Source: Microbulbifer taiwanensis (lineage in GTDB: Bacteria; Pseudomonadota; Gammaproteobacteria; Pseudomonadales; Cellvibrionaceae). Taken from it: a DNA stretch of 64,000 nt. The stretch is taken from NCBI RefSeq assembly GCF_014904815.1, contig NZ_JACZFR010000009.1:62001-126000 (forward strand), written 5' to 3'. Below are positions 1 to 64,000 of the stretch, one piece after another. A program made the translations under genes and the position numbers. The notes under the pieces were generated by a model that was not told the origin of the DNA, did no database searches, and was given only the letters and a program-made list of their open reading frames with translations. Numbering within the stretch: the first letter of the stretch is position 1; each line of letters starts with the position of its first letter.

Positions 1-869
1 CCGAGGCCGGGCTCGAGGAAATCACCGAGATCTGGCACGTGGCCGCGGAGATGAGCTATTCCGCCCACAAGCTCGGGATCTCCTTCGATACCAACGTTGG
101 CAACAGCGCGCGCCTGTATGAAACCGCCGTGCGCTGCGCGCCCAATTGTCGCCGCTATTACTACGTCTCCACCGCCTACGTGGCGGGCATGGCCGGCGGC
201 GCGGTGCGCGAGGAGCTGCACACGAAAAGCCGCATGGTCAACACCTACCAGGTCACCAAGTGGAGCACCGAGCAGTCGCTGCACCTGCTGCAACAGCGCC
301 ACGGGCTGCCGGTCACCATCTTCCGCCCGACCGTGGTCGTGGGCCATCGCCACACCGGCTGGGCGCACCGCAATGGCTTCGGTTTTTATATGTTCCAGGA
401 CGCGATGATCGCCATCGCCGCCGCCGGCCACCGGGAACTAACCGTGGACCTGCTGCCGGACGCACGCCCGGACCTGGTCTCCATCGACCAGCTCTGCGCC
501 GACGCCTGCTCCCTGACCCTGCGCCAGTCCACGGACGGCGAATTCGAGGTGTTCCACAGCAGCGGCGGCATCGGTGTGCGCATGGAGGAAATGGTGCGCA
601 TCTGGGGCCAGGTTGCCGGTATCGACGCACGCCTGGGCGCCCCCACCACCGCGCTGGAGCAGAAATTCGATCGCGCCGTGGGCCCCAACCGTCCCTTCGC
701 CCGCACCGAATGGCAGTTCGACCGCTCGCGCCTCGACGCCGCCATCGGCCTGGCCCAGCCGGTACAGCCACTGTCCCGCGATGAGCTGTTCGCCCTGTGC
801 CGCTGGTACGCCGAGGAGTCCACCAGTGTCGTCGCTAGCACCGCACCGGCAGTGGCCGAGGCCAGCTGA
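1..869 (+). CDS. Thioester/acyl-CoA reductase-like extended SDR, 3' part only
   Basis: The reading frame is open from the window edge (first full codon at base 3) and ends at TGA 867-869, so this is the C-terminal part of a larger protein. The residues read through the edge resemble the core of NAD-binding_4 (male-sterility/Lys2-type) reductases. There is a YVSTAYV strand and then the catalytic YxxxK as YQVTK in NTYQVTKW. Family members reduce an acyl thioester (CoA or carrier-bound) to an aldehyde or alcohol with NAD(P)H. It could be a stand-alone fatty acyl-CoA reductase or the terminal reductase domain of a modular synthetase; the missing N terminus would decide. The next gene starts 9 bases later, so it belongs to the same transcription unit. 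Confidence 0.8.
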   Translation, partial: EAGLEEITEIWHVAAEMSYSAHKLGISFDTNVGNSARLYETAVRCAPNCRRYYYVSTAYVAGMAGGAVREELHTKSRMVNTYQVTKWSTEQSLHLLQQRHGLPVTIFRPTVVVGHRHTGWAHRNGFGFYMFQDAMIAIAAAGHRELTVDLLPDARPDLVSIDQLCADACSLTLRQSTDGEFEVFHSSGGIGVRMEEMVRIWGQVAGIDARLGAPTTALEQKFDRAVGPNRPFARTEWQFDRSRLDAAIGLAQPVQPLSRDELFALCRWYAEESTSVVASTAPAVAEAS

Positions 870-878
870 GGAAACGCC

Positions 879-2288
879 GTGACCAGTCTCACCACATCAG
901 CGCCCGCCGCCACATCCGAATCCAGCGCATCTCCTATTGACGCCCTGGCCGAGGTATTCGTGCACCTGGGGGAGCTGGCCAACGTCAACACCAACCAGAT
1001 ACTGATCGTCAGTGGCCGCCTGGATCCCCGCGCGCTGGAGAAGGCGGTGGCGCGCGCGGTAGCGCAAATACCGCTGCTGCGCAGCCGTCCGCAGGGTGGC
1101 CAGTTGCGTCCATTCGACACCGCCGAGACCCGCTGGGTGGAGCACCTGGAGTATGCGGCGCCCTGCGACTTCAACGATGTCGCCTTCCGCCAGCTGTTGA
1201 TGAACTTCAGCTCTGCGCGTCGGTTGCGCTGGCGCGACCGGCCGCCACTGCAGCTGCTGCTGGTTACTGGCAACGGCGGGCACAATTCCTGTGTCTACCT
1301 CAGCAGCCACCACGGTGTCGCCGATGCGCGCAGCGACTGCCTGCTGCTGCGCGCCATCATCGAGCACTACGCCCATATCACCGGCGTGCCAGGTACCGCG
1401 GCACCCGGCGGCGAACTGCCCTTCGCGCCGCTGGCGCAGATACGCCCGCAGTGGTACCGACCACTGGCGCGCGGGCACCGCTGGCTGCGCGCGCTCGGCA
1501 GCGTCGCCGCCGACCTGCTGCGCCGCGACAGCGGATTTCCGGTGCAGCTGCAGGGACAGCGCTGGGAGGGCCGCAGCGCAGACCCCGGTATCGGGCAGCT
1601 GGATTTTTTCCAGAGCCCGCTGCCGCGGGCGCTGGAGGAGCGGCTGGCGCCGGCGGCCAAGGGCGCCGGTGTGACGGTCAATACACTGCTGTGCGCGGCG
1701 CTGGCGCGACTGATGGAAGCCACGGGCAACTATCGCAGCGGCCAGTTGCGCATCACCTGCGCGGTGAGCCTGCGGCGCCTGATCGAGCGGACCTACGACC
1801 GCAGTTTCCGCAACTACCTGGTGCCGAGCAGTATCCGCCTCAAGGCCGGCCAGGAGACTCCCGCGCTGCTGCGCAACCTGCACAAGGCCTTCGGCCGCGC
1901 GCGCAGTGACCGGCAGCTAGGCACAGAGCTGGGGCGCCTGGAAACCCTGCTGCCGCTGCTGCGCCTGAAACCCCTGCGCGGCCCGGCCCGCAGCCTGCTG
2001 AACCGCTGCCAGGGTACCAACGCCTGCTATTCCAATCCCGGGCGTATCGAGGAGGACTTCACATCCTTCGGTTCAGACGCACACCGCACCCAGAGCTATG
2101 TGGGCTTCGGCTGCCTGGTGCCCCCCTACGATTTCATTCTGTACACCCCCACCGTCAACGGCCGCATGCAGCTGGACCTGGTCTACCGCCGCGCGGCCTT
2201 CAGCGATATCCACAGAGAGTTCGCCGCACCCTTTCTCGAAGCCCTGCGACAGCTGCTGGACACGCTGCAAAACCCGCCCCGGAGATGA
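879..2288 (+). CDS. Condensation-domain-like acyltransferase, stand-alone
   Basis: The 469-residue protein starts at GTG 879 behind a GAGGA-type ribosome site. It has one recognisable hallmark, HHGVADA at residues 144-150. This matches the HHxxxDG active site of NRPS condensation domains and the related WES/PapA/alcohol acyltransferase group, with Ala in place of the final Gly. H145 would be the catalytic base. The length fits one complete two-lobe condensation fold with no adenylation or carrier domain attached. It probably joins an activated acyl group to an amine or alcohol, on free or CoA/ACP-bound substrates. It sits between the reductase and an AMP ligase, with 7 bases to the next start. 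Substrates cannot be read from the sequence. Confidence 0.8.
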   Translation: MTSLTTSAPAATSESSASPIDALAEVFVHLGELANVNTNQILIVSGRLDPRALEKAVARAVAQIPLLRSRPQGGQLRPFDTAETRWVEHLEYAAPCDFNDVAFRQLLMNFSSARRLRWRDRPPLQLLLVTGNGGHNSCVYLSSHHGVADARSDCLLLRAIIEHYAHITGVPGTAAPGGELPFAPLAQIRPQWYRPLARGHRWLRALGSVAADLLRRDSGFPVQLQGQRWEGRSADPGIGQLDFFQSPLPRALEERLAPAAKGAGVTVNTLLCAALARLMEATGNYRSGQLRITCAVSLRRLIERTYDRSFRNYLVPSSIRLKAGQETPALLRNLHKAFGRARSDRQLGTELGRLETLLPLLRLKPLRGPARSLLNRCQGTNACYSNPGRIEEDFTSFGSDAHRTQSYVGFGCLVPPYDFILYTPTVNGRMQLDLVYRRAAFSDIHREFAAPFLEALRQLLDTLQNPPRR

Positions 2289-2295
2289 TGCCAAG

Positions 2296-4074
2296 ATGAT
2301 GAGCTACGCAATTGCCACCGCCGTCACACTGCTGTTCGCCTACCTGCTGTTTATCGCCGCGCGCCTCGGCTATTTCGGCCGCCTGTCGCTGCTGGCCAGC
2401 TGGGATGACCGCGTGGACCGCGCACTGGAATTCGCCGCGCGCCGCCACGGCGACCGCGAGCTGGTGGAACTGGCCCAGCCCCTGGCCTGGACCGGCGAAC
2501 AGCACTGGAGTGCGCCGCTGATCCTGGAAACCGCGAAGAAACTGTCGTCCTGCTGGCACCACCTGGGTGTCGGCGAGGGCGACCGGGTGGCGATCTACAA
2601 GGCCAACCAGTTCGACTACTTCCTGTTTTCCGTGGCGGCCCTGCGCATCGGTGCCATCGCCGTACCCATCAACGTCAACGTGGCCGCAGAGACAGCCGCC
2701 GGCTATATGCAGCGCCTGGGTGTGCGACTGCTGGTCAGCGATGGGGGCGGCTGGCAGAAACTGGCAGCGCTGGACGAAGGGCAGCTGCCGGACTGCCTGA
2801 GCCAGGTGATACTCACCGACACGCCCCAGCACGCCGCCGGCGCGCGGGTACACAGTCTCGCCGCGCTGCTGAACGAGCCACTGCCGGCGGCTCCGGAGCG
2901 CCGCCGCGGCGGCGAGGATCCCCTCTACATAGTGCACACCTCCGGCACTACCGGCGTGCCCAAGGGCGTGATCCTCAAGCAGGAGGGCATAGCCCAGTCG
3001 CTGCGCTCCATAGTGCTGTTCAACCCGGTATCCACCCGCGACCTGGCCTGTTTCGCCCTGCCACTGAACCACCAGGTCTCGCACCTGTACCTGCATGGGG
3101 TGCTGCTGATGGGCGTGCGCTGTATCGTCGACGGCGAACTGTCGGCGCCGGCACTGGTCCGCCAGCTGCGCGAGCGCAAGCCGAGCGTCTTCTTCGGCTT
3201 CCCGATCACCTATACCCGCCTGCTCGAGGCCGGCGTTACCGAACAGCCACTGGACAGTGTGCGCATCTGGGGCACCACCGCGGACGCCAGTCACGAGGTG
3301 CAGCAGCGGGCCCTGATTCCCCACGGCTCCTTCTTTACCCGCCTCGGCATCCCGGTCAAGGGTTCCCTGTTCGTCGACGGGCTCGGCTCCAGCGAAGTGG
3401 GCATCGCCGCCCTGCTGCGCATTGCCACCCCCTGGACCAGGCACTTCGGCCGCCGCGTCGGCCGCCGCACGCCACTGGGCCCCGAGATCAAGATTGCCGA
3501 CGCCGACGGCACGCCGGTGGCCAAGGGGGAAGTCGGGCGGCTGATGATCAAGGGCAAGAGTATGTTCGGCGGCTACTGGAATGCCCACGACGTCTTCTAT
3601 TCCGCCACCCGCGACGGCTGGTGGTTCACCGGCGACATGATGCGCGAGGCCGACGACGGCGAACTGCTGCACCTGGACCGCGAAGTGGACGTGATCCACA
3701 CCGCCCGCGGGCCCATGTACACGCTGCCGCTGGAGGAGATAGTGCTGAAGCAGGACGGCGTGCTCGATACCTGCGTGTTCGGTGTGCGCCCGGACGCGGA
3801 CGGCCCCGAAGTCCCCGCCGCGGTGGTGGCACCGCGGGCCAGGGCGCGTATCCCGGACGCGGAAACCCTGCGACGCACGCTCAACACGCTGCTGCCCGAG
3901 GGACACCAACTGGTTCACCTGTGGCTGATCGACTGGGCGGATTTCCCCATCGGCGCCACCGGCAAGACCCTGAAGCGGCGCCTGCGCGAAGACTACAACG
4001 CCCTGCTGCAGTTGCAGCGGGACTCCAACCCGGAGGCGGCGCCATGCGAAGCCAGCGCACTGCAGCCCGCCTGA
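2296..4074 (+). CDS. Membrane-anchored AMP-dependent acyl ligase
   Basis: I chose the tandem ATG at 2296 because the frame upstream overlaps the previous gene and GGAG lies at 2281-2284. The 592-residue product begins with a hydrophobic helix (about residues 4-24), unusual for this family. The ANL core follows: the P-loop signature with HTSGTTGVPKG around residues 213-224, the GDxx hinge in WWFTGDMM, and the A10 lysine in GATGKTLKRR near residue 556. It should activate a carboxylic acid with ATP to an acyl-AMP and load it on CoA or a carrier. The anchor suggests the acid is a lipid-like chain handled at the inner membrane. Its 3' end overlaps the next start by 31 bases, showing tight operon packing. 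Confidence 0.85.
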   Translation: MMSYAIATAVTLLFAYLLFIAARLGYFGRLSLLASWDDRVDRALEFAARRHGDRELVELAQPLAWTGEQHWSAPLILETAKKLSSCWHHLGVGEGDRVAIYKANQFDYFLFSVAALRIGAIAVPINVNVAAETAAGYMQRLGVRLLVSDGGGWQKLAALDEGQLPDCLSQVILTDTPQHAAGARVHSLAALLNEPLPAAPERRRGGEDPLYIVHTSGTTGVPKGVILKQEGIAQSLRSIVLFNPVSTRDLACFALPLNHQVSHLYLHGVLLMGVRCIVDGELSAPALVRQLRERKPSVFFGFPITYTRLLEAGVTEQPLDSVRIWGTTADASHEVQQRALIPHGSFFTRLGIPVKGSLFVDGLGSSEVGIAALLRIATPWTRHFGRRVGRRTPLGPEIKIADADGTPVAKGEVGRLMIKGKSMFGGYWNAHDVFYSATRDGWWFTGDMMREADDGELLHLDREVDVIHTARGPMYTLPLEEIVLKQDGVLDTCVFGVRPDADGPEVPAAVVAPRARARIPDAETLRRTLNTLLPEGHQLVHLWLIDWADFPIGATGKTLKRRLREDYNALLQLQRDSNPEAAPCEASALQPA

Positions 4075-5324
4075 CACCCGCACTGGTCGCGGTCCTCTGC
4101 GGCGGCCTAGGTGCCGGGCCCGCGACCGGCGACGACGACTGGGCCTTCGATACCAGCGGCGCACAGGAAACCTGGAGCAGCGACTACGAGTTGACCCTGC
4201 AGCTGATCCGCGAGCGCGAGCAGCTGTTCGCCCCCCTGGCCGCGTCCTGGGACGGCGGCGACCGCGCCGGGCGCAGTGCCGCCGAACTGCGCCTGGACCT
4301 GCAGCTGCGTTGCAGCGCGTCGCCCTGTAAAGGCACCCGCCTGGTGCTGAAGCCGCGCCTGGCCCTGGGCGACGACGACCGTCCGGCGGCCATGCCGGAT
4401 CCGCAGCCGGACTGGCTCGCCGAGGGCTACCTGCTGCGCGAGTTCGACGGCGGCACCCGCGTCGGCGCCGGCAAGCGTCTGCTCGGCTGGGGGCCCTCGC
4501 TGCTCTACAGCCCCAGCAACCGCCTCTTCCCCGACAACGGCGCCGTGACCCCGCGGCGCGATGTGCCCGGCAAGCCAATGGCCTTCGCCAGCACCGATCT
4601 CTCGCCCCGCGGCCGCGCCAACCTGCTGTTGGCGGACCCGCGCCTGGATGAGGTGGCTGGCCTGGACAGCGGCGGCGCCTTCAGCCTGGCCCGCGCCGAG
4701 TGGAACTGGGTCGAGGGGCGCATCGCCACCCTCGGCGCCGTGGCCGCGGGCGGCGGCGGTTTTCGCCCTTATGTCGGCGGCTACTACCAGCTGGGCCTGG
4801 GCGAAGCCTGGACCCTCGGCTTCGAGGCGGCGACATCGCGCGGCTACGCGGACACCGTCGCCGGCGCCCCGGCGCTGGCGCAAAACGAAGAGCGCTGGCG
4901 CTGGGACGGTGTTTTCAACCTGCGCTACGGCGCCGCCTCCGGAGCCGAGACAGGCCTGGAGCTGATCTACAACGGTTACGCCCAGAGCGATGCCGAGCGG
5001 CTGGACCCGGCACTCGCCGCCCTGCCCTCGGCCGGGCGCGGCCCGTCGCGCAACCGCCCGCTGCACCCCTTCGTGCAGCGCCGCTATGCGCTGCTGCAGA
5101 CCACCTGGCCGAAGCTGTTCGGCGACCGCCGCTGGGGCCTGACCGCGCGACTGCTGCAGGGACTCGACGGCGCCAGCACAAGTGGATTTACCGAGCTGTC
5201 CTACAGCCCCGGCGACGCCGCCACCGTCTACCTGGGATTGTCCCGCAGCCGCTCAGGCAAAGCGCTGGAAATGAGCCAGCCGGTTACCCGCAGCGCCTAC
5301 CTGGCCCTGGATGCCTTTTTCTGA
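4044..5324 (+). CDS. Outer-membrane beta-barrel protein of export cluster
   Basis: ATG 4044 has GGAGG at 4032-4036 and lies inside the end of the ligase gene. The 426-residue product opens with a positively charged, hydrophobic signal peptide (about residues 1-29, cleavage near GPATGDD). It continues with alternating aromatic and polar strands rich in Gly and Tyr, and ends in Phe-Phe, the typical C-terminal signature of Bam-assembled barrels. I do not recognise a named family. Its place before an ABC ATPase and two FtsX permeases suggests it is the outer-membrane acceptor or pore for the product moved by those proteins. That role is inferred from context only. Confidence 0.7.
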   Translation: MRSQRTAARLTPALVAVLCGGLGAGPATGDDDWAFDTSGAQETWSSDYELTLQLIREREQLFAPLAASWDGGDRAGRSAAELRLDLQLRCSASPCKGTRLVLKPRLALGDDDRPAAMPDPQPDWLAEGYLLREFDGGTRVGAGKRLLGWGPSLLYSPSNRLFPDNGAVTPRRDVPGKPMAFASTDLSPRGRANLLLADPRLDEVAGLDSGGAFSLARAEWNWVEGRIATLGAVAAGGGGFRPYVGGYYQLGLGEAWTLGFEAATSRGYADTVAGAPALAQNEERWRWDGVFNLRYGAASGAETGLELIYNGYAQSDAERLDPALAALPSAGRGPSRNRPLHPFVQRRYALLQTTWPKLFGDRRWGLTARLLQGLDGASTSGFTELSYSPGDAATVYLGLSRSRSGKALEMSQPVTRSAYLALDAFF

Positions 5325-5367
5325 TGACCCTGTTTCCGATGAATACGCGAATAAGAGGAGAGAAGAG

Positions 5368-6105
5368 ATGAACCTGGTCGAATTCGAATCCGTCACCAAG
5401 CGCTACCGGCTCGGCGAGGTGGAAGTCACCGCCCTCGACAGCGTCGACTTCGCCGTGCGCCGCGGCGACTTTGTCGCCATCACCGGCCCCAGCGGCAGCG
5501 GCAAGACCACCATGCTGAACCTGATCGGCTGCCTGGACAGCCCCACGTCCGGCGAGATCCGTGTGGCCGGGCAGCCGGTGAGCGGCCTCGACGACCACGC
5601 CCTGGACCAGCTGCGCAGCCGCAGCTACGGCATCATTTTCCAGAACTTCAACCTGGTGCCGGTACTGACCGCGCTGGAAAACGTGATGCTGCCGCTGTAC
5701 CTGCACGGGCTGTCGAAGGACGAGCGCCAGCACCGCGCCTCCGCGGCACTCGCAGCCGTGAGCCTGACCCGATTCGCCGATTTCCGCCCGGACCAGATGT
5801 CCGGCGGCCAGCGCCAGCGCGTGGCGGTGGCCCGCGCCCTGGTCACAGAGCCCAAGCTGATCCTCGCCGACGAGCCCACCGCCAGTCTCGATACCGCCAG
5901 CGCGCTGTCGCTGGTGGACCTGATGAAAGAGCTGAACACGGAACGGCGCGTGACCTTCGTCTTCTCGACCCACGACCAGCGCCTGCTGCAACACGTCAGC
6001 CGCGTTGTCGAACTGCGCGATGGCCAGCTGTCCGGTGACGATGCGCCCGGTGCCGGCGTGACCGGCGCCGCCCTGGTACAGACCGGCGACAGCGAGGTGG
6101 CGTGA
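5368..6105 (+). CDS. ABC transporter ATP-binding protein, MacB/LolD type
   Basis: Start at ATG 5368, preceded by AAGAGGAG at 5353-5360. An upstream ATG at 5311 overlaps the previous gene and lacks such a site. The 245-residue ATPase has Walker A GPSGSGKT at 40-47, the signature MSGGQRQRVAVARAL, Walker B LILADEPT and the switch histidine in STHDQR. Length and motifs fit the MacB/LolD/FtsE subgroup, which drives FtsX-type permeases rather than forming a classical channel. The stop overlaps the following ATG by one base (TGATG), so translation is coupled to the fused permease. It presumably powers both FtsX proteins that follow. Confidence 0.95.
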   Translation: MNLVEFESVTKRYRLGEVEVTALDSVDFAVRRGDFVAITGPSGSGKTTMLNLIGCLDSPTSGEIRVAGQPVSGLDDHALDQLRSRSYGIIFQNFNLVPVLTALENVMLPLYLHGLSKDERQHRASAALAAVSLTRFADFRPDQMSGGQRQRVAVARALVTEPKLILADEPTASLDTASALSLVDLMKELNTERRVTFVFSTHDQRLLQHVSRVVELRDGQLSGDDAPGAGVTGAALVQTGDSEVA

Positions 6106-8120
6106 TGTGGTCCATGGCATTTCGCAATCTCTACCGGGACCGCCGGCGCACCCTGGCCACCGTCATTGCGGTGGCCGCGGGCCTGTTCGCGGTGCTGATG
6201 TTCCTCGCCTATATCCGCTTCGTCGAGAGCTCCCTGGCCGCGGTGGTCATCTACCGCGACGCCAATGCCCACGTACAGGTGTATCGCGTGGACGGGCCTG
6301 AGCAGCTAGCGGCGACACCGGCGCAGTACTCCCTGGACAGTGCCGACCAGGCGCTGATTCACCGCGCACTGCCTGAACTGCCGCACTTCCTGCGCGCCTC
6401 CAACCAGTTGGTGGGTGTCGGTGTGGTGCAGGCGGACGCCGACAGCGCCGTCTTCCTGGCCCGCGGTATAGACCCGGAGTTCGAAGCCGCGCTGCAACAG
6501 CACAGCCCGCTGGCCGCGCCGCCCCCGCCGGTGGATGGGTTGCTGCTCACCACCCAGCTGCAGGACCTGCTCGGCTACCCGGCGCAACACAGCGACCTGC
6601 AGCTGTTCGGCGCCTCCTATGCCAACCGCATGAACGCTATCGAGGCGCCGTTGGTGGGCGATTTCTCCACCGGCATTGAGGCCATCGAAGACAAGGGTCT
6701 CAAGGCGCCGCTGGCACTGCTGCAGTCGCTGTACGACACCGACGCCGTCTCGCGGGTGGTGGTGCAGCTGGACGACCGCATGCACAGCGGGAATTTCCGC
6801 GCACAGCTGGCCGCCGAGCTGGAGCGGCAGGCGCCCGGGCGCTTCGAGGTCACCACCTGGGACCACCCGCAGATTGGCCAGCTGTACACCAGCTTTATGG
6901 GTTTCTTCAATATGGTGTTCGCCTTCACCGGTATCGTCGTGTTCACCATCGCCCTGACCACCATCCAGCACACGGTGGCAATGAACGTGGCCGACCGCAC
7001 CCGCGAGATCGGCATGCTGCGCTCGCTCGGATTCGGCCGCGGGCGCATCGCCGGGCTGTTCGTGCGCGAGAGCCTGCTCACGACACTGGCGGCGGCACTG
7101 GTCGCCGCGGCCCTGGCCTATGCGGTTATCGCCGCCCTGGCCCTGGCGGGGGTGGAGACCCAACTGCCGCGCATCGCCGAACCGGCGCCGCTGGCGCTGC
7201 AACTGCCGCCCCTCTGGGCTGTGATCGCCATCGCCTGTGCCGGTGCCGGCATCGCCCTGGGGGCACTGCTCACCGCGCGCAAGCGGGTCGGCGGCGAAGT
7301 GCGCCCCGGGCGCCGCGGCGTGCCGCTGACCCAGCTGCTGGCCGCCGCCGGCTGCCTGCTGCTGGCCGTGCCACTGCTATCCCCCGCCCAGGCACAGACG
7401 CCCCCGCCCATGGAGGAAGTCGCTGCCTCCCGGTCCCCGGACGAGGAGACGATGCGCGCCTGGCTCAAGCAGGCGGATCTGGCCCGCGGCGGCTGGGGCA
7501 GCTACCAGTGGAAACTCCGTATCCACACCGAGGATCCCGCCGGCGCCACCGATACCGACTACGACATCGCCGTGCGCGACGGCCGCGCCCTGGCGATGAC
7601 CACGGCACCACGGCGCTACCGTGGCGAGAAGATTCTGATCGCCTCCCGCGCCATGTGGTACGCCAAGCCCGGGCTGCGCAAGCCGGTCAGCATCAGCCCG
7701 CAGCAGCGTCTGGTGGGCGAGGCGGCCAACGGCGATATCGCCGCCACCCAGTACGCCCGCGATTACGCGCCGGCGTACCTGGGCAGCGCAGACCTGGACG
7801 GCACCTCCTGCCACAAGCTGAAGCTGACCGCCGCCAGCGACAGTGCCACCTACGAATCCATCATCTACTACCTCGACAAGCGCAACCGCCTGGCAGTGCG
7901 CGCGGAGTTCCTGACCGCCAGCGGCATGCCGCTCAAGGTGGCCCACTTCGAGTACGACAACCGGGTGCAGATCGATGGCGAGACGCGCCCCTTCGTGTCG
8001 CACATGAAGATCGTCAACGCCAACTTTCCCGAACGCTACAGCCTGCTCGAGTACCGGCGGGTGGCTCCGGCCGATCCGCCGGACAGCCTGTTCACCGTCG
8101 ACACACTGATGACCCTTTAG
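6105..8120 (+). CDS. FtsX-type permease fused to LolA-like lipid-carrier domain
   Basis: Starts at ATG 6105, coupled by TGATG to the ATPase gene, 671 residues. Residues 1 to about 402 form an FtsX/MacB-type permease. It has an N-terminal helix after a basic stretch, a periplasmic core, and C-terminal helices with the family's TREIGMLRSLGFGR loop. Around residues 410-430 comes another hydrophobic stretch that looks like a former signal peptide, ending PAQAQ. Residues about 440-671 resemble the LolA_like 'outer membrane lipoprotein-sorting' family (PF17131). The extra helix would place the carrier domain in the periplasm next to the permease. Such domains are usually separate proteins. The fusion is in frame without an obvious error, but a lost stop codon cannot be excluded from sequence alone. 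Confidence 0.85.
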   Translation: MWSMAFRNLYRDRRRTLATVIAVAAGLFAVLMFLAYIRFVESSLAAVVIYRDANAHVQVYRVDGPEQLAATPAQYSLDSADQALIHRALPELPHFLRASNQLVGVGVVQADADSAVFLARGIDPEFEAALQQHSPLAAPPPPVDGLLLTTQLQDLLGYPAQHSDLQLFGASYANRMNAIEAPLVGDFSTGIEAIEDKGLKAPLALLQSLYDTDAVSRVVVQLDDRMHSGNFRAQLAAELERQAPGRFEVTTWDHPQIGQLYTSFMGFFNMVFAFTGIVVFTIALTTIQHTVAMNVADRTREIGMLRSLGFGRGRIAGLFVRESLLTTLAAALVAAALAYAVIAALALAGVETQLPRIAEPAPLALQLPPLWAVIAIACAGAGIALGALLTARKRVGGEVRPGRRGVPLTQLLAAAGCLLLAVPLLSPAQAQTPPPMEEVAASRSPDEETMRAWLKQADLARGGWGSYQWKLRIHTEDPAGATDTDYDIAVRDGRALAMTTAPRRYRGEKILIASRAMWYAKPGLRKPVSISPQQRLVGEAANGDIAATQYARDYAPAYLGSADLDGTSCHKLKLTAASDSATYESIIYYLDKRNRLAVRAEFLTASGMPLKVAHFEYDNRVQIDGETRPFVSHMKIVNANFPERYSLLEYRRVAPADPPDSLFTVDTLMTL

Positions 8121-8133
8121 TAGGAGCAGAGAT

Positions 8134-9456
8134 ATGACTGTCAAACTGTTACTGACGATGTCCCTGCGCAACCTGTGGCGGCAGGGGCGCAAATCCCTCG
8201 GCACCTTCGTGGTGATGAGCATATCGGTGCTGGCCCTGTGCCTGCTGTCCGGCTACATGCAATCCAATGTCGAACTGATCCGCGACGCCTTTATGCGCTG
8301 GGGGGCCCGCGGCCACCTGGTGATCGAGAGACCGGCGTCGGAGCTGGCGCGTCAGGTCGAGGGCGCCGGCCAGCTACCGCTGACCGCGGCGCTGCAGCAG
8401 CGCATCGACGGGGTGCTGGCGCAAGAGCCGCAGCTGGTGGCCAGCGCACGGGTGCTGCGCATCTCCGGCATGGTATCGAACGCCTACGTCAGCTCCATCT
8501 TCGCCGGCATAGGGCAGGACGTGGAGCAGATCCGCGCGATCAAGGGTCCCGCCTACGAGTACGACGTGGTGGCCGGCACACCGCTGTGGATGGAGACGCG
8601 CCCGCAGCCGCTGGTACTGGGCCAGGGCCTGGCCGCCATCCTCGGCTGCGCGGTACCGGAAGTGGGCTTTGCCCCGCTGCAGCCCGGCGAAACCCCCAAG
8701 TCGCGCCCCATCGACTGCCCGCCCGGCCCGCTGGAACTGACCGCGACCACCCGCGGCACGGCGCGCGTCAACGCCGTGCGCGCCCAACCCACCGGCATCA
8801 TGGACTGGGGCATCAAGGAGATTAACGATCGCCTGGTGGTGATGCCGATGGCCGACGCCCAGGCGCTGCTCAATACCACCGACGTCAGCGAGTACCACCT
8901 GCTGCTAGAGGACGGCGCCGACGCCACCGCCGCACGCAGCCGTATCGCCGCGGCCCTGGCGGAAGCGGGTCTCGACGATGTGGAGGTGTTCCTCTGGTCC
9001 GACCGCGCCGCTTTCTACCAACAGGTCAAGGCGGTGCTCGGTGGCTTCCTCAACTTCATCGCCCTGATCGCCTGCGCCATCGGCTTTACCAGCCTGCTGA
9101 ACGCCAGCTACATGAACTTTTCCCAGCGCGCGCGGGAGTTCGCGACCCTGCGCAGCCTCGGTTTCACGCGCCGCTTCGTGCTGGCGCTGGCCGCGCTGGA
9201 AAACAGCTGGCTGGCTCTCGGTGCGGCGCTACTGGGTATCGGCACCACCGCTGCCATCGTGTGGTCGGTGCGCGCCGCGCAGATCATGTGGACGCCACCC
9301 GGGTCCAGCAACGCGGTCCCCGTGGACCTGGCCTGGGTGGCGCCGACATACGTGGCCGCGGTAGTAGGTGTTGTCGTCATCGCAGCCTTCGCCAGCTCTA
9401 TCCCAACCCGCAAGATTCTGAGACGGCCGATTCGCGCTGTGCTCTCCGACGCGTAA
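8134..9456 (+). CDS. FtsX-type ABC permease, second subunit
   Basis: ATG 8134 follows TAGGAG by a short spacer, 13 bases after the previous stop. The 440-residue protein has the MacB/LolC-E layout. One N-terminal helix follows a basic MSLRNLWRQGRKS segment, then comes a large periplasmic domain, then three C-terminal helices. The first of these is followed by the conserved cytoplasmic loop REFATLRSLGFTRR. No carrier domain is attached. With the fused permease it would form a LolCE-like heterodimer over an ATPase dimer. No MacA/HlyD-type adaptor is encoded nearby, so a Lol-like lipid extraction mode fits better than MacAB-TolC efflux. Confidence 0.92.
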   Translation: MTVKLLLTMSLRNLWRQGRKSLGTFVVMSISVLALCLLSGYMQSNVELIRDAFMRWGARGHLVIERPASELARQVEGAGQLPLTAALQQRIDGVLAQEPQLVASARVLRISGMVSNAYVSSIFAGIGQDVEQIRAIKGPAYEYDVVAGTPLWMETRPQPLVLGQGLAAILGCAVPEVGFAPLQPGETPKSRPIDCPPGPLELTATTRGTARVNAVRAQPTGIMDWGIKEINDRLVVMPMADAQALLNTTDVSEYHLLLEDGADATAARSRIAAALAEAGLDDVEVFLWSDRAAFYQQVKAVLGGFLNFIALIACAIGFTSLLNASYMNFSQRAREFATLRSLGFTRRFVLALAALENSWLALGAALLGIGTTAAIVWSVRAAQIMWTPPGSSNAVPVDLAWVAPTYVAAVVGVVVIAAFASSIPTRKILRRPIRAVLSDA

Positions 9457-9487
9457 CGACTGCTCTCGCAGCAAAGGAGAAATTTCA

Positions 9488-10309
9488 ATGACTGAAATGG
9501 CACGCAAAAGGCGCTGGAAGCGCTTCGTAGACCGGGAATCCGGCAAGGCATTGGTTGTACCGCTAGACCACGGTCTCACCATGGGCCCCATTCCCGGTAT
9601 CGGCCGACCGCAGGACATATTGCGCTGGCTCAGTGCCGAGGTGGCCACCGGCGTGGTGTTGCACAAGGGCTTCGCTGAGCGCCTCGGCGGCGCCCCCGGC
9701 TGCGGCCTGATGATCCACCTGAACGGCTCGCTCACTGTCGACGCGCAGCCGGACCTGAAACAGCTGGTGACCTCAGTGGAAGCCGCGGTGCGCCTCGGCG
9801 CCGACGCCGTGTCGATTCAGACCAATTTTTCCGCCGTGACCGCGTCCCACAACCTGCGCCTGATCGGGCGGGTCGTGGACGAAGCCCACGCCTGGGGGCT
9901 GCCGGTGCTGACCATGGTGTACGACAAGTCCCGCGACGTCGAGCGCGGGCTGGAGCGCATGCGTCACTTTATGCGCGCCGCCGTCGAGCTGGGCGTGGAC
10001 ACCCTCAAGGTGGCGGCGCCGGCACAGCTGGAGCGGATGCCGGAACTGCTCGACGGTGTCCAGGAGCACACCCCGGTGCTGCTGGCCGGCGGCGCCCTGG
10101 CCGACGAGAGAGACCTGCTCGAGCTGGCGGCGGCCGTCGTGCGCCACGGCGCCGGCGGTATCTGCGTGGGCCGCAATGTGTTCCAGCGCGCCGCGCCGGC
10201 AGTGACCCTGAAGCGCCTGCTGCAGGTCTTCCGCAGCGGTGCCAGTGCCGAACTCAACTTTGCCCGCCCGCTCGCGCAGCCAGAGCGGGAAGCCGAGATG
10301 GCGGTGTGA
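9488..10309 (+). CDS. DhnA-type class I aldolase (ADH synthase/LsrF-like)
   Basis: ATG 9488 lies behind AAAGGAGAAA. The 273-residue TIM barrel has the Schiff-base lysine in DTLKVAAP (K174), an aspartate in VPLDHG (D27) and a tyrosine in LTMVYDKSRD (Y145). From memory, archaeal 2-amino-3,7-dideoxyheptulosonate synthase MJ0400 uses D33, Y153 and K184, with almost the same spacing. Relatives include GriI, which condenses aspartate semialdehyde with dihydroxyacetone phosphate, and LsrF, a thiolase. No GriH-like partner is in the window. It likely makes or breaks a carbon-carbon bond for a polar building block of the cluster product. The precise substrates are unknown. Confidence 0.85.
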   Translation: MTEMARKRRWKRFVDRESGKALVVPLDHGLTMGPIPGIGRPQDILRWLSAEVATGVVLHKGFAERLGGAPGCGLMIHLNGSLTVDAQPDLKQLVTSVEAAVRLGADAVSIQTNFSAVTASHNLRLIGRVVDEAHAWGLPVLTMVYDKSRDVERGLERMRHFMRAAVELGVDTLKVAAPAQLERMPELLDGVQEHTPVLLAGGALADERDLLELAAAVVRHGAGGICVGRNVFQRAAPAVTLKRLLQVFRSGASAELNFARPLAQPEREAEMAV

Positions 10310-10353
10310 ATTCCGCAACCTCAAGCCATGCAGTCAAACAGGGAGAGACAACC

Positions 10354-11982
10354 GTGATACCTATCGATTCCAGTCCAGGATGCGTCGACCTTTTGATCGA
10401 CCGCCATGTCCGCGCCGGCCGCGGCGACCACACTGCGCTGCTGGAGAGTGGCACCGGCGACCGCCGCAGTCTCAGTTATCGCGAACTGCAGCAGCGCACC
10501 CTGGCCGTTGCACAGGAACTGAATGTGCGCCTGGCCGGCAGCCGCAGCCAGCAGCGCATCGCCCTGGTCGGCTCGGCGACCCTGGAAAATATCGTCTACT
10601 GGCTGGGCGCCATGCGCGCCGGCCATCTGCCGTTTACCGTGCACCCGGGCCTGCCCCTGGATCACTACGAGGGCCTCTGGGAGGATTTTGACCCGGCACT
10701 GGTGCTGGCGGACAGGACCGCCGCGCCGGTCGATGCGGCCGAGGACATGACTACCGTGGAAGCGCTGGCGGCGGCCGCGGCGAAGGGACCACTGGCGGAA
10801 GTCAGCGATCTGGCCGCCGACCTGGACCGGCGCCCCGCGCTGGTACTGGCCACCTCCGGCTCCACCGGGCGGCCGAAGCTGTGCGTGCACAGCCACCGCG
10901 CCTTCTGGGCTTTCGAGCGCAATGTCAGTCGCGCGTCATGGGACATCCGCCCGGGCGACCGGGTACTGGCCAGCACCGGACCCTTCTTTTCCTTTGGCCT
11001 GCAGGGACTGCATGTGCCACTGAGCCGCGGCGCCACCGCGGTGACGCTACCGGAATGGCAGCAGCACACGGACTTCCTGGACGTGATCGAGGCCGAATCG
11101 GTCAGTGTCTTCCTGGCCGTACCCACCCTCTACCACCTGTTGATGTCGCGCGCCGCCCGCCCCTACCGGCTGGAGGCACTGCGCCTGTCCCTGTCCGCCG
11201 GCGAGCGACTGCCACCGGTCATCCGCGAACGCTGGCAGGCCTGGAGCGGCTCGCAGATGCTGGATTCCGTCGGCACCACCGAGACCTTTGCACCCTATTT
11301 ATCGGAGGTGGTGGCCGCAGGCGCTTTATCCGAAGTGGCCGCAGGCGCTCTATCCGAAGTGCCCGCGGACGCTTTGTCCGCGACGGCCGCTGGCGCCGCG
11401 CCCGAAGTCACTGTGACACCGGCGCTGCAGCGCGTGGGCGGCTTCCACTATACGGAAACGCCCCACGGCGGCGGCGGTGCCTTCTCCCTGTCGATATCGG
11501 GCGGCTGCCTGATGCTCGGCTACCTGGCGCCGGCCAGCGGCGGCCTGTTACAGGAGGCGGTCACGCCCTTCGATACCCGCGACCTGTTCAACCGCGACGA
11601 GGCCGGCCTGCATTTTGTCTCCCGCGACAGCGAGCGCATCAAGGTGGCCGGGCACTGGGTCAGCCCCCAGGAGCTGGAGGAATTCCTGCTTGCAGACCGG
11701 CGGGTGATCAAGGCGGCGGCGCTGCCGCTGGAAACCGCCGAGGGGCTGACGCGACTGCGCGCCTATGTGGTGGCGGACACCCGCGGCTACTCGTCCGCGG
11801 CACTGGTGAACGACCTGATGAAGCGTATCCGCGAACAGCTGCACCCGCGCGCGCTGCGCCCGGACCGCATCGAGCTGGTCGAGGATATCGCCACCACCCC
11901 CAGCGGCAAGATACGCCGGCAGGAACTGCGCGCCCTGGTGGGGCAGCCGGTGGCCAGGGCCGGTGCGGTGCTGGCCCGCTAG
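10354..11982 (+). CDS. AMP-dependent ligase, benzoate-CoA-ligase-like, with 24-bp repeat insert
   Basis: GTG 10354 is preferred because GGGAGA lies at 10341-10346; an in-frame start at 10306 overlaps the aldolase gene. The 542-residue ANL enzyme carries LATSGSTGRPKLCVHSH (P-loop), SVGTTETF (A5), a TRDLF hinge, RIKVAGHWVSP and the A10 lysine in TPSGKIRRQE. The order resembles benzoate- or aryl-CoA ligases more than long-chain acyl ligases. Directly after the A5 motif there is an Ala-rich insert built of four 8-residue units (VAAGALSE and variants), encoded by 24-bp tandem repeats at 11311-11406. It is the second ligase of the cluster, so two different acids are probably activated. Confidence 0.85.
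   Translation: MIPIDSSPGCVDLLIDRHVRAGRGDHTALLESGTGDRRSLSYRELQQRTLAVAQELNVRLAGSRSQQRIALVGSATLENIVYWLGAMRAGHLPFTVHPGLPLDHYEGLWEDFDPALVLADRTAAPVDAAEDMTTVEALAAAAAKGPLAEVSDLAADLDRRPALVLATSGSTGRPKLCVHSHRAFWAFERNVSRASWDIRPGDRVLASTGPFFSFGLQGLHVPLSRGATAVTLPEWQQHTDFLDVIEAESVSVFLAVPTLYHLLMSRAARPYRLEALRLSLSAGERLPPVIRERWQAWSGSQMLDSVGTTETFAPYLSEVVAAGALSEVAAGALSEVPADALSATAAGAAPEVTVTPALQRVGGFHYTETPHGGGGAFSLSISGGCLMLGYLAPASGGLLQEAVTPFDTRDLFNRDEAGLHFVSRDSERIKVAGHWVSPQELEEFLLADRRVIKAAALPLETAEGLTRLRAYVVADTRGYSSAALVNDLMKRIREQLHPRALRPDRIELVEDIATTPSGKIRRQELRALVGQPVARAGAVLAR
11311..11406 (+). repeat. Four tandem 24-bp units inside AMP ligase gene
   Basis: Units at 11311-11334 and 11335-11358 differ at a single base. 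The unit at 11359-11382 is more diverged and contains a small hairpin (CGCGGAC with GTCCGCG). The unit at 11383-11406 is the most degenerate. Each encodes eight residues, so frame is kept. The grading of identity looks like a slipped-strand expansion. The insert lies in a surface position after the A5 motif, so it may be tolerated rather than functional. Confidence 0.85.
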
Positions 11983-11989
11983 TGGTTCA

Positions 11990-12133
11990 TGCGGTTAATT
12001 CGGTAACTAAAGCTCACAGCCACAGGTTCCAGGGCAAGGCGAAAAAGCGCAGGACTAGCAGGGCTAATTCAAGCTTTTTCAACGCAGTACCGGGGCCTGT
12101 GGCGAAGAGATCGGTTACTGAATTGGCCGCGTG
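11990..12133. repeat. Long imperfect inverted repeat between convergent genes
   Basis: Outer arms GCGGTTAATTCGGTAACT (about 11990-12007) and the matching CGGTTACTGAATTGGCCGC (12113-12131) are near-complementary. Inner segments CCACAGGTTCC and GGGCCTGTGG also pair. The whole stretch fills the gap between the ligase stop and the convergent luxR stop. It contains no ORF. It could serve as a two-way terminator or be a small non-autonomous repeat element. Confidence 0.55.
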
Positions 12134-12138
12134 GACCG

Positions 12139-12855
12139 CTAGGGCCGGATCAGCCCGATGGACAGGGCGCGGGCCACGGCCTGGCGCCGGTTGGAGACTC
12201 CCAGCTTATGAATGATGTTGCGGAAATGGAAATTCACCGTCGCCTCGGAGCAACTGAGGATGCGCGAGATCTCCCAGGAGGTCTTGCCCACCGCCGCCCA
12301 GTGCAGGCACTCGCCTTCGCGCGGTGTCAGGCCGATATCCGCCGCCGCGTCGACCTCCTCGATGCGGGCGATCGCCTCATAGGCGTAGGAGGCCAGCAGC
12401 TGGATGGTGGGCATTGTCTCGGTCAGCCAGGACTCCAGGCGCGTATTGAACGAGGCGCCGTTGGCCACCGAGATCATCATCGCCCGGTTGTGGCGGGCAC
12501 CGCGCAGGGCCGTGGCCACACCGGTGGCGATACCGTGGGCGGCGGACTCCTCGTACAGCTCACAGGCCTCGCCGGGAAAGTGCGCCCGGTGCCAGATCAT
12601 CGGTACCGGAGACTGCCGGCAGTGGCGCACCACCGGGTCGCGACCAACCCACTGCAGGCGGCTGTAGCGTTCCACGCAGTCGCGCGGGTAATTGGTCTGT
12701 ACACAGTGGCGGGCGCCCTCGGGGGCGACGGGGTTTTCGAGGCCGATCAGGTAATAGTCGAATCCTATGGCACTGACGGATCGCTGGATGCCGTCCTTCA
12801 CCTGGTCAATGGTCTGCGCGGACAACAGGTCAGGCAGGGCCCGAATCACTTCCAT
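12139..12855 (-). CDS. LuxR-family quorum-sensing-type regulator, solo
   Basis: I placed the start at ATG 12855 (MEVIRALPD). Upstream in-frame sequence is Cys/Ser-rich and unlike the family. The resulting 238 residues is the usual LuxR length. The N-terminal autoinducer-binding domain aligns by eye to LasR (NYP...Y...RDPVV...MIW...G), and the C-terminal GerE-type helix-turn-helix (LTPREGECLHWAAVGKTSWEI) is intact. Of the six classical ligand-pocket residues W57-Y61-D70-P71-W85-G113 (TraR numbering), the first is Cys here and the rest are kept. No luxI gene is in the window. It faces the biosynthetic operon and is divergent from the diiron enzyme gene, so it probably controls the cluster. Confidence 0.9.
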   Translation of the reverse strand: MEVIRALPDLLSAQTIDQVKDGIQRSVSAIGFDYYLIGLENPVAPEGARHCVQTNYPRDCVERYSRLQWVGRDPVVRHCRQSPVPMIWHRAHFPGEACELYEESAAHGIATGVATALRGARHNRAMMISVANGASFNTRLESWLTETMPTIQLLASYAYEAIARIEEVDAAADIGLTPREGECLHWAAVGKTSWEISRILSCSEATVNFHFRNIIHKLGVSNRRQAVARALSIGLIRP

Positions 12856-12907
12856 TCGCGGGCACAAGGCTGCTTCTCCCAATAAGTAGAGAAAAATTGA
12901 AACTTTA

Positions 12908-12926
12908 TTCTGCTTTTCCTGCAGAA
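12908..12926. promoter_or_regulatory. lux-box-like dyad in divergent intergenic region
   Basis: TTCTGC and GCAGAA form a perfect 6-bp dyad with a 7-base spacer in the 232-base AT-richer gap between the luxR start (12855) and the diiron gene start (13088). Size and CTG/CAG ends recall LuxR-type operators, but the match is short and could be chance. Confidence 0.3.
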
Positions 12927-13087
12927 ACAGTTCGATGTTAGCGCATCCACATGACAAACAGGAGAACGGAATTGCCGTTTCGTGACGCAATACTTTCCCG
13001 GGGCCAGCGTCCCCGTCGGAAATACCAGACACAAGGCCGCACCGCGGCAACACACACCAACCGCTAGTGACAAGGAGAAAACTGTCG

Positions 13088-13813
13088 ATGGAAATGCAAC
13101 TTGAACTGCTCGAAGCCAGCAAGAGCGCGCTGATTGAGCGCCTGCGCTCACACCCCTTCCTGCGCCGCTGTCGCGAGGGTGCGGTTGAGCTGGATGAACT
13201 GAAAGTGTTCCTGGCCCAGCAGGGACTCTACAGCACCTACTTCACCCGCTACCTGTGCGCGATGATGGCCAACCTGCCCGGCAACGATGAGGTGATGGCG
13301 CTGGCGGAAAATCTGTTTGAAGAGCTGGGCCTGGAGCCGGACAGCCCCCAGCCCCACCACCTGGTCTACCGCTATATGCTGCAAAGCTTCGGGGTGCGCC
13401 TCGAGGACGCCCGCCCCCTGGCCGGCACCAGCCAGCTGATCGACAGCATGTTCCGGCACTGCCGCGACAGCAGGCCCAGCGCCGGCCTGGGCGCCCTCTG
13501 CCTCGGCGCCGAGGCACTGGTACCGGCGCTCTACACCGACATAGTGGCCGGCTTCCGCGCCTGTGGTGTCGCCGACAAGGAAATTGAGTTTTTCCTCATG
13601 CATATCGAGTGCGACGATGGCCACGCAGAAACCATCCGCGACATCATGGTGGATATCGCCACCCTGGACCCAGGGCAGATCGACATCATGCTCGGGACTG
13701 GCAGTGAGCTGGTGGATGCGCGCATGCGTTTCTTCGACTCCATCGAAGAGGCCTACCGCGAGACGCTGCACCAGCCGGTGACTGCCGCCGAGCCCGAAGC
13801 CATTCCCGCCTGA
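13088..13813 (+). CDS. Heme-oxygenase-like diiron enzyme (HDO superfamily)
   Basis: ATG 13088 has AAGGAG at 13072-13077; a GTG at 13067 would place that site inside the gene. The 241-residue all-helical protein carries a full set of candidate metal ligands: E83 (or E79), H90, E142, H172, D176 and H179. The last three keep the H-x3-D-x2-H spacing known from CADD and SznF. HDO enzymes activate O2 for N-oxygenation, C-C cleavage or desaturation (SznF, BesC, UndA). Lysine 152, which CADD needs for self-sacrificing aminobenzoate formation, is not seen at the matching place. It opens a co-directional trio with the class II aldolase and cytochrome b-like gene, divergent from luxR. Confidence 0.85.
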   Translation: MEMQLELLEASKSALIERLRSHPFLRRCREGAVELDELKVFLAQQGLYSTYFTRYLCAMMANLPGNDEVMALAENLFEELGLEPDSPQPHHLVYRYMLQSFGVRLEDARPLAGTSQLIDSMFRHCRDSRPSAGLGALCLGAEALVPALYTDIVAGFRACGVADKEIEFFLMHIECDDGHAETIRDIMVDIATLDPGQIDIMLGTGSELVDARMRFFDSIEEAYRETLHQPVTAAEPEAIPA

Positions 13814-13832
13814 AGCGCCGGAGGAGAATACA

Positions 13833-14645
13833 TTGACGGAGAAAATGTCCGGGGGTGAAACCCTATCGATGGAAAAGGACGAGCTGGTGCATCGCGCGCA
13901 GGACCAGATGCGCCGGCACCTGGAGGCGCCCGACTGGTCCCTGCGCGAGAAGGTCGCGCTCACCTGCCACATACTCTTCGCGCAGGGACACGACTCGGGT
14001 CTCGCTGGCCAGATCACCGCACGCGCGCCGGCGCCGGGCAACTACTACACCCAGCGCCTGGGGCTCGGCTTCGACGAGATCAGTGCGTCCAACCTGCTCA
14101 CTGTCAACGAGGACTTGGAAGTGCTGTCCGGCGACGGCATGGCCAACCCGGCCAACCGTTTCCACTCGTGGATCTACCGCGCGCGACCGGACGTGCGCTG
14201 CATAGTGCATACGCACCCGCTGCACATCTCGGCGCTGTCGATGCTGGGGCGGCCGCTCAAGGTTTCGCACATGGACACCTGTCCATTACACGGGGAGGTC
14301 GCCTTCCTGGAGGAGTGGCCCGGGGTGCCGGTGGGCAATGGTGAGGGGGAGATTATCGCCGCCACACTGGGGGACAAACGCGCGGCATTGCTCGCCCACC
14401 ACGGCCTGGTAATTGCCTGCCGCTCCGTGGAGGAAGCCTGCGTGCTGGCGATTCAGTGCGAGCGCGCCGCGCGCCTGCAACTGCTGGCCGAGTCGGCAGG
14501 CCAGGTGCGCGATATCGATCCGCAGCTGGCCCGCGAGGCCCACGACTGGGTGCTGCAGGAAAAGCGCACCCAGGCCACTTTCGCCTACTTTGCCCGCCGA
14601 GCACTGCGGGCCCTGCCGGCGGGGGGCGTGGACCCGCTGGGCTGA
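13833..14645 (+). CDS. Class II aldolase/adducin-family protein
   Basis: TTG 13833 is the likely start because GGAGGAG lies at 13820-13826; ATG 13845 or 13869 are alternatives. The protein of about 270 residues has the FucA/AraD/MtnB-type fold. The zinc-binding HTHP is in CIVHTHPLHIS, a later His pair is in LLAHHGLVIA, and the N-terminal Gly-rich phosphate loop is changed (GHDSGLAGQITAR). Members are metal-dependent aldolases, epimerases or dehydratases of small sugar phosphates or hydroxy acids. It lies 19 bases after the diiron enzyme gene. A second aldolase in one cluster supports a carbohydrate-like or polyol building block. Confidence 0.85.
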   Translation: MTEKMSGGETLSMEKDELVHRAQDQMRRHLEAPDWSLREKVALTCHILFAQGHDSGLAGQITARAPAPGNYYTQRLGLGFDEISASNLLTVNEDLEVLSGDGMANPANRFHSWIYRARPDVRCIVHTHPLHISALSMLGRPLKVSHMDTCPLHGEVAFLEEWPGVPVGNGEGEIIAATLGDKRAALLAHHGLVIACRSVEEACVLAIQCERAARLQLLAESAGQVRDIDPQLAREAHDWVLQEKRTQATFAYFARRALRALPAGGVDPLG

Positions 14646-14725
14646 TTGCGGGAAATCCCGGCGGGGTCGGGCCGGCCACACACGGCGGCTCGACCCACAG
14701 ATGGCCAGATGTAGAGGTAATTTCT

Positions 14726-15358
14726 ATGTTGCACCGGTTGCACCGGCTATCAGCGCTGCTGATCAGCCTGTATATCGTCTTCCACCTCGCCAATCACCTC
14801 GCGGCGCTGGGCGGGGTCGAGGCGCATATCCGCTTTATGGACGGCTACCGCAACGTCTATCGCAACTGGCTGGTGGAGCCGCTGCTGCTGACCTGTGTGC
14901 TCTTTCAGGTAGCCTCGGGTATTACCTTTATCATCCGCCGCCGCGGCCGGCGGCACGGTTTCTTCGACCGCGCCCAGGCTGCCTCCGGCGCCTACCTGGC
15001 CTTCTTCCTGCTTTTCCACCTGGGCGCGGTGCTCTACGGCCGCCATTTTCAGGGCCTGGATACCAACTTCTATTTCGCCGCCGCGGGCCTGCAAGTGGGC
15101 GCCTACCCGGCCTTTTTCATGCCCTACTACGCCCTCGCGGTGCTGGCCTATTTCACCCACCTGGCCTGTGGCCTGCGCTGGCTGCTGCGCCGGCGCCTGC
15201 CGCCGCAGGCACTGGACCGCGCCGCCACCGGCACCATGGCACTCGGCCTGCTGCTGGCAGTCACCATAGTGGCGACTTTCAGCGGCGCCCTCTACCCGGT
15301 ACATCTTCCGGCGGAATACTGCCTGGGTGACTGCGCTCCCGGCAGCCCGGTTCGTTAA
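14726..15358 (+). CDS. Succinate-dehydrogenase cytochrome b-like membrane protein
   Basis: ATG 14726 has GAGG at 14714-14717. The 210-residue protein shows five hydrophobic helices, with histidines in helix 1 (VFHLANHL), helix 3 (LFHLGAVL) and helix 4 (YFTHLACGL). This is the layout of SdhC/FrdC-type diheme cytochrome b subunits. No flavoprotein or iron-sulfur subunit gene is present, so it is not an ordinary complex II. It may pass electrons from the quinone pool, perhaps to the diiron enzyme two genes upstream. That partnership is a guess from position. Confidence 0.65.
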   Translation: MLHRLHRLSALLISLYIVFHLANHLAALGGVEAHIRFMDGYRNVYRNWLVEPLLLTCVLFQVASGITFIIRRRGRRHGFFDRAQAASGAYLAFFLLFHLGAVLYGRHFQGLDTNFYFAAAGLQVGAYPAFFMPYYALAVLAYFTHLACGLRWLLRRRLPPQALDRAATGTMALGLLLAVTIVATFSGALYPVHLPAEYCLGDCAPGSPVR

Positions 15359-15374
15359 CAGCGCGGCGCTCCTG

Positions 15375-15380
15375 TATAAT
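15375..15380 (+). promoter_or_regulatory. Probable -10 box of efp promoter
   Basis: A perfect TATAAT, preceded directly by TG, lies 41 bases upstream of the efp ATG in the short gap after the cytochrome b-like gene. The -35 region (around 15352) is weak. It marks the break between the accessory cluster and housekeeping genes. Confidence 0.6.
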
Positions 15381-15421
15381 CCGCCGGCATCAACAGACGA
15401 TCACTGGGATTTTCGACATTT

Positions 15422-15994
15422 ATGGCTAGTTACTCCACCAACGAATTCAAGGGCGGCCTCAAGGTCATGCTGGACGGCGACCCCTGCTCCATCGTGGAAA
15501 ACGAATTCGTCAAACCCGGCAAGGGTCAGGCGTTCAACCGCGTCAAGCTGCGCAACCTGAAGACCGGCCGCGTCTGGGAGCGCACCTTCCGGTCCGGCGA
15601 GAGCCTCGAGGCCGCCGACGTGATGGACCGCGAGATGGAGTACCTGTACAACGACGGCGAGTTCTTCCACTTCATGGAGCCGGAGACCTTCGAGCAGCAC
15701 CAGGCCAGTGCCGATGCGGTCGGCGACGCCGCCAAGTGGCTGAAGGAGCAGGATGTCTGCACCGTGACCCTGTACAACGGCGCACCGCTGGCGGTAACCC
15801 CGCCCAACCACGTGATCCTGGAAATCACCGATACGGATCCGGGCCTGCGCGGTGACACCGCCCAGGGCGGCACCAAGCCGGCCACCCTGGTCACCGGTGC
15901 CGTGGTCAAGGTACCGCTGTTCCTGGAGATCGGCGAAACCATCAAGGTGGACACCCGCACCGGTGAATACCTGGGCCGCGCCAAGGAAGACTGA
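15422..15994 (+). CDS. efp: Translation elongation factor P
   Basis: The 190-residue protein is full length with the three-domain EF-P layout. The modification loop KPGKGQAF places lysine at position 34, the residue beta-lysylated by EpmA in gammaproteobacteria. It relieves ribosome stalling at polyproline. The EpmA gene is the next gene, and the -10 box at 15375 fits its promoter. Confidence 0.98.
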
Positions 15995-16009
15995 TCTCCC
16001 ACACTATCT

Positions 16010-16086
16010 TGTAGGAGCGGCCCATGGCCGCGATCGCTGCCCGGATTAACCGGAAAGTACGATCGCGGCCATGGGCCGCTCCTACA
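16010..16086. repeat. Palindromic REP-like element, copy 1
   Basis: A perfect 27-base inverted repeat has arms at 16010-16036 and 16060-16086 around a 23-base loop. The arm sequence TGTAGGAGCGGCCCATGGCC plus CGCGATCG recurs exactly at 39375-39450. It separates efp from epmA and ends 14 bases before the epmA start, so it may act as an attenuator or mRNA-stability hairpin there. Confidence 0.92.
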
Positions 16087-16100
16087 TGGGCTCATCGGAA

Positions 16101-17054
16101 ATGACTGACTCTCTCTGGCAACCCACCGCCTCCCTCGAGGCCCTGCGCCGCCGCGCCGAGCTGCTGACGGATATCCGCCGCTTCTTTGCCGAGCGCAAGG
16201 TGCTCGAGGTGGAGGTGCCGCTGCTGTCCCGCCGCGCCACCAGCGACCCCCATATCGAATCCATCACCGCACTGTGCAACGGCGATCCCGCCTACCTGGC
16301 CACCAGTCCGGAATTCGGCCTCAAGCGACTGCTGGCCGCCGGCCTTGGTGACTGCTACAGCCTCGGCAAGGCATTCCGCGAGGGCGAGGCCGGCGGCCGC
16401 CACAACCCGGAGTTCACCATGCTGGAGTGGTATCGCCGGGGCTGGGACGATCGCCGCCTGATGGTGGAGGTGGGCGAATTGTTAAGCCGGGTACTGGGTA
16501 TCGGGCAGGTCCAGTCAATGAGTTATCGCGAACTGTTCCTGCGCGAACTGCAGCTCGACCCGCACTCGGCCCCCGAGGAGGCGCTGCGTCACTGCACAGC
16601 GCGCGAGGTGGAGCTGTCTTTTGCGCCACAGAGCCGCGACGAATGCCTGGACCTGCTGATGAGTCACCGCCTGGAAGCGGCAATGGGCGATGGCATCACC
16701 CTGCTGTACGATTTCCCCGCCAGCCAGGCGGCGCTGGCGAAAGTGGTCAAGGACGACAGCGGCACGCCGGTGGCACGCCGTTTCGAGGCCTATGTGGGTG
16801 GAATGGAGCTGGCCAACGGCTACTGGGAACTGACCGATGCCGGGGAACAGCTGCAGCGCTTCGAGACCGACCAGCGCTACCGCGGCATGCACAAGCTGCA
16901 TGTCTACCCATTCGAGGAAAGGCTGGTGGATGCGCTGCGGGTGGGGCTGCCCGAGTGTGCCGGTGTGGCGTTGGGCATTGACCGGCTGCTGATGCTGGCG
17001 GGCGGCTATTCAACCATCGACCAGGTGATCGCCTTCCCGATAGAGCGCGCCTGA
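16101..17054 (+). CDS. epmA: EF-P--(R)-beta-lysine ligase
   Basis: The start at ATG 16101 (MTDSLWQPTAS) aligns with the E. coli N terminus. Longer in-frame starts at 16071 or 16086 read from the palindrome. The 317-residue product is a lysyl-tRNA synthetase catalytic core without the tRNA anticodon domain. It has the motif 2 region FREGEAGGRHNPEFTMLEWYR and a C-terminal GVALGIDRLLML. It attaches (R)-beta-lysine to K34 of EF-P, the neighbouring gene. The mutase EpmB is not in the window. Confidence 0.95.
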   Translation: MTDSLWQPTASLEALRRRAELLTDIRRFFAERKVLEVEVPLLSRRATSDPHIESITALCNGDPAYLATSPEFGLKRLLAAGLGDCYSLGKAFREGEAGGRHNPEFTMLEWYRRGWDDRRLMVEVGELLSRVLGIGQVQSMSYRELFLRELQLDPHSAPEEALRHCTAREVELSFAPQSRDECLDLLMSHRLEAAMGDGITLLYDFPASQAALAKVVKDDSGTPVARRFEAYVGGMELANGYWELTDAGEQLQRFETDQRYRGMHKLHVYPFEERLVDALRVGLPECAGVALGIDRLLMLAGGYSTIDQVIAFPIERA

Positions 17055-17068
17055 TTGTCGAGAGACCG

Positions 17069-17869
17069 TCAGGGCTCGAACTGGTAGTGCGCCACTTCGC
17101 CGACGGCGAAGAACCCCGCCTCCAGCAGCAGCTCCTGGCGATTCGCCGGCGCCAGGGCCACCGCATGTTTGTGGTGACTTTTCAGGGCCTGGCCCACCAG
17201 GTGGTGGAATATCGCGCGACCGATACCGCGGCCGCGATAGTCCTGCAGGGTGACCAGGTCGTAGAAACCCAGCGCATCGGCGGACGCGAAGAGGCAGCCC
17301 GCGGCCACCGCTTCACCATCCAGTTTGCCGAGAAAGTATTTCAGCCGGCTGCGCTTCTGCTCCGGTATTTCCTGCAGCAGGTGGTAGAACTTCTTGACCT
17401 GCGGCCCCTCGCGGGCGCCGTTGTACACGGCGGCCTGGATATCGCCGACGGTGGCCAGTTCCCCGGCGGCGGCGGGCACTATTTCCAGTTTCCCCCTGAG
17501 CTCTTGCGGCAGATCGTCGTCCGCCGCCAGGCGCTGCACCTCCACCGCCATGGCCACCAGTGACTCCCGGCGCTTCAGCCCCAGTTCCGCCAGCTCCGCA
17601 TCGTCGAGGGACTTGCTGGCGCAGTGCCAGAGGGTGAAAGGGCTGTGCCGCTCGGCAAAGTAGTCGACCACGAAGCGCTGCAGTATGCGCGTCGGCATGA
17701 CCGAATTGGTTACCGCCTGGTTGAAGGTATGCGACAGCAGGCCACTGTCGCTGCGCACCACGCCGGTAATTTCCTTGGTGTGCTCCGGATTCAACAGGCC
17801 CGCACAGTAACTGGCACGGGACTCCAGGTTGCGACACACGAGGTTTTTGGCGCTGAGACTGTATTTCAT
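17069..17869 (-). CDS. GNAT-family N-acetyltransferase
   Basis: 266 residues. The C-terminal half has the acetyl-CoA-binding loop YRGRGIGRAIFHHL and the following beta-bulge region; the N-terminal half (about 120 residues) is unassigned. The gene converges on epmA with 14 bases between stops. The substrate is unknown. The leading region may be a degenerate second GNAT lobe, as in two-lobe acetyltransferases. Confidence 0.8.
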   Translation of the reverse strand: MKYSLSAKNLVCRNLESRASYCAGLLNPEHTKEITGVVRSDSGLLSHTFNQAVTNSVMPTRILQRFVVDYFAERHSPFTLWHCASKSLDDAELAELGLKRRESLVAMAVEVQRLAADDDLPQELRGKLEIVPAAAGELATVGDIQAAVYNGAREGPQVKKFYHLLQEIPEQKRSRLKYFLGKLDGEAVAAGCLFASADALGFYDLVTLQDYRGRGIGRAIFHHLVGQALKSHHKHAVALAPANRQELLLEAGFFAVGEVAHYQFEP

Positions 17870-17953
17870 GCCTGTAAGGATAGCTCCGTTTATCCTGCGT
17901 CTGAGGTGGGTCGGCGGAATTCCCTGTCGACCTGGCGCCCCGTACCGACTGGC

Positions 17954-18775
17954 TCAGGGCAGCTGCTTGTCCACTTGCGACAGCGCACTGTGATCCATCG
18001 ACAGTGCTGGCTGGTCGCAGCTCGCCCTGCAGATCACCCGCGCCGGCACGCCGGCGACCAGCTTGTGTGCCGGTACTGACTTGAGCACCACACTGCCGGA
18101 GGCGACCTGCGCGCACTCACCGATTTCGATATTGCCGAGCACCTTGCTGCCGGCGCCGATCAGCACGCCACAGCGCACTTTCGGGTGGCGGTCGCCACTC
18201 TCCTTGCCGGTGCCCCCGAGGGTAACCGACTGCATGATCGATACACTGTTTTCCACCACCGCTGTCTCACCGATCACTATACCGGTGGCGTGGTCGAGCA
18301 GTATGCCCTCCCCCAATCTGGCCGCCGGGTGTATATCCACACTGAACACCACCGAGATGCGGTGCTGCAGGAAGAGCGCCAGGGAGCGACGTTGCTGCTG
18401 CCACAGCCAGTGCGCCACGCGATAGGCCTGCAGCGCGTGGAAGCCTTTGAAATAGAGGAAGGGCTCGTAGAGGGAATTGCAGGCGGAGTCGCGCTGGTAG
18501 ACCGCAGTCAGGTCCGCGCGCGCGGCCCGGCCGATCGCCGGGTCAGCGCCCAGCGCCTCGTCGATGACTTCGCGAATCAGCAGTGCTGGCGCCACGGCGT
18601 TGTCGAGCTTGTTCGCCAGGTGAAAACTGAGCGCCGACTCCAGCGAACTGTGGTTCAGGATGGTCGCGTGCAGGAAACTGGCCAGTATCGGCTCCCGCTC
18701 CACCTGCTGGGCCACATCGGTGCGAATCTGCTGCCAGAGTTCGCCCGCCCTCGTCCTAGATTCAATCGCTTCCAT
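17954..18775 (-). CDS. cysE: Serine O-acetyltransferase
   Basis: The start at ATG 18775 (MEAIESRTR) has AAGGAG on the minus strand 8 bases upstream (18784-18789). The 273-residue protein carries the N-terminal SATase helical domain and the left-handed beta-helix with hexapeptide repeats. The HPAARLGEGILLDHATGIVIGETA segment and the GDRHPKV loop are typical. It makes O-acetylserine for cysteine synthesis. The tail (CDQPALSMDHSALS) is slightly extended. Confidence 0.95.
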   Translation of the reverse strand: MEAIESRTRAGELWQQIRTDVAQQVEREPILASFLHATILNHSSLESALSFHLANKLDNAVAPALLIREVIDEALGADPAIGRAARADLTAVYQRDSACNSLYEPFLYFKGFHALQAYRVAHWLWQQQRRSLALFLQHRISVVFSVDIHPAARLGEGILLDHATGIVIGETAVVENSVSIMQSVTLGGTGKESGDRHPKVRCGVLIGAGSKVLGNIEIGECAQVASGSVVLKSVPAHKLVAGVPARVICRASCDQPALSMDHSALSQVDKQLP

Positions 18776-18792
18776 CGATAAGACTCCTTCAG

Positions 18793-19800
18793 TTAAACGG
18801 CGCCCAGTGTCAGCGGTGGCTCCAGCAGCGCCGACTGCTGCTCGCGCAGCGCCAGTATATGCTCCGCCCAATAGCGCGGCGTGTTGAACCAGGGAAAGGC
18901 CTGGGGAAAAGCAGGATCCTGCCAGCGGCGCGCCAGCCAGGCGGCGTGGTGCATCTGGCGCAGGCAGCGCAGCGGCTCTACCAGCTGCAGTTCCTGAGGA
19001 TCAAAACTGGCAAAGGTCTCATAGCCCTCGATCACCGCGTCCAGGTAGGCGGTCTGCTCGGCGCGATTGCCGGAAATCAGCATCCAGATATCCTGGATCG
19101 CCGGCCCGGTCAGGCAGTCATCCAGATCCACGAACCAGGGGGTGTCGTCGCGCCATAAGAAGTTGCCGCTGTGGCAGTCGCCGTGCAGGCGCAGCGTGCG
19201 CCATTCGCGCTCGAACAGCGGCGCTATCTGCTCAATGATATGGCCGGTAATCGATTCGTAGGCATCGCGGTTCTCCCGCGGCAGGAAGTCGCCGGCCAGG
19301 ATAAACTCGCGGCTGTCGATGGCGAAGTGCTTCAGCGTCAGCGCCGGGCGGTACTCGAAAGGCCTGGCCCGGCCGGTCGCGTGAATGCGCCCGAGCATGG
19401 TCCCCACCTGTTCCAGGTGCTCGAAATTGTCCAGCTCGACCTGGCGCCCGCCGCGGCGCGGGAAAAGGGCGAACCGGAAGCCCTTGGCCTCCATCAGCGT
19501 GCGGCCGTCGAATTCCAGTGGCGCGACCACCGGAATCTCCGCCGCGGCCAATTCCAGGCTGAAGCGGTGTTCCTCCAGTATCTGTTCATCGCTCCAGCGC
19601 CCGGGGCGGTAGAACTTGGCGATCAGTGGCTCACCGCCCTCTACGCCCACCTGGTAGACGCGGTTTTCGTAACTGTTCAGCGGGAAGATACGCGCGTCGG
19701 AAATCAGCCCGGCGCTCTCGACGCAGTCGATAACCGCATCCGGCGTAAGGGCCTCATAGGGGTGGTGGCTCTGGGGCATAAGTTGTCCCGGGTATTGCAT
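18793..19800 (-). CDS. srkA: Stress response kinase A (SrkA/YihE)
   Basis: 335 residues aligned by eye to E. coli SrkA along its length: PLNSYENRVYQ near the N terminus, the kinase catalytic LHGDCHSGNFLWRD, the metal-binding FVDLDDCLTGPAIQD and a C-terminal LLEPPLTL. The first ATG (19800) may be replaced by ATG 19779. It is an aminoglycoside-phosphotransferase-fold Ser/Thr kinase linked to envelope and oxidative stress. It lies 17 bases upstream of cysE on the same strand. Confidence 0.95.
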   Translation of the reverse strand: MQYPGQLMPQSHHPYEALTPDAVIDCVESAGLISDARIFPLNSYENRVYQVGVEGGEPLIAKFYRPGRWSDEQILEEHRFSLELAAAEIPVVAPLEFDGRTLMEAKGFRFALFPRRGGRQVELDNFEHLEQVGTMLGRIHATGRARPFEYRPALTLKHFAIDSREFILAGDFLPRENRDAYESITGHIIEQIAPLFEREWRTLRLHGDCHSGNFLWRDDTPWFVDLDDCLTGPAIQDIWMLISGNRAEQTAYLDAVIEGYETFASFDPQELQLVEPLRCLRQMHHAAWLARRWQDPAFPQAFPWFNTPRYWAEHILALREQQSALLEPPLTLGAV

Positions 19801-20001
19801 AGGGCAGCTATGCTAACGCGGTGTGGGCGCCATCGACAATCGGAGATGGTGGCGGGCTGGTCGGCACTCTCTGTGCCCCGAGCCGCTGAACTGCGGCCGC
19901 CCCACACAGACGGTAGACTCGCCCCGCGCCCGAACGTGCGACACGCTTGCCTCGCCGCCACAATGAACTTGCGACCCACAGCCGTGCGACGGGGACCTAC
20001 C

Positions 20002-20823
20002 ATGCAGCCTGGAAGAATCTTTTCAAAATCCATAGTCCCTGCCCTCTTTCTCGGCGCCCTGGTGTCGTTGAGCGGCTGCGGCGGCGAGCGGGAAGCCGCG
20101 CGGAACGATGCCACCATCGGCAAATTGGACTCCAGATTGGAAACTCTGGAGCGGCGGGCGAGCAACTGTGCCGCCGGCCGGGACTGCGCGTCCGTATCCA
20201 TCAGCCGCGAAGTATTCGAGCAGAGGCCCGCGCTGAACAAAGCCGTGTTGCGGCTGCTGGTCCGCCAGCTGCAGGGCAATGGTGAGGACCAGACATCGGC
20301 ATCCAGCCTGGAGGAAATCGCCGATATCTTTCTCGCCGAGGCCGCGCAGATGGAAGAGATCAGCAGCGCCGTCTGGCAACTGACCGGTGAGGCCCGGCGC
20401 CTGTCCCGGCGCGGCAAGCTGCTCACCGTGGAGATCAACAGCTATCGCTATACGGGCGGCGCCCATGGCATGCCGAGTGTGCACTGGCTCAACTGGAATC
20501 TGTCCAGCGCGGAGCAGGTATCCCTGGAGCAGGTGATCGGGGATGGCAAGGAGAAGCGTTTCTGGAAGGAGGCTCAGGCGGCACACCGGCGCTGGCAGGA
20601 CAAACAGCCGGGCAGCAACCGGGATTTCCGCCAGATGTGGCCCTTCCAGCGCAGCGAGGACTTCCGTCTCGACGATGAGGGCCTGGTACTTTTGTACAAC
20701 GTCTATACCCTGGGCCCCTATGTGCTCGGCCCGGTACAACTGACCATACCCTGGAAGGATCTGCGCGATGTGGTGCGCGAACAGTACCAGCCAGCCAGTG
20801 CGCCCGACCGGCAGCGGAAATAA
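20002..20823 (+). CDS. DUF3298/RsiV-type lipoprotein
   Basis: ATG 20002 gives a 273-residue protein with a lipoprotein signal ending LSGC (Cys near residue 27). A short coiled-coil-like stretch follows. The C-terminal half carries YRYTGGAHGMPSVHWLNWN and VLLYNVYTLGPYVLGPVQLTIPW, typical of the DUF3298/RsiV family. It is likely anchored in the outer membrane facing the periplasm. Function in Gram-negatives is unclear; RsiV homologues bind lysozyme in Bacillus. Confidence 0.85.
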   Translation: MQPGRIFSKSIVPALFLGALVSLSGCGGEREAARNDATIGKLDSRLETLERRASNCAAGRDCASVSISREVFEQRPALNKAVLRLLVRQLQGNGEDQTSASSLEEIADIFLAEAAQMEEISSAVWQLTGEARRLSRRGKLLTVEINSYRYTGGAHGMPSVHWLNWNLSSAEQVSLEQVIGDGKEKRFWKEAQAAHRRWQDKQPGSNRDFRQMWPFQRSEDFRLDDEGLVLLYNVYTLGPYVLGPVQLTIPWKDLRDVVREQYQPASAPDRQRK

Positions 20824-20867
20824 AAACCATCGAGGTGACGTCCGGGTTTTCGAGCCCGCCGAACAGG

Positions 20868-21251
20868 TCAGCTGCGGACTTTTTTCGGCATCAGGTACCA
20901 GAGCAGTGCCGCCACCAGAAACAGCGCCGGCACATCGCCGAGCAGGTTGGCTCGCTCGGTGTTATCCACCAGCGCCTGCACAAACATAATGCCGCCGTGC
21001 ACTATGCTCGACCAGATGGTGAACCAGATCAGGCTGGCGTTAGCGGATGGGTCCTTGGCCGCGAGGATCAGGAAAACGCCCAGGGTCGCGTAAATACCCA
21101 TGATCATCTGCTCATATTCCGGCTGCCGCGGTGTCCAGCCCCAGCCGGACGGCCATATCCACATCATCAGCGGGTAGATCCCAAAGATGAAAATCAGCCC
21201 CACGGCAATCAGTGCCAACTTGAGTAACCTGGCCCGGCTGCTCGGTTCCAT
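20868..21251 (-). CDS. Small four-helix membrane protein
   Basis: The start at ATG 21251 is preceded on the minus strand by AAGGAGG. The 127 residues hold about four hydrophobic segments, with WIWPSGWGW and IWSSIVHGG motifs. I do not assign a family with certainty. It lies 25 bases downstream of an unknown gene and ends the ketosynthase operon, so it may be a membrane component of that pathway or a passenger. Confidence 0.75.
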   Translation of the reverse strand: MEPSSRARLLKLALIAVGLIFIFGIYPLMMWIWPSGWGWTPRQPEYEQMIMGIYATLGVFLILAAKDPSANASLIWFTIWSSIVHGGIMFVQALVDNTERANLLGDVPALFLVAALLWYLMPKKVRS

Positions 21252-21276
21252 TCCGCCACCCTCCTTGATTGTTGGA

Positions 21277-22200
21277 TCAGGCCCTGTCCAACTGCGGCCG
21301 CGCCTCGCTCGCGCCGCTACCCGATTTCTTCGCAGCAGCCTTGAGGCTGCGCAGGTAGCCGTGCAACAGTTCCGCATCCAGCCCGTGCAGCATCAGGCGA
21401 AAGCCCGCCTGCAGCGTCGAGTGCGGCACCATCGGATGGCGATTGCTCACCAGAGACAGCGCCGTAGTGTCATTCAGCAACTTACCAATATAGATGGATA
21501 CCGTCTCATCCAGCTGCAGGGAATTGCTTGCGCGCCAGAAATCGTGATCGGAGAGGAATAGCGCGTATAGCGGTGTGTACATCTCAATCGCCGTCTGCAG
21601 GTCTATCACATTGGTAACATGGCTGACGCCCGGATCCAGATCGAATTCGCCGTCTGTGATGGCATCAAAATTCAGCTTGTCGACGGCGACGATGTCGCGA
21701 TCGCTGGCGCGCAGCTTCTGGTTCAGCTCGGCAATAAAGTTGTAAATATTCAGGTCGTGGATCAAGAAGGTATCATTTAGCAGGTCTTCCAGGCTTTTTG
21801 GCCGCAGTGGTTGCGTACTCTCGATATGGACACCGTCGATATTGTCGGCGATGAACTGCAGCAGTTCAGTGCCGATATTGAAGTGGCGCAGAATCAGGTA
21901 GTTGGCATCCCGGCGCACAAAGTATTTCAGCCCCCAGTAGATGGTGCGGTGCAGTATCCTCGACGAATTCCAGCGCTCCGGAATCACTATGCGCAACAAT
22001 TGCACCAGCACGATACTGAGCCTGGCGAGGGGGCGCACCAGCGGCAGCAGCAGGCGCCGGGACCAGGTGTTATTCCCGGCGAGCAGCGCCCGCTTGGCCG
22101 GCTCGTGGATCGGCAGGCTGCGGTCCAGATAGAGCGCCAGCCAGGGGTTGGGATCCCGGGTGTTGATGGCCTCCTTTTCGAAATCTGTATTCCAGCTCAT
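21277..22200 (-). CDS. Unknown protein of ketosynthase-diiron operon
   Basis: 307 residues, start coupled to the upstream diiron gene by a one-base TGATG overlap. No motif is recognised. The middle is aromatic and charged (HRTIYWGLKYFVRRDANYLILRHF), a hydrophobic stretch at about residues 50-75 could associate with the membrane, and the C terminus is Lys/Ala/Ser-rich. The tight coupling suggests it acts with the ketosynthase and diiron enzyme. Base composition here is less GC-rich than in the surroundings. Confidence 0.8.
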   Translation of the reverse strand: MSWNTDFEKEAINTRDPNPWLALYLDRSLPIHEPAKRALLAGNNTWSRRLLLPLVRPLARLSIVLVQLLRIVIPERWNSSRILHRTIYWGLKYFVRRDANYLILRHFNIGTELLQFIADNIDGVHIESTQPLRPKSLEDLLNDTFLIHDLNIYNFIAELNQKLRASDRDIVAVDKLNFDAITDGEFDLDPGVSHVTNVIDLQTAIEMYTPLYALFLSDHDFWRASNSLQLDETVSIYIGKLLNDTTALSLVSNRHPMVPHSTLQAGFRLMLHGLDAELLHGYLRSLKAAAKKSGSGASEARPQLDRA

Positions 22201-22880
22201 CAGTAGTTGCCCAACTCTTCCAACTGCAGCAGATAGAGGCGCCCGGTGACCCGCGCGGTTTCCTGAATTTGCTCAGCCAGGCCGTCGATTGCCAGCACAC
22301 CGGTCTCGAATACATCCGCCAGCTGCTGCAGGTGGTCGTCGTCGTGTTGTGCGTGGTAGAGGTAGAAAGACACCTGGTCATCCCGAAGACCGAGATGCTG
22401 CTGCAGCGAGCGGGCGAAAATGCCGGCGAAGTGCTTGCCCAGCCCCTCGATCACAAACATGGCCCCGAGCAGATCCAGCGGGTTGCGCTGGCTGGCGCGC
22501 TGGTACATCCACGCCGAAAGCGCATTGGCCCCGATATTCTTGCGGCCGCGGCGCAGCGAATCGATATCGCCGCCCACCGCCACATAGTCCCGCTCCAGCA
22601 TCTCGTAGTCGCGGTGCTCCGTGCCGGCGTGGCCGAGAAAGGTGGAGCGCAACTCCAGGTACTGGCGATCCATCGACGAGACGGCCCGCGCTATCCAGCA
22701 GGAGCCCTCGATGACCTGCTGGTAGTGGTCGTGCAACAGAAGCCGGTAATCTTCGATCCGCACCGCGCCGCGCAGTGCGCGGGCTATGACCGGAACCTGT
22801 AGCAAGCGGCCCTCGAAATCCGCCCAGATTCTGCTGAGCTGCCGCATCAGCAGTGCGGCAGGGGTTTCCATCACTTCCAT
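22200..22880 (-). CDS. Heme-oxygenase-like diiron enzyme, second copy in window
   Basis: 226 residues (M1 at 22880 or M4 at 22871). Candidate iron ligands are H84/E88/H89 in FLGHAGTEHRDYE, E145 in FVIEGLGKHF, then H176, D180 and H183 in YHAQHDDDH. The last three have the same H-x3-D-x2-H spacing as CADD, SznF and the other HDO gene of this window. The two proteins are otherwise dissimilar. Its start follows the ketosynthase stop by one base. It could oxidise the beta-ketoacyl product of that enzyme. Confidence 0.8.
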   Translation of the reverse strand: MEVMETPAALLMRQLSRIWADFEGRLLQVPVIARALRGAVRIEDYRLLLHDHYQQVIEGSCWIARAVSSMDRQYLELRSTFLGHAGTEHRDYEMLERDYVAVGGDIDSLRRGRKNIGANALSAWMYQRASQRNPLDLLGAMFVIEGLGKHFAGIFARSLQQHLGLRDDQVSFYLYHAQHDDDHLQQLADVFETGVLAIDGLAEQIQETARVTGRLYLLQLEELGNY

Positions 22881-22881
22881 T

Positions 22882-24009
22882 TCACACCACCGTCAGGCTC
22901 ATAAAGGACGCCAGGCAGCGTCCGCTCTCGGGCACAAAGCACAGTATGCGATCGCCGCTTTGCACGGTTGCATCCCGTATCAGTTTGTCGATCAACAGGA
23001 AAATCGACGCGGAGCCCACGTTGCCCACCTCGCTCTGGTGGTTGCGCCAGCGCTCCTCCGGAATCATGGCTGATGAACAGGTAAGCAGCGTTTTCATGCG
23101 CTCGCCGAGGGAGCGCGCTGAATAGTGCGGCAGGAAATAGCGGATATCTCCCGGCGACAGACCGCGTTTATCCAGCACCTCGAGAAAGTAACCCATCCAC
23201 ACCGGGAACATCTGCTCCAGCAGAACGAAGTCCTGGCGCAGCAGCAGCGCTCCCTGCCGGTAGGCCTCCTGTGGCGAACCGAAATGGGCCCAGGGTTTGG
23301 CTTCCTCGGGATCATTGCTGTCGGCGCCGGCAAACATGCAGTTCGGAAACCGATCCGCAAATGACTTCTGTTCGATCCAGTCTATTTTCAGGCAGGTGCG
23401 GGAGCTGTCCGGTGCCGTCTCCATCACCAGTGCTGCCGCCCCGTCGGACAGGGTCCAGCGCAGAAACTCATACTGGAGTGCCTCTTCCGGGCTCATGGAG
23501 GAAAAATCGATCTCTCCGTAAAAGCCCGGCTGGAACCAGCGGCTGGAGAACTCACTGCCACAGGCGGCGGCCACCCGGTGTTCGCCGGCACGGATATTCA
23601 GGTAGGCCGACTTGATCGCCATCATGCTGCTGCCGCAGACACTCTGGTGCGAACTGATTTCCATCGGGCTGCCGCCCAGCTCGCCGTGCACGGCACTGGC
23701 GTGGCCGGGCACCAGTTGATCCGCCTGGGTGGTAGCGCAGGAGAGGTAGTCGAGCTGTCGCGAGTCCCGGCGCGCGGCATCACAGGCAGCGGTAACGGCA
23801 TTGGCCGCCATCTGCGCATTGGTGATCTGATAATTACCCGCCGCATCTATCGCGTAGTGGCGGGTCTTGATACCGTTCTGGCGCAGCGCCAGGGTTTTGA
23901 GCTTGCGGCTGTGCCCGCTGATCAGGCCGATGCGCGCTTCCATTTCCCGGTTGTCCACCGGCCGACCGGGCAGATAGCTACCGCTGCCGGTAATAAAGAC
24001 ATCCTGCAT
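22882..24009 (-). CDS. Beta-ketoacyl-ACP synthase III-like enzyme
   Basis: 375 residues with the FabH triad: C125 in HQSVCGSS, H295 in FLPHYSAR and N330 in VGNVGSAS. It is longer than housekeeping FabH and its N-terminal half is divergent, so it is more likely a specialised condensing enzyme joining an acyl starter to malonyl-ACP or another acyl chain. It is the first gene of a minus-strand operon continuing with the diiron enzyme, an unknown protein and a small membrane protein. No carrier protein gene is seen nearby. Confidence 0.88.
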   Translation of the reverse strand: MQDVFITGSGSYLPGRPVDNREMEARIGLISGHSRKLKTLALRQNGIKTRHYAIDAAGNYQITNAQMAANAVTAACDAARRDSRQLDYLSCATTQADQLVPGHASAVHGELGGSPMEISSHQSVCGSSMMAIKSAYLNIRAGEHRVAAACGSEFSSRWFQPGFYGEIDFSSMSPEEALQYEFLRWTLSDGAAALVMETAPDSSRTCLKIDWIEQKSFADRFPNCMFAGADSNDPEEAKPWAHFGSPQEAYRQGALLLRQDFVLLEQMFPVWMGYFLEVLDKRGLSPGDIRYFLPHYSARSLGERMKTLLTCSSAMIPEERWRNHQSEVGNVGSASIFLLIDKLIRDATVQSGDRILCFVPESGRCLASFMSLTVV

Positions 24010-24112
24010 TCAACTACATCCATTTATTCTTTTACAGCGCAGCCATTGTATTCGTCGCACAGTGCCCAATCCACTGCATTGCGAGCGCCAACTCCGCCGC
24101 ACCGGACAGCGA

Positions 24113-24131
24113 AACCGGGGAGCCCCCGGTT
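24113..24131 (-). terminator. Hairpin between VOC gene and ketosynthase operon
   Basis: AACCGGGG and CCCCGGTT form a perfect 8-bp stem with a 3-base loop. It follows the minus-strand VOC gene and precedes the ketosynthase gene. There is no U-run after it on that strand, so it is at best a weak terminator. Confidence 0.4.
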
Positions 24132-24187
24132 CAGCCACTGGCGTTATCCCGGTTCGGGTGGGAATTACCCCCCCGGTACCACCACGA

Positions 24188-24565
24188 CTACTCCTCCAGG
24201 TCTCCCGGAATATGGCAGACCACTTCGATATTGTGACCATCCGGGTCCACCACCGCCGCCGCATAGTAATCCGGGTGGTACTGCTGGCGCACGCCGGGTG
24301 CACCATTGTCCCTGCCGCCGGCTTCGAGCGCCACCCGGTAAAATTCGCGCACGGTGCTCCTGTCCTCCGCGCGAAAGGCGATATGCAGGTTCGGCGCCGT
24401 ACTCTTGCCCCCCTTGATCCACAGGTCAGGCTTGTCGGCCCAGCCGAAGCCGGCCCAGTCGGCGTACTCGAGAATCAATTCATAACCGAGAGGCGCCAGT
24501 GCCAGGCGGTAGAATTCCTTGCTGCGTTCGTAGCTGTGAACATGAATACCGATATGATCCAGCAT
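24188..24565 (-). CDS. VOC/glyoxalase-fold protein
   Basis: Start at ATG 24565 (MLDHIGIHVHS), with an AAGGTGAG site upstream. The 125-residue two-module protein has H8 in the first strand, LHIAFRAED in the middle, and VVDPDGHNIEVVCH at the end. The last supplies the usual metal-binding His and Glu of glyoxalase/bleomycin-resistance/dioxygenase folds. The substrate is unknown. It lies 13 bases after the ltrA stop, so the two probably share a transcript. Confidence 0.85.
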   Translation of the reverse strand: MLDHIGIHVHSYERSKEFYRLALAPLGYELILEYADWAGFGWADKPDLWIKGGKSTAPNLHIAFRAEDRSTVREFYRVALEAGGRDNGAPGVRQQYHPDYYAAAVVDPDGHNIEVVCHIPGDLEE

Positions 24566-24578
24566 TGCGGGTCTCACC

Positions 24579-25742
24579 TTAATTCCGAGAGGAAGAAATT
24601 ACCGAAATCATCACGAGCAGGACACAGACCAGGCCTGCCAGAGGAATCGGCCAGCCAGCAAAAGTAGAGGCCAAAACCAGCACAATCGCTACCGGAAACA
24701 TCAAACCGTAGCAGCCCCCTGACTTGCGGTGCGGGCGCAGGTGCAAAAGCCACAGCGCCAGCAGATACACTGCCACCGGAAGGGTAAAGGCCGCCGCAGC
24801 ACTCTGGCGATTCAGCTTCCCATGACCCGTGATGTAGTCCACGTTGACAGCAAAACCGGCGCCCGCGGCAGCAGCGGCGGCAAAGATAAAATAGTGACCG
24901 TAGCCCCAGAGGAAGGCTGCACGATTGGAAGTGAGGAACCTGTGGGCCGGCCTGTCAAAGTACAGCCACCAAAGGGAGAAGACTACGAGCAGTCCACCGC
25001 CAATGGCACGATAGAGTGCCACGGTGCCTCCATACTCTCCTGCCGCCAACTGGGCTGCGTTGGTCGCTGTCAGTATCGATTCACCCAGGACGATAATAGT
25101 AAAGAGACCGTAGCGTTCGGCGATATGACTTGGATGCCAGCTCGTCTTGGCAGCGCGCTCGGCCCACAACGGCACAGCGAGTTCCAAGCCGGCCATCAAC
25201 CACCATCCCCACATGGGCCAGCCGGAGATCAGCAATACCGCCCAGCCCAGCATCACCGCGGACACACCGAAAGCAAACCGCAGCGCCGTGGTCCGGCGCT
25301 CGGGATCATGCTTCGCAGCGCGAAGCCACAGGCTAACCAACCCTACCCGCATTACACCATAGCCGCAGAAAACCAGTGAAAAATCATGGGTCAGGAAAGC
25401 GCGCGGCACACCGGCCGCAAGTATCAGGGTTCCGACTATCTGTAAAAGCGATGCCAGCCGGTACAGGACATCACCATTGTCGTAGGCGGAAGCGAACCAG
25501 GTGAAATTCATCCAGGCCCACCAGATCGAAAAGAATACCGCCAGGTAACTCGCGACTCCGCTGGCGATATGTCCCTCGCTCAGCGCATGGTGCAGCTGGG
25601 CCGCGGCCAGGGCGACCGCGATCACGAAACTGAGGTCGAAGAACAGCTCCAGAGGCGTCGCCTGGCGGTGCACCTGTGCCGGATCCCTGGCCGGCATAGG
25701 CAGGAGCCAGCGCCTTCCTGTCGATGTGCGCTTTTCGGGCAT
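24579..25742 (-). CDS. ltrA: Low temperature requirement A-type membrane protein
   Basis: ATG 25742 gives 387 residues; an ATG at 25826 would add 28. The family signature ATPLELFFDLSFVIAVA opens the first membrane segment. About ten more hydrophobic helices follow, with the conserved HIAERYGLFTIIVLGESI. LtrA was named from a Listeria cold-sensitive mutant; its biochemical role is not established. It is on the same strand as the VOC gene. Confidence 0.9.
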   Translation of the reverse strand: MPEKRTSTGRRWLLPMPARDPAQVHRQATPLELFFDLSFVIAVALAAAQLHHALSEGHIASGVASYLAVFFSIWWAWMNFTWFASAYDNGDVLYRLASLLQIVGTLILAAGVPRAFLTHDFSLVFCGYGVMRVGLVSLWLRAAKHDPERRTTALRFAFGVSAVMLGWAVLLISGWPMWGWWLMAGLELAVPLWAERAAKTSWHPSHIAERYGLFTIIVLGESILTATNAAQLAAGEYGGTVALYRAIGGGLLVVFSLWWLYFDRPAHRFLTSNRAAFLWGYGHYFIFAAAAAAGAGFAVNVDYITGHGKLNRQSAAAAFTLPVAVYLLALWLLHLRPHRKSGGCYGLMFPVAIVLVLASTFAGWPIPLAGLVCVLLVMISVISSSRN

Positions 25743-25987
25743 GGATGCCTTACCTGGACCTTTGATTCTGTCCGTCAGAAAAATACGGCCACCCCGGAAA
25801 TCGGCTGGCGACCTTGATTCCGACATGATCTCCCGGACTACGCTTAAAGCATAGAAAAGTGCCGCAAGCTGGCGACCGTTCGCGCTTCACACTCGCCTAC
25901 TGCCTGGCGGCTGCCGTCATTTCGCACAGACGGCCGCCATTCTTTTCGACACTATTTCCGCCACTACCTTCCGGCAGGACAGTTTCC

Positions 25988-27445
25988 ATGAGCGACATCG
26001 CGTTGAACTGGATAGACGGCAACTGGGTGGACTCGGGTAACTACCGCGACAGCGTCAACCCGGCAACCGGCGAGATCATCGGCCGTTATGCCGATGGCGG
26101 CGAACAGGAAGCAGCTGCTGCCATTGCCGCGGCCAGGCGCGCTTTTACCGAATCCAGCTGGAAGGACGACCGCCACCTGCGTGCCCGGGCACTCTGCGAA
26201 GTGGCCGATATACTCGAGGCGCATACCGACGACCTGGTCGAGGCGCTTTCGCTGGAAAACGGCAAGCTCAAACCGCACGCACGCTTCGAGGCGGAAATGG
26301 TGCCTTCCAAGCTGCGTTTCGCCGCGTCTCAGGTACGCACCGATTACGGCCGCGCACTGGAGGTGGCGCCGGGCACCTTCTCGATGGTGCTGCGCCAGGC
26401 TCTGGGTGTGGCCGGTATCGTTGTGCCATGGAATTCACCGCTGGTCTTGCTGGTTCGTTCCCTGGGCCCGGCGCTGGCCGCGGGCACCACAGTGGTAGTC
26501 AAGATGCCGGGGCAGACGGCGCAGCTGAACGCATTGATCTTCAGGCTGCTATCCCAGGTCGAATCCCTGCCGCGCGGAGTAGTCAACGGCTTCAGCGAAC
26601 TGCACGGCGACGGCGTTCGCCATATCGTCACCTCGGCGGACGTGCCCTGTATCAGCTACACCGGCAGTACTGGCGTCGGCCGCGCCATCTGCGCCAGCGG
26701 TGCCGAGCATCTCAAGCGCTTCGGCCTGGAGCTGGGTGGCAAGACGCCAATGATTGTTTTCGACGACGCGGATCTCGACGCCGCGATCCCCACACTCGTT
26801 CAGGCACTGACCGTCTTCAATGGCCAATTCTGTATGACCGGAAGCCGTGTGCTGGCCCAGAGCGGCATTGCCGACGAACTGCGCAAACGGCTCTGCGCAC
26901 AGCTAGAAAAGGTCAGGGTCGGACCCGCCAGCGACCCGGCCAGCAATCTGGGACCGGTGATCGACAGGCACAGTGTAGAGCGCATCGACAAGGCGGTGGA
27001 GAGTGCGATTGCCGCCGGCGCCAAACCCCTGGTGCGCGGCGGCCCCATCAACGAGGGTCCGCTTACGGCGGGCGCCTTCTACCGCCCCTGCCTGCTCGAG
27101 GTGGAGGACAACCGGCTGGATATCGTGCAGGAGGAAACCTTCGGCCCGGTACTGAGCCTGCAGATATTCGATAGCGAGGCCGAGGCGGTCGACCTCGCCA
27201 ACGATAACCAGTACGGACTCGCGGCCAGTATCTGGAGCCGCGACTTCCAGCGCCCGCTGCGCGTGGCCCGCGAACTGGACGCCGGCACCATCTGGATCAA
27301 TGACTGGGCCAGGGTGTACGACGAGTTCGAGGAGGGCGGTTTCAAGCAATCCGGTCTCGGGCGCATGAACGGCCTGGCAGTGCTGGATGACTTTATCGAG
27401 TACAAACACATCACTTTCAGCTGCGGCCAAGTGGTACGTCAATAA
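25988..27445 (+). CDS. Aldehyde dehydrogenase, NAD(P)-dependent
   Basis: ATG 25988 starts a 485-residue ALDH. PWNSPLVLL is the oxyanion/coenzyme region, YTGSTGVGRAI the Rossmann loop, LELGGKTP carries the catalytic glutamate, and GQFCMTGSR the nucleophilic cysteine. The C-terminal EEGGFKQSGLGR motif is standard. It heads an operon with a secreted amidohydrolase (28 bases) and a zinc alcohol dehydrogenase (30 bases). This suggests stepwise oxidation of an alcohol released by the hydrolase. The substrate is not evident. Confidence 0.92.
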   Translation: MSDIALNWIDGNWVDSGNYRDSVNPATGEIIGRYADGGEQEAAAAIAAARRAFTESSWKDDRHLRARALCEVADILEAHTDDLVEALSLENGKLKPHARFEAEMVPSKLRFAASQVRTDYGRALEVAPGTFSMVLRQALGVAGIVVPWNSPLVLLVRSLGPALAAGTTVVVKMPGQTAQLNALIFRLLSQVESLPRGVVNGFSELHGDGVRHIVTSADVPCISYTGSTGVGRAICASGAEHLKRFGLELGGKTPMIVFDDADLDAAIPTLVQALTVFNGQFCMTGSRVLAQSGIADELRKRLCAQLEKVRVGPASDPASNLGPVIDRHSVERIDKAVESAIAAGAKPLVRGGPINEGPLTAGAFYRPCLLEVEDNRLDIVQEETFGPVLSLQIFDSEAEAVDLANDNQYGLAASIWSRDFQRPLRVARELDAGTIWINDWARVYDEFEEGGFKQSGLGRMNGLAVLDDFIEYKHITFSCGQVVRQ

Positions 27446-27473
27446 GCTGCAACTGGTCGAGGAAATCCCCAAG

Positions 27474-29405
27474 ATGCGCAACCCATTTCAGTACATCAGG
27501 ACATCCGGATCCCTCACACGCCTTTTCACATTAGGCCGGCAGGGTTCGACGAGATGTCGGGGCCGTAGGATTTACTCTATCGTCGCGGCCGCCCTGGTTG
27601 CTGCCACGTTGTCTGTTGCCGCCTTTCCGGCTGGTGCCCAGACCACAACGCAAAGTGAAACGGAAACGGCCGACTTGATCATTGTGGACGGCAAGATTTT
27701 CGCCGATCGTGAAGGACAGCCTTTCAGCCAGGCCCTGGCGGTGCGAGACGGCAAATTTATTCGTGTCGGCAGCAACAAGGAAGTACTGACGCTTCGCGGT
27801 GACAAGACCCGGGTAGTTTCCGCCAGGGGCAGAACCGTAATCCCCGGTCTCAACGACTCCCACCTGCACCCGACCCGCGCGGGGCGCTTTTACCTGACAG
27901 AACTGCGCTGGGATGGCGTACCGACACTGAAGGAGGCCCTGCGACGCCTGCGCGAGCAGGCACGGCGCACGCCGCCGGGGCAGTGGGTCCGGGTAATCGG
28001 TGGCTGGACACCCTACCAATTTGCAGAAAAACGCATGCCGACGCTGGCGGAAATCAATGAAGCCACCGGTGATGTGCCGACATTCGTCATGTACCTGTAC
28101 AGCCGCGGTTTTCTGAACCAGGCCGGTATAAAGGCCATGGGCATCACCGCCGGGACACCGGCACCCGCGGGCGCCTCCTACGAAATCGGTGAGGATGGCA
28201 AACCCACCGGGTTGATCCTGGCAGACCCCAATCCCGCGCTGCTGTATCAAATGGTTGCAAAGTTACCGGCCCTCTCCCCTGCTGACGAAGTTCTTTCGAC
28301 CAGGTACTTTTACCGGGAGCTGAACCGATTCGGCCTCACCAGCGCTATTGATGCCGCCGGCGGCGGCCACGTCTTCCCAGAGGATTACGTCGCAACGGAA
28401 GCCCTCGCAAAAGAGGGCAAACTTTCCCTTCGGCTCGGCTATTTCCTGTTCCCGCGCAGCGCCGGCACGGAAATCAAGGACTATCGCAGGATGCTCGCCG
28501 GGCGCGAACCGGGGGAAAATAGCGATCACTTGCGCAGCAACGGTTTTGTCCTGCTCGGAGTGGGAGAGGCGCCGGTACTGGCGGCGATCGACTTCGAAAA
28601 TTTTATGGCGCCCAGGCCCGAAATCGATGAAGAAATTTTTGCGCCGGCACTGGAGCAGGTAATTACCGGGCTGGTCGACCGGGGATTTTCTTTTCGGATA
28701 CACGCCACCTACAACGAGTCCATCGACAAAATTCTCGATGTCCTGGAGCGGGTGCAGAAGAAGACGCCATTCGCCGGGCGCCTGCGCTGGGCCATCGACC
28801 ACGCCGAAACCGTCTCCCCCGACAGCCTGAAACGCATTCAGGCGCTCGGCGGTGGCATTGCAGTGCAAAACCGGTTGGCATTCGCCGGCGAGGATTTTGC
28901 CGCCCGCTACGGCAGTGAAGTCGCCTCCCGTGCACCACCCCTGCGCGATATCCTCGATGCCGGCATCCCACTGGGGCTCGGAACCGACGGCACGCGGGTG
29001 TCCTCCTACAACCCCTGGCTCTCCCTCTATTGGGCGGTGTCCGGCCGCAGCCTCGGTGGCACTGAACTGCTCTCGCCGAAGCAGCGCCTCAGCCGCACCG
29101 AAGCCCTGCGACAGTATACCCAAGGCAGTGCCTGGTTCTCGGGCGAAGAGACACGTAAGGGGCGTATCGCTGTCGGCCAGGACGCAGATTTCGCGGTGCT
29201 CAGCGCCGACTATTTCAGCATTCCGGAAGTGCAGATCAAGGATGTGGTTTCACTGCTGACAGTTCTGGGCGGTGAGGTCGTGTACGCGGCGCCCCCCTTT
29301 GTGGCACTGGCGCCCGAGCCGCTGCCGCCAGCGCCAACCTGGTCACCGGTACGTCATTTCGGCGGCTATGCATCTCCATCCGGTTCGACCGCCGATTCCC
29401 AATGA
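27474..29405 (+). CDS. YtcJ-like amidohydrolase, exported
   Basis: ATG 27474 (MRNPFQYIR) is preceded by GAGGAAA. The 643-residue protein has a long basic N terminus and a hydrophobic core ending AFPAGAQ, which indicates export. The amidohydrolase_3 motifs follow: NDSHLHPT with the HxH metal pair, FRIHATYNE, WAIDHAET and GLGTDGTRV with the catalytic Asp. YtcJ relatives hydrolyse amides or exo-ring bonds. It sits between the aldehyde and alcohol dehydrogenase genes. The C terminus is Pro-rich. Confidence 0.88.
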   Translation: MRNPFQYIRTSGSLTRLFTLGRQGSTRCRGRRIYSIVAAALVAATLSVAAFPAGAQTTTQSETETADLIIVDGKIFADREGQPFSQALAVRDGKFIRVGSNKEVLTLRGDKTRVVSARGRTVIPGLNDSHLHPTRAGRFYLTELRWDGVPTLKEALRRLREQARRTPPGQWVRVIGGWTPYQFAEKRMPTLAEINEATGDVPTFVMYLYSRGFLNQAGIKAMGITAGTPAPAGASYEIGEDGKPTGLILADPNPALLYQMVAKLPALSPADEVLSTRYFYRELNRFGLTSAIDAAGGGHVFPEDYVATEALAKEGKLSLRLGYFLFPRSAGTEIKDYRRMLAGREPGENSDHLRSNGFVLLGVGEAPVLAAIDFENFMAPRPEIDEEIFAPALEQVITGLVDRGFSFRIHATYNESIDKILDVLERVQKKTPFAGRLRWAIDHAETVSPDSLKRIQALGGGIAVQNRLAFAGEDFAARYGSEVASRAPPLRDILDAGIPLGLGTDGTRVSSYNPWLSLYWAVSGRSLGGTELLSPKQRLSRTEALRQYTQGSAWFSGEETRKGRIAVGQDADFAVLSADYFSIPEVQIKDVVSLLTVLGGEVVYAAPPFVALAPEPLPPAPTWSPVRHFGGYASPSGSTADSQ

Positions 29406-29435
29406 CCCATTGACACCGAGAGACGGGAGAAAACC

Positions 29436-30446
29436 ATGAGCAATAACCTGATGCGCGCCGTGCAGGCGGTCAAGGCCGGCGAGCCCTTTGTACTCGGCGA
29501 AATAGCCATCCCGGAACCGGCCCGGGGGCAGGTGCGGGTCAGGGTGCACGCCTGCGGTGTATGCGGCGGCGATGCGATAGCGCGCAATGGCCTGCTCGGC
29601 GCGGTACTGCCACGGGTGCCGGGACACGAAATTGCCGGCACCGTGGATGCGGTCGGTGTTGACGTGGCCAACTGGAAAGTGGGAGACAGGGTCGGCGTCG
29701 GCTGGCAGGGCGGCTACTGCAAGGAGTGCCAGTTCTGCCGCGCCGGCGACTTCGTCAACTGCGTCGACAGCCAGGTGGTGGGGCTCTCCTACGACGGCGG
29801 CTACGCGGAATATATGGTCGCGCCCCAGGAGGCGCTGGCGCGCATCCCCGAGGAGCTCTCGTTCGAAGAGGCCGGGCCCATGATGTGCGCCGGCATCACC
29901 ACGTTCAACGCGCTGCGCCACTGCGGCGCTCGCCCAGGGGATACTGTCGCGATTCACGGTATCGGCGGACTCGGCCACCTGGCAGTACAGTTCGCCGACA
30001 GGATGGGCTTTCGCACCATTGCGATCAACCGCAAGCGGGACAAGGAAGCGCTGTCGAGAAAACTCGGCGCCGATGACTATATCGACAGCACCGCTGGCAG
30101 TGCCGGTGAAACACTGATGAAGATGGGGGGCGCCGTGGCAATTCTGTCCACCGCCGGCCACGCGCCGTCGCAGGTGGACCTGATTCAGGGACTCAGGCCC
30201 AACGGCCGCCTGGTGGCCATTGCCGCGGACCACGCGCCGCTGGAGTTCTCCGCCGAACAGCTGGTATTCGGGCGCAAGTCCATCGCCGGCTGGTACAGCG
30301 GCCACGCCAGGGACAGCGAGGAGGCCATGGCCTTTGCGGTACTCAAGGGTGTGCGACCTATGGTGGAAACCTTCCCGCTGGATAGCGCCGAAGAGACCTT
30401 CCTGAATATGAACAAGGCGCGCTACCGGGTGGTGCTGACCCTGTAA
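29436..30446 (+). CDS. Zinc-dependent alcohol dehydrogenase (MDR family)
   Basis: 336 residues. Catalytic zinc ligands are C in ACGVCGGD and HE in VPGHEIAG. The structural zinc site is complete as CKECQFCRAGDFVNC (C-x2-C-x2-C-x7-C). The Rossmann motif GIGGLGHLAVQFA follows. It is the AdhA/cinnamyl-ADH-like class that interconverts alcohols and aldehydes, and it pairs logically with the ALDH two genes upstream. The stop is followed at once by a strong terminator. Confidence 0.93.
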   Translation: MSNNLMRAVQAVKAGEPFVLGEIAIPEPARGQVRVRVHACGVCGGDAIARNGLLGAVLPRVPGHEIAGTVDAVGVDVANWKVGDRVGVGWQGGYCKECQFCRAGDFVNCVDSQVVGLSYDGGYAEYMVAPQEALARIPEELSFEEAGPMMCAGITTFNALRHCGARPGDTVAIHGIGGLGHLAVQFADRMGFRTIAINRKRDKEALSRKLGADDYIDSTAGSAGETLMKMGGAVAILSTAGHAPSQVDLIQGLRPNGRLVAIAADHAPLEFSAEQLVFGRKSIAGWYSGHARDSEEAMAFAVLKGVRPMVETFPLDSAEETFLNMNKARYRVVLTL

Positions 30447-30486
30447 CCTTTCCGGCCAGCTCAGTTAGTGGGGCTGGCCGGGAAGG
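30447..30486. terminator. Bidirectional terminator between convergent genes
   Basis: CCTTTCCGGCCAGC (30447-30460) pairs with GCTGGCCGGGAAGG (30473-30486), 14 pairs with one wobble, around a 12-base loop. A short T-rich run follows on the plus strand. It fills the gap between the ADH stop and the convergent cytochrome b561 stop. Confidence 0.85.
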
Positions 30487-31077
30487 CTATATTTTGCCGT
30501 TCGTCATTTTGTACAGGGTTCGATCCCGCCTGCCCCAGTGGTGATACAAGGCCGCCAGCGCATGTCCGGTGACCAGCATCCAGATCAGCCACTCACCGAG
30601 CAGCTGCTTGTGGACGAAATCCAGCGGCCTTTCAAACTGTTCGAAGCTGATTCCAAAACCACCTGTAACCAGCAGAGCAAATACTTGAGTGCTTTCAAAT
30701 TTCGGAATGTCGAACAGGAAAAAATACTCGGTATCCACGCTGGTGCCGAGATAGCCGGTCAGCGGTGCGAGTATCATGATGGCGTAGAGCGCATAGTGCC
30801 CCGCGTGCGCTGCCAGCTGCGCCAGGCGACTTCCCGGTTCCGGCCGCGGAGCGGGATTCATCACCCGCCACAGGATTCGCAACAGGACCAGCACACCGAT
30901 GGTGACACCGACGGACAGGTGCAGCTGCAGCGCAGTCCAGTTCTCCGGAGTTTGTTCCTCGGTAAACCAGTGTCGGTAATAGACGGTTACATAAGACAAA
31001 AGAAACAGCAACGCTGTGCCCCAGTGCAACCACTTGGCCACGGTGCCGTAGTTATCCGCAGTATTCCTGATCGCCAT
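30487..31077 (-). CDS. Cytochrome b561-family membrane protein
   Basis: 196 residues with four hydrophobic helices. Helix 1 begins KWLHWGTALLFLL, helix 2 has LQLHLSVGV, helix 3 HAGHYALYAIMI, and helix 4 GEWLIWMLVTGHALAALYHH. These histidines are the usual ligands of two b hemes in YodB/CybB-type proteins, which pass electrons between quinones and periplasmic acceptors such as superoxide. Confidence 0.92.
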   Translation of the reverse strand: MAIRNTADNYGTVAKWLHWGTALLFLLSYVTVYYRHWFTEEQTPENWTALQLHLSVGVTIGVLVLLRILWRVMNPAPRPEPGSRLAQLAAHAGHYALYAIMILAPLTGYLGTSVDTEYFFLFDIPKFESTQVFALLVTGGFGISFEQFERPLDFVHKQLLGEWLIWMLVTGHALAALYHHWGRRDRTLYKMTNGKI

Positions 31078-31168
31078 TTAGCCTCCCGCCGATATCGGCT
31101 ACAAACCTGCCAGAAAATGCCGCACAGCGTTATTTCCCCCGCGCGGCCCATTAATCCGGGGCCACCGC

Positions 31169-31897
31169 TTACCAGTAGCCCCCATTGGCGCCGACCACTT
31201 GGCCGGTCACCCAATCCGCCTTGGCACTGACCAGGAAGGAGACTACCCGGGCCACGTCTTCCGGCTCACCGATGCGACCGAGAATATGCTGCCCGGCAAA
31301 CATCTCCACCACTTCCTTCGATTTTCCGGTGTTGAACAGGTCGGTGTTCGTCGGCCCCGGGCGTACCGCATTCACGCGAATACCGGACGGCCCCAGCTCC
31401 TTGGCCGCGACCTCGGTCAGTTTTTCGATCGCCATCTTCGATGCGGCGTAGGGGCCATAGCCCGGAATCGGCGCACCCTGGAAGCTGGCGGTCACATTGA
31501 CGACGCGACCACCGTCTGCGAGGCGCTTCGCCGCCTCGCGCAGTGTCAGGAAGACACCCTTCAGGTTGGTGTCCATGACTGCCGCATAGTCTTCATCGCT
31601 GAACTCGGCGAAAGTCTTGCGCACCGCGCGACCGGCATTGTTCACCAGCACCCCCACCGGGCCGAAGCGCTGTTCGGCTTCGTCAAACAACCTCGTCACG
31701 TCGGCACTGCGGGCGACATCTCCCTGCACCGCCGCGGCGCGTCCACCGGCGGCCTCGATATCAGCGACCACTGCGGCGGCGGCATCGGCGGAACCGGCGT
31801 AATTGACAATGACCGCGTAGCCATCGGTGGCCAGGCTCGCGGCAATCGCCGCGCCGATTCCGCGGGACGCGCCGGTAACAATCGCTGTACTGCTCAT
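31169..31897 (-). CDS. Short-chain dehydrogenase/reductase
   Basis: Start at ATG 31897 (MSSTAIVTG) with an AGAGG site; an upstream ATG at 32008 overlaps the divergent LysR promoter. The 242 residues show classical SDR motifs: TGASRGIG, VNNAG, and the catalytic S-Y-K as VTAS then YAASK. The close is GQVVGANGGYW. It is like FabG-type NADPH reductases. It is divergent from the LysR gene 109 bases away, the usual arrangement of a regulator and its target. Confidence 0.93.
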   Translation of the reverse strand: MSSTAIVTGASRGIGAAIAASLATDGYAVIVNYAGSADAAAAVVADIEAAGGRAAAVQGDVARSADVTRLFDEAEQRFGPVGVLVNNAGRAVRKTFAEFSDEDYAAVMDTNLKGVFLTLREAAKRLADGGRVVNVTASFQGAPIPGYGPYAASKMAIEKLTEVAAKELGPSGIRVNAVRPGPTNTDLFNTGKSKEVVEMFAGQHILGRIGEPEDVARVVSFLVSAKADWVTGQVVGANGGYW

Positions 31898-32006
31898 AGA
31901 AATCGCCTCTTTGATTGGGAACTGCGCAGATCCGCGATCGGATCCACGGCGATTACTATAGGAGAGCCACTTTGAATGAGTACAATGCATAATTAAAATA
32001 ACATCC

Positions 32007-32912
32007 ATGCGCTATACACATATTCGCCAATCGGACCTGAACCTGCTGCTCGGCCTTTCAGTGCTACTGGAGGAGCGTTCGGTATCCCGCGCCGCCGAGC
32101 GTTTCCACCTGAGCCAGCCGGCCATGAGCCGAATGCTGCAGCGGCTGAGGGAGACCTTCCACGACGAACTGCTGGTACGCACCAAAGACGGCTACGAACC
32201 CACTGCGCGGGCGCGCAAAATCCAGACAGAGCTGGACCAGTTGCTGCCGCGGATCAACACACTGCTACGCGGCCCGGTATTCGACCCTTCAATCGCGGAT
32301 GAAACTTTCCGTATCGCCTGCACCGACTACGCAACCGTCGTCATGGGCGCGCAGCTGAGCGAACGCCTCTACGGTGAGGCACCGGGCATAACGCTGGATA
32401 TCTCCGCCTGGCGCGACAGTGCCTTCGAGGACTGCGTCCAGGGTCGACTGGATCTGGTGCTCTGGGTCGATGCGGCGCCGGAGCCGCTGGTTTCCGAAGT
32501 GCTGTTTCGCGAGGACTTCGTCTGCGTAATGTCGGCGGAGCACGCGTTGGCCGGCAGGCCGCTGACCCTGGACGACTATCTGCGCTATCCCCATATCGTC
32601 GTGGATCTACTCGGCGGCCAGCAGACGCTGGTGGAAGACAAACTGGTCGAGCTGGGAGCAGCGCGTACCGTGGGTCTGCGGGTTCCATATTTCTCCGCAG
32701 CGATCAGCGCCGTGGCGCACACCAATCTGATTGCGACTGTGCCGCGCCGCATTGCAAGTTGCTATTCGGCAAACAACGATCTATTCACTATTGATGCGCC
32801 GCTGGAGCTGGCACCCTTCGACTATGTGATGGGCTGGCACCCTAGATCTGCCGAGGATCCCGCACACCGATGGCTGCGGAGCCTGTTTACCAATCTCGGC
32901 AGAAGAATTTAA
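32007..32912 (+). CDS. LysR-family transcriptional regulator
   Basis: 301 residues. The N-terminal winged helix-turn-helix reads SVSRAAERFHLSQPAMSRMLQRLRE. The effector domain resembles NodD/SyrM-type members (DGYEPTARA). It is divergent from the SDR gene and probably controls it. Its stop overlaps the convergent hydrolase stop by four bases. Confidence 0.93.
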   Translation: MRYTHIRQSDLNLLLGLSVLLEERSVSRAAERFHLSQPAMSRMLQRLRETFHDELLVRTKDGYEPTARARKIQTELDQLLPRINTLLRGPVFDPSIADETFRIACTDYATVVMGAQLSERLYGEAPGITLDISAWRDSAFEDCVQGRLDLVLWVDAAPEPLVSEVLFREDFVCVMSAEHALAGRPLTLDDYLRYPHIVVDLLGGQQTLVEDKLVELGAARTVGLRVPYFSAAISAVAHTNLIATVPRRIASCYSANNDLFTIDAPLELAPFDYVMGWHPRSAEDPAHRWLRSLFTNLGRRI

Positions 32913-34093
32913 TTTGCCGCGGCGAGTACGGAGTCCATTACCTCTAGCTGCCAGTCGAAATAGGGGTTGTAGGTCAGGCGTGCATGCACCTTGCCAGATT
33001 CGCGGTAACCCCAGGCGGAATACCAGACCTGTTCTCCAGCCAGGCAACTGGCATAATCTTCCGGCGACTGTCCATTCCAGCAGATCCGCTGATCGGCGCC
33101 GATTCCATAGAGCGGATTCCGCGGAGAGAAGAGCACGCTCATATGGGAGAACTGGCTGATATTCTGCTCGGGCAGGGAATCGCTGCGCACGAGAATACGC
33201 CTGTCCTGCTGCTCTCCCGCGGCCAGTTCGCCATACCAGATCATGCGGCTTGCCGGATGGCCGAATCGCCGCTCGAATATCTCGCGGATGCTGGCAACAT
33301 CCACCACCGAATCGTGCTCGGTAACCACCAGTAGCGCCGGCTTGTCGAAGCGCCGCCTGGCCAATGCATTCCTGACTGCGCGGCTGCTCTTGTAATAGAG
33401 TGCAAACCCGTTGGTCGGCGTATTCATATAGCGCACTTCCGACTGGTGCGGGCGGCTGTCGTCCGGCTCCATCAGCCAAGGCCGGAACCAGCTCAATATC
33501 GGTGTCACCCAGTCCAGAGCGCTGTCTGATTTGAATGCCGGCGAGAAGAGCAGCAGGCCCTGCACCGACGGATCACCCAATGCATACTCAGTTACCAGAT
33601 TGGCGCCGGTGGAGAAGCCGCCGAGATAAATCTGCTCTACCTCTTCTTTCAACAGCGCGACCTGATCCTCCACCAATTGTTGCCAGTCGCGGAAGTCCGG
33701 CGACATCAGGTCCTCCGGCTTTGTGCCGTGCCCCGGCAGCAGCAGGGTCCTGACGAGGAAGCCGCGCCCGGCAAGCAGTGGACCTATATCGCGGAAAGAC
33801 CAGGGGGAATCCCCCAAGCCATGCACCAGGATAACACCCTTACCCGTGCCAGTATCCGGCCGCCACTCGGCGGGCAAATTGCGTTCGATCTCTGTCTCGA
33901 TATCATCGCTCTGGAAACGGCGCTGCTGCGCCAGTTGACCCCGTATTTCCAACCGGTATTGGTCAAACCCGCCCAGAGCGGATGGATTTTCCCGCGTCGC
34001 GGCATCGGTGCCATGTAAAAACCCGGAGCCGACGTAGAGCACGACGGCGACAACCCAGCCGGTGGGACTTATGTGCGATACAAACTGAATCAA
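32909..34093 (-). CDS. Alpha/beta hydrolase (serine lipase/carboxylesterase-like)
   Basis: 394 residues with an N-terminal membrane segment or signal (WVVAVVLYVGSGFL). The hydrolase core has the oxyanion strand VILVHGLGDSPWSF, the nucleophile elbow GGFSTGA, an aspartate in VTEHDSVVD and a histidine in FSHMSVLF. The C terminus (about 90 residues) is an unassigned extension. It is probably a periplasmic or inner-membrane esterase. The upstream 222 bases to the next gene on the same strand hold no ORF I can support. Confidence 0.85.
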   Translation of the reverse strand: MIQFVSHISPTGWVVAVVLYVGSGFLHGTDAATRENPSALGGFDQYRLEIRGQLAQQRRFQSDDIETEIERNLPAEWRPDTGTGKGVILVHGLGDSPWSFRDIGPLLAGRGFLVRTLLLPGHGTKPEDLMSPDFRDWQQLVEDQVALLKEEVEQIYLGGFSTGANLVTEYALGDPSVQGLLLFSPAFKSDSALDWVTPILSWFRPWLMEPDDSRPHQSEVRYMNTPTNGFALYYKSSRAVRNALARRRFDKPALLVVTEHDSVVDVASIREIFERRFGHPASRMIWYGELAAGEQQDRRILVRSDSLPEQNISQFSHMSVLFSPRNPLYGIGADQRICWNGQSPEDYASCLAGEQVWYSAWGYRESGKVHARLTYNPYFDWQLEVMDSVLAAAN

Positions 34094-34315
34094 TGCCGGA
34101 AACCCTGTAAACCTATCAATGGATCACTTTAGGAACAACGGGAGCCACCTGTACAGTGCGGGCGGGTAATAATGCTTATGCACAGGACACATGCGACAGG
34201 TCATAAGCGCCTACCGACAAGGAGCGCCTACGCTCTTCCGGGGCAAGAAGCATCGTTGGCAGCCGAAGATAAATTTCCTGCGTACGACAGACTGTTGCGT
34301 GAACCGGGACACTCC

Positions 34316-34819
34316 TCACTCGGCAACCCTGCGCCAGTGTGAGAGTTTCTCAGCAAAACTGTGTGTTGTGTTCGCCGGGCTGGTAGATGGCAGTCTCTGG
34401 GTGGGAATAGCGGAAAATTCCCGCGGCAGTTCGATGAGCACATACCGCTTGTACATCTGCTCCGCCTTGACGCCGTTGAAATAGATACGGGCGATTTTCG
34501 GATGGGTATTGAGAAAGGCGACGAAGTCATTCGGCACTATCGACGAGTCGACGATGGCCGAATCCATGCTGCCGGAACGGGTGCAGGTTTTCAGCACATC
34601 CCAGAGCGCAATGCGATTTTCTGTCAATGCGGCACAGCGCCGCTCGTAGCTGAGCCCGGAATCCAGACTCAGCAGCTGTTCGATGATGTTCCAGAAGGCA
34701 TTGCGCGGGTGCGCGTAGTACTGCCGCGCCCGCAGCGAGGCGACACCGGGCATGGAACCGAGAACCAGGCGCGTCGCGTCGGCGGTGGCTATCGGCTCAA
34801 AACTGTGTACGGTGGTCAC
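34316..34819 (-). CDS. DNA-deoxyinosine glycosylase (UDG family 6)
   Basis: 167 residues of the uracil-DNA glycosylase superfamily. The motif 1 region LGSMPGVASLRARQYYAHPRNAFW is diagnostic for hypoxanthine-DNA glycosylases, and LPSTSPANTT supplies the second loop. It removes deaminated adenine from DNA. It is last in a four-gene minus-strand operon of overlapping genes, 12 bases after a GNAT gene. Confidence 0.9.
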   Translation of the reverse strand: MTTVHSFEPIATADATRLVLGSMPGVASLRARQYYAHPRNAFWNIIEQLLSLDSGLSYERRCAALTENRIALWDVLKTCTRSGSMDSAIVDSSIVPNDFVAFLNTHPKIARIYFNGVKAEQMYKRYVLIELPREFSAIPTQRLPSTSPANTTHSFAEKLSHWRRVAE

Positions 34820-34831
34820 GGAAAGGCACCA

Positions 34832-35410
34832 TCAGCCGCGGTGGCAGTACTCGGACGCGTCCCAGTCGCGCTCGAGCAGGCCGAAAAGCAACGCGTCCTG
34901 GATCTCGCCCAGATGAAAATAGCATTCGCGCAGTAGCCCCTCGCGCCGGAAACCGAGTTTCTCCAGCACGCGGATGGATGCGGCGTTGCGCGGGTCTGCG
35001 TCGGCGCCGATACGGTGCAGCCGCAAGCGCCGGAACGCGAACTCGATAACCGCCGGCAATGCGCGCAGTATCAGGCCCCGCCCCCAGTATTTCCGCCCCA
35101 GGGCAAAGCCGATATCCGCACGGCGGTTATGCCGGTCGACAGCCGCCAGGGTACAGGTGCCAATAATCTCGCCATCCAATTCTATACCCCACTGGTATAG
35201 GCTGCCTGCGAGAAACCCCTCGTGGATGGACAGCAGGTACTGGCTTGCCGCCGCCTCTGTGTCCAACGGCTCGGTCGCCATATAGCGCACAACCCGGACA
35301 TCGGCGAAGATTGCCATCAATGCCGGCAGGTCCACTGTGGTCAACCAGCGCAATACCAGGCCGTCTTCGCACAGTGCAGGCAATCGAGCGCCCAGGTTGT
35401 CGGGATTCAT
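34832..35410 (-). CDS. RimJ/RimL-type GNAT acetyltransferase
   Basis: 192 residues with LVLRWLTTVDLPAL at the N terminus, IGFALGRKYWGRGLILRALPAVIEFAF (acetyl-CoA loop) and NAASIRVLEKLGFRREGLLRE. These are typical of protein N-acetyltransferases of the RimJ/RimL group. Its start overlaps the upstream gene's stop by four bases (ATGA). Confidence 0.92.
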   Translation of the reverse strand: MNPDNLGARLPALCEDGLVLRWLTTVDLPALMAIFADVRVVRYMATEPLDTEAAASQYLLSIHEGFLAGSLYQWGIELDGEIIGTCTLAAVDRHNRRADIGFALGRKYWGRGLILRALPAVIEFAFRRLRLHRIGADADPRNAASIRVLEKLGFRREGLLRECYFHLGEIQDALLFGLLERDWDASEYCHRG

Positions 35411-35823
35411 CGCGCCATTATCCAGTGATACAGGCCGTAGCAGGCAACTCCGGCACCGAAAATAAATTGCCCGAACAGCAGTGCGCGAATCGCGAAGGTA
35501 TAGCGGACCACAGTGCCCTTCTGTGCACTGTCGCGGGAATAGATACGGCTGCTCTCGGGTAAATCCTTTTCCAGCCGCTTCAGGCCCGGAACCGCGAGAC
35601 TCAACAGCTCGCGGCTGCGCGCGTCCACCAGCCAGAACACCGCCGAAATTATCACGACGAAGCCGCCGAGCAGCGCCAGGCTCAGCGGGTGGAAGCCCTT
35701 CTCGACCGCAGTGAAGATACCGCCCTCGGCAAACATCGACAGGATGACAAAAAAGTTGAAGCCTTTCAGGCGCTGCTCTGCGTTAAATCGGTAGTGTTCG
35801 CAGAGATACTGCTGTTCGTTCAA
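35407..35823 (-). CDS. Small two/three-helix membrane protein
   Basis: 138 residues. Two adjacent helices (FFVILSMFAEGGIF, LALLGGFVVIISAVFWLV) and one near the C terminus (IRALLFGQFIFGAGVACYGLYHW) flank a charged cytoplasmic segment. The layout recalls SLATT-type or RipA-like membrane proteins, but no motif proves it. It overlaps both neighbours by four bases, so it is translationally coupled in the operon. Confidence 0.75.
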   Translation of the reverse strand: MNEQQYLCEHYRFNAEQRLKGFNFFVILSMFAEGGIFTAVEKGFHPLSLALLGGFVVIISAVFWLVDARSRELLSLAVPGLKRLEKDLPESSRIYSRDSAQKGTVVRYTFAIRALLFGQFIFGAGVACYGLYHWIMAR

Positions 35824-36707
35824 GACGCTGTTCCTTCAAATCCATCGCGCTGCCAGCCCGCGCGCTCCAGGCGATAGACAAAGCAGTCATCGTCGCCAAA
35901 CTGCCTGCGCTCGACAAACCGGAAGCCCAGCCGCTCGTAAAACCGGTGCGCGCGAGTATTAGTGGCCAACGGATCTATCAGCACCGCCGTAACCTCTGCA
36001 TGCGCAAAACATCTTTCCAGCGCCAACTGCATCATGGTTGTGCCGTAACCGCGGCCCAGATCCGCCGCCTCGCCGATCCAGATATCGACAGCGCGCAGGT
36101 TGTCCGCCACATCACCCCAGTAGTGGCTGTCCTCCAGGGCCGGGTCGATAATCTGCATAAAGCCGATCGGGCGGCCGTCCAGCTCGGCGATCAGTAACTC
36201 GCGCCATTCCGGGGTGCGGTGGAGCTCCTCCTCCCAACCCCAGTCGTCGTTCGGGTCAGCGGCGATCACATGGCGCTGCTCATCCCAATGGCGCAGCAGA
36301 TTCAGGTCGGCGGGACTGGCGGCTCGCAGCTGCATATGCCCGCCGCCGTGGCACCAGGGCAGCGCCTCCTCCGTGAATACATCGCCGCTCGGTACAAACT
36401 GGTACGGCTCATCGAAAACACCGATCAGGAAATGGGTTTCCCCGACCCATTTATCGCTCTGGTAGCTAAGCGGCGTACCGCACTGTTTGCAGAATCCGCG
36501 CCTGACGCCTTCCGAGCTGCAATAGCAATCTGCGTCTGAGAGCCACTCAACCTGCGGATCTTCGAATCCTACCCAGGTCGAAAAGGCACCGCCGGTGGTG
36601 CGCCGGCAGCTGTCGCAATGGCAGCGCGCGACGAATTTCGGCGCGCCCTTCGCCTCGAATCTGATGGCGCCGCAGTGGCAGCCGCCCCGATAAGTTACAT
36701 CCGTCAT
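35820..36707 (-). CDS. GFA-domain and GNAT-domain fusion protein
   Basis: ATG 36707 with AGAGGGAG upstream gives 295 residues. An earlier in-frame start lies inside the acs region and is not credible. Residues 1 to about 125 form a GFA/CENP-V zinc domain: GGCHCGAIRF, ARCHCDSCRRTTGG and FCKQCGTPLSY supply the cysteines. From HMQLRAASPADL on, an AAC(6')-like GNAT domain follows with DLGRGYGTTMMQLAL and AHRFYERLGF. Both domains are complete, so this looks like a true fusion. GFA proteins bind thiol adducts; a joint role is unknown. First gene of the operon ending at the glycosylase. Confidence 0.9.
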   Translation of the reverse strand: MTDVTYRGGCHCGAIRFEAKGAPKFVARCHCDSCRRTTGGAFSTWVGFEDPQVEWLSDADCYCSSEGVRRGFCKQCGTPLSYQSDKWVGETHFLIGVFDEPYQFVPSGDVFTEEALPWCHGGGHMQLRAASPADLNLLRHWDEQRHVIAADPNDDWGWEEELHRTPEWRELLIAELDGRPIGFMQIIDPALEDSHYWGDVADNLRAVDIWIGEAADLGRGYGTTMMQLALERCFAHAEVTAVLIDPLATNTRAHRFYERLGFRFVERRQFGDDDCFVYRLERAGWQRDGFEGTAS

Positions 36708-36784
36708 AGCTCCCTCTTTCCGCTCTGCAACAAACTGGCTGCTCATGTACAGCCCGCTTCCAATAGTACGGGATTTCACTACAC

Positions 36785-36808
36785 AAAAAAGCCGGGCAGT
36801 GCCCGGCT
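36785..36808 (-). terminator. Rho-independent terminator of acs
   Basis: On the minus strand AGCCGGGCA and TGCCCGGCT form a 9-bp stem around one unpaired base, directly followed by six T. It lies 25 bases beyond the acs stop. Confidence 0.93.
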
Positions 36809-36832
36809 CAAAGTAAAGGTTTTCGAATACAA

Positions 36833-38770
<1,938 letters not shown>

Positions 38771-38983
38771 CGTTTTCTCCCTTATTAGTATTATCCGGCC
38801 AACCTTCAACCGAACTGAAGGCGGCGATGGTCGACCAGTTATAACACTGCCGGACAATTGATGACAACGCTGTCAACCAGCGTAGCTGCCAATCCTAGCT
38901 GGCCATCATAGCCCGGGGACGAGCGGCTTCCACCTCCAAAGGGACTAATTGCGTGTCAATTCCGGGCGGGACTGGCACAATGA

Positions 38984-39003
38984 CAAAATGTGATCACATT
39001 TTG
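38984..39003. promoter_or_regulatory. Perfect 20-bp palindromic operator candidate
   Basis: CAAAATGTGATCACATTTTG reads the same on both strands. It lies 12 bases before the cupin ATG (39016) and 213 bases upstream of acs, so it more likely regulates the cupin gene. The core TGTGATCACA lacks the 6-base spacer of a CRP site; a GntR-like or other dimeric repressor is possible. Confidence 0.7.
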
Positions 39004-39015
39004 CGGAGAACGAAT

Positions 39016-39369
39016 ATGTCGAAAAAACTGTTGCGCATCGTCGAGGGCCGGGGTCAGGTCGAAAAGGGACCTGTGGCCGAGGAGAAGCTGCTGGCGGGCA
39101 ACCCTCGGCAGATGACCGAGCACTTCTTTACCAACGCCAGGGAGAATTTCTTCTGCGGCGTCTGGTCGTCGGACGCCGGTAAATGGAAGCTGAGCTACAG
39201 CGAGGATGAGTTCTGCTACATCATCGACGGCGAGGCGGTGATTACCGACGCCGAGGGTCACAGTGAGCGGGTCGTGGCCGGGGATGCTTTCTGTATTCCG
39301 GCGGGCTTTGAGGGCAGTTGGGAGACCATTGGCAGCGTGAAGAAATTTTATGCTATCTACGAGGAGTGA
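39016..39369 (+). CDS. Cupin-domain protein (DUF861-like)
   Basis: ATG 39016 has GGAGA upstream and gives 117 residues. The single cupin barrel carries KLSYSEDEFCYIIDGEAVITDAEG and GDAFCIPAGFEGSWE, close to cupin_3/EutQ-type proteins. The first metal-binding motif has Ser/Glu rather than the usual two His, so metal binding is uncertain. A perfect palindrome sits directly before the ribosome site. Confidence 0.85.
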   Translation: MSKKLLRIVEGRGQVEKGPVAEEKLLAGNPRQMTEHFFTNARENFFCGVWSSDAGKWKLSYSEDEFCYIIDGEAVITDAEGHSERVVAGDAFCIPAGFEGSWETIGSVKKFYAIYEE

Positions 39370-39374
39370 TTTTT

Positions 39375-39450
39375 TGTAGGAGCGGCCCATGGCCGCGATC
39401 GATTTCGGGCGTGTCCGACAGTCCGATCGCGGCCATGGGCCGCTCCTACA
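39375..39450. repeat. Palindromic REP-like element, copy 2
   Basis: Arms at 39375-39401 and 39424-39450 are a perfect 27-base inverted repeat around 22 bases. They are identical in arm sequence to the element at 16010-16086; the loops differ. It lies between the convergent cupin and panD genes. Confidence 0.92.
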
Positions 39451-39478
39451 GGGTGTAGGGTGGCGCTTCTACTGAATC

Positions 39479-39865
39479 TTAAGCCTCGGCCAACTGCACC
39501 GGAATCGTGTTGGTGCTGCGCTCGACGCGGTTTTTCTCATCCAGGTAGACCAGCTTCGGTTTGAAGGCGTCTGCCTCCGCTTCCGTCATCTGCGCATAGG
39601 AGGCGATGATGATGCGGTCACCCACCTGTACCCGGCGAGCGGCGGCACCGTTCATCGAGATGATGCCGGAGCCGCGTTCGGCCAGTATCACATAGGTGTG
39701 GAAGCGCTCGCCGTTGCTGACGTTATAGATATCGATCTTCTCGAACTCGCGCAGGCCGGCCAGCTCCACCAGGTCTTCATCGATCGCACAGGAGCCGTCG
39801 TACCAGAGTTCGGCCTGGGTCACCGCTGCCATATGCAGTTTGCATTTCAGCATTTCGATTTGCAT
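39479..39865 (-). CDS. panD: Aspartate 1-decarboxylase proenzyme
   Basis: 128 residues with the self-cleavage site YDGSCAID placing Gly24-Ser25 exactly as in E. coli; Ser25 becomes the pyruvoyl group. It makes beta-alanine for pantothenate. It follows panC by 13 bases. Confidence 0.97.
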
Positions 39866-39878
39866 GTTTCCCCTCCCG

Positions 39879-40727
39879 TCAGAGTTCCAGGGATACGTTG
39901 TCGATCAGGCGCGCGGCGCCGGTGTAGATGGCACCGAGAATCGTGATCTGGCTGTCGTCGTCGGCGGCCGGCTGCAGGTCCTTGCTGTTGCAGATGGAGA
40001 AGTAGTCGACGCGGAAGCCGGACTTTTCAATACGTTTCTTTGCCTCACCTTCCAGCGCGGCGAAATCCCGGCGACCGCCCTCTATTTCGCCCTTGACCCA
40101 ATTCAGCGACTGGTTCAGTACCGCCACCCTGGGACGTTCCTGCTCGCTGATGTAGCTGTTGCGCGAGCTCATCGCCAGGCCATCCTCCTCGCGGTGTACC
40201 GGCGCGGCGACTATCTCCACAGGGATACACAGGTCCTCGACCATGCGGCGGATCACTGCCAGCTGCTGGAAGTCCTTGATGCCGAACACCGCTTTTTGCG
40301 GCTGCACGATATTGAACAGCTTCGCCACTACGGTGGTGACCCCCTCGAAGTGACCCGGGCGACTGGCGCCACAGAGCACATCGGTCATCGCCGGGCAGAC
40401 CACCCGTGTCTGCTGGTCCATACCGTTGGGGTAGATCTCGCTCTCGTCCGGGTGGAAGAGAAAGTCGCAGTCCGCCTCGCGCAGCTTCGCCATATCCCGC
40501 TCCATGGTGCGCGGGTACTTGTCCCAGTCCTCGTTGAGGCCGAACTGCAGCCGGTTGACAAAGATGGACACCACCACCAGGTCACAGTGCTGCTGGGCGA
40601 TCTTGACCAGCTCGATATGGGCGTCGTGCAGGTTGCCCATGGTGGGCACGAAACCGACGGTCTTGCCGTCGCTGCGGGCCTTTGCCAGCGCCTCGCGCAG
40701 GCTGGCCACGTGGTGGAAGACTTGCAT
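39879..40727 (-). CDS. panC: Pantothenate synthetase
   Basis: 282 residues. [15 protein letters not shown] is the ATP-binding HIGH-like region, and [16 protein letters not shown] and MSSRNSYIS are the other signatures. It joins pantoate and beta-alanine. It has FVNRLQF where FVNPxQF is usual, a small change near the substrate loop. panB is not in the window. Confidence 0.96.
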
Positions 40728-41010
40728 CGCGATTGCTACCGCTGTGACTGAATCAGCGCGGCATCATACTCTCTGGGGTAGCGGGCGACAATATCGCCGG
40801 AGGACACTCGACGGGCTAACTTCGTCAATAAAGCGGCTAACAGGTCGCGATCTGCAGTCAAAGCCAGAAAACCAGAAGAATCTTTCGGTTTTCAACCCAA
40901 GCGAAGCCCAACAGACGAATCGATAGCGGTTCAGGATGGATTCAGTCCCCAAGCCGCAGAATGGCTCCCACAGTACGAGAGGCCGCCCTGCGGCACGGGA
41001 GAAAGTCTTT

Positions 41011-41772
41011 ATGAAACAGATTATCACCGCCATCGCCGCTGCCGGCCTGCTGCTGGTCACCGGGCCGGTACTGGCTGACGACCGCCACAGCTATCGCGGC
41101 AAGCAGGACTCCGATATTACCGGCTCGGCATTTCGCAAGGCTTACAACCGCGAGCGCAACAGAAACCGCGAGGACGGACGCGATCGCGGGGGCAAACACC
41201 GCCCGGATCACCGAGGCGATCGGAAACACCACAAGGGACGCGACCGGGATCACCACAAGGGGCGCGACAAGCAGCACGGCCGCGATCGGGACCATCGCGG
41301 CGACCGCGACCGCCATCACAAGCGCAAGCACGGCTACGACAAAGGCTACAAGCGGGGTTACAAGCAGGGCTACAGGAAGGGGCACAAGCACGGCCACAAC
41401 TGGGGCCACCGCCGCCCGCATCACAAGCCGCACTGGCCCCGTTACCGCCCCGGCTACCGCCACCACAAGCCGCGCTGGCGCCCGGCCCATTACGGCTACG
41501 GCTATCGCTGGAGGCACCTGCCGCGCAACTTCGTGCGCATCAGTGTCGGCGCCCTGGGCTTCTACTATAGCGACGGCATCTTCTACCGCCCCCACAGCCA
41601 CGGCTATGTCGTGGCACAACCCCCGGTCGGCGCCATAGTACACAGCCTGCCCGGCTCAGCGGTCACCGTGGTTTTCGGCGGACTGAATTACTACGTGGCC
41701 TACGACACCTATTACCTGTGGGACGGCCCCATCAGCGGCTACCGCGTAGTCGCCAACCCGGGCTTCTATTGA
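41011..41772 (+). CDS. Secreted His/Arg-rich DUF6515-like protein A
   Basis: ATG 41011 gives 253 residues with a clear signal peptide (cleavage after GPVLA). Residues about 45-165 are low-complexity and very rich in His, Arg, Lys, Asp and Gly, with repeated HHKGRDRD and GYKxGY units. The C-terminal part (FYYSDGIFYRPHSHGYVV...VGAIVHSLPGSAVTVVFGG) matches the Tyr-rich module of DUF6515-type proteins and the paralogue at 49163. It is a likely periplasmic or surface protein that could bind metal or polyanions; function unknown. A strong terminator follows. Confidence 0.82.
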   Translation: MKQIITAIAAAGLLLVTGPVLADDRHSYRGKQDSDITGSAFRKAYNRERNRNREDGRDRGGKHRPDHRGDRKHHKGRDRDHHKGRDKQHGRDRDHRGDRDRHHKRKHGYDKGYKRGYKQGYRKGHKHGHNWGHRRPHHKPHWPRYRPGYRHHKPRWRPAHYGYGYRWRHLPRNFVRISVGALGFYYSDGIFYRPHSHGYVVAQPPVGAIVHSLPGSAVTVVFGGLNYYVAYDTYYLWDGPISGYRVVANPGFY

Positions 41773-41800
41773 TTCCACCACTCCATACGACCCCTACTTC

Positions 41801-41827
41801 AGCGGCCCCCGGGGCCGCTTTTTTTTG
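41801..41827 (+). terminator. Rho-independent terminator
   Basis: AGCGGCCCC and GGGGCCGCT form a 9-bp stem with one base between, followed by a run of eight T. It lies 28 bases after the His-rich protein's stop. The following 225 bases to speA are AT-rich and likely hold the speA promoter; I cannot fix its elements. Confidence 0.93.
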
Positions 41828-42051
41828 CCCTAGAAACCACCACATTAACCTGTAACCAAGAGCCAAAAAGCTGAATAAAAACTCAACTAAAAAGGGTACG
41901 GTAAGCTGGCACCAGAAACCGAATTAATATTTAATTTTTACCCGCTAAAAAATGGTGATTTTCTTATCTATAGTTATTGCTTTCCGCCCCGACTGGGCCC
42001 AAGATTCGCGCCCCGCCACTGACAGCAAATACAGGCAATTGAACAGGCGCC

Positions 42052-43974
42052 ATGAAACAGCAACAAGTACAAGACTGGACTTGCGAAGACTCAGCGGAAC
42101 TCTATGGAATCCGCAACTGGGGCGCCGGTTATTTCGATCTGAATGATACCGGCGAAATCACCGTTCGCGTGGAAAACTCCGCCGGCGAAAGCCACAGTGT
42201 TTCGCTGATGGATATCGCCCGCGGCGCCACCGAACGCGGCCTGGGCCTGCCGCTGCTGTTGCGTATCGAAAACCTGCTGGATGCACAGATAGCGCGCATC
42301 AACCAGTCCTTCGCCCGCGCGATAGAGGACTGCGGCTACGGCAATGTGTTTCGCGGCGTATTCCCGATCAAGGTGAACCAGCAATGCCAGGTGATCGAGG
42401 AGATTGCCAGTGCCGGTCGCCGCTTCAACCACGGCCTCGAAGCGGGCAGCAAGGCGGAGCTGATTGCGGCACTGTCGGTTCTCGACAACACCGAATCCCT
42501 GATCGTCTGCAACGGCTACAAGGACGAGGAATTTATCAACCTGGGCCTGCAGGCACAGCGCCTGGGCATGCAGATCTTCTTCGTCGTCGAAACGCCGTCG
42601 GAAGTCGAGACGATTATCCGCTGCGCCGAGCGCGAACAGGTGCGCCCCAACATTGGCGCACGGGTCAAGCTGGCATCGAAAGTCGGTGGCTACTGGAATG
42701 CCACCAGCGGCGACCGCAGCATCTTCGGCCTCGGCAGCAATGACCTGATCGCGATGGTCGACCAGTTGCGCCACCACGATATGCTCGACTGCCTGAAGCT
42801 GCTGCACTACCACCTGGGCTCCCAGGTGCCGAACATCCGCGATATCCGCACCGGTGTGCTGGAGGCCTGCCGCTACTATGCCGACCTGGTCGAGGAAGGC
42901 GCGGCCATGGGCTACCTGGACCTGGGCGGCGGCCTGGCGGTGGACTACGACGGCTCCAAGACCAACTACACCCATTCCAAGAACTACTCCCTGGACGAGT
43001 ACTGTGTGGACGTGGTCGAGGCCATCATGGGCACGCTGGACAGCGAGGGCGTCGCCCACCCGGTGATCATCACCGAATCCGGCCGCGCCACTGTCGCCTA
43101 CTCATCCGTGCTGCTGTTCGACATACTCGATACCACCCGCTTTGAACCGGTGGAACTGGAGCACACAAAAATCGCCGAGGGCGACCACCAGATGCTGTTG
43201 AACCTGCAGGACGCGGTGAACAGCATCAGCGCGAAAAACCTGCAGGAGAGCTACAACGACGCTCTCTACTATCGCGACGAAGTCCGCTCCCTCTACCTGC
43301 ACGGCCAGGTCAGCCTGCGCGAGCGCGCCAATGCGGAAAACCTCTTCCTGCAAGGCGCCCAGCAGATCCGCAAACTGCTCGACGAGGCGGAAGAAGTACC
43401 GGTAGACCTGCAGGCGCTGCCGGAAGTATTGTCGGACATTTACTATGCGAACATGAGTGTGTTCCAGTCGCTGCCGGATATCTGGGCCATAGACCAGGTG
43501 TTCCCGCTGGCGCCAATTCACCGGCTGGACGAGGCGCCAACCCGCTCGGCGATCATCGCCGACATCACCTGTGACTGCGACGGTAAGATAGACCGCTTTA
43601 TCGGCCGCCAGGAGGAGCAGAAGACACTCTTGCTGCACGACCTGAAGGACGAAGAAGACTATATTCTCGGCACCTTCCTGGTCGGCGCCTACCAGGAGAC
43701 ACTGGGCGACCTGCACAACCTGTTCGGCGACACCAACGTGGTCAGCGTGCGCATCCACGACGACGGCAGCTTCGACTACAGCCGCGAAATTCACGGCGAC
43801 AGTATTTCCGATGTGCTGAGCTATGTGGAGTACCGGCCGCAGGAACTGTTCGAGCGCTTCCGCAAGCTGGCGGAACGCGCGGTAAAGGAAGGCAGGATCA
43901 CTGCGCAGCAGCGCAAGCAGATACTGCATACCTATACCGCCAGCATGAGTGGTTATACCTATTTCGAAAAATAG
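42052..43974 (+). CDS. speA: Biosynthetic arginine decarboxylase
   Basis: 640 residues, normal for SpeA. The PLP lysine lies in VFPIKVNQQ, followed by NHGLEAGSKAEL, LHYHLGSQVPNIRDI and DLGGGLAVDYDG; the active-site cysteine region is ADITCDCDGKID. It makes agmatine from arginine, first step of the polyamine cluster that continues with carboxyspermidine enzymes and agmatinase. The ATG has only a weak ribosome site. Confidence 0.97.
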   Translation: MKQQQVQDWTCEDSAELYGIRNWGAGYFDLNDTGEITVRVENSAGESHSVSLMDIARGATERGLGLPLLLRIENLLDAQIARINQSFARAIEDCGYGNVFRGVFPIKVNQQCQVIEEIASAGRRFNHGLEAGSKAELIAALSVLDNTESLIVCNGYKDEEFINLGLQAQRLGMQIFFVVETPSEVETIIRCAEREQVRPNIGARVKLASKVGGYWNATSGDRSIFGLGSNDLIAMVDQLRHHDMLDCLKLLHYHLGSQVPNIRDIRTGVLEACRYYADLVEEGAAMGYLDLGGGLAVDYDGSKTNYTHSKNYSLDEYCVDVVEAIMGTLDSEGVAHPVIITESGRATVAYSSVLLFDILDTTRFEPVELEHTKIAEGDHQMLLNLQDAVNSISAKNLQESYNDALYYRDEVRSLYLHGQVSLRERANAENLFLQGAQQIRKLLDEAEEVPVDLQALPEVLSDIYYANMSVFQSLPDIWAIDQVFPLAPIHRLDEAPTRSAIIADITCDCDGKIDRFIGRQEEQKTLLLHDLKDEEDYILGTFLVGAYQETLGDLHNLFGDTNVVSVRIHDDGSFDYSREIHGDSISDVLSYVEYRPQELFERFRKLAERAVKEGRITAQQRKQILHTYTASMSGYTYFEK

Positions 43975-44034
43975 CGTGGCGTTTTCGAGAAATAAGGTTC
44001 AATAATCGAAAAGAATATTGAAGTCTGATGCGAA

Positions 44035-44147
44035 GGCCCTGATGTCGGGGGAAGTTTGCGGGACCTTCTGCGGCCATGGATGGCCGTGGAGAGCGTACAG
44101 GGATGTATTCACAGCGTGTCCCGCAAACTTCCACCGGCAGCAGGGCC
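44035..44147. repeat. Long inverted repeat upstream of carboxynorspermidine dehydrogenase gene
   Basis: GGAAGTTTGCGGGAC (44050-44064) and GTCCCGCAAACTTCC (44118-44132) pair perfectly. Outside them GGCCCTG (44035-44041) and CAGGGCC (44141-44147) also pair. The loop carries GGCCATGGATGGCC and GTACAGGGATGTATTCACAG, a type of intergenic repeat I associate with related gammaproteobacteria. It ends 57 bases before the next ATG, so it lies in its leader. Confidence 0.85.
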
Positions 44148-44204
44148 GCCACCGGCCTTTCTTACTGGCATGAGGTAGGTGGCTACTCACATAAGGAGAT
44201 TTTC

Positions 44205-45398
44205 ATGGCCAATGTACTGATTATCGGCGCCGGCGGCGTCGGCCAGGTGGTTGCGCACAAGTGCGCCCAGGTCGAGGAGGTGTTCGAGAATATCACCCTC
44301 GCCAGCCGCACCAAGAGCAAGTGCGACAAGATCGCCGCCATGCTGCCGCGCAAGATCGATACCGCCGAGGTGGACGCGGACAATGTGCCGCAACTGGTGA
44401 AACTGATCGAGAAGGTCAAGCCGGACATGGTGATCAACGTCGCCCTGCCCTACCAGGACCTGCATATCATGGATGCCTGCCTGGAAACCGGCGTGCACTA
44501 TCTGGATACCGCCAACTACGAGCCGCCGGAAGAGGCCAAGTTCGAGTACAAGTGGCAATGGGCCTACCAGGACAAGTTCGAGAAGGCCGGCCTGATGGCA
44601 CTGCTCGGCAGCGGTTTCGACCCCGGCGTGACCAGTGTGTTCACCGCCTACGCCAAGAAGCACCACTTCGACCGCATCAAGACGCTCGACATTCTCGACT
44701 GCAATGCCGGTGATCACGGCCTGCCCTTCGCGACCAATTTCAACCCGGAAATCAATATCCGCGAGATTACTGCCAACGGCCGCTACTGGGAAAACGGCGA
44801 GTGGATCACCACCAAGCCGATGGAAGAGAAACGCGTTTTCAGCTTTCCCGAGGGCATAGGCGAAAAGGACATCTACCTGCTCTACCACGAGGAGCTGGAA
44901 TCCCTGTCCAAGCACTATCCGGAAATCGAGCGCGCGCGCTTCTGGATGACCTTCGGTGCCAGCTACCTCAAGCACCTGGAGGTACTGCAGAATGTCGGTA
45001 TGACCAGTATCGAGCCAGTAGAGTTCCAGGGGCAGGAGATAGTGCCGATCCAGTTCCTGAAGGAACTGCTGCCGGATCCGGCCAGCCTGGGCCCGCTGAC
45101 CAAGGGCAAAACCTGTATCGGCAATATCATCCGCGGCACCAAGAATGGCGAGGAGAAAATCTACTACGTCTACAACATCTGCGACCACCAGGCGTGCTAC
45201 AAGGAGGTGCAGTCCCAGGCCATCTCCTACACCACCGGTGTGCCGGCGATGATCGGCGCCAAGATGATGATGGAAGGCAAGTGGATGAAGCCGGGCGTGT
45301 GGAATATGGAACAGCTGGATCCGGACCCCTTTATGCACGACCTGAATCAGTACGGCCTGCCGTGGCAGGAGACCTGGCTGGACAAGCCGTTCCAGTAA
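44205..45398 (+). CDS. Carboxynorspermidine/carboxyspermidine dehydrogenase
   Basis: ATG 44205 with AAGGAG at 44193-44198 gives 397 residues. It has the saccharopine-dehydrogenase fold with the N-terminal NADPH loop VLIIGAGGVGQVVAHK, and GSGFDPGVTSVFTAYA, typical of the CANSDH family. With NADPH it couples aspartate semialdehyde to putrescine (or diaminopropane) to form the carboxy-polyamine that NspC then decarboxylates. Its gene lies between speA and nspC. Confidence 0.93.
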   Translation: MANVLIIGAGGVGQVVAHKCAQVEEVFENITLASRTKSKCDKIAAMLPRKIDTAEVDADNVPQLVKLIEKVKPDMVINVALPYQDLHIMDACLETGVHYLDTANYEPPEEAKFEYKWQWAYQDKFEKAGLMALLGSGFDPGVTSVFTAYAKKHHFDRIKTLDILDCNAGDHGLPFATNFNPEINIREITANGRYWENGEWITTKPMEEKRVFSFPEGIGEKDIYLLYHEELESLSKHYPEIERARFWMTFGASYLKHLEVLQNVGMTSIEPVEFQGQEIVPIQFLKELLPDPASLGPLTKGKTCIGNIIRGTKNGEEKIYYVYNICDHQACYKEVQSQAISYTTGVPAMIGAKMMMEGKWMKPGVWNMEQLDPDPFMHDLNQYGLPWQETWLDKPFQ

Positions 45399-45413
45399 TC
45401 GCCGGGCATTGTT

Positions 45414-45486
45414 CTGGACACCGGCCTGCGCCGGCGTGACGATAGTTTCGAAGAAAGTCGTCATCCCCGCGCAGGGCGGGAGCCAG
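45414..45486. repeat. GTCATCCCCGC-type intergenic inverted repeat
   Basis: Arms at 45414-45442 (CTGGACACCGGCCTGCGCCG...) and 45458-45486 are complementary at 22 of 29 places. The right arm contains GTCATCCCCGCGCAGGGCGG, a very common proteobacterial intergenic repeat. It separates the dehydrogenase and nspC genes. Confidence 0.75.
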
Positions 45487-45527
45487 CTGACACCTAACCG
45501 CAAACACACCACACCGCATTCAAGCCT

Positions 45528-46775
45528 ATGGACCTGACTCCGCGAATAGACTACTTCGGCAACTTCGATCCGACCCGCGTCCCCTCCCCCTGCTTCGTCG
45601 TCGACGAGCGGGCCCTACGCGACAACCTGGCGGTGCTGGCCGACGTGCAGCAACGCAGCGGCGCAAAGGTGCTGGCCGCGCTGAAGGCTTTTTCGATGTG
45701 GAGCACCGGCCCCATCGTTGCCGAGTACCTGTCCGGCACCTGTGCCAGCGGCCTGCACGAGGCGAAACTGGGTTACGAGGAGTACGGCGGCCGCGATGGT
45801 AAAGAGGTGCATGTCTTCAGCGCCGGCTACAAGGAAAGCGAACTGAAGGAGATACTGCAGTTCGCCCACCATGTGATTTTCAATTCCTTCTCCCAGTGGA
45901 AGCGCTTCAAAGGCCAGTGCCTACAGGCCCAGAAAGACAGACCGGAACTGCGCTTCGGCCTGCGTATCAATCCCGAGCACTCCGAGGGACACACGGAACT
46001 CTACGATCCCTGCGCCCCCTGCTCGCGCCTCGGAATCGTGCGCTCGCTGTTCGACGGCGAGGACCTGGACGGTATCAGCGGCCTGCACTTCCACACGTTA
46101 TGCGAGCAGGATTTCAAACCGCTGGAGCGCACCATCGCCGCGGTGGAGGAGAAATTCGGCGATTTGATCCCGCAGATGGAATGGATCAACTTCGGCGGCG
46201 GCCACCATATCACCCGCTGTGACTACCAGGTGGACGAGCTGGTAAACGCGGTGCGCGCCTTCTCCGATAAGCACCAGGTGCAGGTCTACCTGGAGCCCGG
46301 TGAGGCGATCTCCCTATTCGCCGGCGTACTGGTGGCCGAGGTGGTGGACATCAGCTGGAACGGCCAGAACCAGGCCATACTCGATGCGTCCGCCACCTGT
46401 CATATGCCGGATGTGCTGGAGATGCCCTACCGCCCGGAAATCACCGGCGCCGCCCGCCCCGGCGAACTGCCGCACGACTACCGCCTCGGCGGCCAGAGCT
46501 GTCTGGCCGGGGACAGTATCGGCGACTACAGCTTCAACGACCCGCTCAGGGTTGGCGACCGGCTGGTGTTTGAGGAAATGGCCTACTACACCATGGTCAA
46601 GACCAACACCTTCAACGGCATTCCGCTGCCGGCCATCGCCCTGTGGAATTCCAGAACCGACGAACTGAAAATCGTAAGAGAATTTGGCTACGAGGATTTC
46701 AAGAACCGCCTGTCCGGCAAAGACTGGAAAAACCTCGGGCGAAGTACCGGAGAAGAAGAAGACGGCTGCGCGTAG
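45528..46775 (+). CDS. nspC: Carboxynorspermidine/carboxyspermidine decarboxylase
   Basis: 415 residues of the alanine-racemase-fold decarboxylase group. The PLP lysine is in LAALKAFSMWS, and LHFHTLCEQ, NFGGGHHITR and the C-terminal substrate loop CLAGDSIGDYSF are NspC hallmarks. It releases CO2 from carboxyspermidine to give spermidine. The last codons read into a palindromic repeat whose first bases supply the TAG stop. Confidence 0.96.
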   Translation: MDLTPRIDYFGNFDPTRVPSPCFVVDERALRDNLAVLADVQQRSGAKVLAALKAFSMWSTGPIVAEYLSGTCASGLHEAKLGYEEYGGRDGKEVHVFSAGYKESELKEILQFAHHVIFNSFSQWKRFKGQCLQAQKDRPELRFGLRINPEHSEGHTELYDPCAPCSRLGIVRSLFDGEDLDGISGLHFHTLCEQDFKPLERTIAAVEEKFGDLIPQMEWINFGGGHHITRCDYQVDELVNAVRAFSDKHQVQVYLEPGEAISLFAGVLVAEVVDISWNGQNQAILDASATCHMPDVLEMPYRPEITGAARPGELPHDYRLGGQSCLAGDSIGDYSFNDPLRVGDRLVFEEMAYYTMVKTNTFNGIPLPAIALWNSRTDELKIVREFGYEDFKNRLSGKDWKNLGRSTGEEEDGCA

Positions 46776-46824
46776 GGTGTGCCGTGCGCACCGATCAGCT
46801 CAATGGTGCGCACGGCGCACCCTA
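46773..46824. repeat. Palindromic repeat that supplies the nspC stop codon
   Basis: TAGGGTGTGCCGTGCGCACC (46773-46792) pairs with 46805-46824 at 19 of 20 positions plus one wobble, loop 12 bases. The TAG at its first bases is the nspC stop. The sequence family (TAGGGTGCGCCGTGCGCACC) is a common dispersed repeat. It may also act as a terminator-like hairpin between nspC and speB. Confidence 0.85.
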
Positions 46825-46856
46825 GGGCACAAAAGCCCGGCAACGAGACATCAAAT

Positions 46857-47735
46857 ATGCTTTCAGAAAACGACTACCCCATCTTCCTCGGCTCCGAAAT
46901 CGAACAGCCGAAGCCGGAGGAGGCGCTCTTCCATATAGTGCCCATCCCCTACGAGGAAACCGTCTCCTACGGCGGCGGCACCGGCAAGGGTCCGGGGGCA
47001 ATCCTCGAGGCCTCCTGGCAACTGGAGACCTACGACAATTTCTCCTACCCAAGCGAACTGGGCATCTACACCCGCAGCCCGGTCAACGTGTCCGGCACAC
47101 CCGAGCAGGTGATGGACAATATCGCCGCGGCCACCCGCGAGGTACTGGAGCAGGGCAAGATGCCGGTGGGCATCGGCGGCGAGCACTCGGTGACCTGGGG
47201 TGTGATCAAGGGATACCTGGACGCGGGTATCGAGGACTTCGGCGTGGTGCAGATCGACGCCCACGCGGACCTGCGCGATCGCTACGAGGGCCAGAAGCAC
47301 AGCCACGCCAGCGTCATGCGCCTGGTGGTAGAGGCGGGCATACCGCTGTTCCAGCTCGGTATCCGCGCCTACTGCGAGGAGGAGATGGGCGCGCGGGACA
47401 AGTACGGCGTCCACTACCTGGACGCCCACCAGCTGGTACCGACCAATGTGCAGGAGTTCGAGCTGCCGGAAGACTTCCCCAGCAAGGTGTTCTTCACGCT
47501 GGATATCGACGGCATGGACCCGTCCGTCTTTCCCTCCACCGGCACCCCGGTGCCCGGCGGCCTGGGCTGGTACCAGACCCTGAACCTGTTCGAGTCGGTA
47601 GCCAGGCAGCGCGAGATCATCGGCTTCGACCTGCTGGAATTTGCCCCCATTGAGGGCTTCCACGCCTACGACTTCGCCGCCGCCCAGCTGCTGTACAAGC
47701 TGATGGGCATAGTGCAACGCAATAGAAAGGCTTAG
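46857..47735 (+). CDS. speB: Agmatinase
   Basis: ATG 46857 gives 292 residues. Manganese ligands are visible in GGEHSVTWG, QIDAHADLRD and FFTLDIDGMDPS. It cleaves agmatine to putrescine and urea, linking SpeA to the carboxyspermidine branch. The N-terminal GTGKGPGAI is typical of the family. Confidence 0.96.
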   Translation: MLSENDYPIFLGSEIEQPKPEEALFHIVPIPYEETVSYGGGTGKGPGAILEASWQLETYDNFSYPSELGIYTRSPVNVSGTPEQVMDNIAAATREVLEQGKMPVGIGGEHSVTWGVIKGYLDAGIEDFGVVQIDAHADLRDRYEGQKHSHASVMRLVVEAGIPLFQLGIRAYCEEEMGARDKYGVHYLDAHQLVPTNVQEFELPEDFPSKVFFTLDIDGMDPSVFPSTGTPVPGGLGWYQTLNLFESVARQREIIGFDLLEFAPIEGFHAYDFAAAQLLYKLMGIVQRNRKA

Positions 47736-47768
47736 TCCGACGCCAACGCTGGGGCTGCGCCACATCCC

Positions 47769-48098
47769 CTACACGGCGCGCTCCAATATATCGATGGCCC
47801 TGTGGGCCGCCGATACACCGTCGATCAGTATCACATCGCCGTCGCTGTTGCGCCTGCGCAGCGGCAGTATCTCCTGATAGGCCGCCGATTCGTACCAGCG
47901 CCTGGCGCCGACCATGTCGGGAAACTCGATGATGATCAGGTCGCCGCCCCAGTCTCCCTCCAGGGGTTCATACGGCCCCCCGTGTACCAGGAAGCGCCCG
48001 CCGTAGGGCGCCAGGGTGGCGTCGATCTCGCGCAGGTACTCGACGATTTCCTCTCCCATTTTCACATTGTGCAGGTGTCCTATGGCATAAGCGGGCAT
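47769..48098 (-). CDS. DUF1330-family protein
   Basis: 109 residues: a single ferredoxin-like alpha/beta domain with YAIGHLHNV at the start, FLVHGGPYEPLEGDW in the middle and DLIIIEFPDMVGARRWYESAAYQEI, matching DUF1330. Function unknown. It converges on speB. Confidence 0.9.
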   Translation of the reverse strand: MPAYAIGHLHNVKMGEEIVEYLREIDATLAPYGGRFLVHGGPYEPLEGDWGGDLIIIEFPDMVGARRWYESAAYQEILPLRRRNSDGDVILIDGVSAAHRAIDILERAV

Positions 48099-48196
48099 GG
48101 TGCCTCCCTGTGTCTGTCAGTTTATCGAGCGAATAAGCGCAACATAGCCGCGGGAAGCAGTTGCGTCGATTACCACTGCGGTAAGTGACGGCCCAT

Positions 48197-49006
48197 TCAA
48201 GTCGGAGTGGCGGTGGAATCCACCTTGCGCAGGGAATGCAGCAGGTTCGCGGTGGCGGTATCGGCGGGGAAAAATGCCTCTATCGCCAGTTCGGACAGGG
48301 TCACATCCACCGGCGTGCCGAATACCGTGGTAGTGCTGATCAGGGACAGAGGACCGGAGTCGCTGGCCAGCCGCAGGGGCACGACGATATCGGTCTCGAG
48401 ATCGGGCGGCTCCGCGCTATCGGGTTGCGGCAGTTCCAGCAGCTCCCGCAGCAGTTCCGACAGCACCGGATCGGCACTGGCATCCCGCTGCTGGCGCAGG
48501 CGCGACAGCAGATGCGTGCGCCACTGAGGCAGGTTCTCGATTTTGGGGGCCAGGCCCCGCGGGTGCAGGCTGAGGCGCAGCACATTGACCGGGGGCTGCA
48601 ACAGCTCCGGCGCCACGCCGACCAACAGCGACTGCAGCGCGCGATTGGCGCTGACCAGGTTCCAGTGCCGGTCCACCGCCAGTGCCGGATAGGGTTCGTG
48701 ACCAGCCAGTACCTTTTCCACCGCCTGGCGCGCGGCGGCCAGCGCCGCGTCGTCCAAGGGGCGCTCCGGGTAGGCCGGCGCATAGCCGGCGGCGACCAGG
48801 AAGCGGTTGCGCTCGCGAATGGGCACCCCCAGGTGCTCGCACAGGTGCAGCAGCATGTCGCGGCTCGGCCTGGCGCGCCCGGTTTCGACAAAGCACAGGT
48901 GTTTGGCCGAGATATCCGCCTCGCAGGCGAAGGCCAGTTGACTAAGGCGTCGACGCAGGCGCCACTGGCGCACCAGGTCCCCGACCGATGGGTTTTCCTT
49001 CTCCAT
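48197..49006 (-). CDS. XRE-family regulator with MmyB-like ligand domain
   Basis: 269 residues. The N-terminal helix-turn-helix reads LSQLAFACEADISAKHLCFVETGRARPS. A PAS-like MmyB domain follows (YPALAVDRHWNLVSANRALQSLL...). These regulators bind small ligands, and fatty acids have been seen in related structures. No obvious target lies next to it; the next gene is divergent at 156 bases. Confidence 0.92.
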   Translation of the reverse strand: MEKENPSVGDLVRQWRLRRRLSQLAFACEADISAKHLCFVETGRARPSRDMLLHLCEHLGVPIRERNRFLVAAGYAPAYPERPLDDAALAAARQAVEKVLAGHEPYPALAVDRHWNLVSANRALQSLLVGVAPELLQPPVNVLRLSLHPRGLAPKIENLPQWRTHLLSRLRQQRDASADPVLSELLRELLELPQPDSAEPPDLETDIVVPLRLASDSGPLSLISTTTVFGTPVDVTLSELAIEAFFPADTATANLLHSLRKVDSTATPT

Positions 49007-49162
49007 CGGCGCAAGATAGCGCCAGTGCCAACTGCCGTCTATCGCAGAACGGCCTATTTATATTCCCCGAGGTTCACAATTCTTAACGCGAAGCCGTGGC
49101 AAAGGACCACAGGCAGGGGTTAAAATTTAACCTATGTAAGTAATCACTTCGCTGGAGAAGTT

Positions 49163-49819
49163 GTGAAGACCTTAAAAGCCCTGATGGGCGCCGTCGGCCT
49201 GCTGGCGCTGGCGGCATTTGCCTTCAGTCCCCCGGCCGACGCCTCACCGCGCGGCTACGAACGCGGGGGGCACGGCTACCATCGCCCCTACAAACACTGG
49301 CACAGGCACCACCACCGCGGGCCCCGCTATTGGGGTCCGCGTGTTTCCATCGGCTTTGTCGCGCCGATACTGCCGGCCGGATACATGAGCCTGGCAGTGG
49401 GTAATCGCCCCTACTACTACCACGGCGGCTACTTCTACCGCCCAGCGCCGTCCGGTTATGTGGTCGTATCCGCGCCGCTGGGCGCCTCGGTGGTATCCCT
49501 GCCGGCCAGTGCCGTGCAGGTTCAGATCGGCGGCTTTACCTACTACCAGTACGGGAGTGCTTACTACCAGTGGCGGCCGGCCAACCGCGCCTATGTGGTA
49601 GTGCCGCCACCGGCGGGAGCACCCGTGGCAGCGGCTCCGGCGGCTCCAGTGGGTCCGGCAGCCTCCTCGGGCTATGCCCCCGGTCAGGTGCTGGAATCCC
49701 TGCCCACCGGCTACACAGCGGAAGTCATCAATGGCGTGCAGTACTACCGCTACGGCAGCGATTACTTTATGCCCACCCAGCGGGACGGGCGCGAGGTCTA
49801 TGTGGTGGTGCAGATCTAG
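49163..49819 (+). CDS. Secreted DUF6515-like protein B
   Basis: GTG 49163 follows GGAGAAG. The 218-residue protein has a signal peptide ending PPADA, then a short His/Arg/Tyr-rich stretch (KHWHRHHHRGPRYWG). Two Tyr-rich modules follow: YFYRPAPSGYVVVSAPLGASV...YYQYGSAYYQW, and after an Ala/Pro linker LESLPTGYTAEVINGVQYYRYGSDYF. The first module is paralogous to the protein at 41011. A periplasmic or surface location is likely; function unknown. Confidence 0.82.
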   Translation: MKTLKALMGAVGLLALAAFAFSPPADASPRGYERGGHGYHRPYKHWHRHHHRGPRYWGPRVSIGFVAPILPAGYMSLAVGNRPYYYHGGYFYRPAPSGYVVVSAPLGASVVSLPASAVQVQIGGFTYYQYGSAYYQWRPANRAYVVVPPPAGAPVAAAPAAPVGPAASSGYAPGQVLESLPTGYTAEVINGVQYYRYGSDYFMPTQRDGREVYVVVQI

Positions 49820-49841
49820 AGACCTGCTTCTCAGCCCAATA

Positions 49842-49875
49842 CGGATCGCGGCCAACGGCGGACGCCCGCGATCCG
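49842..49875. terminator. Hairpin between convergent genes
   Basis: CGGATCGCGG and CCGCGATCCG form a perfect 10-bp stem around a 14-base loop, 23 bases past the DUF6515-like stop and 11 bases before the end of the minus-strand phosphoesterase gene. No U-run is present. Confidence 0.5.
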
Positions 49876-49886
49876 CCTACCTGTCC

Positions 49887-52514
49887 CTACTGCACCAGTC
49901 TCAGCGACAGATCGTCCAGGTAGGAATCGTTGTCGGTGCCGCGATTGCGTGTACCGCGCAGGTGGAATTCCAGGCTGCGGGTGCCGGCGGGTATATCGAC
50001 GGTATTGCTGCGCAGCGCGAAGCTGGTGCCGACATTGGAAATGGCGGAAGTGCTGTCCAGCACCTGGCCGCCGGCATCGATGAAGACCACGAAGATCTCC
50101 GGCACGTCATTGCCATTCCAGTTGCGCATATAGCCCGCGTACTCCACCCGCAGCCCGGCATCTATCGCCGCGGCGTAGGCGCTGACATCCACATTCTGCA
50201 TCGCTTCGGCCACAGCGGCCTCATCGCACAGGGCGCCGACGGCAAAGTAGCGGCTGCCGCTGTGCGGTGATACACCGTTGCACTCGCCGCTGGCCAGACT
50301 CTCCAGGTAACCGCTCAACACCTGCCAGTGGTCGGTGCCCTGCTCCGCGCCCGGGTTGGCCAGCAGGTTGTCGCTGGGGATCTGTGGCGCACTGCCACCG
50401 TCGTCTGGCAACAGCAGTGTCAGGCGGATATCGTCGATATACGAGTCGTTGTCGCTGCCGTTGTTGCGCGTGCCGCGTATCCACAGGTCTATCGCATGGG
50501 TGTTTTCAGGCACCCGCTCTGCATCCGATACCCCTGTCCAACTGGTGGTCGCAGAGCTGATGACTTCGCTGCTACCGATTACATTCTGCTGCTGGTCGAG
50601 GAATTCCAGGTAGATTTCCGGCAGGTCGCTGCCGCTCCAGTTGCGCATATAGGCGCCGAAGCTGGCGCTCACATCACCACCGGCAATGGCGTCGCGGTAT
50701 GAGGCCAGGTCGATACGCTGGCGCGCCCTGGCCTGGGCGGACTCGCTGCACAGGCCGCCGATGGAAAAGTAGCGGCTGCCGCTATTGGGGCTGACACCAT
50801 TGCACTCGCCCTGGGTCAAGGACTCCAGATTGCCCTGCTCCACCGTCCAGCCACCGATGCCGCTCTCGGCGCCGGGGTTGGCCACCAGGTTGCCGGTCTC
50901 CTGCAGGTTCGGTGTCGTGAATTGCATTTCCTGCGACCAGTCCGACCATTCCCAGTGCTCGTCGCGGTAGCGCACGCGCCAGAAGTAGGTGGTGTTGCCC
51001 GCCAGGCCGCCGACGGTATAGCGGGTGATATCCACGCCCTGCTGGATATTCATCTCATACCAGATGTTCTCGCTGCGCGTCTTGTTGCCCCAGATATCGA
51101 CGACCGGATTGCTGTAGTCGCCCGCAGCCGTGCTGACCTGCCAGTGGCTGGCCAGGTGGCTGTCGCCGTCCACATCGCCGAAGGCGCCGGCCTGCAGCTC
51201 GACCGCAACATCGTCGATCTGCCCGCTGGGTGCCTGGGCCACCGGCGCATTGGGTGCAGTGTTGGCGCCACCAATCACGAAGTCGTCGCGGGAACTGGCA
51301 TCGCTGTAGCCGTAATAATCCCGGTCGTCACCGCCACTGCGCCGCTGCACATGTACACCCGGCGCGCCCTGCGCACTGAAAGTCAGTGCCGAGTAGCCGT
51401 ACTCGTCGTAGCTCTTCTGGAATTCGTCGTAGTCGCGCTGGGCGTATTCGCCCCAGAAATCGATATCGCCAGCGCTGGTGGCGGCGTTCAGCCACAGGTG
51501 TTTCACATCCCGCGACTGGCCGCGGGAATAGGCGTGGGTGTGGCCGAACAGGTGGCCAGTGATGGTGCCCGTCTGCGCGGAGAAGTCCTCCACTCTCTGC
51601 ACGAAATCACAGGTAACCGGGTTTTCGCCGGGCAGCCACAGCTCCGACTTGCACGGGTGGTGCAACTGGAAAAACACATAGTCGATGGCGCTGCTCTGCG
51701 CCGTACCCGCGAGCAGGCTGTCGAGCCACTGCCCCTGGGCGTTGTGCATGGCCTCACCCAGGCTGGTATTGGAATTGAGACCGATCAGGCGCAGGTTGGC
51801 ATAGTCGATGTAATACCACTGTTCCAGGTAACCGGCAGTGCCATTTTCCGGCAGTTTGAAATACTTCAGGTAGTTGCTGATGTTGTAATCGTGGTTGCCG
51901 ATCGAGGGGATCAGCGGCACATAGGGGCTGATATTCCTGGCCATGGCGAAGAACTCGTTGCGCCACTGACTGACAATACCGCCGCTGGTGACCAGGTCGC
52001 CGGGAATCACTATGGCCGCAATATTCTCCGGGCAGCGATTTACATCGCCGCCGCACTCCACGCCGATCAAACCGTTCCGCACTATGTCCTGAAAACGCTC
52101 GGGCCAGTCGCCCTGGGTGTCGCTCAGCACGATAAACTTGAAATCGTCCACGGCGTCGCCGGCGGCGGGCCAGGTGCGGAAGCGGTACACCGGCGTATCG
52201 CCGTTTTCCGAACGCACGAAATACTCGTAGTTGCTACTGGATACCAGGCCGTCGATCTGCGCCTGGAAGACGGTGCTGCTGCCGCTGACATTGGACGCCG
52301 GCAACTGCTGGAAATTGCCCTGCCCCAGCGCGCGATAGTGCACACTGAAGTTGTTGTCGTGGGACTCGAACATCACCGTCATGCTGTCGGCAGACGGCGA
52401 TTGCAGGTAGGGGTTCACCAGGAAACCCGGGCTGGCGGAGGCCAGCGGAGTACAGAGAAATAAAGCAAACAACAGCGGAGACAGCGATCGGGATCTTATG
52501 GCTTTCAAATTCAT
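49887..52514 (-). CDS. Secreted purple-acid-phosphatase-like metallophosphoesterase, multidomain
   Basis: 875 residues. A signal peptide ends TPLASA; an FN3-like domain follows (VNPYLQSPSADSMTVMF), as in purple acid phosphatases. The catalytic core has SDTQGDW, IPGDLV, GNHDYN, LHHP and GHTHAYSR, the calcineurin-type two-metal motifs. A second FN3-like domain (about residues 415-545) precedes two copies of a roughly 160-residue module. Each begins NLxANPGAE and contains GECNGVSPxSGSRYF and IRGTRNxGxDNDSY, probably carbohydrate- or surface-binding. Likely frees phosphate from an extracellular substrate. Confidence 0.88.
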   Translation of the reverse strand: MNLKAIRSRSLSPLLFALFLCTPLASASPGFLVNPYLQSPSADSMTVMFESHDNNFSVHYRALGQGNFQQLPASNVSGSSTVFQAQIDGLVSSSNYEYFVRSENGDTPVYRFRTWPAAGDAVDDFKFIVLSDTQGDWPERFQDIVRNGLIGVECGGDVNRCPENIAAIVIPGDLVTSGGIVSQWRNEFFAMARNISPYVPLIPSIGNHDYNISNYLKYFKLPENGTAGYLEQWYYIDYANLRLIGLNSNTSLGEAMHNAQGQWLDSLLAGTAQSSAIDYVFFQLHHPCKSELWLPGENPVTCDFVQRVEDFSAQTGTITGHLFGHTHAYSRGQSRDVKHLWLNAATSAGDIDFWGEYAQRDYDEFQKSYDEYGYSALTFSAQGAPGVHVQRRSGGDDRDYYGYSDASSRDDFVIGGANTAPNAPVAQAPSGQIDDVAVELQAGAFGDVDGDSHLASHWQVSTAAGDYSNPVVDIWGNKTRSENIWYEMNIQQGVDITRYTVGGLAGNTTYFWRVRYRDEHWEWSDWSQEMQFTTPNLQETGNLVANPGAESGIGGWTVEQGNLESLTQGECNGVSPNSGSRYFSIGGLCSESAQARARQRIDLASYRDAIAGGDVSASFGAYMRNWSGSDLPEIYLEFLDQQQNVIGSSEVISSATTSWTGVSDAERVPENTHAIDLWIRGTRNNGSDNDSYIDDIRLTLLLPDDGGSAPQIPSDNLLANPGAEQGTDHWQVLSGYLESLASGECNGVSPHSGSRYFAVGALCDEAAVAEAMQNVDVSAYAAAIDAGLRVEYAGYMRNWNGNDVPEIFVVFIDAGGQVLDSTSAISNVGTSFALRSNTVDIPAGTRSLEFHLRGTRNRGTDNDSYLDDLSLRLVQ

Positions 52515-52697
52515 CGGCTCAGGCTCCTTATATTGGTCTAGACCAGTATCAAATACCGGTAGGAGCTTAGAGAGGTTCGATGAACTTTATATGTCCCTGA
52601 CGTTAAATCGTCACCTATTGCCTGACTCCGGACAAAAAATGTGACCCGGCACGCAGAAGTCGGGGCGCAAGGTAACTTGAACGCGTAGGCCCCGAAA

Positions 52698-53576
52698 TCA
52701 GCCGAGTGGCGTCGCAAAGCTCTCCGGCAGACCGCGATAGGGCGTGCGGTAGATCAGCAGATTTCCACTGTGGGGCTGGCTGCGCAGCTGCTGTGTCGAC
52801 AATCCCTCCCGTGCGCTGGTGACGAACAGCAGGTTGAAGTCCCTGCCACCGAAAGCCACACAACTGGGCTGGCTGACCGGCAGATGCAGCAGGGTATCTT
52901 CACTGCCATCGGGCGCGTAACGCACGATACGTGAGCCACCCCAGTGGGCGCTCCACAGATAGCCTTGTGCATCTACCGTGGCACCGTCCGGGCAGGCGCT
53001 GTCCGCAGTACGCGCAAATGGCCGCCCGTTTGCGACGCGGCCGGTATCGGGATCGAAATCGTAGACGGAGATCTGCCGGCGCGCCGAGTCGGCGTGATAC
53101 ATCCGGCTGGAGTCCGGGCTCCAGCAGAGCCCATTGGATATTCTGAGCTCTCGCAATCGGCACGCGCGCGAATGCAGGCAATAGAGGCCCGCCGGTCGAG
53201 TGCTGCGGGATTCATCCTCAACCATGGTGCCGGCCCAGAAGCGCCCCTGGCGATCCACGCGACCATCGTTGAAGCGGTTGCCGGTGCCCCCTTCCTCCGG
53301 GCGCCACAGCCACTGCCGCTCACCGGTCTGGGGCCGGAAGAGGGCAATACCGGACGCGAATGCGGCGACTATCTGCTCGTCGCCGTCAACAAAGCCGAAA
53401 CAACCCAGCCGCTCCGGCGTGGGCCAGGTCGCCAGTGACCTGTCTGCGAGCCTATAGCGATAAATGCGGCAACCATGGATGTCTGTCCACCAGGCACAGC
53501 CGCTGCGGTGATTCCACACAATTCCCTCGCCGAGAAGATTGTGGACGGGTATAGAGTCCATCAGTTCAAACTGCAT
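52698..53576 (-). CDS. SMP-30/gluconolactonase-family protein
   Basis: 292 residues. The six-bladed propeller signatures are present: LLGEGIVWNH with the metal Glu, NRFNDGRVDRQGRFWAGTM, ISNGLCWSPDSSRMYHADS and CPDGATVDAQGYLWSAHWGG. It hydrolyses sugar lactones. It is 9 bases downstream of the SSS symporter gene and so likely acts on a sugar or aldonate taken up by it. Confidence 0.93.
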   Translation of the reverse strand: MQFELMDSIPVHNLLGEGIVWNHRSGCAWWTDIHGCRIYRYRLADRSLATWPTPERLGCFGFVDGDEQIVAAFASGIALFRPQTGERQWLWRPEEGGTGNRFNDGRVDRQGRFWAGTMVEDESRSTRPAGLYCLHSRACRLRELRISNGLCWSPDSSRMYHADSARRQISVYDFDPDTGRVANGRPFARTADSACPDGATVDAQGYLWSAHWGGSRIVRYAPDGSEDTLLHLPVSQPSCVAFGGRDFNLLFVTSAREGLSTQQLRSQPHSGNLLIYRTPYRGLPESFATPLG

Positions 53577-53585
53577 TTCCCACCC

Positions 53586-55151
53586 TCACCACCAGGTGAC
53601 ATAGAGACCCAACAGAATGAGCGCCACACCCGTACCCGCCAGGTTGTAGTCGCGCCCGGTGGAGAAATCCACCTCGCCAAGTGTCACCGAATTGACCTGT
53701 GCCCCGGGCCTGCTACCCAGTAACGCCGCGATCACGGCCATACCCAGGCAGAGAGCGAAGACCCAACCCACCCGGTCCATAAACGGCATTTCCGGCAGTA
53801 GCAGCTTGAACAGCAGCGACAGCACCGCCGAGCCGACGGCTGCTACCAGCGCCGAGACTGCAGTGGCCCGTTTCCAGAAGATTCCCAACAGGAACATCAC
53901 GGCAATACCCGGCGTAAAGAAGCCGGTGAATTCCTGGATGTACTGGAAGGCCTGGTCGAAACTGCCCAGCAGCGGTCCGGCGCAGACCGTCGCCAGCAGG
54001 AGCGCGGCCAGGCTTGCCCCGCGACCGACGGCAACATAGTGGGACTGAACCCTGTCACGGCGATAGAAGGCATAGAGGTCCATGGTGAAAATCGTGGAGA
54101 TACTGTTCATCATCGAGCCCAGGGAGGAGACGATGGCGGCCACCACTGCGGCAAATACCAGTCCCTTGATACCGACGGGCATAAGTTCTATCAGTGCCGG
54201 GTAGGCCTGGTCTGAGCGCTCCAGACCCGGCATCAGTACTACCGCGGCAATACCCGGCAGTACCACAATCAGCGGCATCAGCAATTTCAAAAAGGCGGCG
54301 AAGGCGATACCCCTCTGCCCCTCGCGCAGGTCCTTGGCTGCCAGTATGCGCTGCACTATGTACTGGTTGAAGCCCCAGTAGGAAATGTTCATCACCCACA
54401 GGCCTCCCACCAGCACCGAAATTCCCGGCAGATCGATATAGTGGGGATTTTCGGGACTCAGGATCATGTCAAATTTTTCCGGCAACCGACCGGTGAGTTC
54501 GGTAAAGCCGGCAAAAATTCCCCGACCATCGCCGATCAGGTCCAGGCAGATATAAGACATCAGCAGGCCGCCCGCCACCAGTACCACCACCTGGATGATA
54601 TCGGTCAGGGCTACCGCCTTGAGACCGCCGTAGAGGGAATAGCCTGCGGCGAAAGCTCCCAGGAACAGCATCCCGTACACCGGCTCCACCCCGGTCACCG
54701 TCTCAATCGCCAATGCCCCCAGCCAGAGTACCGAGGTCAGATTCACGAATACGTAAACGCCCAACCAGAAGATCGCCATGATGTTGCGTACCCGATGATC
54801 GTAGCGCTGCTCCAGAAACTGGGGCATCGTATATATCTTTTGCTTGAGAAAAACCGGCAGAAAGTATTTGCCGACGATAATCAACGTGATTGCCGCCATC
54901 CATTCATAGGAGGCAATGCCGAGCCCGATGACGTAGCCGGATCCGGACATACCGATGATCTGCTCCGCAGAAATATTCGCCGCGATCAGGGAAGCGCCAA
55001 TAGCCCACCAGGGGAGGCTGTTGCCGGCAAGAAAATAATCATTGGTACTCTTCTCGTGCCCCGTCCTTTCGCGGGACACGTGCAGCGCCACGGCCGCCAG
55101 AACCAGCACGTAGACGCAGATAACAACGAGATCAATTACTGAAAGGTTCAC
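53586..55151 (-). CDS. SSS-family sodium/sugar symporter
   Basis: 521 residues with about 14 hydrophobic helices. NDYFLAGNSLPWWAIGASLIAANISAEQIIG is the SGLT-type N-terminal signature, and the middle GLKAVALTDIIQ fits the family. It is probably the inner-membrane importer for the sugar bound by the TonB receptor upstream. The gene follows a terminator behind that receptor. Confidence 0.94.
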   Translation of the reverse strand: MNLSVIDLVVICVYVLVLAAVALHVSRERTGHEKSTNDYFLAGNSLPWWAIGASLIAANISAEQIIGMSGSGYVIGLGIASYEWMAAITLIIVGKYFLPVFLKQKIYTMPQFLEQRYDHRVRNIMAIFWLGVYVFVNLTSVLWLGALAIETVTGVEPVYGMLFLGAFAAGYSLYGGLKAVALTDIIQVVVLVAGGLLMSYICLDLIGDGRGIFAGFTELTGRLPEKFDMILSPENPHYIDLPGISVLVGGLWVMNISYWGFNQYIVQRILAAKDLREGQRGIAFAAFLKLLMPLIVVLPGIAAVVLMPGLERSDQAYPALIELMPVGIKGLVFAAVVAAIVSSLGSMMNSISTIFTMDLYAFYRRDRVQSHYVAVGRGASLAALLLATVCAGPLLGSFDQAFQYIQEFTGFFTPGIAVMFLLGIFWKRATAVSALVAAVGSAVLSLLFKLLLPEMPFMDRVGWVFALCLGMAVIAALLGSRPGAQVNSVTLGEVDFSTGRDYNLAGTGVALILLGLYVTWW

Positions 55152-55261
55152 TGCCCCCTCCTTATAGTAATCCCCGGACGATTATCGGAGCGGGATTTCC
55201 GGCAAATTCCACAGGCTATTATCTGCCCTATTGAAAAAAGAGCTAAAAGCGGATTCGACAG

Positions 55262-55292
55262 AAAAAAGGGGGAAGCCCTATCGGACTTCCCC
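55262..55292 (-). terminator. Rho-independent terminator of TonB receptor gene
   Basis: On the minus strand GGGGAAG and CTTCCCC pair around a 10-base loop and are followed by six T. A second GGCGGC/GCCGCC hairpin at 55328-55346 precedes it. Confidence 0.85.
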
Positions 55293-55363
55293 AGAGAGAC
55301 TCCTGACACAAGGGAGAAATTCCAACAGGCGGCCCTGATAGCCGCCCGTGCAATAAAATTCAT

Positions 55364-58135
55364 TTAAAAGTTCGCCCGCACTCCAACGGTAAAGCGACGG
55401 CCGTAGTTGGCCGCGTTGTCGGCAACTGAGGGGCTGTAAACCCAGGAGCTGTACAGTTTGTCCTGCAGGTTGGTGACCTCTGCCGTCAGGGTGAACTGGT
55501 CGTTGACGCGGTAGCTGGCGCTGACGTCCATCCAGCTGAACGCATTCACAAAGCGCGATCCGCCCCATACCTCACCGGCGAAATAATCCCCACGGTAGTT
55601 GTAGGCCAGTCGCGCCTGCAAGCGGTCCTTTTCATAAAAGGCGACGATGTTGTACTGATCCTTGGACATGCCGGCGAAGTCCTTGTTATTGCCGTCCTCG
55701 TCCTTTTCACCGGAGACGCTGTCGCTGTATGTGTAATTCGCCTGCACCCCGAATCCGGACAGGTATTCCGGCAGGAAGGGGTCGAAGGTCTGCAGCCAGG
55801 CCAACTCCACCCCACGGATCTTCGATTTCTCGTCCTGGTTTACCGGCTTCCAGGTGTCGAAATCGAAACCATCGATCGTAGTAATACTCTGCTCCCACTT
55901 AATAAAGCTGGCCACATCCTTGTAGAAGGTGGCGAAGGTCAGGGTGCCGTAGTCGGAGTAGTACCACTCTAATGCGGTATCGAACTGGTCCGCGGTATAG
56001 GGCTCCAGGTCTCCGGCGGAAATAGACAGGGACTTGAGGCCGTTGGCACCGGTGACGGGATTGATTGAGGTCCGGGGGGCCAGTTCATAGAGCGACGGCC
56101 GCGCAATCACCTGGGAGGCCGCAAGGCGGACAATCAGCTCGTCGGTCAGAGACAGCTTGAAATTCAGGCTGGGCAACAGGTCCGAGTAGACATTCTCATT
56201 GGTGACCGGCTGCACATGCCGCCAGTCGTCGTTAATCGGGTTGCCGCTCGCATCCAGCTGCAACCTGTCGATATCCTGGGTGTGGCCACTGGCGAAGGTC
56301 GTCGTCTGCGCATAACGCAGTCCCATATTGAGGTAGTAGGGCATATCGAACAGATCGCCCTCCATATTGCCCTCTATATAGGCGTGGGCGATTTCCTCAC
56401 GGATTTCGTAGGAACTCTCCGGTTGGAATACCGGCGTTAGCAGCTGCGCGGATTCCGGATCCAGTTGCTCGAAGAAGGAGAACAGCTTGTTCATGTCCAC
56501 ACTGGCCCAGCGCTGTGGAAAGTCACCGGATACGCCATCGAGGAAGTTGTCCGCATCCCCTGCCTGGAAGGCCTCGCTGGGCAGCTCCCACCAGAGATGC
56601 CCGTAGAAATCCACCAGGTGCGATGGATCCACATTCTGCAGCACCTCGTCGAGGTAATCCGCTGCGAAAATCGATGCGTTGGTAGAGTGGAAATAGCTGC
56701 GCGTCTTGCCCTGATCCGTATAGCCGAGGCCGAACAATACCTCGGTAAACAGGCCGTCAGAGTGCCATTTGCCGTTCAGTACGAAGGTGGAGACTTCATC
56801 CTCGACACCGGTGCCGTCCAGCCGGCTGTACCAGCCGCCGTAGGTTCCATCCGGGGTGATGTCATCTGACAGCACCAGGTCCGGAACCTTGTTGCCACTG
56901 CCCCAGTCGAAGGCACCGGCAGTCACACCGGTACGCGCCACCACGAAGCGATTGTCGCCGGCGTTTTCATTTTTGGCCCTGGAGTGGGAGATATCGGCGT
57001 TGAAGGTGAAGTCGTCGATATCCCAGTCCACCGCCAGGCCCAGCTGGTAAGTGGTGCTCTGGCGCGGGTTGCGGATATCGATCAGGTCGATCAGGAAGGG
57101 GCTGTCCCAGGCCAGCTTCTGCACCACATTGTTTTCATCCACGGTGGCTTGCGTATAGGCGCCGTTGGGTGCGCTCAGCCACCACTCACTGTAGGTGGGA
57201 ATGGAAATCTGCGAGCCGTGGGAATCGATATTGTATTTGCTGAAAAGGCTGTCGAAATTTATATCGATGTCGTCGCTCGGACGCCACTGCACAGCGAAGG
57301 TACCGCCGGTCCGTTCGCGGGAGTCCTCGTAGAGGGTGAAGCCCGCATAGGAGGGGAAGACGGCATCTGCAATATCAACGCTGCCGTCGTTGCCGATATC
57401 AATATCCCGCGCAACCGGGCCTGTGCCGAAATAGTTATCGTGGCGGTTGCTGTAGCTGGAGTGCGCCAGCGAGGCCAGCACACCGAGCGTATCGTCATTG
57501 AAGGTGTTGCTGACCACCAGCGAAGCGCGCGGGTCCACGGACTCGGTGCGCTCGCCGTAGGCTCCGCGGAAAGAAGCGGCCAGGGAGAACTCGCCAATAT
57601 CCAGTGGTCGCGCCGTGGTTACATCGATCACCGCGCCTATACCACCGTCGACCAGGTGTGCCTGAGGAGTCTTGTTGACGGTAACGCCGTTGATCAGCTC
57701 CGATGCGATGATGTCGTAGTTAAAATCCCGCGTCTCATTGTCGGACGCCAGCTTGCGCCCATTGAAAGTGGTGACATTGTAGTTGCCGCCCAGGCCGCGC
57801 ACTGTCACCGTCTGCCCCTCGCCGTTGTTGCGGTTGACGCTGACCCCGGGTACCCGCTGCAGTGCCTCGGCCACATTCTCGTCGGGGAACTTGCCGATAT
57901 CCGTGGAGACGATCGCATCGACGATATTGTCCGACTGCCGCTTGATCTGCTCGGCGCTCTTGATACTGTTCAGGATTCCGGTGACCTGAACCTCTTCGAG
58001 GGTGTCACCTTCCGATTCCCCGACTGCACCGCCGTCCTGTACGGCCAGTTCAGCGGCTTCCAGAGACTCGTCGGCGGCCTGAGCAGCGGCCGCCAGCGCC
58101 GCGCTGATCGCAAAGGCGAGTGTTTTCATTTTCAT
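55364..58135 (-). CDS. TonB-dependent outer-membrane receptor, sugar type
   Basis: 923 residues with a signal peptide (AISAALAAAAQA). The plug domain has IGKFPDENVAEALQRVPGVSVNR and TVRGLGGNYNVTTFNGRKL, and the C terminus ends FTVGVRANF as barrel proteins do. The plug form matches receptors linked to carbohydrate uptake in Cellvibrio/Xanthomonas-type loci. A possible TonB box precedes the plug at EEVQVTG. Glycosidases and an SSS symporter nearby support a saccharide substrate. Confidence 0.95.
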   Translation of the reverse strand: MKMKTLAFAISAALAAAAQAADESLEAAELAVQDGGAVGESEGDTLEEVQVTGILNSIKSAEQIKRQSDNIVDAIVSTDIGKFPDENVAEALQRVPGVSVNRNNGEGQTVTVRGLGGNYNVTTFNGRKLASDNETRDFNYDIIASELINGVTVNKTPQAHLVDGGIGAVIDVTTARPLDIGEFSLAASFRGAYGERTESVDPRASLVVSNTFNDDTLGVLASLAHSSYSNRHDNYFGTGPVARDIDIGNDGSVDIADAVFPSYAGFTLYEDSRERTGGTFAVQWRPSDDIDINFDSLFSKYNIDSHGSQISIPTYSEWWLSAPNGAYTQATVDENNVVQKLAWDSPFLIDLIDIRNPRQSTTYQLGLAVDWDIDDFTFNADISHSRAKNENAGDNRFVVARTGVTAGAFDWGSGNKVPDLVLSDDITPDGTYGGWYSRLDGTGVEDEVSTFVLNGKWHSDGLFTEVLFGLGYTDQGKTRSYFHSTNASIFAADYLDEVLQNVDPSHLVDFYGHLWWELPSEAFQAGDADNFLDGVSGDFPQRWASVDMNKLFSFFEQLDPESAQLLTPVFQPESSYEIREEIAHAYIEGNMEGDLFDMPYYLNMGLRYAQTTTFASGHTQDIDRLQLDASGNPINDDWRHVQPVTNENVYSDLLPSLNFKLSLTDELIVRLAASQVIARPSLYELAPRTSINPVTGANGLKSLSISAGDLEPYTADQFDTALEWYYSDYGTLTFATFYKDVASFIKWEQSITTIDGFDFDTWKPVNQDEKSKIRGVELAWLQTFDPFLPEYLSGFGVQANYTYSDSVSGEKDEDGNNKDFAGMSKDQYNIVAFYEKDRLQARLAYNYRGDYFAGEVWGGSRFVNAFSWMDVSASYRVNDQFTLTAEVTNLQDKLYSSWVYSPSVADNAANYGRRFTVGVRANF

Positions 58136-58268
58136 ATCCAGACCCTTTCTTAAGATTTATATTATTTTTTAGTAAGGGCCAAGTTATAGTGAGATTGTCC
58201 CCGATTCCTCCCAAAAGAAGAGGAGTTATTACCGAAAAATAACGTGGAGACCATGCACCAGGAAGTAG

Positions 58269-58294
58269 GATGGGCAGAGCGAAGTCTGCCCATC
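58269..58294. repeat. Short palindromic repeat
   Basis: GATGGGCAGA and TCTGCCCATC form a perfect 10-bp stem with loop GCGAAG. This GTAGGATGGGCAGAGCGAAG pattern is a common dispersed intergenic repeat. It lies between the TonB receptor promoter and the end of the PLP-lyase gene. Confidence 0.75.
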
Positions 58295-58349
58295 ATCAGG
58301 CGACAAACGACGGAAAGTCGCTACGCTCCCTTGCCTACGCTACAAGGCT

Positions 58350-59540
58350 TTATAAAACCAGGCAGAGCGCCCGATCGAGATCTGCAATCAGATCGTCCGC
58401 ACTTTCCAGCCCGACAGAAATACGCATATTACCGAGGAAAATACCCATATCCGCCAGTCGATCCGGCGACTGCTCGCGCAGATAGCCAATGGCAGGGGCA
58501 TAGACCAGGCTCTCGTGCCCGCCCCAGCTGACACCGATACGGAAGAGTTCCAGGGCGTTGAAGAAGCGCTTGATCGAGTCCAGCTCGTCCGTCGCCAGCT
58601 CGAAGCCCATCAGCCCGCTGAAGCCGGACATCTGCCGGCGCGCCAGATCATACTGGGGAAAATCTTCCAGGCCCGGGTAAAACACGCGTCGGACGGACGG
58701 ATGCGCGCGCAGGAACTGCGCCACCCTGAGCGCGCTCTGCTGGTGCCGCTCCATCCGCAGCGGCAGGGTGCGCAGGCTGCGCAGCAGCAGCCAGGCCTCG
58801 ATAGGTGCCATCTTGGCGCCCAGCAGCTCGTACTCCCGCATGCGTATTTCGTCGATCAGCTGGACCGAACCGATCAGCGCGCCGGCGACCAGATCGCTGT
58901 GACCGCCCAGGTATTTGGAGCAGGAGTGAATTTCCAGATCAATTCCCAGTGCCAGCGGCTTCTGGAAATAGGGAGTAGCCCAGGTATTGTCGATGGCCGT
59001 GGCGATGCCGCGGCTGCGCGCCAGGTCCGCCACCGCCGCCAGGTCCTGCAGACCAAAGACCACCGAGGAGGGGCTCTCGAGAAAAATCAGCCTGGTGTTC
59101 GGGCGTATCGCGCCGGTGAATTCCTCGATTTCGCCGCCGCCGACAAAACTGCACTCGATCCCGAGTTTGGGCCCGAGAAAATCATTGAGCAGGCCGACCG
59201 TGGGTCCGTAGGCATTTTTTACCGCGATCACGTGGTCGCCGGCAGAGACGAAGTGCAGTATCGCCGCGGAGATGGCAGCCATACCGGAGGAAAACAGCCG
59301 CGCCTTTTCCGCTCCGGCCAGCAATGCCAGCTTCTTCTCCACCAGCGCCACCGAGGGATTGTTACCGCGGGTATAGATGGCCCGGTTCACCTTGTCGTCG
59401 AAGGCGCTGTCGATCGCCTCCCAGCTGTCGAAGGTAAACAGGGAATTCTGGTAAATGGGCGGGACCACCGCGCCCTCGGCATCCCGAAATTGCGAATCAT
59501 CCACCACCAACAGGGTATCCACCCCAAAGCCTTTACTCAC
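58350..59540 (-). CDS. Cys/Met-metabolism PLP enzyme (cystathionine lyase/synthase-like)
   Basis: GTG 59540 overlaps the upstream nhaC-type stop by four bases (GTGA). The 396-residue fold-type I enzyme has YTRGNNPSVALVEKKLA, FSSGMAAISAAIL, AIDNTWATPYF and the PLP lysine in HSCSKYLGGHSD. It is closest to cystathionine beta-lyase/MetC or methionine gamma-lyase types. Its presence at the end of a glycosidase operon is unusual. Exact specificity is not decided by sequence. Confidence 0.9.
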   Translation of the reverse strand: MSKGFGVDTLLVVDDSQFRDAEGAVVPPIYQNSLFTFDSWEAIDSAFDDKVNRAIYTRGNNPSVALVEKKLALLAGAEKARLFSSGMAAISAAILHFVSAGDHVIAVKNAYGPTVGLLNDFLGPKLGIECSFVGGGEIEEFTGAIRPNTRLIFLESPSSVVFGLQDLAAVADLARSRGIATAIDNTWATPYFQKPLALGIDLEIHSCSKYLGGHSDLVAGALIGSVQLIDEIRMREYELLGAKMAPIEAWLLLRSLRTLPLRMERHQQSALRVAQFLRAHPSVRRVFYPGLEDFPQYDLARRQMSGFSGLMGFELATDELDSIKRFFNALELFRIGVSWGGHESLVYAPAIGYLREQSPDRLADMGIFLGNMRISVGLESADDLIADLDRALCLVL

Positions 59541-61000
59541 CTCACCCCCTCAATGCTGGTCGCGGGCAAGGCATCCCGCTCCCACGACAGGAAACAACCG
59601 AAACCAGTGAACGCACACAAGAATGCGATCGCGATATTGAACAGCGACAGCAGCTGCCAGTGCCAGTAGTCGGCCACAGAGACGCCGAGCGTCGCGAATA
59701 TAAAAACCGAGGTGGTGCTCCAGGGTACCAGGCTCTCGATCATGGTACCGGTATCCTCCAGCGAGCGGGAGAGCACCCGGCGCGGCACGCCCAGACGATC
59801 GTATTTTTCCGCCAATGCATCGCCGACGATAAAGCTGTTGGCGTACTGGCTGGACGTGAGCGCGTTGCCCACCGCCGAAGCCACCAGCGATGCGGCGATC
59901 AGCGCCGACGCCCGCTTAACCCCGCGCAGCAACATCTGGATCACTGTCGACAGGGCACCTATACGATCGATGATGCCCACATAGACAAACACCAGAATCA
60001 CAATGATCGCCGGCTCGGAAAGTGCGTAGAGGCCACCGCGATCCAACAGTGCAGACAGCAGCGGTTGCTCCCCGAACACAATCCCTTGCTGCTCCGCAAT
60101 CCGTGACAGGTCGAAGCCCCGGTGCAACGTGCGCACCAGTTCGTCGACGGAAAACTTCTGTACCAGTATCGCCAGCAGCGAGGCCAACAGTGTGGAGGCG
60201 ACCAGCACCAGCAGCGGCGGCACCCGGCGCGCGGAACCCACCAACACCAGTAGCACCGGTAGCAACAGCAGTGGATGGAAATCGAATATCCCGGTCAGCA
60301 ACGGCAGCGGATTGTCGTAGCCGCCGGCCGCCGGTGGCGGACGCAGATGGCCCAGCGCGGTGAAGACGCCGGCCGCGAGCAGCCCAGCCGGCAGGGTGGT
60401 GTAGAGCATGGAGCGGATATGCTGGTACACGTCCACCCCCACCGCCAGCGCGGCGATATTGGTGGTGTCCGACAGGGGTGAGACTTTGTCGCCAAAATAG
60501 GCGCCACCGACGATGGCGCCGCACACTATCGCCAGGTCCGCCCCCATCACAGTAGCAATGGAGATGATCACCACGCCCGCGGTGCCAATGGAACCCCAGG
60601 AAGTGCCGGTACACAGGGAGAAGACCGCCGGCACTAAAAATGCGAATAGATAGATCTGCCCGGGAGTGACCAGCTCCACACCGTAGACCATCAACATCGG
60701 AATGGTGCCGGAGATTATCCAGCTGCCAATCAGCAGACCAATCGCGAACAGCAATAGTATCGTGGGCAGCGCCCGCGACAGCTTCGCCACCATTGACCGT
60801 TGCATGTCTTCCCAGCGGTGCCCCAGCCACAACAGCTGGCAGGCGGCGGCGACTGCGGCGAAGAGAAACACCAGCTCCAGCGGCAGTGCCTGCTGCCCGA
60901 ACCACAGGGGCCGGGCGACCAGCCCGTAGCCGACCGCGAGCAACAAAAAGCCAACTGCGAGCAGCGAGCGACCGAATCCCGGCTCCAGGCGCGTGCCCAC
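59537..61000 (-). CDS. NhaC-family Na+/H+ antiporter
   Basis: The GTG start at 61000 directly abuts the TAG of the GH97 gene. 487 residues with about 12 helices. CTGTSWGSIGTAGVV and YFGDKVSPLSDTTNIAA are NhaC-family signatures, and a second such region is NALTSSQYANSFIVG. It exchanges sodium or another cation (malate-lactate type exchange in some) for protons. It may balance sodium brought in by the SSS symporter, an inference from position. Confidence 0.93.
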   Translation of the reverse strand: MGTRLEPGFGRSLLAVGFLLLAVGYGLVARPLWFGQQALPLELVFLFAAVAAACQLLWLGHRWEDMQRSMVAKLSRALPTILLLFAIGLLIGSWIISGTIPMLMVYGVELVTPGQIYLFAFLVPAVFSLCTGTSWGSIGTAGVVIISIATVMGADLAIVCGAIVGGAYFGDKVSPLSDTTNIAALAVGVDVYQHIRSMLYTTLPAGLLAAGVFTALGHLRPPPAAGGYDNPLPLLTGIFDFHPLLLLPVLLVLVGSARRVPPLLVLVASTLLASLLAILVQKFSVDELVRTLHRGFDLSRIAEQQGIVFGEQPLLSALLDRGGLYALSEPAIIVILVFVYVGIIDRIGALSTVIQMLLRGVKRASALIAASLVASAVGNALTSSQYANSFIVGDALAEKYDRLGVPRRVLSRSLEDTGTMIESLVPWSTTSVFIFATLGVSVADYWHWQLLSLFNIAIAFLCAFTGFGCFLSWERDALPATSIEGVR

Positions 61001-62956
61001 CTAGATCTTCTCCAACTTCGCCACCCAGCCGCCCCCCGGCGCCAGGGCTATTTTGACACTGGAATCGCCGCTCACCATCTGCGAACGGACCGAGTGATCG
61101 CCGGCGTAGCGGGCCGCGTTCACGCCGTCGCCGATACTGGTCATCTGGTATTTCCCGTCGCCGAGAAATTCCAGCTCGAAACTGAAGCGGCGCGCTTCGC
61201 CATTGCCCATGGCGCCGATAAACCAATCACTGCCTGCGCGACGCGCGGTGATGATATGGTCACCGAGCTTCGCGGAGACGATTCGCGTCTCGTCCCACAC
61301 CGTCGGTACAGACGCGATAAATTCCGTCGATGCCGCCTCGCGCAGGTAGTTGGACGGACTGTCGGCGAGCATCTGCAGCGGGCTCTCGTAGATCACGTAC
61401 ATGGCCAGCTGATGGGCGCGGCTTGTCTTGCTCATCGGGCGCGCGAAGGAGATATGGAAATTATCCGGCTGCGCGTTGACCATGGCCCCCGGTGTATAGT
61501 CCATGGGACCAGCGAGCATACGGATGAACGGAATCGTCAGGTTGTGTTCCGGGGTTATATAGTCGGCCCATTTATTGTGTTCCAACCCGCGCACACCCTC
61601 ACGGGTGAGCACATTGGGCCAGGCGCGGCGCAGGCCGGCGGGCTTGTAGCTGCCGTGGAAGTTCACCAGCAGCCGGCGTTTGGCCGCCTGCTCCGCCACC
61701 CGCCAGTAGTAGCTGACCATGTCCTGGTCGTCCCGCTGCATGAAATCCACCTTGATACCGGCGGCGCCCCAGTCGGCAAAGCGGTCCAGCGCCTCATCCA
61801 TCTGCCGCTCTAGTGTCTCCCAGACCACCCACAGGATAACGCCGACATTTTTCTCGCGGCCGTAATCGATGATGGCCTGTACGTCGATATTCTCCGACTC
61901 CTGCAGCAGGTTGCCGAGCCGGTACCAACCCTCGTCGAGCAGGATATATTCGAGGCCGTATTTTGCCGCGAAGTCTATGTAGTACTTGTAGGTCTCGGTG
62001 TTGACGCCTGCCTCGAAGTCCACGCCGTAGAGGTTGTTGGCATTCCACCAGTCCCAGGCCACCTTACCCGGCCTGATCCAGTCGGCGTCGGTCAGCTGCT
62101 GCTCGCCGGCGAGCAGGTAGCTGAGCTGGTTGGTCAGCAGCTCGGCATCCTCGCGGGCAATGGCGACAATGCGCCAGGGAAATTCACGCGGCCCGCCGGT
62201 CTGCGCCAGGTAGTCGGCGCGGCGCTCGATGAGCTGGTTGCGGTCGGAATTTTCCTTTAGTGATGCCTGCAATACGCGGCGGGGGAAACGCGCGCTCAGC
62301 CCGTTGCCGGAGCTACCGGCAAGCCACATGCCCGGGTAATCGCGCAGGCCGCTCTCGGTGATCACGACCTTGACCGCGCCGCCGTCCACCAACAGCGGCA
62401 GGCTCGCCAGCCTCTGCCCGTCAAGCTCCTTCAGCGGCGCCGGCAGGTAAGCGCGCTCATTGTGGGAAACAAAGCCCTGCTCTTCCGGGAAATAGGCCAG
62501 GCCGCTGCCGACGAAACGGATCTCGGCCAGCTCATCGCTGACGGCAAAATTCCCGCTGCCATCGAGTGCGTTGAAGCGGTAGGCGATGCCATTGTCGAAG
62601 GCGCGGAAGCTGATGGTGAAATTGTTGTTCAGCGCCAGGGTGAGTTCGTTATAGCTCTCCCTGATCTGCGAAAACTTTTCCGGCACTGCCGGGTGCAGCA
62701 GGCGCTCGACGCTGCGCTCCCGGGCCGACACGCTTCGCGCCGATTTCGCCACGGACATATTGCCAACAAGCAGGTCCGCCAGGGAATCCCGCAGTAGCGG
62801 TTCACCATCCACGGACACTGAATAGCGGATCTCGCCCTGCACCGTCACATCGACTTCCGTACGCCCATCCGGGGACTGCAAGCGGAATTTATTGTCTGCG
62901 CCCAGAGCTGGCCCGTCGGCGACCAGCAGCAGTGCAACCGCAGTGATCCATCGCAT
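61001..62956 (-). CDS. GH97 glycoside hydrolase, probably retaining (alpha-galactosidase-like)
   Basis: 651 residues with a signal peptide (LLLVADGPALGA). The N-terminal beta-supersandwich is followed by the barrel with WDWWNANNLYGVDF and LDEGWY. GIKVDFMQRDDQ supplies D404, and GLEHNKW supplies E459. Their 55-residue spacing equals D415 and E470 of the retaining Bacteroides GH97 alpha-galactosidase (from memory); the inverting SusB type has Gly at the Asp site. It follows the partial glycosidase by two bases. Confidence 0.92.
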   Translation of the reverse strand: MRWITAVALLLVADGPALGADNKFRLQSPDGRTEVDVTVQGEIRYSVSVDGEPLLRDSLADLLVGNMSVAKSARSVSARERSVERLLHPAVPEKFSQIRESYNELTLALNNNFTISFRAFDNGIAYRFNALDGSGNFAVSDELAEIRFVGSGLAYFPEEQGFVSHNERAYLPAPLKELDGQRLASLPLLVDGGAVKVVITESGLRDYPGMWLAGSSGNGLSARFPRRVLQASLKENSDRNQLIERRADYLAQTGGPREFPWRIVAIAREDAELLTNQLSYLLAGEQQLTDADWIRPGKVAWDWWNANNLYGVDFEAGVNTETYKYYIDFAAKYGLEYILLDEGWYRLGNLLQESENIDVQAIIDYGREKNVGVILWVVWETLERQMDEALDRFADWGAAGIKVDFMQRDDQDMVSYYWRVAEQAAKRRLLVNFHGSYKPAGLRRAWPNVLTREGVRGLEHNKWADYITPEHNLTIPFIRMLAGPMDYTPGAMVNAQPDNFHISFARPMSKTSRAHQLAMYVIYESPLQMLADSPSNYLREAASTEFIASVPTVWDETRIVSAKLGDHIITARRAGSDWFIGAMGNGEARRFSFELEFLGDGKYQMTSIGDGVNAARYAGDHSVRSQMVSGDSSVKIALAPGGGWVAKLEKI

Positions 62957-62958
62957 CG

Positions 62959-64000
62959 TTACCCCTCCTTCTTAACGATCGAGTGGAAATCGAATGCAAT
63001 GGAGCCGGATCCGTTCCAGTCCAGCTGGCGCAATCCGTTTTGATCTGCCACAGAGATCTTGTAATCCTTCGGCGTGCGCTCGACACAGAGGTCGAAGTCC
63101 CGCTGAAAAGCGCGAATATTTTTCAAACACATGGAATCCCAGCCACTCGGCAGTCGCGGCGCCATCTCGAAACTGTCGAAACCGGTGGGCTCTATGCCGA
63201 ACAGCCCCTCGGTCACCACCCGCGCATAGAGGGCACTCTCCGCAGACAGGTGCCGCTGGTTGCCCTCTGGCCAGGCCTCGACGGCATAGGGGACATGGTC
63301 GCCCAGCAGGCGCTTGCGGGAGTAGTACTTGAAGTAGCGCATCGCGGTGTCCGTCTCACCGGCGGCGAAAATGCCGCGGAATGCGTAGAGGGTGGCCCTG
63401 TCCCAGAAGGTGGTGTCACCGGCCTCGGTGTAAATGCCGTTTTCACTCCACAGCTGCGGGGACAACAGCGCCTCCAGTGTGCCTTCTTTGCGCTCGAATA
63501 TTCCCATCGTCAGCGGCAGGGCGATCCACGCGCGCAGCCTGTCGTTGCCATCGTAGTAGCGATAGGTGTCGAACCCCTGCACCGTCGCGGCGAAGTAGCG
63601 ATCTATGGCCGCGCGCAGAGAGCGGGCGCGCAGCCGGTATTGCTCCGCCTGCCGCTCGCGGCCCAGTTCCCGGTTCAGGTGTGTCGCGGAAACCAGGGCG
63701 CCATAGAGCAGCACATTGGTGCTGAGATTGATATCACCGGCCGGGAAGCGCCCCTCCAGTTCATCGCTGTCCGAGGCGACGACCCCCGCTTCACCCATCT
63801 TCCTAAAGCTGAATTCCAGGCACCAGTCGATCAGTGGCAGCAGCTCGCGCGCCTCGCGCTCGCGGCCGTAGGCCAGGGCGAAGCGACCGGCGCCGTAGGC
63901 GATCATGGCGCAGTCACCCCGGTCGCCGGCACCGTTCCAGTAGTCGGTCCCCTCGGCGATGATCGACGAGGGAATGGGGCGGTATTCATCGTTCATGTAT
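62959..64000 (-). CDS. Six-hairpin glycosidase-like enzyme, 5' end outside window
   Basis: The frame is open to the window edge; ATG 63996 is probably internal because the surrounding residues (YRPIPSSIIAEGTDYWNGAGDRGD) look like a catalytic-domain interior. About 346 residues are seen, with the (alpha/alpha)6-type segments ENGIYTEAGDTTFWDRATLYAFRGIF and PYAVEAWPEGNQRHLSAESALYARVV. The exact GH family cannot be fixed without the N terminus. It is first in the visible operon followed by GH97, NhaC and PLP-lyase genes. Confidence 0.8.
   Translation of the reverse strand, partial: YMNDEYRPIPSSIIAEGTDYWNGAGDRGDCAMIAYGAGRFALAYGREREARELLPLIDWCLEFSFRKMGEAGVVASDSDELEGRFPAGDINLSTNVLLYGALVSATHLNRELGRERQAEQYRLRARSLRAAIDRYFAATVQGFDTYRYYDGNDRLRAWIALPLTMGIFERKEGTLEALLSPQLWSENGIYTEAGDTTFWDRATLYAFRGIFAAGETDTAMRYFKYYSRKRLLGDHVPYAVEAWPEGNQRHLSAESALYARVVTEGLFGIEPTGFDSFEMAPRLPSGWDSMCLKNIRAFQRDFDLCVERTPKDYKISVADQNGLRQLDWNGSGSIAFDFHSIVKKEG

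Follow-up and report, generated by a model that had tools for sequence, protein, structure and literature searches.

The DNA analysed comes from the marine bacterium Microbulbifer taiwanensis (assembly GCF_014904815.1, contig NZ_JACZFR010000009.1, positions 62,001-126,000 of the forward strand). This stretch of 64,000 nucleotides is referred to as the window. Genes in its first 15,358 positions, and one gene immediately upstream, are listed below with window coordinates, or L010 coordinates where indicated.

Just upstream of the window (homologous part approximately L010:5570-6697): DHQS, similar to DHQ synthase II and GriH (PF01959, 1e-89).
1-869, plus strand: RED, an NAD(P)-dependent, acyl/thioester reductase-like SDR; the whole frame of 390 amino acids is L010:6697-7869 (PF07993, 2.4e-23).
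879-2288, plus strand: COND, a free-standing acyltransferase of condensation fold (PF00668, just over the cut-off).
2296-4074, plus strand: AMP1, a membrane-anchored AMP ligase on the AvaA6/Tri17 (diazotase) side of the ANL superfamily.
4044-5324, plus strand: OMB, an outer-membrane beta-barrel with a signal-peptide-like start.
5311-6105, plus strand: an ABC ATPase, for which the true start may be later (PF00005, 2e-33).
6102-8120, plus strand: FTSL, an FtsX-type permease fused to a C-terminal LolA-like domain, at residues ~495-669 (PF02687, PF17131).
8134-9456, plus strand: FTSX, a second FtsX-type permease (PF02687, 6.6e-17).
9488-10309, plus strand: DHNA, a DhnA/GriI-type aldolase, the first enzyme of a proposed 3,4-AHBA pair (PF01791).
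10306-11982, plus strand: AMP2, a soluble, benzoate-CoA-ligase-like AMP ligase (TIGR02262, 1.9e-58, under the cut-off).
12139-12855, minus strand: a LuxR-type regulator with an autoinducer-binding domain (PF03472, 1.9e-24; PF00196, 1.3e-19).
13088-13813, plus strand: HDO, a haem-oxygenase-like diiron oxygenase, with an ATG start behind AAGGAG (PF14518, 1.8e-21).
13833-14645, plus strand: POD-like, a protein of class II aldolase fold related to pyruvic oxime dioxygenase (PDB 8il8, AfPOD, 2.3e-72).
14726-15358, plus strand: CYTB, an Sdh_cyt-like membrane protein (PF01127, 2.4e-5, just under the cut-off).

An earlier, sequence-only reading had named gene classes across positions 1-15358. Profile searches and structure models found each of them where it had been placed: a NAD_binding_4 reductase, a Condensation-like protein, two AMP-binding ligases, a DeoC/DhnA aldolase, a class II aldolase-fold protein, a Haem_oxygenas_2 protein (HDO), an Sdh_cyt-like protein (just under the cut-off), a LuxR protein with autoinducer-binding domain, an ABC ATPase and two FtsX permeases, one with a C-terminal LolA-like domain. 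The tight packing was also as described, with neighbouring genes adjacent or overlapping. Conversely, the cluster does not start at position 1, since the reductase frame opens 304 bases upstream of that position and is itself preceded by a DHQ synthase II gene. DHQS and RED adjoin in all 9 other cluster genomes. The same cluster occurs in 10 genomes of 4 genera, M. taiwanensis included. Hence, the genes stay together in relatives, the check that the earlier reading had named: the biosynthetic unit that it had described is real and conserved, and includes export genes. Gene content, order and conservation are, in this respect, direct observations. What that reading missed is the upstream DHQ synthase II, a proposed role for the HDO/POD pair in nitrite supply and the relatedness of the anchored ligase to diazotases.

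The best supported prediction is that DHNA and DHQS are a pair for formation of 3-amino-4-hydroxybenzoate (3,4-AHBA). Among NCBIfam profiles, DHNA matched NF005556 (1.4e-61) and the BagB/FevI model NF041223 (6.3e-31; 107 of 500 bits), both under the cut-off; it also matched PDB entry 2qjg (1.3e-37). DHQS matched the BagC/FevH 3,4-AHBA synthase model, again under the cut-off (3.9e-73; 246 of 750 bits). The gene is present in 9/9 other cluster genomes, compared to 0/3 Microbulbifer genomes without the cluster. A separate, ordinary DHQ synthase is encoded on contig C44 of the same genome and so the cluster DHQS is not needed for shikimate. Only 6 of 48 genus members have a DhnA gene. Note that closoxazole clusters (clx, pfx) make 3,4-AHBA with the same two enzyme types and join the units using AMP ligases (PMC12118335); unlike those clusters, ours has no condensing amidohydrolase among the genes scanned. 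The small, aldolase-derived head envisaged previously can now be named as a 3,4-AHBA-type ring.

Two unrelated aldolases had been claimed. The DhnA assignment holds but the second protein is a relative of pyruvic oxime dioxygenase (POD). POD is an Fe(II) enzyme that releases nitrite. Our POD-like protein is identical to AfPOD (8IL8), of heterotrophic nitrifiers, at 117 of 245 aligned residues (48%), compared to 27% for E. coli FucA. In 15/15 HDO-linked copies, the three Fe-binding histidines, Gln53, Phe103, His104, Glu164 and Glu229 are retained, matching the Fe-binding and essential residues described for AfPOD (PMC11841055). Tyr233 is Trp in all 15, and hence still aromatic, as in known PODs. 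The position of the FucA catalytic residue Glu73 is Ala in every copy, and we rejected a FucA-like aldolase on this ground. Note that, of the His triad, Gln53, Phe103, His104 and Glu164, all but Gln53 are common to FucA. The only residues telling POD from FucA are Gln53, the aromatic side chain at 233 and the lost Glu73, plus N-terminal Lys8 (in 14/15 copies) and Met19 (in 12/15). There is one difference from AfPOD: the position of Phe69 is Leu in this cluster, and in 13/15 HDO-linked copies, and an AfPOD variant with Ala at this position keeps ~3-5% of kcat (PMC11841055). We conclude that this protein, despite its class II aldolase fold, is probably an oxime dioxygenase relative rather than an aldolase, and propose that it may release nitrite. 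In A. faecalis, which has three further POD homologues, pod is beside GST-like and transporter genes (PMC8629993); here, the gene is beside HDO in a biosynthetic cluster.

The predicted metal ligands of HDO (E86, H97, E149, H179, D183 and H186) are invariant in 25/25 sequences. Their roles were assigned by alignment to CADD and BesC, using what we take to be the ligand positions in those proteins. A self-sacrificing pABA synthase of the CADD type was rejected, since the sacrificed Tyr27 aligns with Leu32. HDOs carry out varied N-oxygenations and, in SznF, a cupin domain rearranges the HDO product (PMC13108848). For the enzyme studied here, we propose that it forms an oxime by N-oxygenating an amino acid.

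AMP1 has a hydrophobic helix at its N-terminus. At E<=1e-30, it matched the same four PDB sequences as the AvaA6-like ligase of locus L054; two of these are Tri17, an AMP ligase that uses nitrite (PMC11705231). The AMP1 and AvaA6-like groups join at 99/96 in a tree with long branches and few outgroups, and AMP2 falls outside. A D-x-x-H motif, chosen post hoc from the alignment, is present in 33/33 AMP1/AvaA6-like ligases and 0/8 other ligases. Against the AvaA6 model NF058622 (cut-off 975), AMP1 scored 196.1 bits, compared to 196.2 for a general acyl-CoA ligase model; AvaA6-like ligases of relatives, at 238-526 bits, are under the same cut-off. We propose that AMP1 could be an ATP- and nitrite-dependent diazotase. 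With up to 3 candidates scored per genome, matches at E<=1e-80 were confined to M. taiwanensis itself in both the class sample (1/369) and the phylum sample (1/398).

The gene partners of HDO were examined in 42 loci, found using two peptide patterns and leaning to close relatives. An adjoining POD was present in 30, a cupin in 8, neither in 4 and both in 0; L038, for instance, has HDO without POD. DhnA is encoded in 16/42 loci, each of which also encodes DHQS and a ligase that clusters with AMP1/AvaA6. In Paludibacterium (L040), the order is DHQS, DhnA, an AvaA7-like reductase (NF058621 was the sole match at 1e-20, with 77.8 of 400 bits), MFS, a ligase-HDO fusion and then POD. The fusion, a single protein of 801 amino acids, joins an AvaA6-like ligase to HDO. 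Elsewhere, the HDO-POD pair is beside chorismate-type aminobenzoate genes, while L054 and L057 have amidohydrolase-like and AMP-binding-like genes beside HDO and cupin. The pair is alone in 3 Microbulbifer genomes without an AMP1-like ligase at E<=1e-30. Hence, its product has another use there or the pair is a relic. Four non-self POD homologues in the class sample of 369 genomes had no HDO within 1.5 kb, and no HDO or diazotase-like match in the surrounding 7-15 kb. Across clusters with differing partner enzymes, and standalone pairs, identity is 49-78% for HDO and 57-84% for POD. That both stay alike, despite differing partners, suggests a common small substrate.

RED matched TIGR01746 under the cut-off (3.4e-16), and the PapA5-like match of COND was far under the cut-off. 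Foldseek matches for the COND model were condensation domains, SgcC5 and VibH; in the HHxxxD motif, His145 and Asp149 are invariant in 10/10 sequences. RED thus weakly resembles acyl/thioester reductases, and COND weakly resembles PapA5/wax-ester enzymes. From its sequence, AMP2 is a proposed activator of an aryl acid. CYTB, which was not found in L026, L028 or L058, possibly supplies electrons.

For export, the barrel, the ABC ATPase and both FtsX genes were seen in 9/10 cluster genomes; the L022 locus starts inside the ABC gene, with the barrel unseen. OMB models as a beta-barrel, with a mean pLDDT of only 60, and the closest folds in the PDB are those of outer-membrane porins. FTSL matched a LolA superfamily entry, 3buu (7.7e-28), and LolF (6e-6). 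This gene content points to product delivery to the outer membrane. FtsX permeases with an ABC ATPase are also found in LolCDE/LolF and MacB exporters but here a LolA-like domain is fused to the permease and a porin-like barrel is in the same cluster. Aryl polyene and flexirubin clusters likewise have a LolA-like carrier and a product destined for the outer membrane. By contrast, ketosynthases, ACPs and MMPL proteins are all missing from the genes scanned here, in keeping with the absence of MMPL exporters and ketosynthases recorded earlier. A LuxI search had no match, nor did it in control genomes, so the regulator can be called a LuxR solo, as in the earlier reading, only tentatively; no lux-box-like inverted repeat was found between LuxR and HDO at the settings used.

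Our preferred reading, to which we give slightly less than an even chance, is that the cluster encodes a diazo pathway built on 3,4-AHBA, which supplies its own nitrite and exports its product by a dedicated route. With strong support from homology, DHNA and DHQS would convert aspartate semialdehyde and DHAP to 3-amino-4-hydroxybenzoate. HDO would form an oxime by N-oxygenating a small amine (an alpha-amino acid being the likeliest), and the POD-like Fe enzyme would cleave this oxime with O2 to nitrite and a keto acid. The pair would take the place of CreE/CreD. No such family was among the cluster genes scanned, although a remote CreD-like copy is possible; the genome encodes 5 Lyase_1 proteins, none on contig C42. 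At the inner membrane, AMP1 would activate nitrite with ATP and diazotise the ring amine, giving an o-diazophenol. We infer these nitrite and diazotisation steps from homology, residues, gene fusion and co-occurrence. Gene content suggests the later steps, and the product: AMP2, RED and COND may between them handle activation, reduction and coupling of either the carboxyl side or an acyl/alcohol partner, and the lipophilic product may reach the outer membrane through the ABC-FtsX-FtsX/LolA unit and the barrel, with LuxR as regulator.

The same enzymes could instead yield N-acylated or ester derivatives of 3,4-AHBA (bulbiferate-like), or paraben-type esters. AMP1 would then be an acyl/aryl ligase, with AMP1 and AMP2 activating acids, RED making an alcohol, COND esterifying and HDO-POD having a side function. 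We consider this unlikely, though worth weighing. Bulbiferates A and B, also from Microbulbifer, are 4-hydroxybenzoate esters with an acetamide ortho to the phenol, and so have a 3,4-AHBA skeleton, with acetamide instead of diazo (PMC11285056); closoxazole ligases join 3,4-AHBA units (PMC12118335). To our knowledge, bulbiferates have yet to be linked to a gene cluster. The weak likenesses of RED and COND, and the HDO-POD pairs outside the cluster, fit such esters too, as does paraben producer Microbulbifer A4B17, which has HDO and AMP1 of this type. Set against this, chorismate lyase is credited with 4-HBA formation in A4B-17 and a carboxylesterase has been proposed for the esterification (PMC6305291), the DhnA gene is rare in the genus, HDO is fused to a ligase in L040 and the nearest solved relatives of AMP1 include nitrite-using Tri17 (PMC11705231).

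HDO and the POD-like enzyme might also act on the aromatic or assembled product (giving, for example, an N-oxide, nitroso group or oxime) rather than a free amino acid, with no nitrite made. The varied chemistry of HDOs, the 8/42 loci with a cupin, which recall SznF (PMC13108848), and the pairs beside chorismate-type aminobenzoate genes would agree. This is nonetheless rather improbable, as both proteins stay alike with quite different partners, and alone, and the POD-like sequence matches a nitrite-releasing enzyme. Diazotisation-dependent deamination, where the diazo group is formed transiently and then removed by reduction to leave a 4-hydroxybenzoate-type product, has precedent in ava/cma chemistry (PMC11705231, PMC10777205) and L040 does encode an AvaA7-like reductase. 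For the cluster described here we think it very unlikely, since RED has no AvaA7-type match among 25 of 29 NCBIfam families and the cluster genes scanned contain no other SDR.

The proposed diazo pathway would resemble the cre (cremeomycin), ava (avenalumic acid) and cma (p-coumaric acid) systems in having an ATP-dependent, nitrite-using AMP ligase and, for ava and cma, a 3,4-AHBA-type head from GriI/GriH-like enzymes; those systems obtain nitrite via CreE/CreD homologues, rather than an HDO and POD-like pair (PMC11705231, PMC10777205). Further differences here are the membrane-anchored ligase, the lack of a type II PKS and the dedicated ABC/LolA/barrel export set. The HDO and POD nitrite route is possibly new. 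The claim that no described pathway has this gene set was not contradicted in the literature searched, which covered open-licence papers only, though the modules are of known kinds. About half of 72 surveyed ava-related clusters are without known nitrite genes, and an alternative nitrous acid route is one of three possible reasons (PMC10777205). A two-gene nitrite cassette that adjoins diazotase-type ligases, and in one case is fused to such a ligase, would be a specific candidate for this route; note that the clusters surveyed were actinobacterial (PMC10777205) and the HDO/POD clusters here are not.

More broadly, and more tentatively, HDO with an oxime dioxygenase, or a small cupin, might be an unrecognised mobile nitrous-acid cassette. 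In Pseudomonadota, and in Myxococcota and Bdellovibrionota where the partner is a cupin, it would feed AMP ligases that form N-N bonds, with an enzyme taken from heterotrophic nitrification standing in for the CreE/CreD pathway. In M. taiwanensis it would serve a lipid-like o-diazophenol delivered to the outer membrane. If true, this would connect natural product chemistry to an enzyme of the nitrogen cycle, offer a genetic handle with which to look for diazo compounds in Gram-negatives and bring in an ABC exporter, fused to LolA, that handles a reactive small molecule. Among plasmids, an HDO search found one, from Burkholderia stagnalis, and an AMP1 search found 5 from Leisingera (35-38% identity). 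The one Leisingera plasmid opened (L070) is without an HDO or POD match and has chorismate-binding, LolA-like, MMPL and formate/nitrite transporter genes.

The cluster lies at the left end of the window, in a genome of 4.8 Mb, and extends beyond the left edge. Two genes concerned are listed here, where L010 is a stretch of the genome and C42 the contig, of which the window covers positions 62001-126000.

L010:6697-7869: reading frame of the reductase (RED), starting 304 bases upstream of the window
About L010:5570-6697 (C42:60570-61697): homologous part of a DHQ synthase II gene (DHQS), directly before the reductase

To the right of the cluster are genes for EF-P and a class II tRNA-synthetase-like protein, which we take to be EpmA-like. 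The G+C content is 0.66-0.70 in the first 12 kb (window positions 1-12000), compared with 0.56-0.64 past 20 kb, and this fits acquired DNA. Upstream of the cluster, L009:10944-13748 encodes a 934-residue protein that contains some 20 thrombospondin type 3 repeats.

Family searches recovered all of the gene types named by the sequence-only reading. The condensation-like protein is a free-standing one, and its model (mean pLDDT 69) resembles NRPS condensation domains, and the free-standing enzymes SgcC5 and VibH; its HHxxxD motif keeps His145 and Asp149 in all 10 rows of the alignment. For the barrel protein, neither Pfam nor NCBIfam gave a match, and porins are the best structural matches of its model (mean pLDDT 60, 8 sequences). 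In the FtsX/LolA fusion, the LolA-like domain matches the solved LolA-superfamily protein 3buu (7.7e-28), and the permease part matches LolF (6e-6). The Sdh_cyt-like protein CYTB (window 14726-15358) accompanies the cluster in Microbulbifer loci, and in three of four Chromobacterium, but was not found in L026, L028, and L058.

An alignment of the haem-oxygenase-like diiron oxygenase (HDO), used to search named genomes, gave 42 HDO loci. The closest named homologues of the window HDO are from Microbulbifer. Gene maps of these loci bear out that the cluster, as originally grouped, is conserved as a unit in relatives. The order is AMP1 (the membrane-anchored AMP ligase), barrel, ABC ATPase, FtsX/LolA, FtsX, DhnA aldolase, AMP2 (the soluble AMP ligase), sometimes LuxR, then HDO. 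It recurs in Microbulbifer thermotolerans, M. halophilus, four Chromobacterium species, Paludibacterium purpuratum, and Paraburkholderia diazotrophica; the last has a cupin gene after HDO and no LuxR, POD (pyruvic oxime dioxygenase-like) or CYTB match. DHQS is present in all nine other cluster genomes (60-89% identity), each time followed by the reductase and condensation genes, and absent from 3 of 3 cluster-less Microbulbifer. The DhnA gene occurs in 6 of 48 Microbulbifer genomes, this one included. In M. variabilis SaN7-12 (L022, 1-12000), an HDO-POD pair occupies the EF-P site, and the cluster lies across a weakly radical-SAM-like neighbour gene. Three other strains (L019-L021) have the pair alone at the same site.

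A DhnA aldolase and DHQ synthase II are described as making 3-amino-4-hydroxybenzoate (3,4-AHBA) from aspartate semialdehyde and DHAP in the closoxazole pathway (PMC12118335). Against a general DHQ synthase II model, DHQS scores 306 bits; its score against the BagC/FevH 3,4-AHBA synthase model is 246 bits. The DhnA aldolase scores 208 and 107 bits against the corresponding models; all four scores are under the curated cut-offs. An ordinary DHQ synthase is encoded elsewhere in the genome. The head of the product is likely to be 3,4-AHBA or a close analogue.

The sequence-only reading counted two aldolases, and here it needs correction. The best solved relatives of the second are 8il8, 8ix6, and 8iqa (E 1e-70 to 1e-72), with fuculose aldolases far behind. 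These three are pyruvic oxime dioxygenases, described as Fe(II) enzymes yielding pyruvate and nitrite (PMC11841055). The protein is 48% identical to AfPOD (8IL8, from A. faecalis) over 245 aligned residues, and 27% identical to E. coli FucA; the class II aldolase folds NovR and TqaM are more distant matches. Among 15 HDO-linked copies, the AfPOD Fe-binding histidines, Gln53, Phe103, His104, Glu164, and Glu229 are conserved in all, Lys8 in 14, and Met19 in 12, although most residues checked are common to FucA. Tyr233 is Trp in every copy, a residue counted among the aromatic ones of PODs at this position (PMC11841055), and Phe69 is Leu in 13. The positions that discriminate are Gln53 and the aromatic residue (Asn and Val, respectively, in FucA), the Lys and Met at the N-terminus, and FucA Glu73, which is Ala in all 15 copies.

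All 25 HDO sequences compared share the six predicted metal ligands. Profile searches place pABA synthases and BesC nearest, weakly. A self-sacrificing pABA synthase was considered and rejected, since the sacrificed Tyr is absent. Beside HDO, the 42 loci carry a POD-like gene (30), a small cupin gene (8), or neither (4), and never both. Besides lone HDO-POD pairs, the cassette has at least three kinds of gene neighbourhood: 3,4-AHBA genes; genes for a TrpEG-like chorismate enzyme, an aminotransferase, and a benzoate-CoA-ligase-like protein (two Pseudoalteromonas, Rheinheimera, Alkalimonas, and one MAG); and, in Burkholderia and others, genes for an AMP ligase and a C45/AAT-type acyltransferase, plus ketosynthase/ACP genes in several.

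Some loci have further features. A conserved Pseudoalteromonas/Rheinheimera/Alkalimonas cluster (L031, L036, L037, L041, and L042, about 1-11510) encodes a weakly acyl-CoA-dehydrogenase-like protein, a class III aminotransferase, a GATase-chorismate enzyme, HDO, POD, and a benzoate-CoA-ligase-like protein with a 300-residue N-terminal extension. On a Burkholderia stagnalis plasmid (L071, 3180-23225), the HDO-POD pair sits within a run of ketosynthase-like and ACP genes, with a second diiron oxygenase, a ferredoxin, and a C45 family protein. L050, L054, and L057 have 3,4-AHBA genes next to an HDO whose partner is the small cupin instead of POD; L050 (named) and L057 (by clustering) also have an OsmC-like gene near HDO. 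L048 and L049 lack DhnA in the locus and have a DHQ synthase II gene after HDO, with MatE, thioesterase, and acyltransferase genes nearby (named in L049).

DhnA is found in 16 of the 42 HDO loci. Every one of these has DHQS too (nine in the cluster genomes above, seven in other loci), together with a ligase from the AMP1/AvaA6 group, which was assigned by clustering in 14, is part of a fusion in L040, and lies on the same contig in L022; POD is present in 11, and cupin in 5. In Paludibacterium L040, a single 801-residue reading frame joins an AvaA6-like ligase (312.7 bits, against 176.9 for the next model) to an HDO domain, and POD follows. Upstream are DHQS, DhnA, an MFS gene, and a protein that at 1e-20 matches a single NCBIfam family, the AvaA7 diazo reductase (77.8 bits against a cut-off of 400). 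For the AvaA6-like ligases of L039, L046, L050, and L054, AvaA6 is the top model (238-526 bits, curated cut-off 975).

AMP1 scores equally against the AvaA6 and general acyl ligase models, and so cannot be named by model. At E<=1e-30, it matches exactly the same four PDB sequences as the AvaA6-like L054 ligase. Two are Tri17, described as a nitrite-activating enzyme (PMC11705231). In a tree of 41 rows, the AMP1 family (16 rows) groups with the AvaA6-like ligases (17 rows) at 99/96, apart from eight other ligases, with long-branch warnings. All 33 rows of the joined groups, and none of the 8 others, carry a D-x-x-H motif that was picked after inspecting the alignment. The N-terminal hydrophobic helix is in 14 of 16 AMP1-family rows, and none of 25 others (one with its N-terminus cut off). 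On balance, we lean towards diazotase activity for AMP1. A Leisingera sp. NJS201 plasmid (L070, 1823-21548) encodes an AMP1-family ligase (36%) amid chorismate-binding and aminotransferase genes, with a LolA-like protein, MMPL, a formate/nitrite transporter, an AHL synthase, and LuxR; with neither HDO nor POD, this is possibly a related system that uses nitrite.

The cluster parts are compatible with a diazo pathway, in which every step beyond 3,4-AHBA is our inference. The cluster would make 3,4-AHBA as the ring source, a dedicated cassette would supply nitrite, and the membrane-held ligase would diazotise the ring amine. The reductase and condensation enzyme may add a lipophilic part, and the LolA-fused ABC exporter, with the barrel, may move the product outward. 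The chief alternative is that the cluster makes a bulbiferate-like ester or N-acyl compound. Bulbiferates, with a 3,4-AHBA skeleton, are described from Microbulbifer (PMC11285056), and the paraben producer Microbulbifer A4B17 has genes of this cluster. Against the diazo reading, lone HDO-POD pairs without the ligase exist (three Microbulbifer genomes), as do POD homologues without HDO. L038 has HDO but no POD; in L048, L049, and L051, neither POD nor cupin accompanies HDO. The AMP1 tie and the Phe69 replacement point the same way, and AvaA7 is not among the 25 of 29 NCBIfam families listed for the cluster reductase.

No gene of the type of CreE/CreD, the known nitrite pair, was seen in the window cluster. 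Clusters for 3,4-AHBA diazotases are an already known kind, and we found no description of the nitrite cassette, anchored ligase, or exporter in open-licence literature. Hence, we regard the cluster as a variant of that known kind. A bolder claim is that the HDO-POD cassette is possibly a new route to nitrite.
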